Positions 1 through 64,000 of a DNA stretch of 64,000 nucleotides are shown piece by piece. Source of the stretch: Pseudobacter ginsenosidimutans (GTDB taxonomy: Bacteria; Bacteroidota; Bacteroidia; Chitinophagales; Chitinophagaceae). Made by a program: the position numbers and the translations under genes. Below the pieces are notes generated by a model, which did no database searches, was not told the origin of the DNA, and saw only the letters and a list, made by a program, of their open reading frames with translations. The stretch's first letter is position 1, and each line of letters opens with the position of its first letter. The stretch lies in the NCBI RefSeq assembly GCF_007970185.1, contig NZ_CP042431.1, positions 5,394,001 to 5,458,000 of the forward strand. Direction: 5' to 3'.

Positions 1-678
1 AACACCGGAGAATTTCTTGATCTCGCGGATAAAATGTGATTGATCTGCGAAATGGTCTTCCGGAAAAAGTTTGCCTTCTTTGATCTGGTGAAAGGAAGCC
101 CGGAAGCGCAGGATATTGCAGTAGGTCTTTAAGGGAATACCGATCATCTGCTTGCAGTAACGGTTGATCTGCCTGCTGCTCCAGTACACTTTTCCTGAAA
201 TTTCTTCTACACTAATGTTTCCGTTGGATGCGAATACAAGGTCGAAGAGTTCCTTTTTTCTGTTATCTGTTGTTGCAGGTAGTCTCTTGTTGAGGATGGA
301 AATGAATTGTGAGACGATGGTTTCTGGTGGTTGCTGCAGGTCTGGCAGTATTTCCAGGAAATGGTCCGGCAATTGCGTGGCTGTATTGGGTTTCACTGGC
401 GCATAATCACTGAATAAATATTCCACTGCAAGTGGCTTGAAGCTGATGGTGAACATGGAAAGGAGGGCAGGGATGGTAGTGAGGGACGGTCCGGTTTCAA
501 GCCCCAGGAGTGTAACACCGGTATGCGGATTGAAAGAGAGATCGATCCTGCCATCGGGAAGGATGATCACCGGTTTTTCCTGTTGACTGTGATTGGTGAG
601 GAGCCAGTAGCTTTCAATGAAACTGCTCAGTTTTTCGTCTGGCTTTATGATTTGCAGTTCAATGCCCGGATCTTGCAT
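1..678 (-). CDS. AraC-family transcriptional regulator, C-terminal end cut by window edge
   Basis: The minus strand reads open from an ATG at 678 to the left edge, giving 226 residues with no stop. The first ~100 residues resemble the DUF6597 sensor region that precedes many AraC DNA-binding domains (start MQDPGIELQIIKPDEK, then a YWLL segment and ILPDGRIDLSF). From about residue 150 the AraC helix-turn-helix is visible: SVEEISGKVYWSSRQINRY, then GIPLKTYCNILRFRAS, then DQSHFIREIKKFSGV, where the second HTH helix begins. Only a few C-terminal residues should be missing. The start lies 10 bp after the stop of the upstream phosphotransferase gene, so it is probably co-transcribed with it and the MFS pump. 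It may control the palindromic promoter of that operon, but this is inferred from position only. Confidence 0.85.
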   Translation of the reverse strand, partial: MQDPGIELQIIKPDEKLSSFIESYWLLTNHSQQEKPVIILPDGRIDLSFNPHTGVTLLGLETGPSLTTIPALLSMFTISFKPLAVEYLFSDYAPVKPNTATQLPDHFLEILPDLQQPPETIVSQFISILNKRLPATTDNRKKELFDLVFASNGNISVEEISGKVYWSSRQINRYCKQMIGIPLKTYCNILRFRASFHQIKEGKLFPEDHFADQSHFIREIKKFSGV

Positions 679-688
679 GATTCAGATT

Positions 689-1609
689 TTACAAATTCTC
701 CATCGCCCATCTTTCCACTTCCCTGTATTCTTTCTCTTCCTTCCGGACCGTGTGAATATGCATATGGAATAAAGTATAGTGGATATTGTAGCACTGTAAT
801 CTTTCTTCAAAATTCAATATCTCATTGGGCTTTTCTTCTTTTCTCTTTTTCCATAGATCGATATAGGTTATGCCTGAGCGTTGTATCCAGGGTTCGCACA
901 TATGCACGAGGTCATATAATGGATCCCCTAGCATCATTTCAGCCCAGTCGATCACGGCCGCTACTTTGCCTTCTGGCGTAAGTAAAAGATTATCGAATCC
1001 GTAATCACCATGAAGTACCTTTTTTTCTTTGGGCAAGAAAGGAAACCAGGTTTTCATTTTATCCAGGAGTTTTTCGAATAAAGGGCCATTCAGCCAGGTT
1101 TTGCCGGCGAGCTCCTGCCAGCTGACGGCATATTTTGAATTGTGGATCGATAAGAGAAATGCTTCCCAGGATTCGAAGAGGCCGTTGCCATTGGGGCCGG
1201 TGTAGCCCCAGCCCTGTAATTGGGTGGTGGGTAGCTGATGGATGAGATCGAGCTGGTTGAGAATAATATCAGCCAATGGCAGATGCAAAGGGAGATGATC
1301 TGCCGCCAGAACACGATCTGATGGGATCCCATCTACAAATTCCGATACACAGTAAAAATAATTCCCGTTGAAATTGCCGGTGGATTTGATCTCCGGAACG
1401 CGTAAGTCTGCACTGTTGAAATGCTCCCAGGCAAATACATCTTTCTGGAAATCCGCCGGATGCTGGTTGATGCGCAGCACCAGTTTCTCTTCACCAGAAA
1501 AAAATGTAAGCGCCTGCGACCACCATCCATCGGCCACAGGCTCTACATCGTGTACATAATTATATTTTGTTTCCAGGAATTCCTGGATCGTATTTGTATC
1601 GAAATGCAT
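689..1609 (-). CDS. Aminoglycoside-phosphotransferase-family kinase
   Basis: A 306-residue soluble protein with the APH/choline-kinase fold. The catalytic loop is HGDYGFDNLLL (about residues 200-210), holding the catalytic Asp and the Mg-binding Asn. It is followed by AAVIDWAEMMLGDPLYDL, whose IDW supplies the second Mg-binding Asp. The N-terminal half (WSQALTFFSGEEKLVLRIN) is the nucleotide-binding lobe. Family members phosphorylate aminoglycosides, macrolides, hygromycin or small metabolites; the substrate cannot be read from the sequence. The gene lies 15 bp downstream of an MFS efflux gene and 10 bp upstream of an AraC gene, which suggests one operon handling a toxic compound. Resistance is an inference, since chromosomal APH-like genes often act on metabolites. 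Confidence 0.85.
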   Translation of the reverse strand: MHFDTNTIQEFLETKYNYVHDVEPVADGWWSQALTFFSGEEKLVLRINQHPADFQKDVFAWEHFNSADLRVPEIKSTGNFNGNYFYCVSEFVDGIPSDRVLAADHLPLHLPLADIILNQLDLIHQLPTTQLQGWGYTGPNGNGLFESWEAFLLSIHNSKYAVSWQELAGKTWLNGPLFEKLLDKMKTWFPFLPKEKKVLHGDYGFDNLLLTPEGKVAAVIDWAEMMLGDPLYDLVHMCEPWIQRSGITYIDLWKKRKEEKPNEILNFEERLQCYNIHYTLFHMHIHTVRKEEKEYREVERWAMENL

Positions 1610-1624
1610 TATTCAAATATACGG

Positions 1625-2827
1625 CTACTCGCTGAGAACGGGCTCCGGCTGCTTGTTGCTGACGGCGTCTTCATTGAATTCAGCAGTAGCCACAGTTTTC
1701 TTCTGTGTGTAAAAACTCATGCCATAGGCCAGCAGGAGTAAAGGCACCGCCATCCAGATCACCTGCTTTGTGCCGTAGTGCGCAATTACATAGCCTCCCA
1801 TTAAAGAACCTACAGTGATACCTGCATTGTAGAAAGAAGGCAACAGGCTGTTCACCAGCTCCAGCGATTGTTGCGGAACATAAGCGGTAAGATGGATATT
1901 CGCTGCCAGGAATCCGCCGGTATGAATAAAGCCCCAGATGCTCAGAATGATCACCATCGGTACAAAATATCCGCCGAACTGAAAAGCCAGGATATGAGTC
2001 AGTACAAGCGACAACAAGAAGACGCGGGTGGTGAGCATCACGTTCCTGCTGAGCCAGATGCCCATTGCCCAGTTTCCGGCAATGCCTGCTCCACCAAATA
2101 CAAGTAACATGATGCTGATCTCTGCGCCGCTCATTTGTGTGATCTTGCTCAGGAATTCTGCCAGGTAACTATATGTGGCAAACATACCGGCAAGCATCAC
2201 AAGTGTGGTGCTCAGTTTTATCCAGAGAAATGGACTGCGCAGGATGGAGTCAGACACATTGCTGCTGCGCTCTTTAGAAACCGGCATGCTGGGCACCAGC
2301 AATATCATTCCTGCAAACGCAATGAGGTTGATGAAAGCGGCCAGATAGAAGGATGCCTGCCAGTTGAAAAGGTCTGCCATATAAGTTGTGAGCGGAACGC
2401 CCAGAACTGTTGCGATGCTCAGCCCGGCCATTACTGTAGCCACTGCTTTTGGCGCATCTTTCGGTCCTGCTTCACGGGCTGCTACTGAAGCCGCCACGGC
2501 CCAGAATACAGGATGCAGAAAGGCCGGGAGTATTCGCGCGATCATCATAAAGGTAAAGCTGGGAGCAAATGCCGAAAGGATATTCGATACAACAAAAACC
2601 GCCAGCACCATGGCAAGGATCGTTTTGCGGTTGATCCTGGCTGTTAGGGCAGTTGTGAATGGTCCTGTGAGGGCCACGGTGAGCGCAAATGCACTCAGGA
2701 GCCAGCCTGCTGTATCGATCGAAATACTGAATTCTTTTGCCAGTGCGGGAAGTATGCCGATCACTCCAAACTCTGTGGTGATAATTCCGAACGCTCCCAG
2801 TGCCATTATATAAATCGACCTGTTCAT
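1625..2827 (-). CDS. MFS transporter, DHA1-type drug/sugar efflux pump
   Basis: A 400-residue inner-membrane protein with about 12 hydrophobic segments. The N-terminus (MNRSIYIMALGAFGIITTEFGVIGILPALA) and the inter-helix segment AGWLLSAFALTVALTGP are typical of the AraJ/YdhP/Bcr branch of the DHA1 family, which exports drugs, sugars or amino acids using the proton gradient. The TTEFGVIG segment matches the conserved motif of this group. It is the first gene of a minus-strand operon with a phosphotransferase and an AraC regulator. The start ATG follows a leader of about 100 nt containing an 18-bp palindrome and a Bacteroidota-type promoter. The exported substrate is unknown. Confidence 0.85.
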   Translation of the reverse strand: MNRSIYIMALGAFGIITTEFGVIGILPALAKEFSISIDTAGWLLSAFALTVALTGPFTTALTARINRKTILAMVLAVFVVSNILSAFAPSFTFMMIARILPAFLHPVFWAVAASVAAREAGPKDAPKAVATVMAGLSIATVLGVPLTTYMADLFNWQASFYLAAFINLIAFAGMILLVPSMPVSKERSSNVSDSILRSPFLWIKLSTTLVMLAGMFATYSYLAEFLSKITQMSGAEISIMLLVFGGAGIAGNWAMGIWLSRNVMLTTRVFLLSLVLTHILAFQFGGYFVPMVIILSIWGFIHTGGFLAANIHLTAYVPQQSLELVNSLLPSFYNAGITVGSLMGGYVIAHYGTKQVIWMAVPLLLLAYGMSFYTQKKTVATAEFNEDAVSNKQPEPVLSE

Positions 2828-2931
2828 TTTTTGTTGCTTTGATTAAGTGAATGAAATAGCTGCCTCCCGGTTGGGAGAGATTTCATATAGCATCGTTGAT
2901 GTGTGGATGGCTGTTCTGCAATAAGAGGATA

Positions 2932-2963
2932 CAAAAATATAGAAACATTGAAATATTTCAATG
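2932..2963 (-). promoter_or_regulatory. Promoter and 18-bp palindromic operator of the MFS-APH-AraC operon
   Basis: On the minus strand a -7 element TATTTTTG (2939-2932) matches the Bacteroidota consensus TAnnTTTG. ATTG (2962-2959), 19 nt upstream, is one base off the -33 TTTG. The sequence CATTGAAATATTTCAATG at 2946-2963 is a perfect 18-bp palindrome covering the -33 element and half the spacer, the usual place for a repressor site. The binding protein is not identified. Confidence 0.55.
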
Positions 2964-2973
2964 AATTATTTTT

Positions 2974-3228
2974 TTGAAGCGGGCTGAAGAGCTTCGTACT
3001 TCTTTTTTTAACAGTGAAACTGACCGGTGGAGTAACATTGGTCAGGAAAAAATGCCCTGGCTGCAGGCCATTTCAGCAGAAGCTTTCAAAGAGCATGGGT
3101 TGAGGAGATCATTCGGTTTCGATTATATCCCGCACCTGGTGGTGATCGGAAAGGATGGGCGCATTGCCGCCAACCTGAACTTCTATAAAAAAGAGCAGTT
3201 GCAGCAGGTATTGAAAAAATTGAATTGA
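2974..3228 (+). pseudogene. C-terminal remnant of a TlpA/thioredoxin-like protein
   Basis: The 84-residue reading frame has only a TTG as possible start and no signal peptide. It matches the last third of a TlpA-like thiol oxidoreductase: EKMPWLQAISAEAF, then FGFDYIPHLVVIGKDGRI with the cis-proline IP, then NFYKKEQLQQVLKKL. The intact paralogue at 19234-20226 has the same order (EEKMPWHQG, SIPYMVIIGPDGKVV, DFYKKERLENEL). The CxxC active site and the N-terminal half are absent, so it cannot be a functional thioredoxin. It starts directly at the palindrome of the divergent MFS promoter, which suggests that a rearrangement removed the 5' end. Expression as a small protein is unlikely but not excluded. 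Confidence 0.6.
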
Positions 3229-3376
3229 TACAGTTTTTCTGTTCAGGTACAGATCGCTGAACAGCTTTATAGTTCGATGAATGGCATTGCCGGTATTCCG
3301 GCGATGCCATTTGCATTTGAACGAAACCTGGAACTCCGCCCCGCATTTACGTTGTAATTATGCCGATTATACCTTT

Positions 3377-4366
3377 ATGAAAAAGTTCATTCTAACAGGG
3401 ATTACGGCTGCGGTGCTGGTGCATGCCTGTTCAAATACAGAAACGGATGTTGCAGCTGAAACGATGGCTGCCAGCTTGCAGGTTCCCTTCGATCAGCTTC
3501 CTGTTACAAATGCCGTATTTGTGGTGGACGGCACTACCAATTATGTGAACGTAATGGGCAATCAACGGAAACCAATCCCCACCTTTCCTTCGGTTGCTCA
3601 AAAGAAAGGATGGGCCGTTGGTTATGTAAAAGACACATATGGAAAACCCGTTCCGGGTGCAGTGATCGGAGTTCGTTCATCTGCATATGGAGGATTCACA
3701 TCCGGTTCCTCTGCTGTAACCAATGAGAAAGGATATTATGAAGTGATGATACCCTGGGGCGTTGCGGATTTTTATGCTGGTGCCGCTATGGTGGATTATG
3801 AAGGTAGTCCTGTATCCATGAGTCTCTTTCCTGCGGACAGCAGCCTGGGTAGTTTCCCTGGTCCTGCAGGAATTGTGAAGAATTGGGTTTTATTGCCGTA
3901 TGGACAATGCAGGCGGGCATCTGTTGCCAGCCAGCCGCATTTTTCTTCCAACTATTTTGGTGCTTCTATCAGTATCGAATATGCCTCCTATGATAAAGGA
4001 GATTTCTTTGCACAACCGGATCAGTTCGAAAGGAATTCCGAGTTTGAGATCAAACTGATTCCGCAGGAACTTATGCATGCCACTGAAAAGCGTTCCTTCA
4101 CTATCCGGAAAACTGTTTATTACAATTCGCTCAATGTCCTGAATATCCCTGTTGGCAAATATAAGATCGAAGCGCGTAAACTGCCTGGTGGCGAGCCTTT
4201 GAAGCTGAAGTCCACATTCTACAATCCAAGACCGGAATATGGCATGAAACCTTCTGAGGCAACAGGCTCGGCAATGATCACGTTCATTCCAAAGTCCTCC
4301 GATGCCGGCACCACTATACCATATGGCGGCAACTGGGAGGATGTGCGAATATTGGTCAGTCAATAG
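3377..4366 (+). CDS. Lipoprotein with carboxypeptidase-regulatory-like domain, function unknown
   Basis: A 329-residue predicted lipoprotein. The ATG at 3377 is preferred over an upstream in-frame ATG because it begins a clear signal peptide (MKKFILTGITAAVLVHACSNTE) with a lipobox ending at Cys19. Residues ~80-130 (VGYVKDTYGKPVPGAVIGVRSS, then TNEKGYYEVMIPWG) have the look of a carboxypeptidase-regulatory-like beta-sandwich, common in Bacteroidota surface proteins. The remainder is beta-rich without a recognised motif. It is a single gene followed by a hairpin region and probably has its own promoter. The product is expected in the outer membrane. No enzymatic residues are recognised. Confidence 0.65.
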   Translation: MKKFILTGITAAVLVHACSNTETDVAAETMAASLQVPFDQLPVTNAVFVVDGTTNYVNVMGNQRKPIPTFPSVAQKKGWAVGYVKDTYGKPVPGAVIGVRSSAYGGFTSGSSAVTNEKGYYEVMIPWGVADFYAGAAMVDYEGSPVSMSLFPADSSLGSFPGPAGIVKNWVLLPYGQCRRASVASQPHFSSNYFGASISIEYASYDKGDFFAQPDQFERNSEFEIKLIPQELMHATEKRSFTIRKTVYYNSLNVLNIPVGKYKIEARKLPGGEPLKLKSTFYNPRPEYGMKPSEATGSAMITFIPKSSDAGTTIPYGGNWEDVRILVSQ

Positions 4367-4383
4367 AATAGTATTGTGTAAAA

Positions 4384-4421
4384 TACCAATCAGTTCAGCT
4401 GCGTATTAACGCATATTGGTA
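4384..4421. other. Nested inverted repeat in the 189-bp gap before the surface-protein operon
   Basis: TACCAAT (4384-4390) pairs with ATTGGTA (4415-4421). Inside it TGCGT and ACGCA pair around a 4-nt loop. It lies 18 bp after the stop of the preceding lipoprotein and lacks a T-run, so it could be an operator for the next operon or a weak processing hairpin. The rest of the gap (4422-4555) is AT-rich; no clean TAnnTTTG promoter was found in it. Confidence 0.35.
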
Positions 4422-4555
4422 ACCGGTGGTTATGAGCAAAACGCTTTTTGAATTTGTTTTGTGGTTGAAAATCCCAACGCTTTATATCCGATTCCTGCTC
4501 TGAAAGTGGATCATCCGAAATAACCTGATCAACATAAATCTCAAATCAATCAAAT

Positions 4556-5623
4556 ATGAAATTGTTCCAGTTTACCGGATCAATACTCTTGTGTATTATT
4601 GTTTCCGTACCCGCCACCGCCAAAATATGGCGTGTAAATAACAATCCCGGGATCGATGCCGATTTTACGAGCGTGCAGGCAGCGCATAATGCAGCTGAAG
4701 GAGGAGATACGATCCATGTTGAAGGATCTGCCTCAAGATATGGGAGATTAACTATTTCCAAAAGAGTTTACATCATTGGCCCGGGTTACTACCTGGACCA
4801 GGTGCCCAATACCCAGGTAAATATGTTTTCAGCTGTTATCGAAGCGATCGATTTCAATACGGGTGCTGAAAACTCGGTGGTCATGGGAATAGAATGCCCC
4901 AGCGATGTCAATATCAATTGCCATAAGATAACGCTTATGCGTAACCGCCTGATGGCAGGAGGTATCGGAGAAGAGCGGCCATCTACCCCGATCAGGATCG
5001 GCTATGGTGCAGGAACAGAACCAGCAAACGATATCATCATTTCCCAGAATTATGGAGGCAACATACTTGTTCTGTATGGATCTACTCGTATCCTGATCTC
5101 CAATAATTACCTCACCCGGTCCACCAATGAAGGTGATGCAACAACCTTCGATGTGATCGGAGCTCCGTCATCCGCTATACTAATTGTCAAGAACAATGTT
5201 TTGCGCAGAGGCAGGCTTACTACTTACAATAGCTCCTATAGCAACAATATCATGATAAATGGTTCTGTCAATAATACTACTACCGGGAACCTGTTCCTCA
5301 ACAATATCGGCTCAGAAGCACAGTTTGGTACAGCAAACGGTAATCAGTCGAATGTGAGCATGGCCAACGTTTTTGTGGGCAGGCAAACTGGTGTTTCCTG
5401 GGATGGAGAGTATATGCTTCGTGCCGGATCTCCCGCCATCGGCGCCGGTGAAGGCAGTACTCCACAAAATCCGATCGATTGCGGCATGTTTGGTGGCCTT
5501 ACCAAATATGTGCTGGCCGGGCAGCCGCCAATGCCTGCCATTTATTCACTGGAAGTTTCCCCTGTAGGCTCATTGAATGAGCCTGTAAAAGTGAAAGCGA
5601 AAGTGAAATCTGCCGGTAAATAA
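4556..5623 (+). CDS. Secreted right-handed beta-helix protein
   Basis: A 355-residue protein with a Sec signal peptide (MKLFQFTGSILLCIIVSVPATAKI). The body begins with the pectate-lyase-like opening DADFTSVQAAHNAAEGGDTIHVEG and continues with short beta-strand coils rich in Asn (IIISQNYGGNILVL, RILISNNYLTRS, ILIVKNNVLRRG), typical of a right-handed parallel beta-helix (NosD/pectin-lyase-like repeats). No catalytic residues of a polysaccharide lyase family are recognised. It ends without a T9SS sorting domain. The next gene starts 22 bp downstream, so this is the first gene of a four-gene operon of surface proteins. Likely role: a structural or binding surface protein. Confidence 0.75.
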   Translation: MKLFQFTGSILLCIIVSVPATAKIWRVNNNPGIDADFTSVQAAHNAAEGGDTIHVEGSASRYGRLTISKRVYIIGPGYYLDQVPNTQVNMFSAVIEAIDFNTGAENSVVMGIECPSDVNINCHKITLMRNRLMAGGIGEERPSTPIRIGYGAGTEPANDIIISQNYGGNILVLYGSTRILISNNYLTRSTNEGDATTFDVIGAPSSAILIVKNNVLRRGRLTTYNSSYSNNIMINGSVNNTTTGNLFLNNIGSEAQFGTANGNQSNVSMANVFVGRQTGVSWDGEYMLRAGSPAIGAGEGSTPQNPIDCGMFGGLTKYVLAGQPPMPAIYSLEVSPVGSLNEPVKVKAKVKSAGK

Positions 5624-5645
5624 TTTTTTGGCCCAGCAACTTTTT

Positions 5646-8600
5646 ATGAAATCAATACTACTTACAGCTTCTTTCTTAGTAGCTGCTTTGTTCCTGCTGC
5701 CAGCACAGCAGGCCATTGCGCAGCAGATAACGAAGGGAGAATATTTTATAGACGATGATCCCGGCTTCGGAAGAGGAAAACCTTTTTCCTTCACAGCCGG
5801 GGAAGATGTCACCAATGCTGCGTTCAATGTAGATTTTGCGGGTATAGCCGATGGGTTTCATCGGCTATACATGCGGTTTAGGAATGACGCAGGTACCTGG
5901 AGCATCACCAGTTCCAGAACTTTCTACAAACAACCAGCTCCGCCAACGGCTCCCGTCAATATCCTGAGGGGCGAGACCTTTATGGACAAAGACCCGGGCT
6001 TTGGAAAAGGGAATCCGCTTTTCACTGTTCAACAGAATGGTGAATCTGTGGCTTTGGTTTCTTACACAATGGAAGCCGGTCTGGCAGAAGGTTTCCATAT
6101 GATGAGCACCAGGTTCCTGGATGCCAATGGCGTTTGGGGCCATACCAGTACCCGTTATTTCTTCAATCAGAAAATTCCTGTGGATCAGGCCAATGTCAGG
6201 ATCCATCGGCTCGAATATTCGATAGATTTCGATCAGGGCCCCGGTCATGGAAAAGTGTACAATATTCCTGAAGCAGACAGATCAGGTAATGTAACCAATA
6301 TTGTTTTCGAACCTGATCTCACCGGAGTGGAGATCGGTGCTCATAAATTATATGTTCGCGGACAGGACCAGTATGGCAAATGGGGGATCACTCAGATAGT
6401 TGATTTCAGGCTGGAACCACCTGGTGGAACTTTCATCACGATGGGCACCCTTCCGGAATTCCTTTGTGAAAATGGATTTACCCCTATACCATTTACCCTG
6501 AACGCGCCGATCCAGGCGAACAATATTTTCTATGCAGAACTGTCGGATGAATTCGGCAGTTTCGAAAATCCTGAACGGGGTGTAACCCGGATCGGTGAAC
6601 TGATCGGTAATCAGCCAGGCATCATTCCTGCAAGGATCCCGAGATCCATGCGTTTGGGAACGAATTACAGGATCCGTATCGTTTCCACCAATCCACGTGA
6701 TACCAGTGCTGAAAGTATTGGGCTGAACTTACATGCCAAACCCGGAGTGATAGCCATTGCCGGCGATACCATTACCTGTCTGGGCAAATATGATTACACT
6801 TTGAGCAATGGTGTACCCGGCTCTGCCAACTATAGCTGGAAACTGGTGTCAGGTGGCGTGCTCTCACCCAATGCAGAAAAAGTTTCGGTAGATTGGGTGG
6901 CAGCAGGCGTTCACAAGTTGGAAGTGACCGACCATACCATTTGCGCCTATGAAGATTCCGTGAAAACGTTGGAAGTGGATGTAGCCATTGCAGAGTTGGA
7001 AGGCGTTTTCTGGGATGCGCAGATGCTGCCGAAAGATAACCAGATCAATATCACTTTCCCGGTCACTTTCTCCTGGAATCCTATCAGCAATGCTGTTTCC
7101 TATGATCTTTACGTGTGGGAAGATGGCGCACAAAAACCTGCTGCCCCCACTGTGAGCAATCTTACAGGTGTAAGTTTTGTTTTCCAACACGATGGTGCCT
7201 TCTTCAAATACGGAAAGTCCTACAGATGGTGCATCGTAGCCAAACGAGCCTGTCAGAAAGTAGAAAGCCGTGTCTATTTGTTCCGCTTCCTCATTCATCC
7301 CAATCTCATTACCACGGAAGTAACGGGACCGGCCACTGTTTTCTCGGAAGGCTCCATTACCGTGAACTATAAAGTAAAGAACACAGGCGCCGGTGAAGCC
7401 GCCAATCAAACCTGGTCTGACCTGGTGTATCTTTCAACCGACAGGATCCTGGATAAGCAGGTTGATCATTACCTTGGTTCTGTTCCCAGCACTACTGCTG
7501 TTGCTCCGGGTGCAACCTATTCCGGTACCGGTACATTTGTAGTGCCGGTAGGATTGAACGGTGACTATCATATCATCGTTGTACCAAATGGCCTGGGCAG
7601 CTTACCGGAAACCGATCAGGAAGACAATGCCGGAGCCAGTAATCAGGCCACGGATGTACAGCTTACCCCGCCACCCGATCTGCAGGTGACCGCCATCGTT
7701 AGACCAGGCATCACTGCTTTCTCCGGCCAGTTCTATGATTTTTCCTGGACGGTCACCAACAAAGGAACCGGGCCCATGCGGGTGGATCATTGGTGGGATA
7801 ATCTTTATATCTCACCTGACAGATCAACCGATCTTACCAATGCCATCAAACTGACCTCTGCGGTAAATGGTCCGCTGCTGGAAGTTGGTAAAGAAGGTAA
7901 ACGTGGTGTGAATGTGAGGATCCCCAACGGCCTTTCAGGTAAGTACTACCTGATTGTACAAACCGATGTGCAGAGAGATGTGTATGAGCACTCCAATGAA
8001 GATAACAATATCATGGTGGGAGATGAGATCAACCTGGTATTGACGCCGCCCATCGACATGATCCCGGTTTCCATGCAGATCCAGGAAACTGCTACTTCAT
8101 TTGACCAGATCCCGGTGAAATGGAGAGTGATGAACGATGGAGGGTCAACCACCAATGGCTGGAACTATTCCGATGTTTTCCTGCTGAGCAGGGATGCTGT
8201 GCTGGACAAGAGCAAGGCCATCCAGATCGGTGGAGCAGGAAAGAATTACAAACTCGATCCCGATCAATTCGATGATTCCGAATCCAAACTTTATATCAAC
8301 GACACACTTCATGGCCTGTACTATGTTTACCTGGTAACAGATTTTTATGACCAGTTGTACGAGCATGACAATGAGAATAATAACGTACTCAAACACACGA
8401 AACAGCTGCTTGTCAAAACGCCCAATCTCCAGGTGAGCGAAGTGCGTATCCCTGCAAGCGCCGTTTCAGGATCACCCGTAACCATCGAATGGACAGTGAA
8501 GAACACGGGTGATGGCAGGGCGCGCAACCAGGCCATTACAGACAAGATCTATATCTCAACATTCCCGGAGATCACGGAAGAGAACAAAGGAACCTTTGTT

Positions 8601-11255
8601 GGGCAATTCACCTATGCGTCCGGCGACCTCGATGCCGGCAATTCAACTCCGCTCAACAAGCTGGACCTGAGATTGCCCAATGGTATTTCAGGACAATACT
8701 ATGTTTTTGTGGTAACGGATACGGACGACCGAATCAAAGAACCTGCTCCCGGTGCAAAGAATGATAATACTACCCGCAGCACCACTGCTATGCAGGTGAC
8801 TTTGCAATCCCTTCCGGATCTGGTGGTAACACAGATCGCTGCTACAGGGACTGTGCAGGCTGGCGCACCCATGAGCATTTCGTACAAAGTGCAAAACAGG
8901 GGAGATGAGGTCATATCCGGAAGATGGACAGATTACCTGTTCATCTCCAAAGAGCCTGTATGGGATGTGAACAAAGCCATTCATTTGAAAGATTTCCCGC
9001 AAGTAAGGGATATGTTGAAAATGGAAGAATACGGAAGCAACCATACGATGAAATGTCCGTCAACACTTCCTGCCGGTACCTATTATCTCTACCTGTTGGC
9101 TGACTTCAATGATGAATTGTATGAAAAAGATAATGAAACGGACAATATCCGCAGATCGGCTGCATTTGAAGTAGCAGCCTATCCTCCGGTTGATCTGCGT
9201 ATGCAATCAGTGAGCAGTCCCGAACCTGCAATGAACGATACGAAAATTACGGTGGAATGGATAGTGAGGAATGCAGGATCCAACCATCCCGTTTCCGAAT
9301 ACTGGGTGGATGGCGTTTACCTTTCCCGCGACGAGCAATTTGGTGCAGATGATATTCTCATCGGTGGCGCAGAACACAATGAACCAATGGAACCCGGTGG
9401 AGCTTATACCAGGAAACAGTCATTCATACTGCCACGCAGGCTTCCGGCTGGCATCTACAATATCATTGTGGTAGCAGATCATATCAATACGCAGCAAGAC
9501 AATAATCTTGCAAACAACTGGAAGCTTAGTCTCTTACAGGATGGCACTGTGGCGAAATTGCATATCCGCAGGGCTGAACCTGCAGACCTGCAACCTGTGT
9601 TGCTGTTGGCGCCTCCTGTGATCACAGCCGGTCAGGTGCCAGTAATCAGCTGGAGAGTAGCCAATGCCGGCGCCAATACCACCAGTGATAAAAACTGGGT
9701 AGACAGATTGTTCCTGTCTTCAGACAGGGTTTATGATCATGGAGATATTCCTGTCGGACAATATGGAAGGAACGATTCCCTGAAAGCAGGAGAAACCTAT
9801 GAGCTGACTTCCCTGGAAAGTGTTGTTCCGCTCACAGCCAAAGGGAACTACTATCTCATTTTGAAAGTGGATGCAACCGACCGTGTTTTTGAAAATGACA
9901 AGGAAGGGAATAATGAGATGTCTGTGGCCATCACTGTTGTGGAGCCACAGAAGACAGATCTGAAAGTGCAGCCATTCACTGTTGCGGATACCATGCGGAT
10001 CAAAGACAGGTTCAGGCTTTACTACACGGTGGAAAATGCCGGAGGTTATCCGGCAGAAGGCAGGATGAGAATGTCTTATTACCTGTCGAGGGATCCGGTG
10101 AAAGATCCATCTGACATCCTTATCGGGAGCGATTTTGCGCATTCAGGTATCCCTGCCGGCAAAGAGAAGAATTATGGCAGCAATGAATTGTCGATGGTGG
10201 GCGCCACAGGAGATTATTTCATTCTGGTGGAAGTGGATGCACAAAACCATATCGCGGAAACGGATGATGCGAACAATGTAACGGCATCTTCATTAATGGT
10301 GCACATAAAAGTGGATAGTCTTGAATTGAACAAGAGCAAAAGGATTGAGCAGTTCAGTGAAGTGCCACAATATTACAGGATCAATATTCCTGAAGAGCTG
10401 GACGGGCAGGCATTGCTCATCTCAACCAGCAGGATCACCGGAAAAGGAGAAGTGGAATTATATGTGAGGTATGAAGAAGTGCCTACAGCCGGCATCCACG
10501 ATTATTCTCATCAATATGCATTGAACACCAACCAGGAATTGATGATCCCTGATCTGGAGGCTGGTACCTACTATCTGATGGTGCTCAGCAGGAATCATGT
10601 GAACCAGTTGCAGACGGTAGATCTGGGTGTGCATATCCGGAATTTCGAGATCAGGAAAGTGGAAACCAATAAAGGTGGAAATACCGGAAATGTAACGGTG
10701 AAGATCAGTGGATCAAAGTTCGAAGTCACTACCGATGTGTATCTGAGGAACGATGCCGGTATCACCATCAATGCTTCAAAGATCGTGTATATAGATCAGG
10801 CCACGGTTTTCGCCACTTTCCCTCTGGCAGGTGCAACAGCAGGAGCCTATGATGTAGTGGCAACAAATGAAGAGGGTACAGAAGTGCTATTGCCGAAGGG
10901 GTTCAATATTGAAGCAGGTAAGCAAACTGCCGTGGTGACCGCGGTGAAACATGCGGAATCTGTCCGGATGAATGCTTTGACCGCCATGACAATCGAGTTC
11001 AGTAACGAAGGCAATGTAGATATACCACTGACACAACGCGCCATTATCAGTTTGTTCAGAGCTCCATTGGGTCTTACAGCTGATCTGCCGGCAAATACAT
11101 TGCCAGGTGTTACCATCACCCTGCTGGATTCGCGCGAACCCATAAAAGTATTGAGACCCGGCGCCAAAGGTTCCGTAAAGCTCTTTGCAAGGGCATCGCG
11201 GGAATTGGAATTTGGTATGTTCCATCTCGAAACCCAAGAACAGGCAAATCCATGA
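5646..11255 (+). CDS. Giant secreted protein with eight CARDB repeats
   Basis: A 1869-residue protein. The ATG at 5646 is chosen because it opens a signal peptide (MKSILLTASFLVAALFLLPAQQ, cut near AIAQQ). Residues ~25-260 hold three ~75-residue repeats, each with a YFIDDDPGFGRG-like start and a WGIT/WSIT end. A PKD/Fn3-like region follows (~270-550). From ~555 to ~1560 there are eight CARDB (cell-adhesion-related) repeats of ~120 residues, each with PDL-V at the start, YLSxDxxxD in the middle and DNNN near the end. A PPC-like domain (~1570-1660) and a TIG/IPT-like domain (~1680-1770) come last. No T9SS sorting domain is visible at the C-terminus. The next gene overlaps it by 4 bp (ATGA), implying translational coupling. 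Role inferred: adhesion or matrix protein. Confidence 0.85.
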   Translation: MKSILLTASFLVAALFLLPAQQAIAQQITKGEYFIDDDPGFGRGKPFSFTAGEDVTNAAFNVDFAGIADGFHRLYMRFRNDAGTWSITSSRTFYKQPAPPTAPVNILRGETFMDKDPGFGKGNPLFTVQQNGESVALVSYTMEAGLAEGFHMMSTRFLDANGVWGHTSTRYFFNQKIPVDQANVRIHRLEYSIDFDQGPGHGKVYNIPEADRSGNVTNIVFEPDLTGVEIGAHKLYVRGQDQYGKWGITQIVDFRLEPPGGTFITMGTLPEFLCENGFTPIPFTLNAPIQANNIFYAELSDEFGSFENPERGVTRIGELIGNQPGIIPARIPRSMRLGTNYRIRIVSTNPRDTSAESIGLNLHAKPGVIAIAGDTITCLGKYDYTLSNGVPGSANYSWKLVSGGVLSPNAEKVSVDWVAAGVHKLEVTDHTICAYEDSVKTLEVDVAIAELEGVFWDAQMLPKDNQINITFPVTFSWNPISNAVSYDLYVWEDGAQKPAAPTVSNLTGVSFVFQHDGAFFKYGKSYRWCIVAKRACQKVESRVYLFRFLIHPNLITTEVTGPATVFSEGSITVNYKVKNTGAGEAANQTWSDLVYLSTDRILDKQVDHYLGSVPSTTAVAPGATYSGTGTFVVPVGLNGDYHIIVVPNGLGSLPETDQEDNAGASNQATDVQLTPPPDLQVTAIVRPGITAFSGQFYDFSWTVTNKGTGPMRVDHWWDNLYISPDRSTDLTNAIKLTSAVNGPLLEVGKEGKRGVNVRIPNGLSGKYYLIVQTDVQRDVYEHSNEDNNIMVGDEINLVLTPPIDMIPVSMQIQETATSFDQIPVKWRVMNDGGSTTNGWNYSDVFLLSRDAVLDKSKAIQIGGAGKNYKLDPDQFDDSESKLYINDTLHGLYYVYLVTDFYDQLYEHDNENNNVLKHTKQLLVKTPNLQVSEVRIPASAVSGSPVTIEWTVKNTGDGRARNQAITDKIYISTFPEITEENKGTFVGQFTYASGDLDAGNSTPLNKLDLRLPNGISGQYYVFVVTDTDDRIKEPAPGAKNDNTTRSTTAMQVTLQSLPDLVVTQIAATGTVQAGAPMSISYKVQNRGDEVISGRWTDYLFISKEPVWDVNKAIHLKDFPQVRDMLKMEEYGSNHTMKCPSTLPAGTYYLYLLADFNDELYEKDNETDNIRRSAAFEVAAYPPVDLRMQSVSSPEPAMNDTKITVEWIVRNAGSNHPVSEYWVDGVYLSRDEQFGADDILIGGAEHNEPMEPGGAYTRKQSFILPRRLPAGIYNIIVVADHINTQQDNNLANNWKLSLLQDGTVAKLHIRRAEPADLQPVLLLAPPVITAGQVPVISWRVANAGANTTSDKNWVDRLFLSSDRVYDHGDIPVGQYGRNDSLKAGETYELTSLESVVPLTAKGNYYLILKVDATDRVFENDKEGNNEMSVAITVVEPQKTDLKVQPFTVADTMRIKDRFRLYYTVENAGGYPAEGRMRMSYYLSRDPVKDPSDILIGSDFAHSGIPAGKEKNYGSNELSMVGATGDYFILVEVDAQNHIAETDDANNVTASSLMVHIKVDSLELNKSKRIEQFSEVPQYYRINIPEELDGQALLISTSRITGKGEVELYVRYEEVPTAGIHDYSHQYALNTNQELMIPDLEAGTYYLMVLSRNHVNQLQTVDLGVHIRNFEIRKVETNKGGNTGNVTVKISGSKFEVTTDVYLRNDAGITINASKIVYIDQATVFATFPLAGATAGAYDVVATNEEGTEVLLPKGFNIEAGKQTAVVTAVKHAESVRMNALTAMTIEFSNEGNVDIPLTQRAIISLFRAPLGLTADLPANTLPGVTITLLDSREPIKVLRPGAKGSVKLFARASRELEFGMFHLETQEQANP

Positions 11256-12400
11256 AGACTATTCAAATCATATTAATGACCCTCCTGGTCCACCTGTTGC
11301 AGGCGCAACAGGTGACCAGGCCACTGGTAGCGGAATGGGACCGTGTTCATACATGGGAAGATCAGTTGCTGTATTCTATAAAATGCGCCAATGGCGATAT
11401 CGTCCTGTTCTGTCAGCCTGCCGACAGGAATCTGCATATGCTCCGTTTGAATGCAGCTGGTAAGCAATTATCAGATATCTCATTTCCTGCTTTTCGTCCA
11501 TTCGGCAGACTGGAGATCTCATCAGTGAAAGAAAGCAAAGATGGCAACTTGTATGTGCTGCTCAATACGCCTGAGAGAGATCCGATGATTGCTAAGTTTT
11601 CCGTGAAAGGGCAATTGTTATTGGCGCAATCCTTACTCACGGAATTGAAGAGAACCAGTTTGTCTTACAGCTCGTCTTTATTCCTTAAAGACAGCACAGT
11701 GGTTTGTTACGGGATCAAGGGCGGAGATCTCTGGGAAGCTGTACTGGATCACAAGGGCTCAGTGATCACTGAAACGATTTATGCATGGGAAGATGATCAC
11801 TATATCATGGACATCATTACTGCTGCCGATGGTAATCCGCTGATTCTTGCCAAAAGTGAAACCAGCGATGAAACAGGTAACAATATCGGCGTCACCCACC
11901 TCATCAGGATTAACAACCAGCGGCACACCCTTGAAAAATGGAATAGTTTTCCCGGAAGGAATGCCAGTATATGCCTGACCTCAAATGGAGGATATGCATT
12001 GACGGTAGATACCGCCACGGTTTCCCTCAATCAATCCTTTGTGCTGCATTTGCTGGACCATCAGCTGGTACTCAGGAATTCAGTGAAACTGTTCGACAAT
12101 GAAACAGGCATTTCACCCGCAAAGATCAGTCCCTGGGCAAATGGGCTCTTAGCCATTACTGCAATAGAATCCGGAAAGCTCAGTTTACTTGTAATGGACC
12201 GGGAAGCGAGGCTGCAGGCAAAATTCTCTCAGGAGAATAAAGAGAAAGTGATGCTCCTCAGAACAGTTTTCCTGGATGAAGAAAAATTGGGTTGCCTGTA
12301 TGAGTTTGATGCAGGTATTACTTCCGGTTCTGCAAACATGGACTGGTTCAGAGGAAAGCAAATCGTTTTTCCCCTGAACAAATTAACTGGTAAAGAATAA
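11252..12400 (+). CDS. Secreted protein of unknown function, possibly beta-propeller
   Basis: A 382-residue protein with a signal peptide (MKTIQIILMTLLVHLLQAQQ). The body consists of recurring ~45-60-residue beta-rich units such as GDIVLFCQPADRNLHML, GNLYVLLNTPERDPMIAKF, GNPLILAKSETSDETG and NGGYALTVDTAT. This resembles a WD40/kelch-like propeller in which each blade reports a value, but no family is recognised with certainty. There are no catalytic motifs and no sorting domain. The start codon overlaps the stop of the CARDB gene (ATGA) and the next gene begins 7 bp after the stop, so its product is made in step with the two giant neighbours and may form a complex with them. Confidence 0.65.
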   Translation: MKTIQIILMTLLVHLLQAQQVTRPLVAEWDRVHTWEDQLLYSIKCANGDIVLFCQPADRNLHMLRLNAAGKQLSDISFPAFRPFGRLEISSVKESKDGNLYVLLNTPERDPMIAKFSVKGQLLLAQSLLTELKRTSLSYSSSLFLKDSTVVCYGIKGGDLWEAVLDHKGSVITETIYAWEDDHYIMDIITAADGNPLILAKSETSDETGNNIGVTHLIRINNQRHTLEKWNSFPGRNASICLTSNGGYALTVDTATVSLNQSFVLHLLDHQLVLRNSVKLFDNETGISPAKISPWANGLLAITAIESGKLSLLVMDREARLQAKFSQENKEKVMLLRTVFLDEEKLGCLYEFDAGITSGSANMDWFRGKQIVFPLNKLTGKE

Positions 12401-12407
12401 TGCAATT

Positions 12408-15158
12408 ATGAAAAGATATTTAATTGTTCTGTTGGTAATACTGTGTGGTTCTAATGGGATGACGCAAGACAGATTCCCGGTTCCGAACCCGGACCACAAA
12501 CCAGTAAAAAATGGTTGTGTGAGTCAGTTCAGGATGGCAGGACTTAAAAAAGTTCCTTATAATTTTTCTGCAATGTGCGACGACCATACGGAATGCATCA
12601 ATTCCTGTGGGGCTGATCTGGGTTTTTGCGGAGATAAGCTTTGGGCGTCAATGTCTCAATCCTGTAACGGAGATGAGAAGTGCAGGGACATTGCCAATCT
12701 TATCAATCTTTCAGTGCAGCGGTCCTCTGCTGCACAAAAAGCCTATTCAAGGGCGCAGAAGAAAGCCTGTTTGACCTGTGATGATGTGTTCAGATTTGCC
12801 GGTTCAAAAATGATCAATACTTATTGCGCAGATGCGCCGCTCACTATCAATGACTCTGTAACACTTGATATGGAAATCCACCCGGAGGTAAAGAAGAACC
12901 TGAAGAACTTTGAGGTGGGTTCCGTTTCCCGGACATTTGATGTTAAATCAGGGGAAAGTCCGAGATTAAGGATCGGTGATCTGGGATCGTCCCGGGTGTT
13001 TTATGTGAAAGGTACTTTCTCGCTCAATAATCAGAATATCACCTGTGGATCTACCGTGAGTATCGAGTTCAAATCCGTCGATTGTGGGAAGCCTGCACAT
13101 AGATGGCGGATCCCGGTACGCGCATCCGTAGACCCCAACGATATCATCGGTCCGGAAGGTTTTGGCGATGGAAAAATGGTGAGCAGCCGCCTGCCGCAAC
13201 CCTATACGATCCGTTTCGAGAATGATTCCAACCTGGCCACAGCACCGGCGCAGATCGTTCATATTACCCATCCGCTCGATAAGAATGTAGATCCTTTTTC
13301 CATTCGCTTAGGCAATTTCGGATTCGGTAAGTATGTATTTGAAATACCTGAAGACCGGACTTTCTACAATACCCGCCTCGATCTCAATGCAGATCTCGGT
13401 ATTGTAGTGGACCTGACTGCAGGTATCAATACAGAAACCCGTGAAGCATTCTGGATCTTCGAATCCAAAGAGTCTGCTACAGGATTTCCTCCCACAGATG
13501 TGATGAAGGGTTTCCTGCCTGTGAACGATCCTGAACATGCAGGCGAAGGATTCATTACGTATACCATCAAAGGTGCACCTAATGCAGCTACCGGTGATAC
13601 GGTACATGCGAAAGCTTCCATCGTTTTCGACGATAATGCGCCCATTGAAACGCCTCCCATCTGGAATACACTCGATGCCGGCGATCCACATAGCAGCATG
13701 AAGCCGCTTCCGGCCAAAGCAGAAGGCTCATCGCTCAAACTGGAATGGACAGGTGCAGATGATCCGGAAGGATCAGGTATCAGACATTACGATCTCTACA
13801 TGTCGAAAGACAATGGACCCTTTCTGGTTTATAAAGAAGGCATCAAAGAAACATTCGTTGACTTCAACGAAGAAGGAGGGCACTATAAATTCTTCGTTAT
13901 TGCAACCGATAATGTTGGCCACCGCGAAGCACAGAAAACCGCTGCAGAAGTATCCGTTGAATGGAGACCTTCTTTGGGATGTCCTTCCAATAAAATTGCA
14001 GAACCCGATGCAGGTGTGTGTACTGCCGTGGTAACGGGTATCGATCCGGACAGAGGCGCTCTTTCTTCCACTGTTGTGATCAGCTACACGCTCAGCGGCG
14101 CAACTACCGCCACTGGGACGGGTTCAGCCAGTGGGCTCAGTTTCAACAAAGGAGTAACCACTGTTACCTATTCCGCCAACACCAATCCGGTGGTGACCTG
14201 CTCCTTTACAGTAACCGTGAACGAAAGGGCAGAGATCTGTAACAACCAGATCGATGATGATTGCGATGGCCAGGTGGACGAAGATTGCCCAACAGGCGCA
14301 GTGCTCTGGTACCGCGATGCCGATAACGATGGCTATGGCGACATCAACAATACTGTTCTTGCCGTGAGCAAACCCGATGGCTATGTTGCCGATCTCAGGG
14401 ATTGTAACGATGGCGATGCTACCGTGCATCCCGGCGCTACCGAAATCTGCAACAACAATGTAGATGATGATTGCGATGGTCAGGTAGATGAGGATTGCCC
14501 CACCAACGAAACTACCTGGTACCGGGACGCTGATAACGATTCCTATGGCGATCCCAACAATACCCGCCGTGCTGCCAGCAAACCCGATGGCTATGTAGCA
14601 GACAACAGGGATTGCAATGATAATAACGCCAATATTCATCCGGGCGCTACGGAGATCTGTGGCAATAACCAGGATGATGATTGCGATGGACAGGTAGATG
14701 AGAATTGTCCTGCATCGAAAACCTGGTACCGCGACAATGATAACGATGGTTATGGTGATGAAGCACATTCGGTGCAGTCCGCAGACAAGCCAGCCGGATA
14801 TGTAGACAGGAAAGGCGATTGCAACGATAATAACCCGAATATCCATCCCGGCGCTACGGAGGTTTGTGATGGTGTTGATAATAACTGTGATGGCAGAGGT
14901 GATGATTGCGCTCCAGGTCTTTATGCCAGGGCGATGCCCAACCCCAGCAACCGTTTCTTCCGCATCGTTATGCAGAGCGATCAACGCGAAGCAGTGACCA
15001 TTACCATCCGTAACAGCAATGGCAAAGTGATGGAAGTGATCCGGACAGCTGTAACGGCCACACCTGAGTTTGGCGCCAACTATACTTCCGGTATCTACTA
15101 TGCGGAAATAGTGCAGGGCGGCAGAAGAACAGTACTGAAACTGATCAAGCTTCCCTGA
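12408..15158 (+). CDS. T9SS-exported protein with degenerate PLA2-like domain and MopE metal-binding repeats
   Basis: A 916-residue protein with a signal peptide (residues 1-~20). Residues 35-125 follow the phospholipase A2 pattern: NGC, then CDDHTECINSCG with Cys57 and His60, then spaced Cys residues ending CLTC. The Ca-binding Asp after the His is Thr61, and the NGCGxxG calcium loop is broken. Residues ~240-415 carry a DPNDIIGPEGFG module seen in other giant CARDB proteins, ~425-520 an Fn3-like fold, ~525-605 an HYR-like domain, and ~608-832 four MopE-type repeats (EICNNxxDDDCDGQVDEDCP, DADNDGYGD, DCND). The last ~75 residues (AMPNPSNRFFRIV to VLKLIKLP) are a T9SS type A sorting domain. It ends the operon just before a terminator. 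Expected at the cell surface, binding Ca or Cu; lipase activity is unlikely. Confidence 0.85.
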   Translation: MKRYLIVLLVILCGSNGMTQDRFPVPNPDHKPVKNGCVSQFRMAGLKKVPYNFSAMCDDHTECINSCGADLGFCGDKLWASMSQSCNGDEKCRDIANLINLSVQRSSAAQKAYSRAQKKACLTCDDVFRFAGSKMINTYCADAPLTINDSVTLDMEIHPEVKKNLKNFEVGSVSRTFDVKSGESPRLRIGDLGSSRVFYVKGTFSLNNQNITCGSTVSIEFKSVDCGKPAHRWRIPVRASVDPNDIIGPEGFGDGKMVSSRLPQPYTIRFENDSNLATAPAQIVHITHPLDKNVDPFSIRLGNFGFGKYVFEIPEDRTFYNTRLDLNADLGIVVDLTAGINTETREAFWIFESKESATGFPPTDVMKGFLPVNDPEHAGEGFITYTIKGAPNAATGDTVHAKASIVFDDNAPIETPPIWNTLDAGDPHSSMKPLPAKAEGSSLKLEWTGADDPEGSGIRHYDLYMSKDNGPFLVYKEGIKETFVDFNEEGGHYKFFVIATDNVGHREAQKTAAEVSVEWRPSLGCPSNKIAEPDAGVCTAVVTGIDPDRGALSSTVVISYTLSGATTATGTGSASGLSFNKGVTTVTYSANTNPVVTCSFTVTVNERAEICNNQIDDDCDGQVDEDCPTGAVLWYRDADNDGYGDINNTVLAVSKPDGYVADLRDCNDGDATVHPGATEICNNNVDDDCDGQVDEDCPTNETTWYRDADNDSYGDPNNTRRAASKPDGYVADNRDCNDNNANIHPGATEICGNNQDDDCDGQVDENCPASKTWYRDNDNDGYGDEAHSVQSADKPAGYVDRKGDCNDNNPNIHPGATEVCDGVDNNCDGRGDDCAPGLYARAMPNPSNRFFRIVMQSDQREAVTITIRNSNGKVMEVIRTAVTATPEFGANYTSGIYYAEIVQGGRRTVLKLIKLP
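14232..14902 (+). repeat. Four tandem ~210-bp coding repeats (MopE metal-binding units)
   Basis: Repeat units begin at 14232, 14442, 14652 and 14859, a period of 210, 210 and 207 bp; the last unit is short. Each unit encodes a Cys/Asp-rich putative metal-binding motif followed by WYRDxDNDxYGD and DCNDxxxxxHPGAT. The first three units are close to identical in their Asp-rich core at DNA level, so this stretch can vary in copy number by recombination. Confidence 0.9.
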
Positions 15159-15179
15159 TCATAATGATTGAGAAGGAGA

Positions 15180-15212
15180 GGGGCTGACCTCATTTTGATG
15201 TCAGCCCCTTTT
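15180..15212 (+). terminator. Intrinsic terminator of the surface-protein operon
   Basis: GGGGCTGAC (15180-15188) pairs with GTCAGCCCC (15200-15208), a 9-bp perfect stem with an 11-nt loop, followed by TTTT. It lies 21 bp after the stop of the T9SS cargo gene. Confidence 0.9.
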
Positions 15213-15257
15213 AATTGCTCCGATCTTCTTAAATTAGCGCACCCATAACTATACTGT

Positions 15258-15845
15258 ATGAAATGGAAAGGCTATCTAATTGGGATCGTTATTGCTGTTA
15301 TTGCGCTGATATTACTCTTCACCCGCATGAACAACAGGATCAGGAATAAGATCAGTAAGGAAGAGGCCGCGCAGAAAGCAGCTCACCAGGACCTTCCCGT
15401 GTATACGCCTCCCATCGATTCCTTTCCATATCTCTACAAACCTTATGATACCATGAGCATCACACCTAACAGCTGGGCCCTTGTATTGAAAGGCAGCAAA
15501 GCCGATGTGGATCCCAAAAACAAACGGCTGGTGGAAGCGGATGGCGATATGATATTTGTGATCCACAAAAAAGATATTCCATTTGTTGTGAATACCCGTA
15601 TCCTTCAACTCAAGGTCCTGAAGCCGGGGATCTTCCGTGTGGAAGCATTTCGTGTTGACAATGGCGAGAAAGTGGATGTGCTGGAAGGAGTGGTCCGTGC
15701 GCAAAAAAGATACAAATCTCCCTTCCCGGAACCCGATACTGTGCGCAGTTCCGAAATGGTGATGATCAACGACAAGATCGACCTGATGGAAAAAGAAAAA
15801 GAAGACCTCGCTCAATTTGCCCAATGGTGGCGATCCAGGAAATAA
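15258..15845 (+). CDS. Single-span membrane protein with FecR-like domain, no partner sigma gene
   Basis: A 195-residue protein. Residues 5-22 (GYLIGIVIAVIALILLFT) form one N-terminal membrane helix, placing the rest in the periplasm. Residues ~75-150 resemble the core of a FecR sensor domain: GDMIFVIHKKDIPFVVNTRILQLKVLK mirrors the canonical GEAYFDVKQNTEKPFIVHTVNIDVEVLG of the true FecR at 41167-42345, and VDVLEGVVRAQK mirrors the strand after it. The N-terminal anti-sigma part of FecR is missing and there is no adjacent sigma gene. The C-terminus (DKIDLMEKEKEDLAQFAQWW) is helical. It stands alone after a terminator. Function is unknown; it may be a stripped FecR that senses or scaffolds in the periplasm. 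Confidence 0.6.
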   Translation: MKWKGYLIGIVIAVIALILLFTRMNNRIRNKISKEEAAQKAAHQDLPVYTPPIDSFPYLYKPYDTMSITPNSWALVLKGSKADVDPKNKRLVEADGDMIFVIHKKDIPFVVNTRILQLKVLKPGIFRVEAFRVDNGEKVDVLEGVVRAQKRYKSPFPEPDTVRSSEMVMINDKIDLMEKEKEDLAQFAQWWRSRK

Positions 15846-15856
15846 AGTTTCATTTC

Positions 15857-15885
15857 GCTTCACCCTAATTGTACCATGCAGTGTT
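15857..15885 (+). promoter_or_regulatory. ECF-type bipartite promoter motif before the protease gene
   Basis: GCTTCACCCT (15857-15866), 14 nt, then GTGTT (15881-15885). The same two boxes with the same 14-nt spacing occur before the ECF sigma gene (40379) and before its FecR gene (41117). The start codon of the protease lies 42 nt downstream, so it would be transcribed from here. Confidence 0.55.
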
Positions 15886-15927
15886 TGATGGAAAGGCGCC
15901 GGTATAAAAACAGGCGGCTTTTCGAGT

Positions 15928-18051
15928 ATGGTATATTTCCAACATTCCCGCGCTGCCCTGATGGCAGGATGCATGCTCCTGGGTGCAGGGCTTTCGGGCC
16001 AGGCCCAATCCAAAAAAGATACGATCAGCGCTGACGGACTCCGCAAAGGCATCGTAAAAGCAGTTGCTCAAAAACTGCAAAAAAGTCATTTTGCTCCCAA
16101 AGCTTTCGACGATAAATTCTCCACTGAGATCTGGGATAGTTTTCTCCGTAACCTCGATGGTCGCCGGAATGTTTTCCTGGCCGGCGATATTGAAAAGCTG
16201 AACAAATACAGGCTCCTGCTGGATGATGAGATCAATGAAGGCAGTATTGCATTTTTCGACGAAGCCTGGAAGATCTATTCCCGGCGTTTGCTGGAGGCAA
16301 AAGCCCTTGTTGAGAAATCACTGCAGCAACCTTTCAGCTTTACTTCCAAAGAAGTGTTGGAAACGGAAAGAAAAGACAGTCCATATCCCACTACCATAGC
16401 CGAAAGAGATAAGATCTGGTACGCATTCCTGAAATATGCAGTGCTCAGGGCATATACAGACCTGGAAACAAATACAGGCTCTGCAACCATCGATCCTGTT
16501 CTGGAAAAGAAAGCGCGTGAAAATGTTGCTGCCCAGTATCGCCGCTTCTTTATCACACAACAAAAAGAAACTGCTGTAAACGAGAAGTTCGCCATGTACG
16601 TTAATGCGATTGCATTGAACATGGACCCTCATACCACTTACACTTTTCCAACCATGAAAGATCCCGTGCGTGCCCAGTTGTCCGGCCAGTACTTTGGCAT
16701 CGGTATGGAACTGGGGATCGGGGAAATGGATGTTTTTGTGAAAAGACTGGTACCCGGAGGCTCTGCTTATAAAAGTGGCCTGCTGAAAGAGAACGACAGA
16801 ATCCTGGCAGTGATCGATAATAAAGGGAAGATGGTACCTACTGCAGACCTCGATCCCAATGATATCAGTAGTATGATCAGGGGAGAAGAAGGTACTTCCG
16901 TTACCATGCTGGTAATGCAGCCGGGTTCTCCTGAAAGAACGGTTACTATTCCCCGTGAGAAGATCTCCGAGATCGCCAACAAGGCAAAAAGCGCCGTGAT
17001 CAACCAGAATGGAAAAAAGATCGGCTATCTCTACCTGCCTTTGTTCTATTTGAACTCCGGCAATGAACAACTGCCTGGCTGCTCGGCAGACGTGGCGGCT
17101 GAGCTGGATAAACTCCGAGACCAGGAAGTGGAAGGGATCGTATTTGACCTGCGTGGAAATGGCGGTGGCTCCCTCACCGAAGTGGTTAGGATGGGAGCCA
17201 GCTTCATGCCAGCCACACCGATGAGCCTCCTGCGTTCAAGGGATAAAGTAGACGTTTATACCTCTCCGGTAGTGAACGCGCCGAAGTTCCAGGGACCACT
17301 GGTAGTTTTGGTTGACGAAGGCAGCGCCTCCGCATCAGAAATTTTTGCTGCTGCTATTCAGGACCATCAGCGTGGCCTGGTGATCGGAACTTCCTCTTCA
17401 TTCGGAAAAGGCACTGCACAAACGATGACGAATATCGGTAAGATGGGAGACCCCGCCAATGGCATTCCCGATATCAATTACGGAAGCATGCGCATCACCT
17501 TACAAAAGTTCTATCGTGCAAGTGGCGCCACTACTCAATTGCAGGGCGTTAAGCCCGATGTGGTGCTGGCAGACAGACTGGTGCTCAATAGTGTGAGGGA
17601 GATCGAAATGCCCGCTGCCATGGCGGTGGATACACTTGCTGTTGATAAAGCTCCGGAAAAATTCAATACCATCGATTATGCGCCGCTGATCAACAAAGCT
17701 CAGCAAAGAGCCATGGAAAACAGTACGCTTCAGATGATCGGTAAGAACATGAGCAGACTGCAATACCTGCAGAAAGCCCCGGTTAACATGGAGCTGGGCA
17801 GTTACAGGAAATTGAAACAGGAGATGAAAGACCTGGAGCAGCAAATTGCAAAGGCAAAAGAACTGCCATCTTCAGGTATGCAACTCTCCGCTTCTTTTTA
17901 CACAAACATCAATCCTGCATTACAGAAAAAAGATGAATACCAGGAAAAACTATACAATAACTGGCTGGAAAGCCTGAGTAAAGACCTTTTCTTATCCGAA
18001 GCTGTACAACTGGTACAGGATATGATCAAAGCGCCTCAAATAAAAAAATAA
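15928..18051 (+). CDS. C-terminal-processing peptidase (Prc/Tsp, S41 family)
   Basis: A 707-residue periplasmic protease with an N-terminal signal sequence; the ATG at 15928 or the one at 15961 could be used. After an N-terminal helical region (~35-240) comes a PDZ domain (YFGIGMELGIGEMDVFVKRL to about 340), then the S41 core with VFDLRGNGGGSL. The catalytic dyad is Ser468 in EGSASASEIF and Lys494 in SSFGKGTAQ, matching Prc Ser452/Lys477 by alignment of the motifs. A helical tail of about 150 residues matches the Prc C-terminal extension. Prc enzymes degrade misfolded or tagged envelope proteins and trim lipoproteins and hydrolases. Two TlpA thioredoxin genes follow at 19 and 20 bp, suggesting an operon for envelope protein quality. 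Confidence 0.92.
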   Translation: MVYFQHSRAALMAGCMLLGAGLSGQAQSKKDTISADGLRKGIVKAVAQKLQKSHFAPKAFDDKFSTEIWDSFLRNLDGRRNVFLAGDIEKLNKYRLLLDDEINEGSIAFFDEAWKIYSRRLLEAKALVEKSLQQPFSFTSKEVLETERKDSPYPTTIAERDKIWYAFLKYAVLRAYTDLETNTGSATIDPVLEKKARENVAAQYRRFFITQQKETAVNEKFAMYVNAIALNMDPHTTYTFPTMKDPVRAQLSGQYFGIGMELGIGEMDVFVKRLVPGGSAYKSGLLKENDRILAVIDNKGKMVPTADLDPNDISSMIRGEEGTSVTMLVMQPGSPERTVTIPREKISEIANKAKSAVINQNGKKIGYLYLPLFYLNSGNEQLPGCSADVAAELDKLRDQEVEGIVFDLRGNGGGSLTEVVRMGASFMPATPMSLLRSRDKVDVYTSPVVNAPKFQGPLVVLVDEGSASASEIFAAAIQDHQRGLVIGTSSSFGKGTAQTMTNIGKMGDPANGIPDINYGSMRITLQKFYRASGATTQLQGVKPDVVLADRLVLNSVREIEMPAAMAVDTLAVDKAPEKFNTIDYAPLINKAQQRAMENSTLQMIGKNMSRLQYLQKAPVNMELGSYRKLKQEMKDLEQQIAKAKELPSSGMQLSASFYTNINPALQKKDEYQEKLYNNWLESLSKDLFLSEAVQLVQDMIKAPQIKK

Positions 18052-18070
18052 ATACCAAACACAAATTCCA

Positions 18071-19213
18071 ATGATGAAGAAATTGCTATCTGCTGCTCTT
18101 TGCTTGCTGGCACTGAGTGCACGCAGCCAGGACGAACTCACTATCGAAGCCGATATGAAGTGGTTGCCCAACGATACAGTAGTGTATGTTTATGATCCTT
18201 ATTCAGGTGAAAGTGATTCCACTTTTGTGAAAAATCACAAATTCAACCTGACCATGAAAATGCCTAAAGGTGGTTGTGCCTATATCCTGCAGGTTGGCCG
18301 TGATGTTTCGAATATTGAAAAAACTGCAACAGTACAATACCTCGAGCCAGGAAAAATGGTGATCAAAGACGGAAAAGAACCCGGATTCAAGCATGCAAAA
18401 TATTCAGGCAGCCAGTTTGTAAAGGACTGGGTGTATGTAATGGATAATATTTCAGAGACCTCTCCACGTTACCTCAAATTGAATGAGCTGGAAGCAATAC
18501 AGATCAAGGCTACCCAGATCGGTGATGAAGATGCTGCTGAAAAAGCAAGGAACGAAGCCAGTGTGCTGCTCAAGAAAAGGAACGAAGACGCCCTGACCTG
18601 GGTAAGACAAAATTCCAACTCCGGCGTGGCTTCCTACGTGATCATGGCCTGGTTCAATAAGAGCAGGGATTCCCTGATCCGTTCTCTGGGTGCACATGCA
18701 CAGAAAAGCAGGATCTCCCAAAGGATCCTCAATCCCGGAAAAACAGATCCACTGCCAGTTTCATTCAGCATGGGCGCTCCTGCTGAAGATAAACTGGCTC
18801 CCGGTAAAGAAGCTCCTGCCTTTACCACTCTGGATGAGAATGGAAAGGAAGTAAAGCTGTCTGACTTCAAAGGAAAATATGTATTCCTGGATTTCTGGGC
18901 AAGCTGGTGCGGACCCTGCAAACCGCAGATCCCCTTCCTGAAAGCGGCCAATGATAAATTCAAATCGAAGAATTTTGTAATGATCGCTATTTCACTTGAT
19001 GGTAACCGTGATGCCTGGCTGAAAGCCGTAGCCAGCCATAAAATGGATTGGCTCCAGCTCTCTTCCCTGAAATCCTGGAAAGAGCCTGCTGCTACAGCTT
19101 ATGAAGTGAATGCCATTCCTTTCAATGTACTGATCGGACCTGACGGAAAGATCCTGGCGAAAGGACTCTACAATGAAGATATCGACAAGAAGCTTTCCGA
19201 ACTGGTGAAATAA
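18071..19213 (+). CDS. TlpA-family thiol-disulfide oxidoreductase with DUF4369-like N-terminus
   Basis: A 380-residue exported protein with a signal peptide (MMKKLLSAALCLLALSARSQ). Residues ~25-240 are a beta-rich region of the DUF4369 type found before Bacteroidota thioredoxins. From ~250 the AhpC/TSA-TlpA thioredoxin fold begins (GKEAPAFTTLDENGKEVKLSDFKGK). The active site is WCGPC at residues 279-283, and the cis-proline is in NAIPFNVLIGPDGK. It should reduce or isomerise disulfides in the periplasm or at the outer membrane. It lies 19 bp after the Prc-type protease and 20 bp before a second thioredoxin, so it is likely co-transcribed with both. Confidence 0.9.
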   Translation: MMKKLLSAALCLLALSARSQDELTIEADMKWLPNDTVVYVYDPYSGESDSTFVKNHKFNLTMKMPKGGCAYILQVGRDVSNIEKTATVQYLEPGKMVIKDGKEPGFKHAKYSGSQFVKDWVYVMDNISETSPRYLKLNELEAIQIKATQIGDEDAAEKARNEASVLLKKRNEDALTWVRQNSNSGVASYVIMAWFNKSRDSLIRSLGAHAQKSRISQRILNPGKTDPLPVSFSMGAPAEDKLAPGKEAPAFTTLDENGKEVKLSDFKGKYVFLDFWASWCGPCKPQIPFLKAANDKFKSKNFVMIAISLDGNRDAWLKAVASHKMDWLQLSSLKSWKEPAATAYEVNAIPFNVLIGPDGKILAKGLYNEDIDKKLSELVK

Positions 19214-19233
19214 ACCAATCAACCGAACCGCAC

Positions 19234-20226
19234 ATGAAAAACAGAATAGTATATGTTCTGATGATGATGCTTCTTCCGGCTTTTTCCTTTGCACAGGGAT
19301 TTGTGATCAAAGGAAAAGTGCCGGGCATCATCAGCGGCTATGCCAGGATCGATGCGCATCAGCATGATGGCGAAGCTGTGCAGGATGTAATGCCTGAAAG
19401 GATCAGGATCGTGAATGGCGAATTTGAACTGAAGGGAAAAATAAGCCAGCCTGAAATGATAAGTGTGTACATCAGTACAAAAAAAGTGAGTATTTTCCTG
19501 GAGAATACGGATTATTCCATCGAGACCTCCTTCGCTGACCTCAACGAAACTTCCGTGAAGGGAGGTGCTTTGAATGCTTCAAGATTGAAATTCATCGAAG
19601 AGAAATTATCGCCGGAAGGGTTTGTTAGAAAATATCCTGCAGATCCTTTCTCTGCCTGGCTGTTGAAGATGTACCTGAAGGATAAGCCTGATGATTTGGG
19701 CAAGCTGTATGAACTGCTCAGCGCTGAAGTGAAAGCCTCCATATTCGGACAGGAAGTTAAAGCCATGTTCGATCCGGAACTGAGGCCTTCACTCACCGGT
19801 AAACCCGCTCCGGCGGCTATTTTAACGGATGTGGACGGTAAACAGTTTTCCTGGGACCGCTTTGCCGGCAAATTGCTGGTAGTGGATTTCTGGGCATCCT
19901 GGTGCGGACCTTGCAGGTATTTCATTCCAAAACTGAAAAAGACCTACGAGGCTTATGCACCGAAAGGTGTAGCGTTCATCAGTGTTTCGGTTGATGATAA
20001 AGTTGATCTCTGGAAGAATGCGGTGATGGAAGAAAAGATGCCCTGGCACCAGGGGCTGGGCCAGCATGGCTTCAGCGATGCCGGACTGAAAACTCCTTTC
20101 CTTTTCAGCTCGATCCCTTATATGGTGATCATCGGGCCTGATGGGAAAGTAGTGGCTGAACTTGATTTCTATAAGAAAGAAAGATTGGAGAACGAACTGG
20201 ACCGTTTGCTTTCCGAACACAAATAA
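19234..20226 (+). CDS. Second TlpA-family thiol-disulfide oxidoreductase
   Basis: A 330-residue exported protein (signal peptide MKNRIVYVLMMMLLPAFSFAQ). The N-terminal ~170 residues are DUF4369-like (FVIKGKVPGIISGYARID). The thioredoxin domain follows, with active site WCGPC at residues 223-227 and cis-proline in SIPYMVIIGPDGKV. The C-terminal third is the closest visible relative of the remnant at 2974-3228. It is a paralogue of the preceding gene and the last gene of the protease/thioredoxin operon; an intrinsic terminator follows 24 bp after the stop. Confidence 0.9.
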   Translation: MKNRIVYVLMMMLLPAFSFAQGFVIKGKVPGIISGYARIDAHQHDGEAVQDVMPERIRIVNGEFELKGKISQPEMISVYISTKKVSIFLENTDYSIETSFADLNETSVKGGALNASRLKFIEEKLSPEGFVRKYPADPFSAWLLKMYLKDKPDDLGKLYELLSAEVKASIFGQEVKAMFDPELRPSLTGKPAPAAILTDVDGKQFSWDRFAGKLLVVDFWASWCGPCRYFIPKLKKTYEAYAPKGVAFISVSVDDKVDLWKNAVMEEKMPWHQGLGQHGFSDAGLKTPFLFSSIPYMVIIGPDGKVVAELDFYKKERLENELDRLLSEHK

Positions 20227-20250
20227 GTCTTTTTTTTTCTGTAGTTCGAT

Positions 20251-20287
20251 AAGGGGTTGACTTTAGCGGTCAACCCCTTTCTTTTTG
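20251..20287 (+). terminator. Intrinsic terminator after the thioredoxin genes
   Basis: AAGGGGTTGAC (20251-20261) pairs with GTCAACCCCTT (20269-20279) around a 7-nt loop, followed by TCTTTTT. Confidence 0.9.
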
Positions 20288-20370
20288 AATCAAAATAACA
20301 CCCTTGATAGCCCTTATTACCTTAAAGAAACCTGAATATGTTTCAGATTGACCACACAAAGAAAAGGAGG

Positions 20371-20426
20371 GAAGCGATGTGAAGGAATGTCCGTTTAACG
20401 GATGGGGCAGTTCACTTAACAGCTTC
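20371..20426. other. Multi-level inverted repeat between two convergent terminators
   Basis: GAAGC pairs with GCTTC, inside it GTGAA with TTCAC, and inside that CCGT with ACGG around TTA. The three nested stems fill 20371-20426 between the plus-strand terminator at 20251 and the minus-strand terminator at 20438. No reading frame fits here. The rest of the 20288-20437 gap shows nothing recognisable. Confidence 0.4.
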
Positions 20427-20437
20427 GGTGATCCAAC

Positions 20438-20472
20438 AAAAAAGCGAAGGCCGCTCCAGGTGGAACGGCCTT
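20438..20472 (-). terminator. Intrinsic terminator of the small lipoprotein gene
   Basis: Read on the minus strand, AAGGCCG (20472-20466) pairs with CGGCCTT (20453-20447), with an inner TCCA/TGGA extension, followed by CGC and TTTTTT. It lies 25 bp after the stop of the minus-strand lipoprotein gene. Confidence 0.85.
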
Positions 20473-20497
20473 ACACAGGTTGGTATTACAAAAGTAA

Positions 20498-20908
20498 TTA
20501 ACGTACGAAGGAATGTGAAACGATGCCTGAAGTAGTTGAGTTGCTGTTGAATTCCTGGGCAGCTACGGATTTACCGTTCACAATGATCTCCAGTTTCAGG
20601 TTGCCACCAACAAAAGAGGCGCCGGTAAGGCCGATGCCTACAGGCTCGGTCAATTTGATTTCCACTTTCTTGTTGAAGGGAATGGCAGCATCGTTGATAT
20701 CTGTCTCACCCAATGTTTCATTGGTGAACATGATATCGGCTTTGTTCAGGCCGCTGTTGCTGCTCACTTTGTACTCTACGGTTACAGTGCGTGGAAAGCC
20801 GCTGTCTTTTTTGTCGTCTTTATCCTTACTGCAGGAAGTTCCGAGCAGCGCTACTGCCATTAAAAGCGTAAAAAATCTCATAGGGTGTCTCAATAATGGT
20901 GTCTTCAT
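20498..20908 (-). CDS. Small lipoprotein, function unknown
   Basis: A 136-residue lipoprotein. The signal peptide (…FFTLLMAVALLGTSC) ends in a lipobox GTSC, and the mature protein starts CSKDKDDKKD, an acidic/lysine stretch of the type that sends Bacteroidota lipoproteins to the cell surface. The start may be the ATG at 20908 or the internal ATG at 20881; the latter gives a more compact signal peptide. The mature part (~110 residues) is predicted beta-rich (TVTVEYKVSSNSGLNKADIMFTNE) and ends in Phe-Val-Arg. It resembles small Bacteroidota beta-sandwich lipoproteins without an assigned role. It is monocistronic, with its own terminator, and divergent from the histidine kinase gene. Confidence 0.7.
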   Translation of the reverse strand: MKTPLLRHPMRFFTLLMAVALLGTSCSKDKDDKKDSGFPRTVTVEYKVSSNSGLNKADIMFTNETLGETDINDAAIPFNKKVEIKLTEPVGIGLTGASFVGGNLKLEIIVNGKSVAAQEFNSNSTTSGIVSHSFVR

Positions 20909-21066
20909 CTTCGAATAGTTTTAATAGCTGATACGATAATTAACTGCAAAAATATTGGCGTCGTAACTGCGTTCCAATCCTATGAAACATGGTTTTTCAA
21001 CTACCTGTTTCCCGGTATTTTTCCACTATTTGATTTTTGAAGCCCAATTATTGTTTATTTGCTCCC

Positions 21067-23067
21067 ATGATGCAGAAAATCCGTCTCACCACCCTCATGT
21101 TTTTTGTTTCCGCCTGCTGCTTTGCACAATTGCCGGCGAAACCAAACAGGTATACAGACAGTTTGAATGCAGTTGTGCAGAATGGGAACGACAGCAGCAA
21201 ATCCGCTGCAGCACTACTGCTTTCCTACTACTGGGTTGCCCGTGATACCAGTAAGAGCCAGCAGTTCATAGACCTCGCAAGGATCGCCGGAAAGCAGTAT
21301 CCTTATCAGCTTGCACTCTCATATTTCTATGAAGGCGTGTTGTTTTATATGAAGTCAGACATCGCTTCCAGTGAAAGGTCCTTCCAGGAAGCCATTAAAA
21401 GACTCGAAGTATTCGATACACGCGAAGCGCTCAGCTTCCGCTCCCAGGCCTGGCATAATTACGGCATCCTGCAACAGGCGAAAGGAGATGAAGAAGGCTT
21501 CGCCAGGATCATGATCGATGAAAGCATTCCGCTGGCGCAGCAGGCGCAGGATACAGCTTATCTTGGCAAGAACTATCTCGATCTTGCCATCGTATTCAAG
21601 AATACGCAGCAATACGATAAAGCCACCACTTATCTCCTGGATGCAATCAACACTTTATCTGCCCATAAATCGAACAAAGCCACCAACAATTCCACGCTGA
21701 ACCTCATCAATGCCTATACCACGCTTGCCGAGAACTATGTGCTGGGCGGCAATCATGAAATGGCAAAGCCGGTGCTGGACAGCGCCATGGCATGGCTTAC
21801 CCGCAAGCCCAATGATCATTTGATTGTGGATTACTATTCGGCAGAAGCGCTTTACAATGTGGCGATGAAACAATACAGGGAAGCGCTGGTGAGTGTAGAC
21901 AGTGGTGTTGCCAAAGCTAAGGAGCAGGGAAGGACCTATGATGAGCAAAGACTGTTACTGCAAAAATATTATGCGCTGCACAATTTGAAAAGATACAGGG
22001 AAGCGGCCTCGGTAATGGACTGGCTCTCGCAGCAACCCGAGATGATGACCCTGCTCAGCAGCAAACTGGAAGTTTTCAAAGGCATGTCTGAAACACAGGC
22101 TGCACTTGGTAATTTCAAGCCCGCTTATGAATGGTCTGTCCGATACAGTCAGCTGAGCGACAGTATCAATGGCAGCCGCCTGAAAAATGAGATCCACAAC
22201 ATGGAGATCAAATACGGGAATGCAGAAAAACAGAAAGCCATCGATGCCCTGAAACTGGAAAACGAGAAATCCTCTCTCTCAGCCAGGAATACACGACTGA
22301 TGATCTGGTTCCTTGCTTCGGTCTGTATACTGTTGTTCATCCTGGCCGTGGTAACGTTCCTGTATATGCGTAACAATAAGAGGCTGTCGCAACAGAAAGA
22401 TCTTTTCCATCAGCAGCAGCTCCGGGAAATTGAGCAACAGCAGCAGATACATGTGGGCCATGCATTGCTGCAGGGCGAAGAGCGGGAGCGGCGCCGCGTG
22501 GCCGGTGATCTGCATGACGGACTGGGTGGACTTTTGGCCGGAGTGAAAATGAACCTCACGGGTATGGCCACCGAAACCAAAACGAAGGACCTGAACAGGG
22601 TGGTGGACCAGCTTGACCATTCTATCAGTGAATTGCGCCGCATCGCCAGGAACATGATGCCTGAAGCATTGCTGAAGTTCGGACTGGAAACAGCTTTGAA
22701 AGAAGCCTGCGAAAACCTAATCTCCGATAAAGTGAATATCCGCTTTCAATCTTATGGGATCCGCTCCAATATTCCCCACGAAAAGCAGCTCACCATTTAT
22801 CGTGTGGTGCAGGAGCTGCTGAACAATGCCATCAAACATGCATACGCCAGCGAGATTCTCCTGCAATGCAGTCAGAACAATGATACATTTTTCATTACCC
22901 TGGAAGATAACGGCAGGGGCTTCGATACCAGCGCCATCAGGAGTTTCAAAGGGATCGGCCTCAGCAATGTAAAGAACCGCGTGGATTATCTCAGCGGAAA
23001 GCTCGAGATCAATTCCACTGTCAATGAAGGAACTTCCATAAACATAGAATTGAATGTTGCAGAATAG
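21067..23067 (+). CDS. TPR-containing sensor histidine kinase, NarX/DegS (HisKA_3) type
   Basis: The ATG at 21067 (or the adjacent one at 21070) is chosen since it opens a signal sequence (MMQKIRLTTLMFFVSACCFAQ); the protein has 666 residues. Residues ~25-400 are helical TPR-like repeats in the periplasm. One membrane helix follows (LMIWFLASVCILLFILAVVTFLYM, about 410-433), then a coiled coil rich in Gln. The phosphoacceptor box is RRRVAGDLHDGLGGLLAG with His483. The HATPase part shows the N box (ELLNNAIKHA) and G box (DNGRGFD, GIGLSNV). It should phosphorylate the response regulator encoded immediately downstream, whose gene overlaps by 14 bp. The signal is unknown. Confidence 0.92.
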   Translation: MMQKIRLTTLMFFVSACCFAQLPAKPNRYTDSLNAVVQNGNDSSKSAAALLLSYYWVARDTSKSQQFIDLARIAGKQYPYQLALSYFYEGVLFYMKSDIASSERSFQEAIKRLEVFDTREALSFRSQAWHNYGILQQAKGDEEGFARIMIDESIPLAQQAQDTAYLGKNYLDLAIVFKNTQQYDKATTYLLDAINTLSAHKSNKATNNSTLNLINAYTTLAENYVLGGNHEMAKPVLDSAMAWLTRKPNDHLIVDYYSAEALYNVAMKQYREALVSVDSGVAKAKEQGRTYDEQRLLLQKYYALHNLKRYREAASVMDWLSQQPEMMTLLSSKLEVFKGMSETQAALGNFKPAYEWSVRYSQLSDSINGSRLKNEIHNMEIKYGNAEKQKAIDALKLENEKSSLSARNTRLMIWFLASVCILLFILAVVTFLYMRNNKRLSQQKDLFHQQQLREIEQQQQIHVGHALLQGEERERRRVAGDLHDGLGGLLAGVKMNLTGMATETKTKDLNRVVDQLDHSISELRRIARNMMPEALLKFGLETALKEACENLISDKVNIRFQSYGIRSNIPHEKQLTIYRVVQELLNNAIKHAYASEILLQCSQNNDTFFITLEDNGRGFDTSAIRSFKGIGLSNVKNRVDYLSGKLEINSTVNEGTSINIELNVAE

Positions 23068-23695
23068 TGAACTGATACAACTCGCAATCGTGGATGATCA
23101 TCCTGTGGTGATCGAAGGATTGCAAAGACTGCTGGGCAGTAAGGATTATCTGAATGTTGCAGGAACTTTTACGTCCGGCAATGAATTCCTGCTCTACCTG
23201 AAAACGAACAGAACGGATATTGTTCTGCTGGATATCTCCCTGCCGGACTCCAATGGAATGGAGCTTTGCAAGGAGATCAAGAAACGCTCTCCCGGCACCT
23301 GTGTGCTGGCGCTCAGTAACCATAGTGAACGCAGCATCATTATGCAGATGCTGCAGAATGGCGCCAGTGGTTACCTGCTGAAAAATGCATCGGCAGATGA
23401 ATTGCTGAATTGCATCAATGAAGCATTGAATGGACAGATCACTTTCAGTAATGAGATCAAGCAGATCATTGCAAGACCTTCTGCACATGAACTCAAGGAG
23501 GTGCCGCAGCTGACGCGCCGAGAAAAAGAAATTCTCGCATTGATCTCAGATGGAATGACCACGCCGCAGATCGCGGAAAAACTGAACCTGAGCCAGCTTA
23601 CCATCGAAACTCATCGTCGTAATCTTCTGCAGAAATTTGAAGTGAATAATGTGGCGGCCCTGATCAAAGTGGCTGTGCAGCAGGGACTGGTGTAA
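23054..23695 (+). CDS. NarL/FixJ-type response regulator
   Basis: A 213-residue two-domain regulator. The receiver domain has the acidic pair Asp14-Asp15 (AIVDDHPVV), phosphoacceptor Asp60 (VLLDISLPDS), Ser88 in place of the usual Thr, and Lys110 (YLLKNAS). The C-terminal LuxR-type helix-turn-helix runs from ~150 to 210 (LTRREKEILALISDGMTTPQIAEKL, then LTIETHRRNLLQKF). The gene overlaps the 3' end of the kinase gene by 14 bp, so the two form one unit. It lies upstream of the alginate locus in the same direction, but a 452-bp gap with its own promoter separates them, so control of that locus is not implied. Confidence 0.93.
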   Translation: MLQNSELIQLAIVDDHPVVIEGLQRLLGSKDYLNVAGTFTSGNEFLLYLKTNRTDIVLLDISLPDSNGMELCKEIKKRSPGTCVLALSNHSERSIIMQMLQNGASGYLLKNASADELLNCINEALNGQITFSNEIKQIIARPSAHELKEVPQLTRREKEILALISDGMTTPQIAEKLNLSQLTIETHRRNLLQKFEVNNVAALIKVAVQQGLV

Positions 23696-24012
23696 TAGAG
23701 TTAGAGATTTCCACTGTTTTTGATATGTTTGCCGGAACTCAAAAACCTTATTTCTGGAATTAGCTATGCTGCTAATACTCTTCGCCTCCGTTCTAACCGG
23801 ATGTCTGAAGCGCGCCGAAAAAATACTAAGGTAGTACCTTCGGTACGGCACCTACCACGTCAATGGAAGTTAACTGATCAGGTATTTGCGCCAATCCCCT
23901 ATTCTCAATGGGTGATCATAATTCCCTCATCTTTCTTTTTCTCTTAATGCTTTGAAAATCAGTTTTCAATACAGGGTACTTTATCCAATTACGGAACTCC
24001 GCAAAAAAATAT
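23696..24012. other. Non-coding stretch upstream of the alginate locus promoter
   Basis: About 320 bp without a credible gene. Short open frames here have no signal peptide, conserved motif or Bacteroidota-like codon pattern. The only local structure is a small hairpin GTACC-TTC-GGTAC near 23836-23848. No terminator with a T-run was found for the response regulator gene. The promoter and operator of the SusC gene follow at 24013-24069. Confidence 0.5.
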
Positions 24013-24042
24013 TTTGGTCGAATCGTAAAAAGCCTAAATTTG
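24013..24042 (+). promoter_or_regulatory. Promoter of the alginate utilisation operon
   Basis: TTTG (24013-24016), an 18-nt spacer and TAAATTTG (24035-24042) match the Bacteroidota -33/-7 consensus TTTG-N19-TAnnTTTG with a spacer one base short. Transcription would start near 24048, about 100 nt before the SusC start codon. Confidence 0.6.
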
Positions 24043-24051
24043 GTTATCCAG

Positions 24052-24069
24052 AAATTGGTCAACCAATTT
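24052..24069. promoter_or_regulatory. GntR/FadR-family operator at the alginate operon start site
   Basis: AAATTGGT-CA-ACCAATTT has 8-bp perfect arms around a 2-nt centre. It closely resembles the UxuR/ExuR operator (AATTGGTATACCAATT) and the general FadR-subfamily pattern TGGT-n-ACCA. It covers the expected transcription start of the promoter at 24013-24042, so a bound protein would block transcription. A weaker related site (TTTGGTTATCCA) lies just upstream and overlaps the -7 box. The GntR/FadR gene at 30558-31280 in the same operon is the obvious binding candidate. Confidence 0.65.
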
Positions 24070-24147
24070 GTTGGGATATTCAAAACGAAACGATTGTTAA
24101 CCCCCAAACGCTGACTTCCGATTGGGTCATGCAAACAAGCTTGCTTT

Positions 24148-27100
24148 ATGGGAAAAATCAACTTTCTGCTTCTCTGCCTTTTGTTCAGCCTGCCTGTGGC
24201 TGCCCAAACCCTGAAAGGTAGTGTAACAGACTCCAAAACCGGTGCCCCGGTTGCAGCCACCATCAGTGTGGCAGGTGGCAAGAACGCCTATGCCGCCACT
24301 GACGACAATGGCAATTTCCGCCTCAAAGTTCCCAGTTTAAAAACGAGTAGCATCATGATCACAGCAGTAGGGTATAAATCCCAGCTGCTGGCTCTCGATG
24401 GAAAAGATTCAGTTACCATCAAACTGGTGAACAGTTCTGCTGTGCTGGACGATGTGATCGTGATCGGTTACGGCGCACAACGGAAATCACATCTGACAGG
24501 TGCCATCTCAAAACTCAAGAATGAAAACCTGGATGAGATCCCTACCAGCAGTCTCGACAGAGCGCTGATCGGAAAGATCGCAGGCGTTACCGTTCAGAAT
24601 CTCAGTTCGGAAACAGGCACCAGTCCACGCGTTCGCGTTCGCGGACTAAGTTCCATCAGCGCCAATTCCGATCCGCTGGTGGTGGTGGACGGGCATCCGG
24701 TCCCTGATGGATTGAGTATGGTGAACCCCTTCGATGTGGAGTCTGTGGAAGTATTGAAAGACGCGGCATCTGCAGCGATCTATGGATCCAGAGGCGCCAA
24801 TGGAGTGATCATCATCACTACCAAAAGCGGCAAGACCAATAAACCACGTTATACAGTTAAAGCTTATACCGGTGTGAAGTCGGCTTACAAACTGCATCCG
24901 ATCATGAGCACCACTGACTATACGGAAAAGCTCTACAGGGAAGCGGCGCTGCGCGAAAACGATCCAACAGTTTCGGCGGCAGATAAGAATCTCGTAACAC
25001 CGCAGGAGCTGGCAAGATACCTGGTAGAAAGCACACTGCGCAACGGACAGGGAACAGACTGGCAGAATGAAGCCATGCAGGATGCCAGGATGCAGAATGT
25101 GCAGATCGGTGTTTCAGGTGGCAAAGAGATCCGTTATTATGTTTCCGGTAACTACCAGCATGATGAGGGTATCATGATCCACAACTCATACGATCGCATC
25201 AACATGAAGGCCAAGATCGATGGTAATCTCAGCAAGGCCGTGAAGTTTGGTATCAACTTCAATCCTTCCTATACCAAAACCGAACTGCCTGCTGTTAATT
25301 TTACGGATTACTATCGTTTTTATTCAGGACTTCCTGTTAAACATACGGCGGCCACTGCAGCTTTCGTGAACCAGAATCCAACATGGGCGAATATACGTCA
25401 GGGCGACTGGGCTCAGCCTGCACATTTCTCCAACCTGGCCTACCAGGGATACCTGCCTGATGGCTCCTTCTATAACAGTTATGATGAACCGAACCTGACC
25501 GAAGGAAAAGTGATCCCTTTTTCTTCCGGTAATAATACGCCACGTTCAGTGGCCGACAGGCAGGAGCGTTATTCCTACAATTATCGCTTACTCACAGGCG
25601 CTGACCTCAGCATCAATTTCATGAAGAACCTGGACCTGAAATCCAGTCTGAGTGTATATTTCAATCAAACTGAGACCAACACTTTCGAAGGAAAGAATTC
25701 AAAACAGGACGGTCTTGCCAACAAAGGCATTCAAAATATCCGCAGGATGATCGACCTGCTATGGGAGAATACACTGAACTATAACAAGAGCTTTGGTGAT
25801 CATAACTTCACCGGTTTGCTCGGTTTCACGGCGCAGAAGACAAATACCAGCGAGAACCAGATCACTGGTATGAACCTGCCTACGGACGATATCAAAACTC
25901 TGAATCTCGCTACGGCCATCGATATGTCGGGAACCTATACACTCAGAACACCGGTTGGTCTTTTGAGTTATCTCGGCCGTGTCACTTACGATTACAAAGG
26001 TAAATACCTGATGTCTGCTTCACTGCGTACAGACGGTAGCGGCTATTTCCCGAAAGGACATAAATACGGATGGTTCCCTGCAGCATCACTCGGCTGGAGG
26101 ATCAGCAGCGAGCCTTTCATGGAAAATATCGACTGGCTCAGCAACCTGAAGCTCCGCACCAGTTACGGCGCCACCGGTAATAACAGGATTGAGCCCTTCG
26201 CTTACCTGGAATTGCTGAACCCTGCCAACTATTCCTTTGGCGGCGGCACTGGTACTGTCAATAACGGACAGGCGCCCAACAATGATGTGTTGCCCAATAT
26301 CCTTACCTGGGAAAGGACCTTCCAATACAATGCCGGCATCGATGCGGGACTGTTCAAAGACCGCATCACCATGAGCCTCGAATATTATAACGGCACAACT
26401 GATCGCCTGCTGTTCAAACAAGGCACCATGAGCTTTTCCGGTTCCAACCAGTACTGGAACAATATCGGGAAAGTAAGGAACGAAGGATTCGAGATCGAGC
26501 TCACTTCACACAACGTGAAGAACAAGAACATCGAATGGTCTACCTCCATTAATCTTTCTGCCAATAAGAATACATTGCTCGATCTCGGTGGAGAGCCGCA
26601 TCAGTACAATATCGGCGAGCGCCAGGAAACCTATGCAGCTTTTCCAGGCGGTCCTTCCATTCAGTTCTTTGGCTACAAGACCGATGGTGTCTGGCTTTCC
26701 GATGCGGATATCGTCAAGGCACAGGCCGAAGGATATAAGAGTGATGCCTTTTCAAAATATTTCGTAGCAGGCGGATTGAAGCTGGTTGATGTGAATGGTG
26801 ATAAGAATATCGATGAAAAAGACAGGACCACATTAGGGTCTCCCTTCCCTGATTTCACCTGGGGCTTTGTGAACAATGTGAAGTACAAGGGCTTTGACCT
26901 GAATGTGGTGATCCAGGGCGTACAGGGAAACAAGATCCTGAATGGCGATGCTTTTTACAATGAATCCAGGTTTTTCAACAAGAGCTACAATACTGGATCA
27001 CGCTGGGTCAGCGCCGCCAATCCCGGTGATGGCAAAACGCCATACGCAACCAACGGTGTAGACTGGATGGTGACAGATTATGTAATTGAAGACGGTTCTT

Positions 27101-27354
27101 ATGCGGCTTTGCGTAGCGTGATCCTCGGATATACAGCTCCTGCAAAACTGGTGAAAAGACTGAAGCTCGGCAATGTCCGCTTTTATGCTGCGGGCGAGAA
27201 CCTGCTGTTCGTATGGGCAAAGAACTACCGCGGTGTGAACCCCGAAGCCCGGACAACTTCAGGCGTTTATGGATCACCGTTGATAGATGGCTACCAGCGC
27301 GGCGGTTTCCCCATGAGCAGAACTGTAACATTCGGTGTTGACATTCTTTTTTAA
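24148..27354 (+). CDS. SusC/RagA-type TonB-dependent outer-membrane transporter of the alginate locus
   Basis: A 1068-residue protein with a signal peptide (MGKINFLLLCLLFSLPVAAQ). A carboxypeptidase-like N-terminal extension follows (LKGSVTDSKTGAPVAATISV), then the TonB-box/plug region (VIVIGYGAQRKSHLTGAIS, then VRVRGLSSISANSDPLVVVDGHPV and SAAIYGSRGANGVIIITTKSG), which is diagnostic of SusC. The 22-strand barrel makes up the rest, ending in FGVDILF with a terminal Phe. It imports oligosaccharides across the outer membrane together with the SusD lipoprotein encoded 19 bp downstream, powered by TonB. Because the same operon carries PL6 and PL17 lyases, the cargo is taken to be alginate oligosaccharides. 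It is the first gene of the operon, directly behind the GntR-type operator. Confidence 0.95.
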   Translation: MGKINFLLLCLLFSLPVAAQTLKGSVTDSKTGAPVAATISVAGGKNAYAATDDNGNFRLKVPSLKTSSIMITAVGYKSQLLALDGKDSVTIKLVNSSAVLDDVIVIGYGAQRKSHLTGAISKLKNENLDEIPTSSLDRALIGKIAGVTVQNLSSETGTSPRVRVRGLSSISANSDPLVVVDGHPVPDGLSMVNPFDVESVEVLKDAASAAIYGSRGANGVIIITTKSGKTNKPRYTVKAYTGVKSAYKLHPIMSTTDYTEKLYREAALRENDPTVSAADKNLVTPQELARYLVESTLRNGQGTDWQNEAMQDARMQNVQIGVSGGKEIRYYVSGNYQHDEGIMIHNSYDRINMKAKIDGNLSKAVKFGINFNPSYTKTELPAVNFTDYYRFYSGLPVKHTAATAAFVNQNPTWANIRQGDWAQPAHFSNLAYQGYLPDGSFYNSYDEPNLTEGKVIPFSSGNNTPRSVADRQERYSYNYRLLTGADLSINFMKNLDLKSSLSVYFNQTETNTFEGKNSKQDGLANKGIQNIRRMIDLLWENTLNYNKSFGDHNFTGLLGFTAQKTNTSENQITGMNLPTDDIKTLNLATAIDMSGTYTLRTPVGLLSYLGRVTYDYKGKYLMSASLRTDGSGYFPKGHKYGWFPAASLGWRISSEPFMENIDWLSNLKLRTSYGATGNNRIEPFAYLELLNPANYSFGGGTGTVNNGQAPNNDVLPNILTWERTFQYNAGIDAGLFKDRITMSLEYYNGTTDRLLFKQGTMSFSGSNQYWNNIGKVRNEGFEIELTSHNVKNKNIEWSTSINLSANKNTLLDLGGEPHQYNIGERQETYAAFPGGPSIQFFGYKTDGVWLSDADIVKAQAEGYKSDAFSKYFVAGGLKLVDVNGDKNIDEKDRTTLGSPFPDFTWGFVNNVKYKGFDLNVVIQGVQGNKILNGDAFYNESRFFNKSYNTGSRWVSAANPGDGKTPYATNGVDWMVTDYVIEDGSYAALRSVILGYTAPAKLVKRLKLGNVRFYAAGENLLFVWAKNYRGVNPEARTTSGVYGSPLIDGYQRGGFPMSRTVTFGVDILF

Positions 27355-27373
27355 CCAGCATCAAACTACAATC

Positions 27374-28945
27374 ATGAAAGCATTTAAATATATCCTTCCG
27401 ATCGCTCTCCTTGCTACAGGCATCTCGTCCTGCAGCAAGATCATCGATCTGAAACCGGAATCAAACGTTACCGTTGACCAGTATTACAGGAACTATGACG
27501 AGGTGAAAGCCGCTCTGACAGGAGCTTACAACGGTATGCAGGGGCCACTCAAAAATGAATGGAGCCTTACCGAGCTTCGCTCAGATATCAGCAAGCAGGG
27601 CGCTCCCAACAGTACTGCCGTTGCCAATATCAATTACAATAACCTGAATACCTATTTACAGAGCTCTATACACCCGGGCGTATACGATTACTGGTTTGCT
27701 GCTTATAAGAATATCCGCAGCGCCAATTATGTGCTCAGAAGCCTGGGCGTGAAATATGAGAATGGCCAGACCACCATGGGCGAGGGAACGGCAGTGATGA
27801 CGGAAGATCAGAAAAAACAACTGGCGGGTGAAGCCCTCTTCATCAGGGCATATCATTATTACAACCTCGTCAGATTGTATGGCGGCATCTTCATCATCGT
27901 TGATCAGCAAACACCTGCGCAGGTGAAGAAGATCCCACGCTCATCTGTAGCCGATGTATTGAATTTCATTGAAGCCGACCTGGAAGCTGCTGTTGGGTTC
28001 CTCCCCACAGTGCCTTACAGTGCACAGAAAACGGAAGACCTGGGGCATGTTACCAAATGGGCTGCAGAAAGCCTGCTGGCAAAACTCTATCTTCAGCTCA
28101 ATAAGAAAGCGGAAGCCCTCACGCTCCTGAACGACGTGATCGATAACAGTGGTCATGATCTCCTGCCTTCTTATGCTGATGTATTTTCTGTTGCCAACGA
28201 AGTAAATAAAGAGATCATATTTGCTGTCCGCTACAAATCCGGTGGGGCAGGGCTGGGCAACCATATGGCCAATTCCTTTGCGGCCCTGAACAGCGGCAGC
28301 ACTATCGTTAATGGAAATGGTTCGGGTTTGAATTATCCTACCGCCAATATGGAAGCGAAATACATTGCTCCCGCTACAGGATTTGTTGACAAGCGCAAAG
28401 CAGCTACTATCGACAGGTACAATGCACTGACTTACGTGAAGAAATTCATTTCCCCTGTGATGGTGAAAGATGATGCAGAGAACGATTTTCCCGTGCTGCG
28501 CTTTTCCGATGTACTGCTGCTGAAGGCTGAAGCCCTGGGCTTTACCCCTGAAGCAGTGGCCCTCATCAACCGGGTACGTGCAAGGGCAGGAGCCGGTGCT
28601 TATCCCGGCGCAGGTAATTTCAATGCGCAGTTCTATCTCTACCCGGAGTCTGGCGCTGAGGCCATCACGGCCGATAATTTCATTTACAAATTGCTGGAGG
28701 AAAGAAGAATCGAGCTGGCCTTCGAGAACCATCGTCTGTTTGATCTGCATCGTACCGGCAAGTTCATAGAGCTGATGGAACTGTATTACGAATCGGAGTA
28801 CGATAGCCATTACAAAAGGTTCAAACCTGCCGTTCCGCTGCAGGAGCTGAAAGATAACCTGGCGGTACGTCCCTTGCTACCGATCCCGCAACGCGAGCTT
28901 GATACGAACAATGAGATCGAGATCGGTCAAAACGATGGCTACTAA
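27374..28945 (+). CDS. SusD/RagB-type surface lipoprotein of the alginate locus
   Basis: A 523-residue lipoprotein. The ATG at 27374 is the true start because it opens the signal peptide MKAFKYILPIALLATGISSC with lipobox ISSC. The N-terminus (KIIDLKPESNVTVDQYYRNYDEVKAALTGAYNGMQ) and the TPR-rich core (LAGEALFIRAYHYYNLVRLYGGIFIIV) are the SusD hallmarks; the C-terminal part has the conserved LLEERRIELAFENHRLFDLHR and ends with PIPQRELDTN. It caps the SusC barrel and binds the glycan at the cell surface. Spacing of 19 bp after SusC and 30 bp before the next lipoprotein fits one operon. Confidence 0.95.
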   Translation: MKAFKYILPIALLATGISSCSKIIDLKPESNVTVDQYYRNYDEVKAALTGAYNGMQGPLKNEWSLTELRSDISKQGAPNSTAVANINYNNLNTYLQSSIHPGVYDYWFAAYKNIRSANYVLRSLGVKYENGQTTMGEGTAVMTEDQKKQLAGEALFIRAYHYYNLVRLYGGIFIIVDQQTPAQVKKIPRSSVADVLNFIEADLEAAVGFLPTVPYSAQKTEDLGHVTKWAAESLLAKLYLQLNKKAEALTLLNDVIDNSGHDLLPSYADVFSVANEVNKEIIFAVRYKSGGAGLGNHMANSFAALNSGSTIVNGNGSGLNYPTANMEAKYIAPATGFVDKRKAATIDRYNALTYVKKFISPVMVKDDAENDFPVLRFSDVLLLKAEALGFTPEAVALINRVRARAGAGAYPGAGNFNAQFYLYPESGAEAITADNFIYKLLEERRIELAFENHRLFDLHRTGKFIELMELYYESEYDSHYKRFKPAVPLQELKDNLAVRPLLPIPQRELDTNNEIEIGQNDGY

Positions 28946-28975
28946 ACAACCCTTAATCACACTGAACGCAGTCAT

Positions 28976-30547
28976 ATGAAATCATTACTCAAACTATTGT
29001 CGTTACTGCCTTTGCTGCTGCTGGTGATGTGTAAGAAAAAAGATACACTGATCCCTGAGGGAACGCTCACTGCAAAGGATTATGTATACAATAATGCCAT
29101 CAAGAGATTTGAACCTGATGAAACTGTAAGTGGTTCTCTCAGCGCCAATTTTGAAATGAGAACAGTTTACTATTACCTGCAGCGCCAGGGAAAAACAGAT
29201 ACGCTTTTGCAGATCGATTTTCTCAGGAACGATGCAAGCAGCAATTATGAGTTTGCATTGAAATCAGAATCCTGGTCGGGCGTGAACATGAATGGCTCCA
29301 AAGGCTTGAAAGTGCTGGCTGTAAGGGATAATAATACGAGTATCGAGAAGATCATTGCCATTAATTATTTCGATCCCGCTGCACCGGTAGTGGGCGAAGT
29401 GCCGGAAACAATCACTCCCAATCTCACAGGCGTAACCGCTATCACCGGCAAGATCACATCGCCCACAGGAATTGCAAAAGTGGACATTTTCGACAATGCC
29501 AATGGTGACTTCGAGCTGGTAGGCACTGTTCCCGGTAACAATGCAAAGGACCTCCAACTGAACTACCAGTATGAATACAATGACGGCGCAGGCCAGCTTA
29601 AGATCGAGGTAACGGACATTTATGGCTTAAAAGCTGAAAAAGTTGTACAGTTTGTAAATATTCCTTTCAAACCAGTGATTACTTTTGCATCAACCACTTT
29701 GAAGGTGGCATTGCCGGATGGAACACCGGAGGTGAAGGGAACTATCAAGTCTTTCACCGCCCTTACTACCGTGAATGCCTACGTGGTAACGGCTGGTGGC
29801 AGCACCCTGCACCAGGTGGTAACACCCGAGCTGGAAAACAGCGTACCCAATGAATTCAATTATAGTTTTACGGTAACAAGCTTCCCCTTTGCTGAAAATG
29901 TGACCAGCTGCAGACTGGAAGTGACTGATGCTACCGGTACATCCACCGCCAATGCAAATGTGCAAATCCTGCCGTATTACTACTGGAAGAACCTGACCAT
30001 GATGGCGCAGGGTAATGCCACCACCACATCGTCCACCTGTTTCTTTACGGGCGATCTGGCTGATCCGCTGATCGGGCCCTGTGATGCGAATGCTAACCCT
30101 GAGCTGCATACGAAGATCGATTTCGCGATCTTCACCAACAGTACGCCATTGCTGGCATTCCAGAATCCGTCGAATATTTCGTCTGGTACGCTCACAACCT
30201 TCAAGTGCAATGGCACCAACTGGGATCCGCCGTTGCCGAATGCCACCACCCTGATGAAAACAACTTTCAGGGTACTGACAGATGCACAGGATGCATTGTT
30301 GCGTCCCAGGCTGGAAGCGATGAGCATGGATGACCTGAGCGATGCATTCTTTACCGGTGTGCAGGCCCCCACTGCCAGCGCGCCCAACAGCGGCACGTTC
30401 AGGGAGAACTCCCTGCTCTATGTGAAAGCAGTGACCCAGGCCGGCGTAACGAAGAATATCCTGATCAGAGTGGTGAACGTGAATGTTGTGGCCGTGCCCA
30501 ACCAGGCAACTTCCACCATCACTTTCGATATATTGAAGCAAAAGTAA
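28976..30547 (+). CDS. Surface glycan-binding-type lipoprotein, SusE/F position
   Basis: A 523-residue lipoprotein with signal peptide MKSLLKLLSLLPLLLLVMC and mature start CKKKD; Met at -1 of the lipobox is unusual. The mature part appears to be several beta-sandwich domains in tandem (Ig-like strands such as VVGEVPETITPNLTGVTAITG and FKPVITFASTTLKVALPDG), then a C-terminal domain from ~330 beginning YYYWKNLTMMAQG. No enzyme motif is recognised. The place directly after SusD is that of SusE/SusF-like surface glycan-binding proteins, which are poorly conserved in sequence. Alginate binding is inferred from the locus only. Confidence 0.65.
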   Translation: MKSLLKLLSLLPLLLLVMCKKKDTLIPEGTLTAKDYVYNNAIKRFEPDETVSGSLSANFEMRTVYYYLQRQGKTDTLLQIDFLRNDASSNYEFALKSESWSGVNMNGSKGLKVLAVRDNNTSIEKIIAINYFDPAAPVVGEVPETITPNLTGVTAITGKITSPTGIAKVDIFDNANGDFELVGTVPGNNAKDLQLNYQYEYNDGAGQLKIEVTDIYGLKAEKVVQFVNIPFKPVITFASTTLKVALPDGTPEVKGTIKSFTALTTVNAYVVTAGGSTLHQVVTPELENSVPNEFNYSFTVTSFPFAENVTSCRLEVTDATGTSTANANVQILPYYYWKNLTMMAQGNATTTSSTCFFTGDLADPLIGPCDANANPELHTKIDFAIFTNSTPLLAFQNPSNISSGTLTTFKCNGTNWDPPLPNATTLMKTTFRVLTDAQDALLRPRLEAMSMDDLSDAFFTGVQAPTASAPNSGTFRENSLLYVKAVTQAGVTKNILIRVVNVNVVAVPNQATSTITFDILKQK

Positions 30548-30557
30548 AACAACAAAT

Positions 30558-31280
30558 ATGGCTCAATCTTCTATCATTGAAACCATTAAAGCTATCGAAG
30601 TAGAATCCCCGGTAGACAAGATCATCCGGCAGTTGAAGCAACTGATGAGCGACGGGCACCTGAAGCCCGGCGACCGCCTGCCGGCGGAACGCATCCTGGC
30701 CGAGAAGTTCGGCGTGGGCAGAACCTATGTGCGCGATGCCATCCGCAAACTGGAATTCTACGGGCTCCTCAAAACTTCGCCCCAGAGCGGCACCTACGTG
30801 GCCCATTACAATATCCAGATGATGGAAGGGATCCTGAACGATATCATCAATTTCAATAAGGATGATTTCTCTGCGCTTATTGAAGCGCGTTACTATATGG
30901 AGATCAATGCAGCCAGGCTGGCCGCACAGCGCAGGACCGATGATGATCTCGCTGCCCTCAAAGCTGCGGTGGACGCCTATGATGCAAAGATCAACGCGAG
31001 GGAGAACGCTGTACAGGAAGACATGTTCATTCACCTCCGTATCGCCAATGCGGCCAAGAATTCCGTGATGGAATCCATGCTGCTTTTATTACTGCCTGAT
31101 ATCATCCGCAACATCATCGAAAAGAAGATCTGCGGCGATTACCGGAGCGGTGAAGCAATGGCCGAACACCATGAAATACTGAAAGCTATTGCCGATCAGG
31201 ATGCAGATGCAGCAGGCCTCGCCATGGCCAATCACCTGGACGATATCCTGCGCATCAGCCGGACCAAAACCACCTGGTAA
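30558..31280 (+). CDS. GntR-family transcriptional regulator, FadR/UxuR subfamily
   Basis: A 240-residue regulator. Residues ~14-80 form the GntR winged helix (IIRQLKQLMSDGHLKPGDRLPAERILAEKF, then GRTYVRDAIRKLEFYGLL). Residues ~95-235 are the all-helical FCD ligand domain (ALIEARYYMEINAARLAAQ, FIHLRIANAAKN, AEHHEILKAIADQD), with the Asp/His pattern that binds a metal in this group. FCD regulators of uronate pathways respond to sugar acids such as KDG or hexuronates. The gene lies inside the operon (10 bp after the lipoprotein, 18 bp before PL6), so it would control its own synthesis through the operator at 24052-24069. The inducer is likely a product of alginate breakdown, by inference. Confidence 0.9.
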   Translation: MAQSSIIETIKAIEVESPVDKIIRQLKQLMSDGHLKPGDRLPAERILAEKFGVGRTYVRDAIRKLEFYGLLKTSPQSGTYVAHYNIQMMEGILNDIINFNKDDFSALIEARYYMEINAARLAAQRRTDDDLAALKAAVDAYDAKINARENAVQEDMFIHLRIANAAKNSVMESMLLLLLPDIIRNIIEKKICGDYRSGEAMAEHHEILKAIADQDADAAGLAMANHLDDILRISRTKTTW

Positions 31281-31298
31281 CCTCTAAACACTCAGGCT

Positions 31299-33632
31299 TT
31301 GAAAAAACGAAACAATCCGTTGTTGCTCATCGCAACCCTGCTGCTGGCCATGAACGCAGGTTACAGCCAGCGAATACCCGTGAAAGATAATCAGGAGTTG
31401 AAATCGGCGCTGAATAAAGCAAAGCCGGGAGACAGCATCGTGCTCGCCAATGGCACCTGGAAGGATATGCCATTGTTCATTACCACCAGCGGCTCCGCAG
31501 AAAAGCCCATCGTGATAATGGCAGAAACGCCCGGCGGCGTGAAATGCACCGGCAATTCTTTCATCCGCTTCGGAAGTGATCATGTGACTGTTTCCGGATT
31601 GCATTTTACCGATGGCTATGCCGTGAAGGAGTCCATCGTCGATTTCAGAAAAGGAGACAATCTCGCCAATCATTGCAGGCTCACCCAATGTGTGTTCGAG
31701 AACTTCAGCAAACCCAGCCGGTCTGATGATGATCACTGGATCACGCTCTGGGGAAAGAAGAACCGGATCGATCACTGTGTGATCGGCAATAAGCTCAATA
31801 CAGGCACTACTCTCATTGTTGAGCTGAACGATGAAAGGTCTCAGCACAATGAGCATAGCATAGACAGCAATTATTTCAAGGGCCGTGAACCACTTGGCTC
31901 CAATGGTGGCGAAACCATCCGTATCGGCGTGAGCCGATACTCGCTCACCAGCAGCAATACCCTGGTGCATCACAATTATTTTGAAAGATGCAATGGGGAG
32001 GTGGAGATCATCTCCGTGAAAAGCTGCAACAACCGTCTCACAGAAAACACTTTCTTCGAAAGCGAAGGCGGACTGGTACTTAGACATGGCTCAGGCAATA
32101 TCGTGCTCAACAATATTTTCATCGGTAACAATAAACCCTATACCGGTGGCGTGCGGGTGATCAATCCGGGTCATACCGTTGCCAATAATCTTTTCATAGA
32201 CCTGGCCGGAAAAGGCTTCCATGGCGGTTTTACCGTATTGAATGGTGTGCCCGGTTCTCCATTGAACAGGTATATGCAGGTAACGGATACAGACATTCAT
32301 CATAATACATTCGTGAACTGCAAGACCATCCTTTTCGGCGCGGGAAAAGATGAGGAGCGAACCCTGCCTCCGGCACGGGTAACCTTCAGGGATAATTTCA
32401 TTCAGACCAATAATGCAACGGTGTATGAAGATGCCAATAAAGATGGCGGCATCACGTTCACCAATAATCGCTATTCCGCCAAAACCGTTGCCGCAGCCCC
32501 GGCGGGTTTTGTTGCTGAAAAACCAACGCTCACTGCAATTACCTGGGCTGGTCAGCAATTCAAAATTCCCACCGGGAAATATGGAGCTGATCTCAGTAAA
32601 CTGAACTGGATGAGCGCCGCAAATACCGGCGCCGTCTGGTTCAGGCCGGAGCAGTCTGTTGTCCGCAAGCCCTCCGTGCATACCGTTGCTGCTGCGGACA
32701 GCCAGCAACTGAATGCGATCATCAATAATGCTGCTCCCGGCGATATCATTGAATTGACAGAGGTAGGTTTGTACAAGATCACTGATCCACTGGTGATCAG
32801 CAAGCCGGTAGTGATACAATCAGCTGCCGGCCTTAAAGCAAAGCCTGAGCTGGTGAGCATCGCCACCACTGGTTTGCCCGCTTTTATGGTGATCGAATCC
32901 GGTGGCAGTTTGAATGCCGGTGGAATCATTTTCAACAGCGCCTATGAGAATTATGGTGCGGTGAGATCCGGCATTGCAACGGCCAGCAAACCTACAAGCG
33001 CTCACTATATCCTCAAAGTGGACGGATGCGAATTCATCAATTTTGGCGAGGGTGGTCATGTTTGCATCAAAGCCTCCAAAGGAACTTATGCAGACTCTGT
33101 GCTGATCAGCAATTGCATTTTTCGCAATAATGCCGGTATGGGCATCGATTATGGTGCAGAAAAAGACGACAAAGGCATTTACAACGTAGCCTACATGCGC
33201 GTGGAGAATTCCGTTTTTGCCAATACACTCAGCGGCGCCATCAATGTATACAGGGGTGGGAACGATGAAAGCACTACAGGTCCATCGGTCCATATCAATC
33301 ATTGCACTTTTCATAATGTAGAGAATCGTATGCAGGGAACCGTGGTGAAACTGATCGGAGTGCAGGTGGCCAGCATCACCAACAGTGTGTTCAACTTCAG
33401 TGGCAAAGGCGGCAGGATCATCTGGTTGGAAGAAATGGCCTGGGATGATCTCAAAGTGGATTATTGCAATGTGTACGATAGTGGCCGTATCAGCACCTTC
33501 TTCGGCAAAGCCACCGGCAAAAATATCCGGAACAGGAAACCATCGTTCAAAGACGCTGCCAGCAATGATTTCAGGCTGGCGCAAACCAACGGCCTAATTG
33601 GTAACGACAATAAGCCGATGGGTGTACTCTAA
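31299..33632 (+). CDS. PL6-family alginate lyase, two-domain type
   Basis: A 777-residue exported enzyme that starts with TTG at 31299; no in-frame ATG upstream of the signal peptide (MKKRNNPLLLIATLLLAMNAGYSQ) exists, so the TTG is well supported. Two right-handed beta-helix halves (~25-410 and ~450-775) match AlyGC-like PL6 enzymes. The active-site pattern is complete: Glu205 in NGGETIRIG, Glu234 and Glu236 in NGEVEIISV, Lys241 (base) and Arg262 (acid) 21 residues later in LRHGSGN, the same spacing as Lys220/Arg241 in characterised PL6 lyases. It cleaves alginate by beta-elimination in the periplasm or at the surface. Its stop overlaps the start of the PL17 gene by one base. Confidence 0.92.
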   Translation: MKKRNNPLLLIATLLLAMNAGYSQRIPVKDNQELKSALNKAKPGDSIVLANGTWKDMPLFITTSGSAEKPIVIMAETPGGVKCTGNSFIRFGSDHVTVSGLHFTDGYAVKESIVDFRKGDNLANHCRLTQCVFENFSKPSRSDDDHWITLWGKKNRIDHCVIGNKLNTGTTLIVELNDERSQHNEHSIDSNYFKGREPLGSNGGETIRIGVSRYSLTSSNTLVHHNYFERCNGEVEIISVKSCNNRLTENTFFESEGGLVLRHGSGNIVLNNIFIGNNKPYTGGVRVINPGHTVANNLFIDLAGKGFHGGFTVLNGVPGSPLNRYMQVTDTDIHHNTFVNCKTILFGAGKDEERTLPPARVTFRDNFIQTNNATVYEDANKDGGITFTNNRYSAKTVAAAPAGFVAEKPTLTAITWAGQQFKIPTGKYGADLSKLNWMSAANTGAVWFRPEQSVVRKPSVHTVAAADSQQLNAIINNAAPGDIIELTEVGLYKITDPLVISKPVVIQSAAGLKAKPELVSIATTGLPAFMVIESGGSLNAGGIIFNSAYENYGAVRSGIATASKPTSAHYILKVDGCEFINFGEGGHVCIKASKGTYADSVLISNCIFRNNAGMGIDYGAEKDDKGIYNVAYMRVENSVFANTLSGAINVYRGGNDESTTGPSVHINHCTFHNVENRMQGTVVKLIGVQVASITNSVFNFSGKGGRIIWLEEMAWDDLKVDYCNVYDSGRISTFFGKATGKNIRNRKPSFKDAASNDFRLAQTNGLIGNDNKPMGVL

Positions 33633-35770
33633 TGAAGACTATTATCATGAAGACATTCTTTCTTTCCATATCACTCGTTATTTCAGTTTTGGTTGTGCAG
33701 GGCCAATCGCATCCCTCCATAATGCTCACGCAGAAAAATATCGAAGCCGTGCGCAAAGGGATCAAAGATTATCCCATCATGGCATCCAGCTACAAAACTG
33801 TAAAAAAGGACGCGGAGAAAGCCCTGAAATCCGGCATCGAAGTGCCCACACCGGCAGATGGCGGTGGCGGCGTAACCCACGAAAAACACAAAAAGAATTA
33901 CCAGCAGGCGCTTGCCTGCGGCATCGCATACCAGGTTACCAACGATGAGCGCTATGCGAAATTCGTGAAGGACCTCCTCCTGGAATATGCAAAACAGTAC
34001 AATACCTGGGGCCGTCATCCCAAACGAAAACAGGAGCCCGGCGGAAAGATCTTCTGGCAGAACCTGAACGACTGCGTCTGGCAGGTATACATGATCCAGG
34101 CATACGACTGCGTGTACGGTGCCCTCAGTGCAGCCGACAGGAAAAAAATAGAGAACGATCTCTTCGCAAACGTGGTAAAAGAACTGAGCGAAGTGAACGG
34201 TTCCATTTTCAATAAAGTACATAACCACGGCACCTGGAGCGCAGCAGCAGTGGGCATGACCGGCTATGTATGCGGAAAAAAAGAATGGGTGCAGGCCGCA
34301 TTGCATGGCAGCAAACAGGATGATAAAGGTGGTTTTCTCGCGCAGCTCAACCAGTTGTTCTCGCCCGATGGCTACTACGCCGAAGGACCTTACTACCAGC
34401 GTTATGCGATCCTGCCCTTTATGATCTTCGCCAAAGCCATTCACCAATACGATCCGAAATTCGGCATCTATGATTTCAGAGATGGACTACTGAAGAAAGC
34501 AGTGAACACTGCCTTGCAATGCACTTATACCAATAAGGTCTTCTTTCCGCTCAACGATGCCATCAAGGACAAAACCTACGAAACGGAAGAAATGGTATAC
34601 GCGGTGGATATTGCCTACAGTGATATGCAGGCCGGAGATGACCTGCTTGACATTGCACAGCAGCAGGACCGTGTGATCATCAGCGATGCCGGATTACAGG
34701 TGGCGCAGGCCATTGACGCGGGCAAGACAAATCCATTTGCCTACAAGCCCATGTGGATCAAGGATGGCGCAGATGGCAAAGGCGGCGGCATCGGTATCCT
34801 TCGCAGCGGCGCCAATGCAGACCAGTTGGCAGTAGTGATGAAAGCCGGCACACAGGGCATGGGGCATGGACATTTCGATCGTCTCAACCTGCTCGTGTAC
34901 GACAATGGCACGGAAGTATTCAGCGATTACGGTGCCGTTCGCTTCCTCAATGTGGAAACCAAGAACGGTGGTAACTATACCAAAGAGAACGATACCTGGG
35001 GCAAGCAAACTATTGCCCACAATACAATTACTGCGGACCAGACCTCCCATTTCAACGGCAACGAAAAGAAAGGGGAGGAGACCACTCCATCACTGGTGAA
35101 CTTCACAGCCAACGAAAAATTCCAGGTGGTGAGCGCCGAGGAAAAGAATGCATACAAAGGAGTAACACTCTGGCGCACGGCCATTCTCTTCACTCCCGAA
35201 GGTGCTGACAAAGCCCTGCTGCTGGATGTATTCTCCGTTAACAGTGACCAGCCGCACCAGTACGATCTTCCTTTCTGGTACCAGGGTCATATCACCGACC
35301 TGCCTTTCCCTTCCGAAATGAACGGCAAACAACTGCCAGCCCTCGGAACCAGCAATGGTTATCAGCATCTCTGGCTGAACGGTACCGGCATACCTGCAAA
35401 TGGAAAACAGTACATAACAGTACTGAACAACCGCAGATTCTATACTACTTCATTTTTAGCCGATACTGCCATCCGTGTAAAGCTGGTGACCCTCGGCGCG
35501 CAGGATCCCAACCTGAACCTGCGCAATGAAAAAGCATTCATTTTGTCTCAGCCCGCTGCCACCAACCACACATTCATCAGTATTACCGAGCCGCATGGCA
35601 GGAACAATACCGTCGCGGAAGTGACCACCGGCGCCAGTGCTGCCGTGAAAGAGTTGAAGCTGGTAAGCGCCACGAAGGAAGCAGTGCAGTTCCGTTTTAC
35701 TTACAAAAAGAAATCATATACCGTCAGCATCAGGAAAAATGATCCAGGATCATTTCTGGTGATTGACTAA
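33632..35770 (+). CDS. PL17-family exolytic oligoalginate lyase
   Basis: A 712-residue exported enzyme; the ATG at 33632 (TAATG overlap with PL6) or the one at 33650 may be used, both giving a signal peptide (MKTFFLSISLVISVLVVQGQ). The N-terminal alpha/alpha barrel and the C-terminal heparinase II/III-like beta-sandwich (from ~385, GGGIGILRSGANADQLAVV) are the PL17 layout. Residues Asn198-His199 (KVHNHGTW) and Tyr255 (EGPYYQRY) keep the spacing of Asn201, His202 and Tyr258 of the characterised enzyme Alg17c; Tyr449 fits its Tyr450 and His413 (GHGHFD) the zinc ligand. It releases unsaturated monouronate from oligomers in the periplasm. Confidence 0.93.
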   Translation: MKTIIMKTFFLSISLVISVLVVQGQSHPSIMLTQKNIEAVRKGIKDYPIMASSYKTVKKDAEKALKSGIEVPTPADGGGGVTHEKHKKNYQQALACGIAYQVTNDERYAKFVKDLLLEYAKQYNTWGRHPKRKQEPGGKIFWQNLNDCVWQVYMIQAYDCVYGALSAADRKKIENDLFANVVKELSEVNGSIFNKVHNHGTWSAAAVGMTGYVCGKKEWVQAALHGSKQDDKGGFLAQLNQLFSPDGYYAEGPYYQRYAILPFMIFAKAIHQYDPKFGIYDFRDGLLKKAVNTALQCTYTNKVFFPLNDAIKDKTYETEEMVYAVDIAYSDMQAGDDLLDIAQQQDRVIISDAGLQVAQAIDAGKTNPFAYKPMWIKDGADGKGGGIGILRSGANADQLAVVMKAGTQGMGHGHFDRLNLLVYDNGTEVFSDYGAVRFLNVETKNGGNYTKENDTWGKQTIAHNTITADQTSHFNGNEKKGEETTPSLVNFTANEKFQVVSAEEKNAYKGVTLWRTAILFTPEGADKALLLDVFSVNSDQPHQYDLPFWYQGHITDLPFPSEMNGKQLPALGTSNGYQHLWLNGTGIPANGKQYITVLNNRRFYTTSFLADTAIRVKLVTLGAQDPNLNLRNEKAFILSQPAATNHTFISITEPHGRNNTVAEVTTGASAAVKELKLVSATKEAVQFRFTYKKKSYTVSIRKNDPGSFLVID

Positions 35771-35781
35771 AAAACAAGATC

Positions 35782-36120
35782 ATGAAAGCAAGCAGTGAAT
35801 TTCAGTTTGAGCAGGAGATACCCTGGGAAGACCTTAACAATGGCATTCAAAGACAGGTGTACGGCTATGATGATAAGATCATGCTGGTGAAAGCGAAGTT
35901 CGATAAAGGCGCCGTTGGTACCCTGCACGAGCACCATCATTCACAGGTGACCTATGTGGAAAGTGGTGTATTCGAAATGACCATCGGCAATGAAAAAAAG
36001 ATCATCCGCAAAGGCGATGGCTACTATGTTCCACCGCATGTGATCCATGGCTGTGTTTGCCTGGAGCCCGGGCTGCTCATCGATGTTTTCAGTCCGCTCA
36101 GAGAAGATTTTTTACCCTGA
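35782..36120 (+). CDS. kdgF: KdgF-type cupin converting unsaturated uronate to DEH
   Basis: A 112-residue single-domain cupin. The cupin motifs are GTLHEHHHSQVTYVESG (candidate metal ligands His49, His51, Gln55) and GDGYYVPPHVIHG (His89). Length, motif spacing and the ending (LLIDVFSPLREDFLP) agree with KdgF, which speeds the linearisation of 4,5-unsaturated uronate to 4-deoxy-L-erythro-5-hexoseulose uronate (DEH). It has no signal peptide, so it acts in the cytoplasm. It lies 11 bp after PL17 and 22 bp before a hydrolase, in the operon, exactly where pathway order would place it. Confidence 0.9.
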   Translation: MKASSEFQFEQEIPWEDLNNGIQRQVYGYDDKIMLVKAKFDKGAVGTLHEHHHSQVTYVESGVFEMTIGNEKKIIRKGDGYYVPPHVIHGCVCLEPGLLIDVFSPLREDFLP

Positions 36121-36142
36121 TCCCTTCAATAAAATCATTACA

Positions 36143-37039
36143 ATGAGAAAGATCATTTTCGCATTTGCCCTGTTCTTATCGGCCTCTGCCATGGCCCAGG
36201 AAGATACAAAGGACACAGTGAAGAAAGTTCAGTTACTTCCCGGTTATACATCACAGATAGATGTGGTGTACACAAAGGGTAAGGACTGGGAACAGAAGCT
36301 GGACCTCTATCTTCCACCCAACAATGGCAAGCCCACACCCGTGCTGATCAATATCCACGGTGGTGGCTGGAACCATGGCACCAAGGAATCGCAGACCGGC
36401 TTCAGCACATTCTTCAAGATGGGCTTTGCTGTTTGCAATATCGAGTACCGCCTGACTCAGCAGGCTACGGCTCCCGCAGCAGTTGAAGATGCGCGTTGTG
36501 CCCTGATCTACCTGATCAAAAATGCAGCAGCCCTCAATATCGATGTGAACAGGATCGTGGTAATGGGTGGCAGCGCCGGGGGCCATCTGGCCCTGATGAC
36601 AGGACTGCTCGGCAATGATCATCGTTTCGATACAAATTGTCCAGGCACAGAAAATATAAAAGTGGCTGCCATCATCAACAAGTACGGCATCGCTGACGTG
36701 AACGACTGGGCTTATGGCAAAGACATCACCAGCAAATCAGCTACGCGCTGGCTGGGCAGCAAAGCCACAGATGCAGACTTCGTCAAATCCGTTTCGCCGA
36801 TCAATTTCGTGAACAGGAACAGCCCGCCTGTATTCATCGTTCACGGCGATGCTGATCCAACCGTTCCCTATCAGCAATCTGTGGTCCTTCACAAGAAATT
36901 GCAGGAAGCCGGTGTAAAAACAGAGTTCATGACCATCGAAGGCGGCAAGCACGGCGGCTTTCCGAGAGAGCAGAACACCGAGTTGAACAAAGCCATCACC
37001 AAATTCCTGAAGGATCTGGGGATTCCTGATAAGAAGTAG
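36143..37039 (+). CDS. Exported alpha/beta hydrolase (esterase of the BD-FAE/carboxylesterase type)
   Basis: A 298-residue protein whose ATG at 36143 opens a signal peptide (MRKIIFAFALFLSASAMAQ); an upstream in-frame ATG inside the cupin gene is rejected. The oxyanion motif is INIHGGGWNHG (69-79), the nucleophile Ser144 in MGGSAGGH, the acid Asp237 or Asp239 in HGDADPTVPY, and His270 in GGKHGGF. This is a typical carboxylesterase/feruloyl-esterase-like fold. Its place between KdgF and the importer in an alginate operon suggests removal of O-acetyl groups, which occur on bacterial but not algal alginate; this is an inference. Periplasmic location. Confidence 0.8.
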   Translation: MRKIIFAFALFLSASAMAQEDTKDTVKKVQLLPGYTSQIDVVYTKGKDWEQKLDLYLPPNNGKPTPVLINIHGGGWNHGTKESQTGFSTFFKMGFAVCNIEYRLTQQATAPAAVEDARCALIYLIKNAAALNIDVNRIVVMGGSAGGHLALMTGLLGNDHRFDTNCPGTENIKVAAIINKYGIADVNDWAYGKDITSKSATRWLGSKATDADFVKSVSPINFVNRNSPPVFIVHGDADPTVPYQQSVVLHKKLQEAGVKTEFMTIEGGKHGGFPREQNTELNKAITKFLKDLGIPDKK

Positions 37040-37158
37040 GTTAAGTATTGTGGATTGTACCGTGATTTGATTTGGAATGGTGAAATAAGAATCAATGTGA
37101 TAAATTGATTTTAGATGAATCAAAATGTGAAGCCTTGATATTGTAGGGCAGGCCGGGA

Positions 37159-37294
37159 ATATGCCAGGTAAGTCGGGCCATGGAAACGTAAGCGAAGAAG
37201 CTCATCAAAGATCCTTCGCTCATCTTTCCAACCCATCTCTGAATCATCATTCTCCCGCGCCGGTTCGTTTCCCAGCCCACCTTACCTGGCATAT
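37159..37294 (+). repeat. Structured repeat element, copy A
   Basis: ATATGCCAGGTAAG (37159-37172) pairs perfectly with CTTACCTGGCATAT (37281-37294). The helix continues inward with GGGC/GCCC and GGAAAC/GTTTCC. Inside lie two boxes shared with copies B and C: TAAGCGAA (37189-37196) and ATTCTCCCGCGCCGGTT (from about 37249). A small inner hairpin AGCGAAG/CTTCGCT (37191-37197, 37214-37220) is seen in this copy. It sits in the 292-bp gap between the hydrolase and the MFS importer of the alginate operon; the remaining bases of the gap (37040-37158) show nothing else. Confidence 0.75.
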
Positions 37295-37331
37295 CACGGC
37301 CGCAACTCCCAAATACAAGCTCATCAAAAAA

Positions 37332-38669
37332 ATGAACGATTTGAAACCAATAGAACAAATAAAAAACAATCGCTTCCAACTTAAAGGACTGCGTTGGTGG
37401 ATCATTTCGCTGATCGGGCTGGCTACTATCATCAATTATATAGACCGTGGCGCCATCAATTTCATGTGGCCCTATATCTATAAAGACTTCGGCATTGCCG
37501 ACGAAGACAGTAAGAACACACTGGCGCTGATCACCACCTTCTTCATGATTGCTTACGCCATCGGGCAAACAGTAACAGGAAAGATGATGGACGCTATCGG
37601 AACGCGATTAGGCATGGCTGTTAGTATCATCGGATGGAGCATTTCCATCGGGCTGCATGCGTTGGCCAAAAGCATTCTCAGCTTCAATATTTTCCGGTTC
37701 CTGCTTGGCATCAGCGAAGCCGGCAACTGGCCCGGCGCCACCAAGAGCAATGCCGAATGGTTCCCTCCAAAGGAGCGGGCCATTGCACAGGGCATTTTCG
37801 GTGCAGGCGCCAGTATTGGCGGCGTGATCGCAGCACCCGTGATCGCTGCGCTCTTCCTGGCCTTTGGCTGGAAGATGACATTCCTTGTGATTGGCGTGCT
37901 GGGCTTTCTCTGGCTGATCCCCTGGTTGTGGATCAACAAGAACACGCCCGATAAGCATCCCTGGATCACTGAAGAAGAAAAAGCGCATATACAGGGCGGT
38001 CAGATGGAAGCATCGAAGCCAAAGGCAACAGCTGTAGTGTATTCCTGGAAAGAATTATTGCAATTCAGGAATACCTGGGGCATTCTCACCAGCAGGTTCT
38101 TCATCGATCCTGTATGGTGGATGTTCGTTACCTGGCTGCCTACTTTCCTGAAGGAGCAATACCAGTTTGATATGAAACAGATCGGGGCTTTTGCCTGGGT
38201 GCCTTATTTTTTTGCGGCAGTGGGCGGATTGACCGGCGGTTTCTATTCATCGGCGCGCATCAAACGTGGCGTGGATGCGGCGAAAGCGCGGAAGAGCGCC
38301 ATTACCATCGGCAGTGTGATCATGCTGATCTCGCTCACGGTGATTGCGTATTATCTCGATGAACTGAAGAACCAGCCATCGATGGCTATTGCCTGTATCA
38401 GTGCAACCTTATTCGGATTTCAGTTCCTGATCAATAACCTGCAGACATTGCCCGGAGATTATTTCCATGGGAAGAATGTGGGTGTGGTTGCGGGCATGGG
38501 CGGCACCACTGCTGTTGCAGGAACGCTGATCACAACCTGGATCGTTCCCGTGATCACCAAAGTAAGTTATACATCATTCTTCATCATGGGCGCACTGATG
38601 GTGCCGCTGGCATGGTGTTGCATCATGTTCATTTCATCCAAAAAACAATTTAAACAAGAGAATATATGA
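37332..38669 (+). CDS. MFS transporter of the anion:cation symporter family (uronate importer)
   Basis: A 445-residue inner-membrane protein. The ATG at 37332 is chosen; the longer frame upstream runs through the structured repeat and has no hydrophobic start. After a short cytoplasmic N-terminus, about 12 membrane helices are visible. The signature NYIDRGAINFMWPYIYKDFG and the following GKMMDAIGTRLGM match hexuronate/sugar-acid importers (ExuT/GudP group). It likely imports unsaturated uronate or DEH from the periplasm into the cytoplasm. It overlaps the SDR gene by 4 bp (ATGA). Copy A of the structured repeat separates it from the upstream part of the operon. Confidence 0.9.
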   Translation: MNDLKPIEQIKNNRFQLKGLRWWIISLIGLATIINYIDRGAINFMWPYIYKDFGIADEDSKNTLALITTFFMIAYAIGQTVTGKMMDAIGTRLGMAVSIIGWSISIGLHALAKSILSFNIFRFLLGISEAGNWPGATKSNAEWFPPKERAIAQGIFGAGASIGGVIAAPVIAALFLAFGWKMTFLVIGVLGFLWLIPWLWINKNTPDKHPWITEEEKAHIQGGQMEASKPKATAVVYSWKELLQFRNTWGILTSRFFIDPVWWMFVTWLPTFLKEQYQFDMKQIGAFAWVPYFFAAVGGLTGGFYSSARIKRGVDAAKARKSAITIGSVIMLISLTVIAYYLDELKNQPSMAIACISATLFGFQFLINNLQTLPGDYFHGKNVGVVAGMGGTTAVAGTLITTWIVPVITKVSYTSFFIMGALMVPLAWCCIMFISSKKQFKQENI

Positions 38670-39418
38670 GACTAAAGGGAAAAGTTGCCATTGTATCCGG
38701 TGGTGCAAGGGATATTGGCCAGGCCGTATCCGTAAAGCTGGCAAAGGAAGGAGCCAGGGTGGTAGTGAATTATTTCAGCAGTGAGCAACAGGCGCAGGAA
38801 ACCCTGGCGGCTATCAGTGCGATCGGTGGAGAAGCGATTGCTGTGAAAGGCGATATGAGCAAAGGAGAGGATGTTGCCAATGTAGTGAGTGCTGCACAAA
38901 AAGCATTCGGTAACGAGATCCATATCCTGGTGAATGTGGCTGGTGGAATGGTGGCGCGTAAACTGATTGCAGACATGGATGAAAATTTCTGGGACCATGT
39001 GATGGGCCTCAATGTAAAATCCGCTTTCCTGCTCACCAGGCAGGTAGTACCCCATATGCCGGCAGGCAGTGCTGTAGTGAACTTCTCATCCCAGGCAGGC
39101 CGGGATGGCGGCGGATTTGGAGCTTCTGCCTATGCAACTGCCAAAGGTGCTGTGGCTACTTTTACCAAAGCAATGGCCAAAGAGCTCGGCCCGAAAGGTA
39201 TCCGCGTGAATGCAGTGGACCCTGGTATGATCGCTACATTCTTCCACGACAGTTTCACCAAACCCGAAGTGCGCCAGAACGTGGCCAATTCCACACCGCT
39301 GCGCAGGGAAGGTAAGGCCGGTGAAGTGGCCGACCTGGTGGCTTATCTCGCCAGCGATGAAGCCAGCTTTATCACAGGTGCCAATATCGATATCAACGGG
39401 GGAACTTATTTCTCCTAG
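38666..39418 (+). CDS. SDR-family oxidoreductase, probable DEH reductase
   Basis: A 250-residue classical short-chain dehydrogenase. It has the nucleotide-binding GGARDIGQA (residues ~12-20), NVAGG, the catalytic Ser in VNFSSQAG and the YATAK motif (Tyr~155, Lys~159), then the DPGMI segment and the C-terminal GANIDINGGTYFS. Enzymes of this type in alginate loci reduce DEH to 2-keto-3-deoxy-D-gluconate with NADPH or NADH. The assignment to DEH rests on the operon, as SDR substrates are not readable from sequence. Its ATG overlaps the MFS stop (ATGA), so import and reduction are coupled. It is the last gene before a terminator. Confidence 0.85.
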   Translation: MRLKGKVAIVSGGARDIGQAVSVKLAKEGARVVVNYFSSEQQAQETLAAISAIGGEAIAVKGDMSKGEDVANVVSAAQKAFGNEIHILVNVAGGMVARKLIADMDENFWDHVMGLNVKSAFLLTRQVVPHMPAGSAVVNFSSQAGRDGGGFGASAYATAKGAVATFTKAMAKELGPKGIRVNAVDPGMIATFFHDSFTKPEVRQNVANSTPLRREGKAGEVADLVAYLASDEASFITGANIDINGGTYFS

Positions 39419-39472
39419 AACGCGTTAATCCGTATTCTTCATATTGTTCATTATTTTCCTGGTTATGTAGCA

Positions 39473-39500
39473 GGGCTGCACAAAAGTGCAGCCCTTTTCT
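39473..39500 (+). terminator. Intrinsic terminator of the alginate operon
   Basis: GGGCTGCAC (39473-39481) pairs with GTGCAGCCC (39486-39494) around AAAA, followed by TTTTCTT. It lies 54 bp after the SDR stop. Confidence 0.92.
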
Positions 39501-39585
39501 TATCTTGGAACAGGTAGTAACCGGCCTACAAAGGGATTCGACCGCATGATGTAATTTTGATTGTATAACCAGGAAAAGAAAGTAT

Positions 39586-40338
39586 ATGGACAGTACCAAA
39601 AGATTCAGCAACCGGGTGGAAGATTATGTGAAATACAGACCGCATTATCCAGGGGAAATCGTTTCTTTCTTAGCCGATCAATATGATCTAAGTGCTGATA
39701 AAATAATCGCAGATATTGGAGCTGGTACCGGGATCTCTTCGAAACCCTTTCTGGAAGAAGGTTACAAAGTGATAGCAGTAGAGCCTAACAAGGAAATGCT
39801 CGATAAAGCCATTGAGCTGCTGGGGGATTACCCGGAATTCTCACCGGTATCAGGTACAGCCGAAAAGACCACTCTCAAAGCGCATAGCGTGGATGCCATC
39901 ATCGCAGGTCAGGCCTTCCACTGGTTCAATCGCGAAAAATGTAAAACAGAATTCAGGCGCATCCTTAAAAATGCAGGACTGCTTGCCGTGATCTGGAACG
40001 AAAGGCTGATAGAATCTCCCTTCGAAGTGGAATACGATGCCCTCATTGTGAAACATGCCAGGGATTATGTAAAAGTGGACCACCGCAATATAAATATGGA
40101 AGACATGGTGCTTTTCTTCGATCCTGCGCCCGTTGAGTTGAACGTTTTCTCCAATAAACAGGTTTTCGATTTTGAAGGACTGAAGGGCAGGCTGCTTTCG
40201 TCTTCCTATATGCCCGTAAAAGGTGAGGACGGCTATGAAACCATGGTAGAAGACCTGGAACTGCTTTTCGACCGCTTCAAGGAAAATGAGCTGATCGTGA
40301 TCAATTACGCCACCAAAGTCTATTCCGGCATCCTGTAG
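39586..40338 (+). CDS. Class I SAM-dependent methyltransferase
   Basis: A 250-residue soluble protein. The N-terminal NRVEDYVKYRPHYP is typical of the UbiE/TAM-like group. Motif I is IADIGAGTGISSKPFLE (~40-57), motif II VIAVEPNKEML, and the post-motif AIIAGQAFHWFN (~105-116) is the FHWF form common in this subfamily. No ligand other than S-adenosylmethionine can be assigned. It is preceded by a -7-like TAATTTTG (39561-39568) and stands alone after the alginate operon terminator. The downstream 210-bp gap contains the ECF-type promoter of the sigma gene. Confidence 0.85.
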   Translation: MDSTKRFSNRVEDYVKYRPHYPGEIVSFLADQYDLSADKIIADIGAGTGISSKPFLEEGYKVIAVEPNKEMLDKAIELLGDYPEFSPVSGTAEKTTLKAHSVDAIIAGQAFHWFNREKCKTEFRRILKNAGLLAVIWNERLIESPFEVEYDALIVKHARDYVKVDHRNINMEDMVLFFDPAPVELNVFSNKQVFDFEGLKGRLLSSSYMPVKGEDGYETMVEDLELLFDRFKENELIVINYATKVYSGIL

Positions 40339-40378
40339 ACGGCTTCCCTTAAAAATTAAGAAAAAAATATCGTTACCG

Positions 40379-40407
40379 GCTTCACCCTCCCGCGTGAGGC
40401 CGGTGTT
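40379..40407 (+). promoter_or_regulatory. ECF-type bipartite promoter motif before the sigma gene
   Basis: GCTTCACCCT (40379-40388), 14 nt, then GTGTT (40403-40407). The identical boxes and spacing recur at 41117 and 15857, which suggests that the sigma factor recognises them and drives its own gene. A second, standard -7 element TATATTTG is at 40455-40462. Part of this motif can also fold as a hairpin (ACCGGC/GCCGGT) but no T-run follows. Confidence 0.55.
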
Positions 40408-40548
40408 GTGTTATTGCGGGACCTGAAAAAGGGGAGGATATGCTGATCATTTTTTATATTTGAAAGCTCATGCCTTATGGCTGCCATCCATTTTACCTTG
40501 CCTCAACCACAACAACAAACCAAATGCTTATTTGTGCGCGCCCCGCTT

Positions 40549-41109
40549 ATGGAAGGTAAGATTGGAAATATCATTGATCTCTCGCACCTGGAATCCCTTT
40601 TCCGGGAATACTATCACCGTCTCTGCAACGCTTCCTATTATATCACCGGCAATGAAGACGCTGCCAAGGATATTGTACAGGATTTCTTTTTTCATTGCTG
40701 GAATAAAAAAGAAGAACTGGCCATTACCGGCGACTTCAAGTATTACGCATTACGGGCCGTGAAGAATGCGAGCATCAATTATATCCGGGACAACAAAAAG
40801 TTCACTTCTGTGAAAGACCCTGAAAACAATCTTAAGGTAGCCGAACAACCAGTGCCTTCTTTCGACGATATGGGGGAGGAAGAAAAGAACAGGGAGCTAT
40901 GGAATGCAATCGAGAGGCTGCCTGCACAAAGAAAGGCCATCTTTCTTTCGTCCAACAAGGACGGTCTTACCTATGCGCAGACGGCGGAGAGAATGGGCGT
41001 ATCTGTAAACACTGTCAAAACCCAGATCAGACTGGCTTATCAGTTCCTGCGTGAAGAATGCGCATGGCTGCTCCATTTCCTGATCTTATGGATCGGACTA
41101 AAAAAATAA
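40549..41109 (+). CDS. ECF RNA polymerase sigma factor (FecI-like, Bacteroidota type)
   Basis: A 186-residue sigma factor when started at the ATG at 40549; an in-frame ATG at 40477 would add 24 residues of low-complexity Gln-rich sequence not seen in the family. Region 2 is LESLFREYYHRLCNASYYITGNEDAAKDIVQDFFFHCW, and region 4 is the helix-turn-helix LTYAQTAERMGVSVNTVKTQIRLAYQFLRE (~140-170). The C-terminus has a hydrophobic tail (WLLHFLILWIGL) usual for this group. The FecR anti-sigma gene follows 57 bp downstream and an STN-bearing SusC after it, so this is a surface-signalling sigma factor activated when the SusC binds its ligand. Confidence 0.93.
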   Translation: MEGKIGNIIDLSHLESLFREYYHRLCNASYYITGNEDAAKDIVQDFFFHCWNKKEELAITGDFKYYALRAVKNASINYIRDNKKFTSVKDPENNLKVAEQPVPSFDDMGEEEKNRELWNAIERLPAQRKAIFLSSNKDGLTYAQTAERMGVSVNTVKTQIRLAYQFLREECAWLLHFLILWIGLKK

Positions 41110-41116
41110 ACAAACT

Positions 41117-41145
41117 GCTTCACCCTTCAATGAGGGTATAGTGTT
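41117..41145 (+). promoter_or_regulatory. ECF-type bipartite promoter motif before the FecR gene
   Basis: GCTTCACCCT (41117-41126), 14 nt, then GTGTT (41141-41145), 22 nt before the FecR start codon. It has the same boxes and spacing as at 40379 and 15857. It starts 8 bp after the sigma gene stop, so the FecR gene would have its own start in addition to read-through. Confidence 0.6.
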
Positions 41146-41166
41146 ATACAATTCAAGCAGCACAAG

Positions 41167-42345
41167 ATGCAACAAAACGAAAACGATAATATCCGTTGGG
41201 AGAAACTGGAAGAACAGTTGGATCAGCCTCAGATCAACCCGGAACAGGAAGGTCTGAGCAAAGAAGAACGGAATGTGCTTCATTTCTTCAAGCGGCTGCG
41301 CAACAGGCTGCATCCCGTGGATGAACAGAAAAGCTTTCCGCTGGAAGATGGCTGGAATAGTCTTTCTGCCAGAATTGCCATGGAAGAAAATACTGGTGCC
41401 CGTAAAGGACGCTTTGTAAAATGGAGACAATTCAGTCTGGTGGCCGCAGCGGTGCTGCTGCTGGCCGTGGCTGGCATTTTCTGGATGCTGAATAAACCTG
41501 CCGGCAACAAACAACAGGAACTGGCGGGGAAAACACAATCAACTCAAAAAGCAGATCTGCCCCCTTCAAAACAGGTGGAACTGATCCTGGCAGATGGCAG
41601 TAAGATTGAACTGGGACAAAAACAATCCATCACCGAAAAGAATGGAGTAGGCATTGTGGCCTCAGATGAAAAACTGCAATACGAGACTGATGTAAAAAGC
41701 GACAAATTACTTTACAATACCCTGATGGTGCCAAGAGGGAAGAAGTCGCAGATCAGCCTGCCGGACGGCACCACCGTGTGGGTGAATGCTGCCTCGAAGA
41801 TCACCTATCCGGTTGCATTCATCGGGGCTACTCGGGAAGTTACCCTGGAAGGCGAAGCTTATTTTGATGTGAAACAGAATACGGAGAAACCTTTCATCGT
41901 GCATACAGTCAATATCGATGTAGAAGTATTGGGTACTGCTTTCAACCTGAATGCCTATGCGAAAACGATTCGCACCACCCTGGAAAAAGGAAAAGTGCGG
42001 GTGAAAAATAAAACGGCTTCCATCGAGCTGATGCCTGGTGAGCAGGCGATGTACGACCTGCAGTCAGCACAAATGAAGAAAGCTCCCGTATACACCAGGT
42101 TGTTTACCGGCTGGAAAGATGGAGAGCTCTACCTGGAAGACCTTACGCTCCGGGAGATCACTGAACAACTGAGCCGTGATTTCGACTATGAATTTGAATT
42201 TGCGGAAGCATCCCTGAAAGAGCTCCGCTTTACCGTAGACATGGCCGCCGCTGATAATCTCCAGGCCGTGCTCGACCATATCAGCAGTACCACGGAAGGT
42301 CTCCGTTTCTCAGTAAATGGCCGCCTGGTAAGTATTTCACGATAA
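41167..42345 (+). CDS. FecR-family anti-sigma/sensor protein
   Basis: A 392-residue protein. The cytoplasmic N-terminus (1-~85) is the part that binds the sigma factor. One membrane helix is at ~90-108 (SLVAAAVLLLAVAGIFWML). The periplasmic FecR domain runs from ~180 to 280: SLPDGTTVWVNAASKITYP, GEAYFDVKQNTEKPFIV, VEVLGTAFNLNAY. A DUF4974-like secretin/STN-type domain closes it (YLEDLTLREITEQLSRDFDYEF, ~320-392). It holds the ECF sigma factor inactive until the STN domain of the SusC encoded 90 bp downstream signals. It belongs to the sigma-FecR-SusC-SusD order typical of Bacteroidota. Confidence 0.94.
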   Translation: MQQNENDNIRWEKLEEQLDQPQINPEQEGLSKEERNVLHFFKRLRNRLHPVDEQKSFPLEDGWNSLSARIAMEENTGARKGRFVKWRQFSLVAAAVLLLAVAGIFWMLNKPAGNKQQELAGKTQSTQKADLPPSKQVELILADGSKIELGQKQSITEKNGVGIVASDEKLQYETDVKSDKLLYNTLMVPRGKKSQISLPDGTTVWVNAASKITYPVAFIGATREVTLEGEAYFDVKQNTEKPFIVHTVNIDVEVLGTAFNLNAYAKTIRTTLEKGKVRVKNKTASIELMPGEQAMYDLQSAQMKKAPVYTRLFTGWKDGELYLEDLTLREITEQLSRDFDYEFEFAEASLKELRFTVDMAAADNLQAVLDHISSTTEGLRFSVNGRLVSISR

Positions 42346-42435
42346 TGTTTGCTACAGTTCTACTGATTATGATATAAACCTGCCATCCTTTCCGGAAACA
42401 TACCGGAAACCGATCAATATTAAACTGCTTTTCAA

Positions 42436-45400
42436 ATGAGAAATGTTGTTACAACACCTGTATCATTGCGGGTAAGAGGGCATTTTGTGTGCGCCATCCT
42501 TTCCCTGCTCCTGTTGGGAGCTTCCATCCCGCTCTTTGCACAAACGAAGAGACCGCTGGATAAAAAGATCAGTTTCAAAGTTACCAATGTTAGTCTTGCT
42601 GAAGCCCTGAAGAAATTCCGGGCCGCATCCGGTGTGCACATGACCTTCAACCAGGAGGATGTGAACAGTCAGCCTGCTGTAAGTATTGATGTAGCTGACA
42701 GATCCGGACGTGAAGTACTGGAGAGATTATTGTCTAATACAGCTATCAGGTTTGCCGAAGCAACAGATGGCAACGTTTTGCTGATCCTTAAAACCAGCAA
42801 AAAAGACAATACGCGGGCGGGTAAGTTCTTTGACGTGAATGGCCAGATAGTGGATAACCAGGGGCAGGCGCTTTCCAATGCCACCATCATGGTATTGCCG
42901 GAAAAGAGAGGACTTACTGCCGATAAGAATGGAATGTTCAATCTTACCGCCAAAGAAAATGATATCCTTCGTTTCAGTTACCTGGGCATGAAGAGTTACG
43001 AAGTGAAGATCAGGAAAGATGAGTTCCTGAAAATTGCGCTGGATACTGCTCCGTCGGTAATGACTGAATATGTTGTAACAGGATATCAGACCATCGAGAA
43101 ACGCATGCTCACAGGTGCAGTCACTACGCTGACGCCTGATAAATTCCTCAGGCCAGGTGCGGCAAGCATTGATCAGATGCTGCAGGGAAAAGTTCCCGGC
43201 ATGGTAGTCACTTTCAACAGTGGAAGCCCTTCCGCTGCTCCAAAGATCCGCATCCGCGGCACCAGCACCATTTTAGGAAATGCATCTCCGCTCTGGGTGG
43301 TAGACAATATCATCCGCACCGATCCTGTGAACCTGAGCCCGCTCCAGGTGAACACGGTACTGGCTGCCGCACAGGAATCGAATTTCAGCATGGTGGGCAA
43401 TGCCATTTCCGGCATCAACCCATATGATATTGAAAGCATCACATTTTTGAAAGATGCTGCTGCCACCTCCATTTACGGTGTACAGGCTGCCAACGGTGTG
43501 ATTGTTGTTAAAACAAAAAGAGGAAAACCCGGACCGGTAGCCATCAATTATAATCTGAGTCTTGGATTCACCGGCAGACCGCGGTATACGCAAATGAACC
43601 TGATGAATTCCAAGGAGAGGGTAGACGTTTCAAGGGAAATGCTGCAGAACGGGATCTATTATCCCAATGGACTTCGTTCTGTATCTTACGAACAACTCGT
43701 TGATCAGCTCTCTGCACGCAAGATCACCCAGGAAGAGTTTTCTGAAAAAGTAGGACAGCTGGAAACGATGAATACAGACTGGTTTGATCTGTTGACGCAA
43801 AATGCTTTCAACCAGACGCACTCCATCGGATTCAGTGGTGGAGCCGGCAAAACGAATTATTACGCTTCGGTGAGCTTCTTCGATAACAAAGGAGCATTCA
43901 AAGGAGATAATCTGCAGAGTTATTCCGGCAGGTTGAATCTTGAATCCAACCTAAGCAGCAAACTGAACGTGAACTTATTGATCGATGCCTCCTACAGGAA
44001 AGCGAAAGGTTACTATAATGTAAACCCTTTCGATTATGCATTGCAGACCTCCCGTACTATCCATCCTGATTCTTTCTATATTGCCCAGGTCTCTACCAAT
44101 ATGAGAACGCCCTGGGTAAATCCTGATCCGATCCGATACAATATCCGTAATGAAATTGATCAAACAGGTTCTACCACTACTACACAAAGTTTCAATATCA
44201 ATACCGGCATCAACTACAGGTTAATGAGAGGACTGAGTTTCCAGGGAACCTATAATCTTGAAGCTTCCGGGAATTCCAATTTCAATTTCATCACAGCCCG
44301 CAGTTATGCAGCTGCCGTGATCAGGGGATTCGACTATAATGCGTATAAGAAAGGAGATTTCAAGTTTGAAAAATCGCCGCTTCCTTATGGTGGTATTGGA
44401 TATCCTGCATCAACTCAAAATCTCGCGCTTAATATCCGTAACCAGTTTAACTATAACCTGAGTCTTTTTGAAGGAAGGGATAACCTGTCTGCCATGGTAT
44501 CGCAGGAAATGCGTTCTGTAAAACAAGACGGAACGATGTCGCTGGAACCTGGCTATTTTCCTGAACGGGGAAACACTTACTATTCCGGATACTACAATAC
44601 CCGCTCTGCCATTGGATCACAGGCATACCACCAGGTAGTGAACACCAACACCGTTACCAATACATTATCCTGGATGGCCGGTTTCAATTACCAATTCAAC
44701 AGGAAGTACACCATCAGTTCCAGTATTCGCACAGATGGTTCAAACCGTTTTGGCCAGTATTCCAACCAGCGTTTCCTTCCCAACTGGCATGTTGGCGCCA
44801 TGTGGAATATCACGGCAGAACCATTCATGGAAAGAGTGAACTGGGTTGAACAGGCTGCGTTGCGCGCTTCCTATGGCTCACAGGGAAATGTGGTATCTCA
44901 GGTAGGTCCGCAGTTGATTGCAAGTTACCCGTCTGCCCCCGTGGATGATGTATCCAATGAATTTGTATTGGACCTGAAGAGCCTGCCTTATCCTGACCTT
45001 CGTTGGGAAAAATCGAAATCCTTCAACCTGGGAATGGATCTGATGCTATTCAAGGGGAGATTACAGATCAATGCAAATGCCTACTATAACAGGACCACCG
45101 ATCTGATCGTTACCGTAGCGCTTCCGCTTGAATATGGTGTAAAGAATATGTACATGAACAATGGCAGCATGAACAACAAGGGGTGGGATCTGGGTGTAAC
45201 GGTAGTGCCTATACGATCAAAATCAGGTGTAACCTGGAACCAGACTTTCAATTATTCGATGAACTATAATAAAGTGGTAAGGTCCGGCATCGTCAACAAT
45301 TATGCCGAGTACCTGAGTGGTTCTGCCGTGGTGCCCGGAATGCCATTTGGTTCCTTCTATTCATTCGGATTTGCAGGCCTCAGCCCTGTGAATGGAATGC

Positions 45401-46032
45401 CATTGTATGATTTTTATGAAAAGAACCCGGGCTTCAATAAAGATGATCCTTCCACCTGGTTGAAATATTCCGGAAGAGTAGATCCAATATTGGATATGGG
45501 TACCACCAGCACCATCACCTACAAATCATTTTCTCTGAATGCTTCGTTCCTGCTGAGGTTAGGTCATCATAAACGCCTGAATCCATTGTATCCGAGAAAT
45601 GCTTCCGAAATAGCGCCGACTCCCGAGATGAACCTGTCGAGGGAAATGCTTGACCGCTGGCGTAAACCCGGTGATGAAACCCGTACTACAATTCCTGGTT
45701 ATGCCAACTGGGACAGGACTTCCTATATCCCGCTGGAAGTAGGGAATGTAGTGGGTGGGGCCAGCCCTTATTCTATCTATGACAGATCCTCCGTACGTGT
45801 GGTGAAAGGTGATTTCTTCCGTTGCACCAATGTCAGCCTGGGATATGCGTTACCGGCAGCCAGCGTAAGAAGGTTTGGCGCCCGTGGCATGACTGTTGGG
45901 TTCTCGGTGAACAATCCGTTCATCATTACCAGCAAGGCGTTCCATGGACAAGATCCGGAGACCGTAGGAACCGGAGGAACGTCATTGCCGATCACGGCTT
46001 CCTATACAATGAGCCTGAACGTTTCTTTCTGA
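42436..46032 (+). CDS. SusC/RagA-type TonB-dependent transducer with STN domain
   Basis: A 1198-residue protein with a long signal peptide (cut near LFAQ, residue ~36). Residues ~42-115 are an STN domain (KKISFKVTNVSLAEALKKF, NTAIRFAEATDGNVLLIL), which contacts FecR for surface signalling. A carboxypeptidase-like extension follows (FFDVNGQIVDNQGQALSNATIMVLP), then the plug (MTEYVVTGYQTIEKRMLTGAV, IRIRGTSTILGNASPLWVVDNI, ATSIYGVQAANGVIVVKTKRG) and the barrel ending in MSLNVSF. It transports an unknown nutrient with the SusD encoded 22 bp downstream. Neighbouring lipoproteins hint at peptide or protein substrates, but this is weak inference. Confidence 0.94.
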   Translation: MRNVVTTPVSLRVRGHFVCAILSLLLLGASIPLFAQTKRPLDKKISFKVTNVSLAEALKKFRAASGVHMTFNQEDVNSQPAVSIDVADRSGREVLERLLSNTAIRFAEATDGNVLLILKTSKKDNTRAGKFFDVNGQIVDNQGQALSNATIMVLPEKRGLTADKNGMFNLTAKENDILRFSYLGMKSYEVKIRKDEFLKIALDTAPSVMTEYVVTGYQTIEKRMLTGAVTTLTPDKFLRPGAASIDQMLQGKVPGMVVTFNSGSPSAAPKIRIRGTSTILGNASPLWVVDNIIRTDPVNLSPLQVNTVLAAAQESNFSMVGNAISGINPYDIESITFLKDAAATSIYGVQAANGVIVVKTKRGKPGPVAINYNLSLGFTGRPRYTQMNLMNSKERVDVSREMLQNGIYYPNGLRSVSYEQLVDQLSARKITQEEFSEKVGQLETMNTDWFDLLTQNAFNQTHSIGFSGGAGKTNYYASVSFFDNKGAFKGDNLQSYSGRLNLESNLSSKLNVNLLIDASYRKAKGYYNVNPFDYALQTSRTIHPDSFYIAQVSTNMRTPWVNPDPIRYNIRNEIDQTGSTTTTQSFNINTGINYRLMRGLSFQGTYNLEASGNSNFNFITARSYAAAVIRGFDYNAYKKGDFKFEKSPLPYGGIGYPASTQNLALNIRNQFNYNLSLFEGRDNLSAMVSQEMRSVKQDGTMSLEPGYFPERGNTYYSGYYNTRSAIGSQAYHQVVNTNTVTNTLSWMAGFNYQFNRKYTISSSIRTDGSNRFGQYSNQRFLPNWHVGAMWNITAEPFMERVNWVEQAALRASYGSQGNVVSQVGPQLIASYPSAPVDDVSNEFVLDLKSLPYPDLRWEKSKSFNLGMDLMLFKGRLQINANAYYNRTTDLIVTVALPLEYGVKNMYMNNGSMNNKGWDLGVTVVPIRSKSGVTWNQTFNYSMNYNKVVRSGIVNNYAEYLSGSAVVPGMPFGSFYSFGFAGLSPVNGMPLYDFYEKNPGFNKDDPSTWLKYSGRVDPILDMGTTSTITYKSFSLNASFLLRLGHHKRLNPLYPRNASEIAPTPEMNLSREMLDRWRKPGDETRTTIPGYANWDRTSYIPLEVGNVVGGASPYSIYDRSSVRVVKGDFFRCTNVSLGYALPAASVRRFGARGMTVGFSVNNPFIITSKAFHGQDPETVGTGGTSLPITASYTMSLNVSF

Positions 46033-46054
46033 TCACCATTCAAAAAATAATTCA

Positions 46055-47542
46055 ATGAGAATTTCGATCATATTCTTGTTCCTGGCCGGCATCCATTTCT
46101 CCTCCTGCAAAAAATTCCTGGAGGAAAGAACACAGAGTGAGATGACTCCTGTGTCAACAGAAGATTACAGCCAGCTTTTGTTTGGAACATCCTATCCGAG
46201 AGGCGGCACCGTTCTGATGCCGGGTGTTACGCTGATGAGCGATGATATGCAGTATTATGCCCATCAGATCGATCACGACTATGAAGCCAAAACAGGCTAT
46301 CCTGCCTTTACCTGGCAATACAATTTCGATGATCTTGCCAGGACATCAGGCCTCACAAATCCTTTCAAGGATTCCTGGACAGTTTTGTACAATCATATCA
46401 CCGGCTGCAATATTGCTATCGATGCAACGCCTGAGTCCAAAGGAACTGCCAGTGAAAAAGACCAGTTGATGGGAGAGGCATATGCACTCAGGGCATTTCT
46501 CTACTGGCACCTGGTCAACCTCTATAGCCGTCCATTCAATGATTCTACCACTACACCCGATAAGTTACCTGGTGTTCCCCTGCTGATCTCTGCGGACCTA
46601 AGGAATGAACTGCCAGCACGCAGCACTGTAGCTGAAGTGTATACAAAGATCAGGAAAGACATCGAACAGGCGGTAACTTATTTCAGCGTCGATAAGAGAA
46701 AAGACAATCTTCATCGATTCAATTATCCTGCTGCGCATCTCCTGGCCTCCCGCATCTATCTCTATACAGAAGAATGGGAGAAAGTGATCGAACATGCAAC
46801 GGCTTCCATCGCTGTACAACCTTTGGTTCTCGATCTGAACGACTGGCCAGCCGATTACTATTATGATGAATCGATGTACAGGCCGATACATGCGCAAAAG
46901 AATCAGGAAACCCTTTTCCTTTATGGTACGGCGAGTGAAATGAGAACGGGGGCAGATTTTGTGGCGGGTATGTCTGAGGACCTGGCCAGCAAATTCGAAG
47001 CAAATGATCTCCGCGCCACTATCTACTTTTCTCCTTTGCCCGAATTCATGCTGATGTTCACTCCCTTGAAATATGGTACGCAAAAAAGGGATATAAAGGT
47101 AAACGCTGTTGAGAACGCTACATCACTCAGAACAAGCGAAGCCTATCTAAACAGGGCAGAGGCTTATGCTCAATTGTATGCTACCAAAAACAATCCGGCA
47201 GATGCACAGCGTGCACTGGACGATCTCAATTTCATACGTCAGAGAAGATTCAGTCCTGCTAACTTCCAACCAGTAACCATGATGCCTGCTGCAGAACTGC
47301 TCCAGTTCTGCCGCGATGAAAGAAGAAGGGAATTCTTCGAGGAAAATCAGCGCTGGTTCGATCTTCGCCGTTACGGTATGCCCGAGATCATTCATATTTA
47401 TGCACTCTTCGCTGAAGTGCAAAGGTTCAAACTCTCCAAAGGCGATCCTGCGTATACTCTGTTGATCCCAACTGAAGCTATCCGTCTCAATCCGCGTCTG
47501 GAGCAGAATCCGGCAGCGCCTCCAAGAAATCCTTTTTATTAA
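46055..47542 (+). CDS. SusD/RagB-type surface lipoprotein of the sigma-controlled locus
   Basis: A 495-residue lipoprotein (MRISIIFLFLAGIHFSSC, lipobox FSSC; mature start CKKFLEE). The TPR core (MGEAYALRAFLYWHLVNLYSRPF) and the SusD ending (LLQFCRDERRREFFEENQRWFDLRRYGMP, then LLIPTEAIRLNP) are clear. An N-terminal segment (TQSEMTPVSTEDYSQLLFGTSYPRG) differs from classical SusD and is of the kind paired with RagAB-like peptide importers, though not diagnostic. It should cap the SusC encoded upstream. The next lipoprotein gene follows after 21 bp. Confidence 0.93.
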   Translation: MRISIIFLFLAGIHFSSCKKFLEERTQSEMTPVSTEDYSQLLFGTSYPRGGTVLMPGVTLMSDDMQYYAHQIDHDYEAKTGYPAFTWQYNFDDLARTSGLTNPFKDSWTVLYNHITGCNIAIDATPESKGTASEKDQLMGEAYALRAFLYWHLVNLYSRPFNDSTTTPDKLPGVPLLISADLRNELPARSTVAEVYTKIRKDIEQAVTYFSVDKRKDNLHRFNYPAAHLLASRIYLYTEEWEKVIEHATASIAVQPLVLDLNDWPADYYYDESMYRPIHAQKNQETLFLYGTASEMRTGADFVAGMSEDLASKFEANDLRATIYFSPLPEFMLMFTPLKYGTQKRDIKVNAVENATSLRTSEAYLNRAEAYAQLYATKNNPADAQRALDDLNFIRQRRFSPANFQPVTMMPAAELLQFCRDERRREFFEENQRWFDLRRYGMPEIIHIYALFAEVQRFKLSKGDPAYTLLIPTEAIRLNPRLEQNPAAPPRNPFY

Positions 47543-47563
47543 TCACTCCAAATTCTTGAAGCA

Positions 47564-48415
47564 ATGCAATTATTGAAAAATATCACCCGCATCGCAACCT
47601 GCGGCCTGCTCCTTGCCTTTTGCTCCTGCAAGAAGGAAGCTGCCCTCACTCCAACTGAAGACAATCGCCTGTATAAACTTCCCCAGGGCGATCAGCCCTA
47701 TGATCAGGAGATCGTAAATTTTTATGAGGAATACAGAACCGTGATCCTGTATAAATTCAGCAAACTCGATTTCCTGTATTCACCCAATGGCGACAATCCT
47801 GCCTACGCCAGTTTCACGCCGGCAGAAGGCAGCCAGGTGCAGGAATCACTCGATTTCCTTCATGAACAATGGTTCGATCTCTACAATGAAGATTTCCTGA
47901 AGAAAACACTTCCATTCAAGATATTGCTGGCCTCCGACCTTAAGAGAGTAGTACCTCCCTATACAAGTTTGCCGGTTGGCACTACCTATCCCAGGGCCAT
48001 CAAGGGTTACAATCATGTTACCTTCGGAAGGGCCGGCAGGATCAGTTCCATGACGGCAGCCGAAAAAGATACTGTGCGCGGCGAATTGCACAAAGCATAC
48101 TGGCATCTCGCAACTCTCAACCGTATGATAGAATTACCTCCGGCTTTTACTTCCCTGATGCCGGATTACACCAGTGTGCATGCCTGGTATCCTGAAAGGT
48201 CCGGCGTTTTCACCCTGTACAACGGCATGACCCATTTTGATGATATTGCCGACTATATCTATAAGATCACGACCACCGATTATGCCACGCTCACGAGCAC
48301 CCTGTTTACCCCTTCCAGGGATCCCAATGGTATGTTCAGGAAAAAATATGATGCTATAGTGCAGTATTACCTGGAGAATTACAATATCGATCTTCAGGCC
48401 ATAGGAAATATGTAA
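47564..48415 (+). CDS. Lipoprotein of the SusD-linked putative metallopeptidase family, zinc motif decayed
   Basis: A 283-residue lipoprotein (signal peptide to LLAFCSC; mature start CKKEA). Its order of features fits the putative zinc-binding metallopeptidase family found beside SusC/SusD (Peptidase_Mx1): a YSPNGDNP region, KGYNHVTFGRAGRI, then the site where the family has HEFAH, then P..F and a DIADY segment replacing the usual EDFAEY. Here the site reads GELHKAYWHL (about residues 172-181): the catalytic Glu is Lys and the second His is one position late, so peptidase activity is doubtful. It lies between SusD and a LEA14-like lipoprotein. It may bind peptides or serve as a scaffold. Confidence 0.6.
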   Translation: MQLLKNITRIATCGLLLAFCSCKKEAALTPTEDNRLYKLPQGDQPYDQEIVNFYEEYRTVILYKFSKLDFLYSPNGDNPAYASFTPAEGSQVQESLDFLHEQWFDLYNEDFLKKTLPFKILLASDLKRVVPPYTSLPVGTTYPRAIKGYNHVTFGRAGRISSMTAAEKDTVRGELHKAYWHLATLNRMIELPPAFTSLMPDYTSVHAWYPERSGVFTLYNGMTHFDDIADYIYKITTTDYATLTSTLFTPSRDPNGMFRKKYDAIVQYYLENYNIDLQAIGNM

Positions 48416-48448
48416 CCGATCTTCAAACACTATAACGCAGACCCGTAC

Positions 48449-48931
48449 ATGAAGTTTTCATTTTGCAGAACAAGTATTGCTGGAATGGCGCTTTCGGGCG
48501 TCCTTTCCTTCTCGTCCTGTACCGTGTTCGATACGCCGGAGATCAGGGAACCGGATGAAATGACTGTTCAGATACTTTCTTTCCAGGATGCAAAGGCGAA
48601 TATCCGGATCGAATCACATTGTCATAATCAGAATGGGATCGGTTTCACTTTCAAGGGAGGGGAGCTTGACCTGATGCTGGACAGCTTCAAACTGGGCCGC
48701 GCTATCATCGATACCAGTTTCAAAGTGGCGGCCCATTCAGATTTCATGGTGCCGATCCAACTCACCATCGATGCGGCGGAGATGGGCAAAACGAATATGG
48801 ATTTCACCAAAGGGGTAAACGTGACTGTAGATGGAAAAATGAAAGGCTCGGCGTTTGGTATCAACCGTGAATTGCCCATTCATTATGAAAAGAAGCATAC
48901 CATCAACCTGATCCTTCCCTATAAATTATGA
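48449..48931 (+). CDS. LEA14-like (WHy domain) lipoprotein
   Basis: A 160-residue lipoprotein with signal peptide ending LSFSSC. The mature part is one beta-sandwich of the late-embryogenesis-abundant type 2 (WHy) kind: MTVQILSFQDAKANIRIESHCHNQNGIGFTFKGGELDLMLDS and the paired strands DFMVPIQLTIDAAEMGK. Such domains occur in bacterial envelope proteins with no firmly known role, possibly in stabilising other proteins or binding lipids. It lies 33 bp after the metallopeptidase-like gene and is followed by a strong terminator, so it is the last gene of the sigma-controlled SusC/SusD operon. Confidence 0.75.
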   Translation: MKFSFCRTSIAGMALSGVLSFSSCTVFDTPEIREPDEMTVQILSFQDAKANIRIESHCHNQNGIGFTFKGGELDLMLDSFKLGRAIIDTSFKVAAHSDFMVPIQLTIDAAEMGKTNMDFTKGVNVTVDGKMKGSAFGINRELPIHYEKKHTINLILPYKL

Positions 48932-48948
48932 GACCCCAAAGCTTACAG

Positions 48949-48984
48949 GCCGGATGAACAAATTGGAAATTCATCCGGCTTTTT
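48949..48984 (+). terminator. Intrinsic terminator of the second SusC/SusD operon
   Basis: GCCGGATGAA (48949-48958) pairs with TTCATCCGGC (48970-48979), an 11-nt loop, followed by TTTTT. Confidence 0.92.
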
Positions 48985-49055
48985 CCTGCTATGACGTTTC
49001 TCCTGCTTATATTGTGTAGCCAATCCCCCCTCTTTCCGGTTCACAGAAGGCAGTT

Positions 49056-49787
49056 ATGAAAAGAAAATATACTTTGATAATACTGATGCCTGCATTGCTG
49101 CTGCTTTGCAGGCATTCTACCGGGCAGTGGTCCGCAGGCGTTTCTGCGGGTTTCACGCTCAATCAACCCAGCAAAGATCCCGGTCAGGCTTATTCCAAAT
49201 ACCTTCCTGCAGGTGGTTTTGCCCTGGGCATTCCTGTTCAGTACAATCTTACTGAGCATTGGGGACTGCGTGCGGAGCCGGGACTGTTTCAAAAGAATAT
49301 CAGCTTCGAACGCGGCAATAATTATTCCGGCACCTGGGAAAAAAGATACAATAACTACCTGCAATTGCCGCTGATGCTGCAATACAGAACAGGCGGCGAA
49401 CACAAATTTACCGGCTTCGCACAGGCCGGCTTCTACGCAGGCAGATGGATCTCTGGCAGACAGCAGGGAGCTGTTCCGGATATCTATGATCTGATCAACG
49501 AACCTGATCCTGATGGAGGCTCCACTTCCTATTTCCGCATCAGGGAATACGATCATAAATATGAATTCGATGCAGAAAAAGATCAGCGGATGGATTGGGG
49601 AGCTGTTGCCGGCATTGGACTGAACTACCAGTATAACAGCCGGATCCATTTCTACCTGGAACTCAGGTACAGCCAGTCTTTCATGAGTTATGAAAAAGAA
49701 TACATGACCGGTCAGCAAAAGCCGGTACACCAGACGGCCGCTGCTATGCTGGGATGTATGATGAACCTGTTCAACCGTAATAAATGA
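49056..49787 (+). CDS. PorT-family outer-membrane beta-barrel protein
   Basis: A 243-residue protein with signal peptide MKRKYTLIILMPALLLLCRHSTGQ. Strands alternate around WSAGVSAGFTLNQP, NLTEHWGLRAEPGLFQKN, YLQLPLMLQYRTG and GAVAGIGLNYQYNSRIHFYLELRYSQ, the pattern of PorT-like/OmpW-sized 8-stranded barrels in Bacteroidota. The function of most such barrels is unknown; true PorT takes part in T9SS maturation, and this one is not shown to. It overlaps the downstream S41 protease gene by 4 bp, so they are made together. Confidence 0.8.
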   Translation: MKRKYTLIILMPALLLLCRHSTGQWSAGVSAGFTLNQPSKDPGQAYSKYLPAGGFALGIPVQYNLTEHWGLRAEPGLFQKNISFERGNNYSGTWEKRYNNYLQLPLMLQYRTGGEHKFTGFAQAGFYAGRWISGRQQGAVPDIYDLINEPDPDGGSTSYFRIREYDHKYEFDAEKDQRMDWGAVAGIGLNYQYNSRIHFYLELRYSQSFMSYEKEYMTGQQKPVHQTAAAMLGCMMNLFNRNK

Positions 49788-50929
49788 TGGCCAGACTCTC
49801 ACTATATACTATTCCATTGTTGGTAGTGATCTTATTCTCATCCTGCCGGAAAGAGACTGGTGCAGTGAATGCAAAAGCGCCTGAGAATTTCAGTGAAGTA
49901 TTCGATCAGTTCTGGAACAATATGAACAAGCGCTATGTTTTCTGGAAGGAAGACAGTACAGACTGGGATGCCATGCACCGGAAGTATAAGCCATTATTCG
50001 AAGGGCTGGATTTCAATAATGTGAGCGACCTGAAAAGATCTGTGCAGTATTTCCGGGAAATGACCGCCAACCTGATGGATGGGCATTATTACATCAGGTT
50101 CACGCATCCTGTATTGAAGGACTCGGTGGTTTATCCTTCGCGTGACAGAAAACAGCGATCTCCCTGGTATCATAACGCTTATAACTACTCGAAAGTGGTC
50201 CGTTACAAACTGGACCCCAATTACAATGTTGGTGTAAATAGTTCAACCAGTGTAACATTCGGTACCATCAGACAGAATATCCTGTATTTCAGTTGCAGCT
50301 ATTTTTACCTTTATGATGCTTACACATCCGGTGAAAACAACAATGTAAAACCAGTGCTGGAGCTTTTCTTCAACGAGCTGGCCAAAACGCCTTCGCCCTA
50401 CAAGGCAGTGATCATCGATGTGCGCGGGAACGGTGGAGGCGATATCAGTGACCTGAACTTTCTGGTTGGCAGGTTGACCGCTACACCGCTGGCCTTTGGC
50501 TCAACCCGTTATAAGACAGGGCCGGGCAGACTGGAGTATACGCCCTGGATCGGTTCTTTCATCACTCCTGTGAAAGGCAGTAAGGGAGTCACAATCCCCA
50601 TCATTGCACTGGCGGATAATTACTCTGCCTCACTGGCGGAAAGTGTTACAATGGCAATACAGGAAATGCCCAATGGGAAATTCATAGGCGAACCAACCTG
50701 GGGCGCCAACGGGCCGTATGCTTCCAACGAATTCCTTTACAATGCCGGGCCCTTTGAATTGAATAGCTTCATGAAAGTGCAGACAGCTTCTGCAGCATTC
50801 AGGACCTTGAATGGCCGGTTTTCTGAAAGTGTTGGTATTGTTCCCGATCTTTTTGTTCCATTTGATCCGATAGCGATGCAGGAGGGGAGGGACCCCATCC
50901 TGGAAGCAGCCATGCAGCTCTTCGAGTAA
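49784..50929 (+). CDS. S41-family peptidase lipoprotein
   Basis: A 381-residue lipoprotein starting at ATG 49784 (overlap ATGATGG with the barrel gene) or at the adjacent ATG 49787; lipobox ILFSSC, mature start CRKETG. The S41 core shows VIIDVRGNGGGDISDLNFLVGRL (~205-227) and the Ser region ALADNYSASLAESVTMAIQ (~270-288), where Ser in YSASLAE is the expected nucleophile. The region that would carry the catalytic Lys reads GEPTWGANGPYAS, with no Lys after the Gly, which places it with the tricorn/Bacteroides-type S41 relatives rather than Prc. There is no PDZ domain. It is probably an outer-membrane-anchored protease or peptidase-like binding protein. Confidence 0.8.
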   Translation: MMARLSLYTIPLLVVILFSSCRKETGAVNAKAPENFSEVFDQFWNNMNKRYVFWKEDSTDWDAMHRKYKPLFEGLDFNNVSDLKRSVQYFREMTANLMDGHYYIRFTHPVLKDSVVYPSRDRKQRSPWYHNAYNYSKVVRYKLDPNYNVGVNSSTSVTFGTIRQNILYFSCSYFYLYDAYTSGENNNVKPVLELFFNELAKTPSPYKAVIIDVRGNGGGDISDLNFLVGRLTATPLAFGSTRYKTGPGRLEYTPWIGSFITPVKGSKGVTIPIIALADNYSASLAESVTMAIQEMPNGKFIGEPTWGANGPYASNEFLYNAGPFELNSFMKVQTASAAFRTLNGRFSESVGIVPDLFVPFDPIAMQEGRDPILEAAMQLFE

Positions 50930-50974
50930 GCCAGTTCATCAATGTGACGCCATCGGTAAAATTTCGGTGAACAA

Positions 50975-51007
50975 TTTGGTTTGTATCGTAAACCATATTT
51001 ACATTTG
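50975..51007 (+). promoter_or_regulatory. Promoter with internal operator of the winged-helix regulator operon
   Basis: TTTG (50975-50978), 21 nt, then TACATTTG (51000-51007) match the Bacteroidota -33/-7 consensus. The imperfect palindrome TGGTTTGTATCGTAAACCA (50977-50995) fills the spacer. It shares the pattern TrGTTTGTAnnryAAACyA with the site at 51933-51951. Occupancy would block RNA polymerase, so the operon is likely repressed by its own second gene. Confidence 0.65.
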
Positions 51008-51024
51008 ATTGTCAATTCAAACAT

Positions 51025-51597
51025 ATGAAACAAGCAGAACCAGTTCTCACACCCGCCGAAAGCCTGCAACTGATTGCCGGTGTAATGGCTGATAGCAGGC
51101 ATACCTTCCGTCCCTGGCGTTTTGTTTTCCTGTTATGGGGATGGCTGATTGCAGCGGCCAGTCTCTTCTTCTTTTTTTTGAAAGAGTACACGGATTTCCG
51201 GGCTTACTTCCTGCCTTTCCCTTTGCTGGTGGCTGTTGGTGTATTACTCACCATCCGTCATTTCCGGCAACAGAAGCATAACAGTGAAGGATATGCGGAC
51301 CATTATGTAAAACAGCTCTGGACTGTATTGGGAATTGCCTTTATGGTGGTGGTACTGGTGAGTATAATCAGGCAAGTGCCTCCATTTACCTATACTATGG
51401 TGCTGGGCGGGATCGGAACACTGGTAACTGGCCGGCTGATCCGTTTCGGACCTTTGGTGGCGGGCGGTGTATTTTTCCTCGCACTGGCTGTTGGCAGTGT
51501 GTTCATACCGGATGCATACAAGCCGCTGCTGCAAGCTGCTGCCGTAATACTGGGATATCTGGCGCCAGGTTATTTATTGAAGAAGGTAAAAGCATAA
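51025..51597 (+). CDS. Small polytopic membrane protein, function unknown
   Basis: A 190-residue inner-membrane protein with five to six hydrophobic segments (RFVFLLWGWLIAAASLFFFFL, FPLLVAVGVLL, LWTVLGIAFMVVVLVSII, YTMVLGGIGTLVTG, LVAGGVFFLALAVGSVFI, LLQAAAVILGYLAPGYLL). The soluble N-terminus begins LTPAESLQLIAGVMADSR, a motif common in Bacteroidota proteins encoded next to small winged-helix regulators. The winged-helix gene starts 2 bp after its stop. Such pairs may form a membrane-controlled regulatory unit, but no biochemical role is known to me. Confidence 0.7.
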   Translation: MKQAEPVLTPAESLQLIAGVMADSRHTFRPWRFVFLLWGWLIAAASLFFFFLKEYTDFRAYFLPFPLLVAVGVLLTIRHFRQQKHNSEGYADHYVKQLWTVLGIAFMVVVLVSIIRQVPPFTYTMVLGGIGTLVTGRLIRFGPLVAGGVFFLALAVGSVFIPDAYKPLLQAAAVILGYLAPGYLLKKVKA

Positions 51598-51599
51598 GC

Positions 51600-51884
51600 A
51601 TGTTCAATGAACTGGATCCCGTGCTCAGCACACAGGTGCGTCTCGCCATCGTATCCGTGCTGGTGAAAATGAAAAAAGCTGATTTCAATCATCTGATGGA
51701 AGTTACCGGAACCACGCAGGGGAACCTTAGCCATCAGATCAAGAAACTGCAGGAAGCAGGGTATATCGAAGTGGTAAAGACCTTTAAAGGCAATTATCCG
51801 CAAACGGTCTGCTCCCTTACTGCAAAGGGAAAAAAGGCATTTGAAAGGTATGTGAATGATATCAAAGGTTACCTGCATCTCTGA
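51600..51884 (+). CDS. Small winged-helix transcriptional regulator (ArsR/MarR-like)
   Basis: A 94-residue DNA-binding protein with a single winged-helix domain: STQVRLAIVSVLVKMKKADFNHLMEVTGTTQGNLSHQIKKLQEAGYIEVVKTF, then the wing and LTAKGKKAFERYVNDIKGYL. There are no Cys or His ligands typical of metal-sensing ArsR, so the signal is unknown. It is coupled to the upstream membrane protein gene (2-bp gap). Two matching palindromes, one in its own promoter (50977-50995) and one before the next gene (51933-51951), are its probable operators. An intrinsic terminator follows 18 bp after its stop. Confidence 0.88.
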   Translation: MFNELDPVLSTQVRLAIVSVLVKMKKADFNHLMEVTGTTQGNLSHQIKKLQEAGYIEVVKTFKGNYPQTVCSLTAKGKKAFERYVNDIKGYLHL

Positions 51885-51902
51885 TCCACCGGAACTCCAG
51901 CC

Positions 51903-51923
51903 AAAGGCCAAGGGCCTTTTTTT
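51903..51923 (+). terminator. Intrinsic terminator after the winged-helix gene
   Basis: AAAGGCC (51903-51909) pairs with GGCCTTT (51913-51919) with a 3-nt loop; seven T follow from 51917. Confidence 0.85.
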
Positions 51924-51930
51924 ATCCAAA

Positions 51931-51953
51931 TCTAGTTTGTAATACAAACTAGA
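51931..51953. promoter_or_regulatory. Palindromic operator before the DUF4386-like gene
   Basis: TCTAGTTTGT-AAT-ACAAACTAGA has perfect 10-bp arms around 3 nt. Its core TAGTTTGTAATACAAACTA aligns base by base with the site at 50977-50995, differing mainly at one arm position and at the centre. It lies 41 bp before the ATG of the membrane protein at 51995. Confidence 0.65.
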
Positions 51954-51994
51954 TGAATAATTGAAACCAAATATTTAAAGTAAAATCTATCATT

Positions 51995-52666
51995 ATGTTA
52001 GTAGACAAACACAAGGGGCCGAACCCTGGCATCACTGCCATCGTTTATGTAGCGTTGTTCGCACTGAGTCTGATCACTTATTTCAGTTTATCTAATGGGA
52101 GTGGTTATCCGATGCCACTGGGTCCTGTAGATGTATCGCAATCCATTTTCCTGCAGCATCCCGATGCCTTTCTGGCCAATGCATTTTTCGGATTTGGAAC
52201 GGCATTCCCGCTGGGTTTGTTCACGGCAGCGGTAACCAGCAGGCTGAGCTTTCTGGGTGTGCGGGCCACCGGTGTATCGATAGCCCTGTTTGGCGGAATA
52301 GCCGCGTCTGTATTTGTGGCATTATCATCCATCAGTACCTGGGTGCTCTCACAGCCTGGTATAGCCGTAAACAAGGAGCTGATGCATGCCCTGCAATTGT
52401 TCGGTTTTCTGAATGGAGGTCCTGCGTTTGCCGTGAGCATGGGCCTGTTGATGGCGGGCGTATCTGTGCCTGCATTGCTGCTCCGGCTTACTCCACGATG
52501 GATCGCCATTCAGGGACTGGTGCTGGCTGCATTTGGCGTGCTCAGTACACTTAGCCTGGTATTCTTTCCGCTGATGTACCTGTTGCCTGCCGTGAGATTC
52601 GGGTCCATGATTTGGATGATCGCTGTTGGTTTTTCTTTACCGAAAACGACGCCGGTTCATGCGTAG
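51995..52666 (+). CDS. DUF4386-like multi-pass membrane protein
   Basis: A 223-residue inner-membrane protein with six to seven helices. The pattern (ITAIVYVALFALSLITYF, PDAFLANAFFGFGTAFPLGLFTAAV, SIALFGGIAASVFVALSS, LMHALQLFGFLNGGPAFAVSMGLLMAGV, WIAIQGLVLAAFGVLSTLSLVF) fits the DUF4386 family, of unknown function. It is preceded by an operator matching that of the winged-helix regulator upstream, so its expression is probably tied to that gene. Confidence 0.7.
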   Translation: MLVDKHKGPNPGITAIVYVALFALSLITYFSLSNGSGYPMPLGPVDVSQSIFLQHPDAFLANAFFGFGTAFPLGLFTAAVTSRLSFLGVRATGVSIALFGGIAASVFVALSSISTWVLSQPGIAVNKELMHALQLFGFLNGGPAFAVSMGLLMAGVSVPALLLRLTPRWIAIQGLVLAAFGVLSTLSLVFFPLMYLLPAVRFGSMIWMIAVGFSLPKTTPVHA

Positions 52667-52725
52667 GCGCAATGTCTCAGTATTGGAATGACACTTGTTA
52701 ATGAGCAATCGCATAGAGGAAACCA

Positions 52726-52754
52726 GGGAGCCCGGCTGTAAATTGCGGGCTCCC
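52726..52754 (+). terminator. Strong hairpin in the gap after the membrane protein gene
   Basis: GGGAGCCCG (52726-52734) pairs with CGGGCTCCC (52746-52754), 9 bp with an 11-nt loop. No T-run follows, so termination without help is uncertain. The other bases of the 52667-52797 gap show no further element. Confidence 0.45.
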
Positions 52755-52797
52755 CTCCAATGGTGTCTGCTTTATTTTACCATGCAAATCATCAATT

Positions 52798-53118
52798 ATG
52801 CCGATTGCCAAAAACTGGGATGCGAAGGCCATCAATGGTATGGCGGGTAATGAACTGGTAGTATCGGGCGAAGCCAATACTGGCTTGCTAACGGTAATGC
52901 CTGACCTGAAAAAACATGTGCCGCAGGGAATCAATCCTGCGGTGTTATTGCTGGATCTGATAGGAGCGTCGGATATCCTTCCTGAACATTTTCAACCTGT
53001 GCAATACAACGAAAAGATCGGCAGGCTGGACCAGTATTCGGAAGTGTCAATTTTCTACCAGGACAAACAGATCGCCTGTATCAAAGTGATCATGGCTCCT
53101 GTGAATGTGGAAGGATGA
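52798..53118 (+). CDS. Small cytoplasmic protein of unknown function
   Basis: A 106-residue protein without signal peptide, membrane helix or known motif (MPIAKNWDAKAINGMAGNELVVSGEANTG…). It contains mixed alpha/beta segments (LLTVMPDLKKHVPQGINPAVLLLDLIGAS, SVSIFYQDKQIACIKVIMAPVNVEG). Codon use looks like that of neighbours, which supports it as a real gene. Its stop directly abuts the stop of the convergent DoxX-like gene, leaving no intergenic base. No function is assigned. Confidence 0.55.
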   Translation: MPIAKNWDAKAINGMAGNELVVSGEANTGLLTVMPDLKKHVPQGINPAVLLLDLIGASDILPEHFQPVQYNEKIGRLDQYSEVSIFYQDKQIACIKVIMAPVNVEG

Positions 53119-53574
53119 TCAAGACCTGAGAATGGAAAAATAGACGAGCCAGGCAACCAGGAAGAGTTGCATCGGGATCCTGAACCAGAGATAGGACGGG
53201 CCTTTGCCATCATATGTTCCCTTTTCATAGTCCACATGATGAAGGGCTGCATAAATATTGGCAGGCAACATCAGCACCAGCATGATGATCAGAAGGATGG
53301 CCGCGATATACCGGGTGACCGGAAAAAGCAGCGCTATCCCCAATAATATTTCTGCAACGCCACTGATGAATACAGCTGCTCCTTTTGCAGGCAGGGCAGG
53401 AGGCAGCATCATCGTCATCCCTTTACGGAATTTGAAATGGCCGATGGCCGTGAAGCAGAACATCAGGGCCATACTGAGGTTGCCGTTGAAACTGAGATGC
53501 GGATCGCCTTTGAGCACATAAGCGATCAATATTCCCAAAAGAAATGAAAAGAGGAGCAGGAATAATGGTTTCAT
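53119..53574 (-). CDS. DoxX-like small membrane protein
   Basis: A 151-residue inner-membrane protein with four helices (LFLLLFSFLLGILIAYVL, LSMALMFCFTAIGHFKF, GAAVFISGVAEILLGIALLFPV, YIAAILLIIMLVLMLPANIYAAL) and a C-terminal helix (MQLFLVAWLVYFSIL). The FTAIGHF and GVAEILLGIALLFP motifs are of the DoxX/MauE family, small redox- or quinone-linked membrane proteins. It ends exactly where the convergent 106-residue gene ends. The exact role is unknown. Confidence 0.8.
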   Translation of the reverse strand: MKPLFLLLFSFLLGILIAYVLKGDPHLSFNGNLSMALMFCFTAIGHFKFRKGMTMMLPPALPAKGAAVFISGVAEILLGIALLFPVTRYIAAILLIIMLVLMLPANIYAALHHVDYEKGTYDGKGPSYLWFRIPMQLFLVAWLVYFSILRS

Positions 53575-53699
53575 GGGACAAAGATAAATGCTGGCAATGC
53601 TTTTCTCTGTCGTACTATGGCGAGGAGCATGCTTTCACCGGTAAATGCCGGCATTTTTTCGGTGAGCGACCGGGCATACTCCTGAGCAAAAGCGTTTCC

Positions 53700-55910
53700 C
53701 TAAAACCTGTAACTGATCATCGCTCTCAGATTGAAAGGTGTTCCGGGAGTAAAGTGAATTTCCGTTACAGGCCCGGGTTCGTTCTTCAATCTGCTGGTTG
53801 TGGCAAATTGTGTTTCGTTCCACTCCTTATTGAAAATATTCTCTGTAATAATGCCGAAGCCAAAATGTCCCCATTGGAAATTCAGGCTTGCATCTGTGAT
53901 CCAGTATCCTTTGGCAATAATGCTATTGTCTTCATTGGCTGGTCTGTCGTCCAGGTACCTTGTTTTCAGGCTCGCAGAAAATCCTGACGGATGTTTGAAA
54001 CTGATGCCTCCGGCTGTGGTGATACGTGGCGCAAGCGGTATGCGGTCTTCCCCCTTCGGTTCTTCTGTAGCGCGCGCATAGGTATACGTTAGATCTCCGT
54101 TCAGGAAAAGGTATTTTCCCAACTGGTATCTTGCGCCAAAGTCGAAGCCCTGTCTGCGTGTTTTGCCACTGGGCTCTACTACACCTTCATCACCCACATA
54201 CACGAACTCCTGCTCCAGGTAAAGGTACCAGGCGGCTGCATTGAGCATGAGGCGGGGCAATGGTTTCCAAAGGATGCCCAGATCTGCGCCATAAGCAGCG
54301 GGTAATATTTTGTGCCCTTCCTGCGCCACTACTACGCGGGTATCATTGCTGTGGAATCCTTTGCCGAGTTTCAGGAAATATTGTAAACGATGGTCTTGAT
54401 TGAAGATGAAGTTCAGTTTAGGACTGAAGGCTGCCTTGCTTTGGGACTGTTGTTTGTAAGTGCCGGACAGGTGATCGGTATAATCGAATTTGAGATGATC
54501 GATTCGAATACCGGGATTGATCACCCATTTGCCTGCCCTGATCTCAGCATTGGCATATCCGAAGAGGTTGGTCTCGTTGATATCACCGAGCATGACCGGC
54601 TCGATGGTGGTCTTACGGTTCACAGTATGCGATAATTCGATATTATCAATGGCATCATTTCTCAATCCAACTGCCGCCTGAAAATCGATCACTGTCTTCT
54701 TCCAGTAAAAATTCCTGTTGAGCTCGGATTGAAAGCCGATGATATTCCTTTTTTCTTTCTGCCTGATCTGATCGCCATTGACGGGATCATTGAGGAAGAA
54801 AGTGAAATTGCTGTAGAGCTCGAAATCATAATGACTGAAATATGCGGTGTTCTTTACAAAAGTGTTTTCATCCACCTGTTTGAGGAATTGCAGGTTGATA
54901 TTGGTTCTGGAAGTATTACCGCCTTCTGTATCGTCGATGGCGCCGAAACGTCCGATGCTGCCGTCTTTCACGGCTCGTTCAGGGATCTGTCCACTGGCAT
55001 TCCATTCACTGTTGAAATGGGAGAAAGCGATGCTGAGCTTATCGTTGCCCGGCAGCCAGGCGCTGTATTTGCCCATCAGATTGAGGCGGTTGAAATTTTG
55101 TGGTGAATCGAAGAAACCATCCGTTTTGATATAGTCGGCAGCAAACCAGGCAGCATTCTTTTCATTGTTCACAATATTGAACATACCCAGTGTACGGAAG
55201 CTGTTGAATTTGCCGGCTTCCAGTTGTACAAGGCTATGATCGAGCCTGTCCTTTGTTTCGAAAGCCACATAACCCGCGGTGGCGAGATTGCCTTTGTTGG
55301 CATAGTAGGGGCCTTTATCGAAGTCTATTTTTCCAATTGTTTCAGGAATAAGGAAATGGAGATCTGCATAGCCCTGTCCATGTGCATGGCTCACCATGTT
55401 CACGGGCATACCGTCCACACTGATATTGATATCAGTACCATGATCGATATCGAAGCCACGCAGGAAGATCTGTTCTGCTTTGCCGCCGCCTGCATGCTGA
55501 CCTATAAAAAGCCCCGGTACTTTGCGCAGCAGCTCCTGTGAAGAGTTCACCGGATTGGTTTGCAAATCTGCATCGGAAATGATATTGAGGTGACGGACCG
55601 CGGCCGTAATGGTTACGTTCTCCAGTTGGAAAGCTGATGGCTGCAGGATGATCCGCAATGTGTCCTGGTCCGCAAGGATAGTGAGGGGGGAACAGGAAAC
55701 ATGCGTGATGCGGAGTGAATCTCCTTTGTGTGCACCGCGAAGCAGGAAGAACCCATTTTCATTGCTGTGTTCATGTGCCCCTGTTTGAAGATTGTAGACT
55801 GTTGCATTGGTCAGCGGTTTTTTATCATGGCTCAATACAAAGCCGCGAACTCCCTGCGCAAAAGAGGAAGCAGAAAATAGAATAAGCGAAAAGAATAATA
55901 TCTGTTTCAT
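53700..55910 (-). CDS. TonB-dependent outer-membrane receptor with carboxypeptidase-like extension
   Basis: A 736-residue receptor with signal peptide MKQILFFSLILFSASSFAQ. Residues ~20-95 are a CarboxypepD_reg-like domain (GVRGFVLSHDKKPLTNATVYNLQTG). The plug follows with NPVNSSQELLRKVPGLFIGQHAGGGKAEQIFLRGFDIDHG and DGMPVNMVSHAHGQGY. The His-rich HAHGQGY segment is typical of a subset of receptors linked to metal-complex uptake. The barrel ends FTPGTPFNLRAMISYRF with a terminal Phe. It imports a siderophore, metal complex or cofactor, not further identified. A -7 element TATATTTG lies at 55965-55958 upstream of its start. It is a single gene, unlike the SusC genes here, without SusD. Confidence 0.9.
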   Translation of the reverse strand: MKQILFFSLILFSASSFAQGVRGFVLSHDKKPLTNATVYNLQTGAHEHSNENGFFLLRGAHKGDSLRITHVSCSPLTILADQDTLRIILQPSAFQLENVTITAAVRHLNIISDADLQTNPVNSSQELLRKVPGLFIGQHAGGGKAEQIFLRGFDIDHGTDINISVDGMPVNMVSHAHGQGYADLHFLIPETIGKIDFDKGPYYANKGNLATAGYVAFETKDRLDHSLVQLEAGKFNSFRTLGMFNIVNNEKNAAWFAADYIKTDGFFDSPQNFNRLNLMGKYSAWLPGNDKLSIAFSHFNSEWNASGQIPERAVKDGSIGRFGAIDDTEGGNTSRTNINLQFLKQVDENTFVKNTAYFSHYDFELYSNFTFFLNDPVNGDQIRQKEKRNIIGFQSELNRNFYWKKTVIDFQAAVGLRNDAIDNIELSHTVNRKTTIEPVMLGDINETNLFGYANAEIRAGKWVINPGIRIDHLKFDYTDHLSGTYKQQSQSKAAFSPKLNFIFNQDHRLQYFLKLGKGFHSNDTRVVVAQEGHKILPAAYGADLGILWKPLPRLMLNAAAWYLYLEQEFVYVGDEGVVEPSGKTRRQGFDFGARYQLGKYLFLNGDLTYTYARATEEPKGEDRIPLAPRITTAGGISFKHPSGFSASLKTRYLDDRPANEDNSIIAKGYWITDASLNFQWGHFGFGIITENIFNKEWNETQFATTSRLKNEPGPVTEIHFTPGTPFNLRAMISYRF

Positions 55911-56047
55911 GCAATTGGTTTTGGACCGGCAATCAGAATTTGCGGTTTTTTGCGGGCCAAATATAACGATGTGATCTGCTTCTTGCAGGAATGATTATTT
56001 AAACGGCGCAATTGATGGCAGAAACACTTAAATTGCCGCCAGTTCAA

Positions 56048-57307
56048 ATGATCATAAAAAAATCTGCTATGACCTACCGGTTTCCCATTGTGCTGGCCTT
56101 TTGTGCCATAACAGGCATTGGCGCAGCCTCCCTGCGAAATGTTGAAAGCAATCCCTTTCCAGTGATCGATGAAAGCGCCGCCAAACAAATAGTTACAGGT
56201 GCGGACCAGCTCAATGCCTACCTGCCATACCTCAAAGGAAAGCGCATAGGCATGCTCGTGAACCAGACCAGTATCATCGGCAAAAAACCGCTGGTGGATA
56301 GTTTACACGCACTGGGCGTAAAGATCCAGACCATTTTCGGTCCCGAGCACGGTTTCAGGGGCAATGCCAGTAATGGTGCACATGTAGGTGATGAAGTGGA
56401 CCCTGCAACAGGCATCCGGGTGGTATCACTCTACGGAAAGCAACGCAAACCATCCAAAGAACAAATGGCAAAGATCGATCTCATGATCTTCGACCTGCAG
56501 GATGTGGGCTGCCGCTTCTACACTACCATCAATTCCCTGCGAGATATCATGGAAGCCTGTGCAGATAATAACAAGGAACTGCTGATCCTCGACCGTCCCA
56601 ATCCCAATGGTTATGTTGACGGCGCTGTGCTGAAGATGGAACATAAATCAGGTATCGGTCAGTTCCCTATTCCATTTACGCATGGAATGACCATTGGTGA
56701 GTTTGCAAAAATGATCAATGGTGAAGGTTGGTTGCCCGGGAAAAAGCAATGTAAGATCAGGATCATCCCTGTGAAGAACTATGCACACAATATGGATTAC
56801 ACATTGCCTGTGTTCCCTTCGCCCAATCTTAACTCACAACAATCCGTGCTGTTGTATCCAAGCATCTGCATGTTTGAAGGAACCATCGTGAGCCAGGGCC
56901 GCGGAACTTATGTTCCTTTCACTGTATTGGGCGCGCCTGCTCTCAAAGGCAAATATGATTTCAGTTTCACTCCCGTGAGCATTCCCGGAAAATCTGAAAC
57001 ACCGCTGCATCAGGATCAGGCCTGTTATGGACTTGACCTGGGCAATTTCAAGACAGACAGTTTCAGAAAAGCCGGTAAGATCAATATCCGCTGGATGATG
57101 GAGATGTATAAAGCCTATCCGGAAAAAGAGAAATTCTTCGACAGGAGCTTCAGCAGTCAGATTGGAAATATCGATTTTCTGAGCGGTTACTCTGAATTCA
57201 AACAACAGATCATTTCCGGCGCCAGTGAAGCAGAGATCCGTAAGAGCTGGGAGCCTGCTTTGAGCAATTACAAGAAGATGAGATTGAAATACCTGTTGTA
57301 TCCGTAG
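56048..57307 (+). CDS. DUF1343-family exo-beta-N-acetylmuramidase (NamZ-like)
   Basis: A 419-residue exported protein; the ATG at 56048 (or 56069) opens a signal peptide (MTYRFPIVLAFCAITGIGAAS) and an earlier in-frame ATG at 56012 is less likely. The family motifs are clear: RIGMLVNQTSIIGK, TIFGPEHGFRGNASNGAHVGDEVDPATG, VSLYGKQRKPSKEQM, DLMIFDLQDVGCRFYTTINSL, LILDRPNPNGYVDG, and SPNLNSQQSVLLYPSICMFEGTIVSQGRG. NamZ removes MurNAc from the non-reducing ends of peptidoglycan fragments. Acidic residues in FGPEHGFRG and FDLQDVG are conserved. It acts in the periplasm in cell-wall recycling. It is divergent from the TonB receptor and convergent with the adenylation gene. Confidence 0.9.
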   Translation: MIIKKSAMTYRFPIVLAFCAITGIGAASLRNVESNPFPVIDESAAKQIVTGADQLNAYLPYLKGKRIGMLVNQTSIIGKKPLVDSLHALGVKIQTIFGPEHGFRGNASNGAHVGDEVDPATGIRVVSLYGKQRKPSKEQMAKIDLMIFDLQDVGCRFYTTINSLRDIMEACADNNKELLILDRPNPNGYVDGAVLKMEHKSGIGQFPIPFTHGMTIGEFAKMINGEGWLPGKKQCKIRIIPVKNYAHNMDYTLPVFPSPNLNSQQSVLLYPSICMFEGTIVSQGRGTYVPFTVLGAPALKGKYDFSFTPVSIPGKSETPLHQDQACYGLDLGNFKTDSFRKAGKINIRWMMEMYKAYPEKEKFFDRSFSSQIGNIDFLSGYSEFKQQIISGASEAEIRKSWEPALSNYKKMRLKYLLYP

Positions 57308-57357
57308 CAGAATGCAGCCAATCGCCCGCCTCCCGGCGAGTGATAAATATTCTTTAA

Positions 57358-57409
57358 TCGCCTCCGCGGATCAGTCAGGTATTGCAGGCTGCTGGTTCGC
57401 CGGAGGCGA
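57358..57409. other. Inverted repeat between convergent genes
   Basis: TCGCCTCCG (57358-57366) pairs with CGGAGGCGA (57401-57409). The second arm can also fold on itself (GTTCGCC-GGA-GGCGAAC). No T-run follows on either strand. It lies between the stops of the NamZ-like gene and the adenylation gene and may serve both as a transcript end. Confidence 0.45.
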
Positions 57410-57437
57410 ACTTATTGGGAACCACTCTGAATGATTG

Positions 57438-58889
57438 TTATTGCTGCGAAGGATATTTTTTCTCCAGGTACCTGTTGTAAAATGTTTCTAACGCTGAATA
57501 ATCTGTTTTGAAATTGGCATTGAGCGGAAATTCCGGAGTGGGAAAATAATGCGTGGGCCTGAGCCAGTTGGGAATATGCTGCAAGAGGTGCATATTCTCT
57601 TCAAGTTTGAATCCCGGTGTGCTGGTGAAGAATAAGCCGATGGTCATGTATTTGCGCGAAAAGATAGCGGCTGCATCACTGATGGGGCCGATTCCCGAGA
57701 AAACGTATTCCAGGTTATTGAGGTTGATGCGATGCCCGTAGTACTTCACTTCCCGGTCTACCCGGCCTGCATAATAGTAGCGGTCCTCTTCCTGGTTGTA
57801 GATCACTTTGTCGCCAGTTTTGTAAAATTGTTCTCCATCGTATTCAAAGAATCCTGTGCCTTCAGGGAGATTGATATATCCGTTGAAGGTTTGTTCTCCG
57901 CTCACATAGAGCTCACCTTCCAGGTTACCATCTTCCAAAAGCATCGCATTGCCCAGGTAGGCTTTGCTGCCGATATTGAGCTGACCGATGCTCACCACCC
58001 GGTTCCAGGTATGGAATTCAGTCTCTACTTTGTAAGCTGAGCAATAGATGCTGAGTTCCGTGGGGCCGTAACAATTGTAAATGCCTGCGCGTGGAAAATA
58101 TTCTCTCAACAATTGCACATCTGAATCGTAAAGGGGTTCTCCGCAAAACAGGAAATGCTTTGTTCGGTTGGGAGAAATGGAAAACAGTAATTGTTGTTTT
58201 TGCAGGATGCGCAGCATGGAAGGCAGCATACAGAAGATGGTGCAATGCGCATACTGTTCATGGTTAAGCAGGTGGTCCGTATCTATATGCGATATGGCTG
58301 CTCCATTGGTCCAGGCCATCAGCATGGCCCAGATACTGAGATCGAAGGAGAACTTGAAAGTATTGGCTATCACGGCTGTTTCCTCCACTTCGAATAACTG
58401 CTGCATATTATCTGTGAACGCGGCGATATTGGCATTACTGATGGGAACTGCTTTTGCTGCGCCCGTAGTGCCGGAAGTGAAGAGGATATAACGGAGATCA
58501 ACAGTTGAAAATCCGTCCGCAATCTCGGTTTCCTGGAAACAGAGAAAACAGGAGCCGAAGGAGGGGAGATGCAGCGGTTCGTACACCTGTTCCTTTTCCC
58601 TCCAGTGAGAGAGGAAGAAGTTTTCGTTGGTGATGATCACACCGGGATTGATGATCTCGATCTTGTTTTCGATCATCGGGATGGTATCATCGATATTGAT
58701 GGGACAATAAATAAAATCATGTGTGAAGCAGAAATAGAATGCGAAGTAGTAAAGTTCCGGATGGGAAGATAAGACCACTACTTTCCTGTTGCTGCCGGAA
58801 GGGAGTTTTTTCCGGAGCGCCGCGCAGGCAGTATCGAAATCATGGTAGCTGTACCGTTTCGATCTGTTGTATAAAAATATCTGATCCAT
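57438..58889 (-). CDS. Stand-alone AMP-binding (ANL-superfamily adenylation) enzyme
   Basis: A 483-residue soluble protein starting at ATG 58889; a TTG eight codons upstream is not needed. Adenylation core motifs are present: A3 LFTSGTTGAAKAVPISN (~155), A5 YNCYGPTELSIY (~295), A7 YKTGDKV (~370), A8 GRVDREVKYYGHRINL, and an A10 equivalent PLNANFKTDYSAL in which the catalytic Lys is kept as FKTD. It activates a carboxylic or amino acid as the adenylate, as in DltA or free NRPS A domains; the substrate is not readable by eye. There is no carrier protein domain attached and none adjacent. The polysaccharide deacetylase gene lies 78 bp upstream in the same direction. Confidence 0.88.
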   Translation of the reverse strand: MDQIFLYNRSKRYSYHDFDTACAALRKKLPSGSNRKVVVLSSHPELYYFAFYFCFTHDFIYCPINIDDTIPMIENKIEIINPGVIITNENFFLSHWREKEQVYEPLHLPSFGSCFLCFQETEIADGFSTVDLRYILFTSGTTGAAKAVPISNANIAAFTDNMQQLFEVEETAVIANTFKFSFDLSIWAMLMAWTNGAAISHIDTDHLLNHEQYAHCTIFCMLPSMLRILQKQQLLFSISPNRTKHFLFCGEPLYDSDVQLLREYFPRAGIYNCYGPTELSIYCSAYKVETEFHTWNRVVSIGQLNIGSKAYLGNAMLLEDGNLEGELYVSGEQTFNGYINLPEGTGFFEYDGEQFYKTGDKVIYNQEEDRYYYAGRVDREVKYYGHRINLNNLEYVFSGIGPISDAAAIFSRKYMTIGLFFTSTPGFKLEENMHLLQHIPNWLRPTHYFPTPEFPLNANFKTDYSALETFYNRYLEKKYPSQQ

Positions 58890-58967
58890 AGACAAGGTAT
58901 TGCTGAAAAGCAAGGGGCACGGTCAGAAATGGGTCAGTGATCATAAATTTAATCAAAATAACAATAT

Positions 58968-59750
58968 TTACTGTTTTCCTCTAATCCATTCTGCTAATTC
59001 GAGAAAAGTGGTTGTGCATATTTCCTTTTCCTGTTCTTTCAGGAATTGCAGCAGCTGCCTGTGCGCTTCCAGCGATACGTTGATCGGATGCCCGCCACCT
59101 ACGCCATGGAAGAGGAATACGATAGCCTTACCGGATGCCATCGCCTTCTTCACTTCATTGATCAGTTGTTCCCCTGTATGTCCGTTCACGCCGAAACAGC
59201 CAAGGCTGTACAGGTTTTTTTCATTGATGGAAATAAGTTGTTCACCGGTAGCCCTTGCTGCAACAAAATCATGTGGATCGAGGTATAGACTATCCTGTAA
59301 CCTTTGATCGCCGCAGGGATAAGCGAAGGTCCTCTGTTGTTTGCCATCGACTGAGAAAAGCACGGCATTGGTCATGCGCATTTCATCCTGCATTCGTCGT
59401 ATACTGTAATTACGCAGATCATATTCGGGTATTACCCAATCCCTGCCGGGCTTGCCGCCTTCGCAGGGATGGAAGAGGGTATGATTGCCAAGCTCATGTC
59501 CGGTTACTGCTACCTGTTTCCACTCAGCGATACGTTTTGTAAATGCCGGCGATGAGCAGGTAAGAAAAAAGGTTGCTTTCAATCCCAGCGAATCCAGCAA
59601 TGGAATGGCCTGGTCCAGATGCGGGTCAATGGCATCATCATACGTGAGCGTCACTGCACATTTATGTTGTTTCCAGGATCCCGTGGATTGTGCAAATGAA
59701 TGAATGCAGAAAAGCAAAAAGAAAAAGGGGGAGAGCCGGCGCATGTACAT
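58968..59750 (-). CDS. Exported polysaccharide deacetylase (CE4/NodB domain)
   Basis: A 260-residue protein; the ATG at 59750 (or 59744) opens a signal peptide (MRRLSPFFFLLFCIHSFAQ), and an upstream in-frame ATG at 59798 is rejected because it would bury this signal. The NodB motifs are TLTYDDAIDPHLDQAI (motif 1, catalytic and metal Asp), GHELGNHTLFHP (motif 2, His-x3-His zinc ligands) and RTFAYPCGDQR (motif 3). The C-terminal FLFHGVGGGHP holds the last His. It removes acetyl groups from a cell-surface or environmental polysaccharide in the periplasm or outside. It is 79 bp from the divergent acetyltransferase gene. Confidence 0.9.
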   Translation of the reverse strand: MYMRRLSPFFFLLFCIHSFAQSTGSWKQHKCAVTLTYDDAIDPHLDQAIPLLDSLGLKATFFLTCSSPAFTKRIAEWKQVAVTGHELGNHTLFHPCEGGKPGRDWVIPEYDLRNYSIRRMQDEMRMTNAVLFSVDGKQQRTFAYPCGDQRLQDSLYLDPHDFVAARATGEQLISINEKNLYSLGCFGVNGHTGEQLINEVKKAMASGKAIVFLFHGVGGGHPINVSLEAHRQLLQFLKEQEKEICTTTFLELAEWIRGKQ

Positions 59751-59829
59751 GGCATTGAATTGTGTATTTGAAAGGTACTCAATTTCAGCAGCAGACAAAA
59801 GGAGCGAAGCCTTATTTTTGCCTTATCAG

Positions 59830-60390
59830 ATGAACAATTCTTACATATTTCAATCCGCCCGCCTGGGCTTCCGCAACTGGCGGGATACAGACATCCCTCC
59901 GTTTGCAGCGATGAACGCCGATCCCGTTGTGATGGAATTCTTCCCATCAACAAGAACCTTTGAAGAAACAGTTGTGCTGGTTGAAAAATTCCGGCAGCAT
60001 TTTGAACAGCACGGTTATTGTTTCTTTGCTGTGGACCGTGTTGATACCGGGCAATTCATCGGCTTCATCGGCTTGAACAATGTGAACTTCTCCGCCACTT
60101 TCACACCCTGCGTGGAGATCGGCTGGAGATTGATGCAGCCGGCCTGGGGACAGGGATTTGCCACTGAAGGCGCACAACGATGTCTTCAATTCGCATTCGA
60201 TGATTTGCACCTGGCTGCCGTCCTCTCTTTCACTGCCCTCTCCAATAAAAGGTCTGAGCGCATCATGCAGAAAGCCGGCATGCGCGCCATCGGAGAGTTT
60301 GCACATCCTGCCCTGCCGAAAGGGCATCCGCTGCAACAGCATTCGCTCTACCGTTTGACCGTCTCGGAATTTGACCGTCTCGGGATATAA
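59830..60390 (+). CDS. GNAT-family N-acetyltransferase (RimJ/RimL-like)
   Basis: A 186-residue protein starting at ATG 59830; the longer frame overlaps the deacetylase gene and has no GNAT sequence. The fold shows the N-terminal SARLGFRNWRDTDIPPFAAMNADP, strand GQFIGFIGLNNV, CVEIGWRLMQPAWGQGFATEGAQRCLQFAF containing the acetyl-CoA-binding pyrophosphate loop WGQGFATEG, and LSNKRSERIMQKAGMRAIGEF, the RimJ/RimL-like C-terminal motif. It acetylates an amine on a protein or small molecule. The stop falls within one base of copy B of the structured repeat. Confidence 0.9.
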   Translation: MNNSYIFQSARLGFRNWRDTDIPPFAAMNADPVVMEFFPSTRTFEETVVLVEKFRQHFEQHGYCFFAVDRVDTGQFIGFIGLNNVNFSATFTPCVEIGWRLMQPAWGQGFATEGAQRCLQFAFDDLHLAAVLSFTALSNKRSERIMQKAGMRAIGEFAHPALPKGHPLQQHSLYRLTVSEFDRLGI

Positions 60391-60509
60391 AAAATGTGTC
60401 TGTTGAAATGAACCGGCGCGGGAGAATTTTCTTGAGCTGTGGATTGGAAGGATGGGGCGGAGGAATGATTGCCATACTGCATCGCTTACATTTCAAAGGC
60501 CACATTTTT
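60390..60509 (-). repeat. Structured repeat element, copy B (inverted orientation)
   Basis: Outer arms AAAAATGTG (60390-60398) and CACATTTTT (60501-60509) pair, and inner arms TTGAAATG (60403-60410) and CATTTCAA (60489-60496) pair. Read on the minus strand, the boxes shared with copies A and C are present: TAAGCGAT (60488-60481) and TTCTCCCGCGCCGGTT (60426-60411). The arms differ in sequence from those of the other copies but still pair. It begins at the stop codon of the GNAT gene. Confidence 0.72.
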
Positions 60510-60634
60510 CATATCACTCGCCGGATGGAACCGAAAATGTGCAGCAGATAAATGAAATGCAATCAAGGGCTGTGTAATAGTGAAATAATGAAGAAATGAT
60601 CTGTTGCACCTGTTATCGTGATGGAGCAAAAAGT

Positions 60635-60761
60635 GATATGATAAGCCGGTCCTGGAAACATAAGCGAAAAAGCCTGGCTAAGCACCAAAGCCCAACCCAA
60701 CCAATAAAAAGCTCATAATTATTCTCCCGCGCCGGTTTGTTTCCCAACCGGCGTTCATATC
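60635..60761 (+). repeat. Structured repeat element, copy C
   Basis: GATATGA (60635-60641) pairs with TCATATC (60755-60761), GCCGG (60645-60649) with CCGGC (60748-60752), and GGAAAC (60654-60659) with GTTTCC (60739-60744). The shared boxes are TAAGCGAA (60661-60668) and ATTCTCCCGCGCCGGTT (60721-60737). It is 125 bp from copy B in opposite orientation. Its right arm contains the stop codon of the minus-strand DUF488 gene. Confidence 0.75.
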
Positions 60762-61129
60762 CTTTTTGCGGGAGATATCCTTTTTGCGGGAGAAGAAATT
60801 AAGCTCTGCAACACAACTGCATTATTGTGTTCTTCATCATGCGCAGCATACACAAGTGTAACCACCGGATTCGTTTTCGCCAATGTGCGCAGCTCTTTCA
60901 ATGCGTCACTGCCTTTCAGTTCAGCTTTATACCGTCTGATGAATTCTTTCCACTTTTCAGGATCATGATTGAACCATTTGCGAAGCTCTGTGGATGGCGC
61001 TACTTCTTTCAGCCATTGATCGGCATGAAGCGTGGCTTTGCTGAGCCCGCGCGGCCAGAGCCGGTCTACCAGGATGCGATAGCCATCAGTCTGCTCCCGT
61101 TTTTCATAGGCTCGTTTGATCTGGATCAT
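60755..61129 (-). CDS. DUF488-family protein with altered C-terminus
   Basis: A 124-residue protein starting at ATG 61129. The DUF488 motifs are [40 protein letters not shown] and [19 protein letters not shown], as in small YeaO-like proteins of unknown function. The last residues read [12 protein letters not shown], the product of two identical 18-bp units in tandem (60761-60796 region), and the stop TGA lies inside the right arm of copy C of the structured repeat. So the natural C-terminus has apparently been replaced or extended where the element sits. The core domain looks intact. Confidence 0.82.
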
Positions 61130-61416
61130 ATGAATAGTTTGAAGTGATCTTTCGGTTTTATGTAACAGCCGATCTTTCAAAGGGTTCGGATTTGCTATGG
61201 CCTCAGCAGAAAAACGCAGAAGACCAGGGGCGAAGACGACGGATTCAGGGCAGGGATTTAATAAGTATCAATACTTTCAAAATTTTTACCGGAAGTCTTG
61301 TGAATTTAAAAACAATTTTTCTAAGTTTAAGCTCCGGACTCTTTCTGCCTGCCCAGGTCCGGCTTCACCTTGATGATCGTTTTCGTCTCATTGCATCAAA
61401 GAATAAGTGAACCACT

Positions 61417-62643
61417 ATGTTTGATACTGCAGAAAACAGGTCTCCCTTGTATTACGAGATCATTCGCCAGTTATATTATGGCAAGGTGTTGTCCTGTACA
61501 GACCTGAGCGAAAGGATCAGCAAAAGTATTCCGCTGGTCACTACTGCCATCAATTCCCTGATCAAGTCGGGCTTTGTGGAGAAGAAAGGATATGCTCCGT
61601 CGAGCGGCGGACGCAGGCCGCTGATGTATGCGTTGAAGCAGGACAGGCTCTATGTGGTCACCATCGCGATGGACCAGTTGAGTGCGCGTATCGGGATTGT
61701 TGACATGCAGAACCATTACGTGTCTGGCGTGGAAGTGGTGGAGCTGCGGCTGCTGAATAATCCGGAGGCGCTGGATACATTGGTGCAGGCTATCAGCAGT
61801 CATATCGATCAGTCCGGTATCCCTCGCAGCAAGATCATTGGAGCGGGCATTGGCATGCCCGGACTGGTGAATGCCATCGATGGCATCAACTACTCTTATC
61901 TTCCTGTAACAGGCAAAAGCCTCAGTCAGTATCTCAGTGATGCATTGGGTATGAAAGTGTTCATAGATAACGATTCCAGTCTTATTGCCCTGGCAGAGCA
62001 CCGTTTCGGGAAGGCCCGCGAATTCAGGAATGTGATGGTGATCAATATGGGGTGGGGCATCGGTTTGGGCATGATCATAAACGGACAACTCTATCGCGGC
62101 GATGATGGTTTCGCCGGCGAGTTCAGTCATATCCCTATCTCTGAAAAAGGATCACTGTGTTATTGTGGCAAACAGGGATGTCTTGAATCCGAAGCATCAC
62201 TGTTAGCAGTAGCCGATAAAGCATTGCAGGGCATCAGTAAGGGAAGGCTCAGCAGGCTGGCTTTTCTGACTGACCAGAATCAGCTGGTGATCGGCAATGC
62301 GTTGATGGACCTGGCCAATCAGGGTGATCAATACGCCATCGAGCTCTTCATGGAAGCGGCTTACAAGATCGGAAGAGGCTTATCTATTCTTATTCATATC
62401 AATAATCCCAAAGCCATTGTGCTCAGCGGACGTGGCGCCAAAGTGGGCAAGCTGGTGACCGCGCCGATACAACAGGCCATTACCAGTTACTGCATCCCAA
62501 GACTGGCCAATAATACTGAATTGCTGATCTCCGATTTCGGTTATGAAGCCGAACTGATCGGTGCCGCCATCCTGGTAATGGAGCATTTCTCTCCCAATAT
62601 ATTTGCAACATCTGCAAATTCTGTCCGCAAAATCGGCAAATAA
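61417..62643 (+). CDS. ROK-family transcriptional regulator
   Basis: A 408-residue regulator. Residues ~8-75 are a winged helix (YYEIIRQLYYGKVLSCTDLSERISKSIPLVTTAINSLIKSG). The ROK ATPase-like part follows with GAGIGMPGLVNAIDG, FIDNDSSLIALAEHRFGKA and the signature GFAGEFSHIPIS with the zinc-binding cluster CYCGKQGCLE. The presence of the N-terminal winged helix makes it a NagC/Mlc/XylR-type regulator rather than a sugar kinase. It lies directly upstream, in the same direction, of a SusC gene, so it is likely the regulator of a third polysaccharide locus that continues beyond the right edge. The ligand is expected to be a sugar or sugar phosphate. Confidence 0.92.
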   Translation: MFDTAENRSPLYYEIIRQLYYGKVLSCTDLSERISKSIPLVTTAINSLIKSGFVEKKGYAPSSGGRRPLMYALKQDRLYVVTIAMDQLSARIGIVDMQNHYVSGVEVVELRLLNNPEALDTLVQAISSHIDQSGIPRSKIIGAGIGMPGLVNAIDGINYSYLPVTGKSLSQYLSDALGMKVFIDNDSSLIALAEHRFGKAREFRNVMVINMGWGIGLGMIINGQLYRGDDGFAGEFSHIPISEKGSLCYCGKQGCLESEASLLAVADKALQGISKGRLSRLAFLTDQNQLVIGNALMDLANQGDQYAIELFMEAAYKIGRGLSILIHINNPKAIVLSGRGAKVGKLVTAPIQQAITSYCIPRLANNTELLISDFGYEAELIGAAILVMEHFSPNIFATSANSVRKIGK

Positions 62644-62849
62644 ATGCCTGATCCTCAATCGTAATTCACTGATTTTCTGTGAATCGGCATATCATTTATC
62701 AAAAAGTGCGTAAAACTTTGTAAGAATTTTAAAAAGTTGCGGGTCTTTTTTATAGATTTATGTTGAAGGAAATGATGACCCTTCGTGACATGGTTTTGTG
62801 ACTGTATGACCTTATCATCAACGATTGAACAACCAAAACCTAACATACC

Positions 62850-64000
62850 ATGCACAAATTGCTAATGCTAGTGCCAATGGCATTGCTATCCATGTATTCC
62901 TGGGCGCAGGTGAAAGTGGAGGGCAGTGTCACGGATGCTGCCGATGGGCAGCCGCTTTCCGGGGCCACCGTCCTGATCAAGGGCAAAACAGGTGGCGCCA
63001 GCACCAACTCCGCTGGAAAATTTTCAATTACAGTTCCGAACGACAATGCGATCCTCGTTTTCTCTTCTCTCGGCTTCGTTACCAAAGAAGTACCGGTGAA
63101 AGGGCAGGCAACTTTCAACATCACGCTGAGCAGGGAAGAGTCTGAACTGCGTTCCGTGGTGGTGACCGCATTGAACATCAAGAGACAAAAAGGTGCACTC
63201 GGTTATGCTGTGGCGGAAGCTACAGCCAAAGACATTGCTGGTTTTGGTGAAACCAATGCCATGCAATCACTGGCAGGTAAACTCGCTGGGGTATCCATCA
63301 CCGGTACTACGGCAGGTCCTACAGGATCTTCGCGTATCACTATCCGTGGTGTACGCGAATTACTGGGCAATAACCAGCCACTCTACGTGATAGATGGTGT
63401 GCCGGCAGTGAATGGCAATATCGGCAGCGCCGATCAGAATGGAGGCTTTGACCTCGGCGACGGTCTGTCTGATCTCAACCCCAATGATGTGGAATCCATC
63501 ACCGTTCTCAAAGGCGCCTCCGCAGCTGTATTGTATGGAAGCCGTGCCCTGAACGGCGTTGTGCTCATCACTACCAAGAGCGGCAGAGGAAGAAAAGGAT
63601 TGGGCGTGGAATTCAGCAGCAATATGACCATCGACCGCGTGAACACAAAACTGGATGAAGTTCAGAAATTGTACGGGCAGGGTAATAATGGACTTACTCC
63701 AAGAACTGTTGGTGATGCGCCGAATATCGTAGATAGCTGGGGGCCGCGTTATACTGAAGTGGACTCGATCCTGCAACGCGATGGAACAAAGAGACCTTAT
63801 AAATATCTTGAAGACAATATGAAGGGGTTCTTCCGTAATGGCGTTACCTGGATGAATACCGTTGCCGTTACCGGAGGAAACGAAAATGCCAATATGCGTT
63901 TCTCATACTCCAACATCAGCAATACAGATGTTAATCCGAAAGCTGGTTTCAGCCGGAATACATTTTCGCTTCGCGGGGAATTGAAAGTTACAGAAAAGCT
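62850..64000 (+). CDS. SusC/RagA-type TonB-dependent transporter, C-terminal part beyond window
   Basis: The ATG at 62850 opens a frame that runs to the right edge without a stop, giving 383 residues. A signal peptide (MHKLLMLVPMALLSMYSWAQ) is followed by the carboxypeptidase-like extension (VEGSVTDAADGQPLSGATVLIKGKTGG) and the SusC plug (VVVTALNIKRQKGALGYAV, ITIRGVRELLGNNQPLYVIDGVP, SAAVLYGSRALNGVVLITTKSG). The barrel begins at about residue 240. The ALNIKRQKGALGYAV segment is typical of a SusC subgroup. It follows the ROK regulator by 206 bp and probably opens a SusC/SusD operon. Confidence 0.93.
   Translation, partial: MHKLLMLVPMALLSMYSWAQVKVEGSVTDAADGQPLSGATVLIKGKTGGASTNSAGKFSITVPNDNAILVFSSLGFVTKEVPVKGQATFNITLSREESELRSVVVTALNIKRQKGALGYAVAEATAKDIAGFGETNAMQSLAGKLAGVSITGTTAGPTGSSRITIRGVRELLGNNQPLYVIDGVPAVNGNIGSADQNGGFDLGDGLSDLNPNDVESITVLKGASAAVLYGSRALNGVVLITTKSGRGRKGLGVEFSSNMTIDRVNTKLDEVQKLYGQGNNGLTPRTVGDAPNIVDSWGPRYTEVDSILQRDGTKRPYKYLEDNMKGFFRNGVTWMNTVAVTGGNENANMRFSYSNISNTDVNPKAGFSRNTFSLRGELKVTEK

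Follow-up and report, generated by a model that had tools for sequence, protein, structure and literature searches.

Long-stem hairpin repeats, largely in inverted pairs, form a family of 115 copies in the genome of Pseudobacter ginsenosidimutans

Background

In the excerpts of the literature used here, REP sequences are given as 20-40 bp (PMC3733652) or as 21-65 nt (PMC6006769), and within the TnpA-REP proteins subclass 2.6, found in Bacteroidetes, is described with 'atypical secondary structures' (PMC6006769). Among enterobacterial intergenic repeats, ERIC included, units of 127 and 168 bp are given, again as excerpted (PMC2759123).

The present work starts from three repeats in a stretch of 64,000 nt from Pseudobacter ginsenosidimutans, referred to as the window, for which a preliminary description had proposed a family with a selected structure. 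The observation was borne out, and the interpretation in part: a model-based genome search, run as a check, yielded many further copies, 115 in total in the 7.8-Mb genome, and their arms pair. We consider it slightly better than an even chance that these repeats are orphan doublets of a REPIN- or MITE-like kind, kept as DNA hairpins.

Results and discussion

The three copies in the window

The copies and their boxes are listed in Table 1. With up to three mismatches allowed, ATTCTCCCGCGCCGGTT has three matches in the window and every one is exact, while the shuffled window (n=100) gives a mean of 0.17 and a maximum of 2; the TAAGCGA box and the pairing arms likewise agree with the preliminary description. 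As all three copies are among the 54 sequences from which model R1 was built, their R1 scores are partly circular. Model R2 was built solely from a divergent subfamily of another species, and in the window it matches copies A, B and C alone (E 1.1e-8, 5.6e-9 and 1.6e-7).

Table 1. Positions of the repeat copies, their boxes and the pair centre in the window
Feature	Position	Strand	Basis or remark
Copy A, single	37145..37309	-	R1 122.4 bits, R2 37.9 bits
Box ATTCTCCCGCGCCGGTT of copy A	37249..37265	+	pattern match
Box TAAGCGAA of copy A	37189..37196	+	read from the sequence
Copy B, left member of inverted pair	60365..60532	+	R1 130.9 bits, R2 38.9 bits
Box ATTCTCCCGCGCCGGTT of copy B	60411..60427	-	pattern match
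Centre of the B/C pair	60533..60616	.	84 bp, shortest among 38
Inner box GTGCAGCAG, adjoining copy B	60539..60547	+	sequence; enriched family-wide
Inner box GTGCAACAG, adjoining copy C	60601..60609	-	sequence; enriched family-wide
Copy C, right member of inverted pair	60617..60781	-	R1 137.4 bits, R2 33.6 bits
Box ATTCTCCCGCGCCGGTT of copy C	60721..60737	+	pattern match

Copy A is one of the 39 singles of the family; an esterase-like gene (BD-FAE, 36047-37039, +) precedes it, and a gene for an MFS transporter (+, likely start 37332, end 38669) follows. Copies B and C constitute one inverted pair, where B covers the final 26 bases of a GNAT acetyltransferase ORF (59704-60390, +) and C the final 27 bases of a DUF488 ORF (60755-61180, -), the four genes being assigned by Pfam. 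Folded as single-stranded DNA, copy A is strong (z -7.1 and -6.0 on its two strands), as is copy C (-3.2 and -4.4), and copy B is weak (-0.6 and -1.9).

Architecture of the family

Each copy is about 167 nt long (the model length is 167) and consists of a long stem, whose sequence varies from copy to copy and pairs inside each of them, and a loop, which measures 75-80 nt in 55 of the 56 copies used for stem counts (L001 and L025 excluded; alignment A1, with 54 copies, also excludes L016 and L049). The pattern search gave 68 matches, 10 of which were judged unrelated by eye. The conserved boxes are located inside the stem and the stem base is variable. A reading as attC sites was therefore set aside, since attC sites have conserved boxes at the hairpin base.

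The preliminary description likened the copies to interspersed palindromes, and in this respect it is only partly right: family and structure are real, but 76 of the 115 copies do not sit alone and form 38 close inverted pairs, the other 39 being single. All 38 pairs share one arrangement, where 2.7 pairs would be expected at random, and with this both the family and its pair arrangement are established. A GTGCAGCAG-like inner box is present on the inner side of 65 of the 115 copies, and the pair centres have just short stretches in common (25 matches among the 38 centres). Moreover, the loops within a pair are slightly more alike than those of different loci, 0.65 versus 0.59 in this genome and 0.66 versus 0.61 in the sister species, a likeness that none of 500 permutations reaches in either genome. 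Separately, on one strand the variable loop columns chiefly show A, G or T and C is mostly confined to fixed columns, a pattern broken by columns 97, 103 and 104; and by inspection the outer foot of some units carries short direct repeats.

Position relative to genes

The copies prefer sites that follow stop codons or terminator-like hairpins. Rough gene calls, made with an elementary script whose errors include at least the GNAT gene adjoining copy B, show the gene on the outer side directed towards the copy in 76 of 114 cases; by the same calls, which skip the three-hit locus L133 and take L172 as a two-copy locus, 18 of the 38 two-copy loci lie between converging genes and just 2 between diverging ones, the setting being converging or tandem in 36. 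Of the 115 outer flanks, 23 have a terminator-like hairpin pointing at the copy, compared with 2.2 after shuffling and 2 on the other strand. Copy A is an exception, for its outer side faces a gene start.

That most copies come after a gene, and in a single orientation, is what one would look for in a structured RNA, that is, a 3'-UTR element or small RNA whose long hairpin is read with the upstream gene and affects mRNA ends or stability. At least 23 of the 115 copies, however, come after a separate terminator-like hairpin, which speaks against such an RNA and for which reason a terminator role was not adopted either.

Covariation and the nature of the stem

The covariation of the arms, first seen on three copies, holds on 54, with 281 two-sided cells versus 108 after shuffling (0 of 500 shuffles reach it), and in the subfamily of the more distant species G001 there are 125 cells versus 46 (alignment A3, of 26 of the 28 fetched loci, two R1-type loci being excluded; 13 of the 41 G001 matches are without a fetched locus). 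Compensatory change is established also between orthologous copies of this genome and the sister species G004, where 27 of 35 two-sided stem changes give Watson-Crick pairs (p 1.4e-7 for an expectation of one third), next to 215 one-sided changes; this comparison covers the 72 of 83 copies that could be anchored and leaves out 608 reference positions that are not Watson-Crick and 119 gapped ones.

As to what is folded, the preliminary description had named RNA or single-stranded DNA. The fold stands, and of the two candidates a DNA stem is favoured over RNA, because the wobbles lack an overall strand bias: G-T and A-C number 46 and 57 across the copies of A1 and 34 and 35 across those of A3, and single changes between orthologues lead 54 times to G-T and 49 times to A-C. 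In addition, the inner helices of A1 and A3 change mainly from Watson-Crick to Watson-Crick with few wobble intermediates, which again runs against the structured RNA. Three further observations lean towards it: the RNA fold is better on the gene-sense strand among the copies listed; with carefully paired arms in 56 copies the wobbles incline weakly to the gene's strand (40 versus 24, p 0.06); and in the G001 subfamily the base of the stem is rich in G-T, or G-U as RNA, with 18 such cells and 0 A-C. The last two count at the same time against the DNA reading. Considering also that Rfam has no match, we hold a structured RNA to be unlikely, and an RNA role of the repeats is not supported.

Conservation among relatives

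In G004, 50 of 50 compared element loci correspond to element loci of the present genome, with no recent insertion seen among them; orthologous retention is thus established, and the family is old and without visible present movement. In the more distant G001 a subfamily distinguished by other boxes gives 59 matches, and these frequently share their loci with the present genome; 16 of 28 G001 loci match on both flanks, and at matching loci the boxes are mostly of R1 type in three species and mostly of R2 type in G001. Four genomes, from a small group of soil bacteria, carry the family, and in two further congeneric species it was not detected. Presence or absence of a whole pair is established at one locus, L103, where according to the match coordinates the entire pair is missing in G001, G003 and G005. 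The base-by-base alignment there is good for G001 only, in which the same two genes stand 34 bp apart, and at this one aligned empty site no clear target-site duplication is seen.

In 69 of 83 orthologous copies, each paired with whichever partner at the corresponding locus resembled it more, a choice that biases toward similarity, the stems are 92-94% identical between the present genome and G004, compared with 86% for pair centres, 82% for loops and 71% for four-fold sites, so that the stems are established as better conserved than centres or loops. By profile columns the loop identity of orthologues had looked low (76%, some at 55%). A hypervariable loop, by hypermutation or loop exchange, was nevertheless rejected since the 82% obtained on pairwise realignment is only somewhat below the centres and above the four-fold sites; a count by which 49 of 76 loops resembled some non-orthologous copy more than their orthologue was discarded, as the maximum over many copies inflates it.

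These figures bear on two further explanations. The first is mutational upkeep without function, in which template-switch (quasi-palindrome) correction copies one arm onto the other. Such copying predicts what the two-sided changes display, mainly Watson-Crick outcomes and, in the inner helices, few intermediates with a wobble, and the short direct repeats noted at the foot of some units would suit it. Correction alone, though, would not slow divergence as is seen in the stems, and the one-sided changes far outnumber the two-sided ones, thus we regard it as very improbable. The second is a domesticated chromosome-structuring element similar to BIMEs, whatever its origin, whose paired hairpins past gene ends would be putative sites for a host protein or gyrase. 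It is in keeping with the retention at matching loci in both G004 and G001, the conserved stems and the many two-copy loci between converging genes. It accounts, however, for the upkeep of the repeats and not for their spread, and since two species of the same genus have no detected copies the element would not be essential; on the whole we find this explanation quite unlikely.

Search for an enzyme, a parent element or a known family

The preliminary description knew no named family with these boxes, and Rfam is in line with this: there is no gathering match in the window or in 7 loci, the sole weak match around copies B and C having an E of 2.7. Among the literature matches listed, no title or abstract deals with this repeat family. 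A RAYT-like gene with matching copies beside it, which had been suggested as a possible partner, did not turn up: at 13 Y1 loci in 7 genomes, R1 and R2 found no significant copy within about 1.5 kb on each side, two R1 matches being at chance level (E 0.33 and 1.5), and in the sister species a RAYT-like gene goes with a short REP family that differs from the present repeats. A viral link was looked for and none was found. An autonomous parent was sought by ORF inspection in a 5-kb stretch between the copies at 6011264 and 6016498 (read save for 99 bases between its two loci) and in a 1.7-kb centre on contig C163 of G002; both contain apparently ordinary genes, as do the longer pair centres inspected, with no mobilising enzyme.

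A proposed doublet kept as DNA hairpins

According to the doublet reading, the repeats would terminate a non-autonomous unit of REPIN- or MITE-like kind, made of two modules of about 167 nt that are inverted and flank a variable centre, each module being a DNA hairpin whose long stem encloses the conserved boxes and whose inner side bears a GTGCAGCAG-like box. The pairs would have spread as a unit by transposition, probably with the help of a trans-acting transposase that has since been lost or has escaped recognition. The stem would act as DNA, as a single-stranded hairpin or a cruciform, since the pairing is mostly Watson-Crick and the wobbles are without overall strand bias. The copies may be kept at present because hairpins past gene ends serve the host, possibly in the ways suggested for REP/BIME elements, as roadblocks or as supercoil sinks. 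Several observations count against the doublet: the 39 singles, the weak fold of copy B, copy A facing a gene start, and centres that share only short stretches, together with the failure to find a mobilising enzyme, a clear target-site duplication or a recent insertion.

A more far-reaching idea, which we put forward as rather unlikely, is a new mobile or site-specific DNA system whose ends are long hairpins recognised by stem form and inner boxes while the stem sequence is free; a protein of the clade would recognise them as folded DNA, with a specificity that shifted between lineages. If true, such a shift would explain the R1 boxes in three species as against the R2 boxes in G001.

Whichever reading holds, about 100 sites per genome that share a fold and not a stem sequence make an unusual natural data set, bearing on how palindromic repeats spread and why they persist. 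The orthologous copies of the sister species allow a direct measurement of selection on the stems, with the species of the same genus that have no detected copies as controls, and the two box types at shared loci raise the question of co-evolution with a DNA-binding or DNA-cutting protein.

Comparison with known systems

The likeness to ERIC drawn in the preliminary description holds by description for size and palindromic form, with the intergenic position besides, and goes no further. ERIC shows sequence conservation along the palindrome, whereas here the boxes are conserved and the stems variable.

Like REP/REPIN (BIME) elements, the present repeats are dispersed intergenic palindromes, often in inverted pairs and mainly between converging or tandem genes. 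Unlike them, they are far from a short palindrome, having some 167 nt with a 75-80 nt loop, their stem sequence varies between copies, and by inspection neither the A1 nor the A3 consensus has a conserved tetranucleotide comparable to the REP foot tag GTAG/GTGG or CGTC. They also differ from REPINs with a RAYT in that none of the 13 Y1 loci has a significant family copy within about 1.5 kb. With TnpA-REP subclass 2.6 they share the phylum and non-canonical structures with genomic copies, as far as the excerpt of that source tells (PMC6006769), and they depart from it in that the RAYT-like genes here have no significant family match within about 1.5 kb, though a link to it may exist.

Finally, the doublet resembles a MITE as a short, mainly non-coding unit with inverted ends that is wholly present or absent at one locus. 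At the one aligned site no target-site duplication was recognised, and no parent transposon was found; its ends differ from those of a MITE in being themselves long hairpins with copy-specific stems.

The long-hairpin family

The box ATTCTCCCGCGCCGGTT occurs three times in the window, every time exactly, versus 0.17 expected, and each time within a hairpin whose arms pair inside the copy and differ among copies A, B and C, just as the preliminary description had it. These copies, and nothing else in the window, are also picked up by R2, a covariance model built solely from a divergent subfamily of the more distant species G001. As DNA, A and C fold strongly and B weakly. Copies B and C each reach into the end of one of two converging genes (GNAT and DUF488, respectively). 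Copy A has an esterase-like gene on one side and an MFS gene on the other, and its outer side, unlike those of B and C, faces the MFS start. Both B and C have short direct repeats at their outer feet (GACCGTCTCGG twice, ATATCCTTTTTGCGGGAG twice), and such repeats are found at several further copies of the family.

In the whole genome of the window (G000; one contig, 7,797,595 bases), the 16-base box core with at most two mismatches gave 68 matches, versus 2 for the reversed pattern. We judged 58 of them real, and 54 of these form alignment A1, from which the covariance model R1 was made. The search for further copies that had been proposed then returned 115 with E values no higher than 0.01, including two that are truncated or degenerate. 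Described in the reverse of the direction used before, the left half of a copy reads arm, GGCTG, GAAAC A and AACCGGCGCGGGAGGAT; after about 55 G/T-rich nucleotides follow CTTCGCTTA, TGTTTC, AAGGCC and the second arm, and 55 of 56 copies measure 75-80 nt from TAAGCG to GGTT. Variable loop columns (56-110 of the profile) are mostly A, G or T on one strand, with C largely in fixed columns, and loop changes between orthologues are chiefly A-G, A-T and G-T.

Coordinates of the copies in the window and of other features
Feature	Position	Further position or box
Copy A	window 37145-37309 (-)	box 37249-37265 (+)
Copy B	window 60365-60532 (+)	box 60411-60427 (-)
Copy C	window 60617-60781 (-)	box 60721-60737 (+)
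Direct repeats at outer feet of B and C	window 60357-60383, 60757-60792	
Pair L103	G000 912734-913367	
Examples of the CTGACGCACTCTTTCCCC module	G000 C1 near 798870, 1690750, 5196690	pair centres
IS200-like Y1 gene, 142 aa, single	L065 1435-1863	G000 C1:7347186-7347515
RAYT-like gene relic	L066 1501-1662	G000 C1:2023873-2024034
63-nt inverted repeats flanking RAYT-like gene	L297 1192-1254, 1902-1964	G004 C15
54-nt perfect inverted repeats, similar kind, flanking RAYT-like frame	L298 1135-1239, 1907-1960	G003

Inverted pairs and their surroundings

Our search revealed that 76 of the 115 copies make up 38 pairs (at most 1.5 kb apart), all in one inverted arrangement with centres of 84-857 bp, where random placement gives a mean of 2.7 pairs and a maximum of 9 in 2000 trials. 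Around the 39 single copies, no clear partner was found by R1 and R2 within about 5 kb, only weak matches as at locus L172. On the inner side, 65 of 115 copies carry the box GTGCAGCAG or a variant of it (7 or more of its 9 bases, within 40 nt); on the outer side 10 copies do so, and in shuffles 3.6%. By inspection, some centres apparently hold a whole gene. About a dozen otherwise unrelated centres have in common a roughly 40-bp module around CTGACGCACTCTTTCCCC.

Among 114 cases assessed with a rough gene caller, the outer-side gene is directed at the copy in 76, and in roughly half of those its stop codon is no more than 30 bp away. By the same calls, the genes on either side of two-copy loci converge at 18 loci, run in tandem at 18 and diverge at 2. 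Terminator-like hairpins directed at the copy are present in 23 of 115 outer flanks, versus 2 on the opposite strand and 2.2 in shuffles.

Covariation and selection on the stems

The compensatory arm changes claimed earlier hold across A1: 82.5% of cells pair (65.1% shuffled) and 281 cells carry two-sided changes (107.8 shuffled), neither value being reached in 500 shuffles, and pairing falls to 46-50% when the partner is shifted by one column. In the inner helix a Watson-Crick pair has mostly given way to a different Watson-Crick pair (G-C 30 and A-T 21; C-G 37 and T-A 16; A-T 34 and G-C 18), with 7 U-G cells at one pair. The subfamily of G001 shows the same pattern (125 two-sided cells versus 46 shuffled), apart from the stem base, where there are 18 G-U cells and no A-C.

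This exception bears on whether the long hairpins act as structured RNA, and it slightly raises that reading and slightly lowers a role as DNA. Past the inner 15 columns, moreover, the stems of 56 copies hold 1188 Watson-Crick positions, 74 other mismatches, 140 gaps and 64 wobble-type positions, and on these carefully paired arms the wobbles are weakly skewed towards the strand of the gene (40 versus 24, p 0.06). Across whole structures, however, G-T and A-C cells are nearly equal (46 versus 57 in A1; 34 versus 35 in A3, the alignment behind R2), hence an overall strand bias is absent, and we regard an RNA role as rather unlikely.

Between G000 and its sister species G004, 69 orthologous copies are 92.3 and 93.5% identical in their arms, 88.6 and 92.6% in their boxes and 81.9% in their loops, as compared with 86% with many gaps in pair centres (31 loci), 71% at four-fold sites and 90% in coding sequence. 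Among pairs that are Watson-Crick in G000, 2381 are unchanged, 119 fall in gaps, 215 have a one-sided change (54 to G-T, 49 to A-C, 112 otherwise) and 35 a two-sided one, 27 of the latter being again Watson-Crick (p 1.4e-7 against one third). Arm identity and these two-sided changes together indicate that constraint falls on the stems and that their pairing matters, which favours a DNA role. We therefore lean, if only just, towards the family acting as DNA, that is, as a doublet whose stems form DNA hairpins.

Distribution and age

Matches to R1 were found in 4 of 59 genomes (G000 and relatives), all in one genus; a deeper search gave 108 in G004, 109 in G002 and none in two other members of that genus, G003 and G005. 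R2 matched 4 of 37 genomes, and nothing in G003, G005 or 31 genomes from other genera. With strict filters, 5 of 394 Chitinophagaceae genomes match, the fifth (G179, another genus) twice. A degenerate box pattern over 84,980 species genomes, a set that may leave out the window's own, hit 24 stretches, none of them outside Pseudoflavitalea rhizosphaerae KACC 18655 (G004) and MAG BIN25 (G002); none of the viral contigs searched match.

In G001, where the boxes are AAATATGCCGGGCAG and GCGCAACATATTT, R2 has 59 matches, which include one or more R1-type copies. Many copies there are likewise in inverted pairs, and each of its two R1-type copies is paired with an R2-type copy.

Each of the 50 loci compared from G004, with 83 copies between them, corresponds to an element locus in G000, and the flanks are mostly 84-94% identical. 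For G001 this is the case at 18 of 28 loci (by our count, 14 of 22 separate units), 16 of which (12 units) match in both flanks, and all 18 except L070 have the other box type; these may be either old units with changed boxes or fresh insertions at favoured sites. The pair L103 is missing from G001, where 34 bp separate the same two genes, and also from G003 and G005.

Partner proteins and comparison with known repeats

The RAYT-like gene with matching ends that had been suggested was not found: 13 Y1 loci, searched with R1 and R2 over about 1.5 kb on each side, hold no significant copy of the hairpin family. Within the clade, Y1 hits comprise an IS200-like gene (L065), comparable genes from relatives, and also a few weak frames or relics, some below the Pfam cut-off, which we take to be RAYT-like from their motifs. 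The L065 gene sits between DAHP synthase-like and aroB-like genes, and frames of equal length in G001 and G004 hint that it is domesticated. The L066 relic, presumably RAYT-like by its motif MPNHVHLIW, is fused in frame with an ABC transporter-like ORF. The G004 RAYT-like gene has on both sides members of another REP-like family, which is short, has TCGCCTCYGGCGA cores and occurs in many dispersed copies in G004 and in a few in G000; that gene thus seems to have its own repeats, the long hairpins not among them, and the TCGCCTCYGGCGA repeats are a separate repeat system within the same genus.

To sum up, the long-hairpin family lacks several defining features of REPs and works like REPIN doublets and MITEs, and it is filed among the interspersed paired palindromes as a new variant with a presumed mobiliser.
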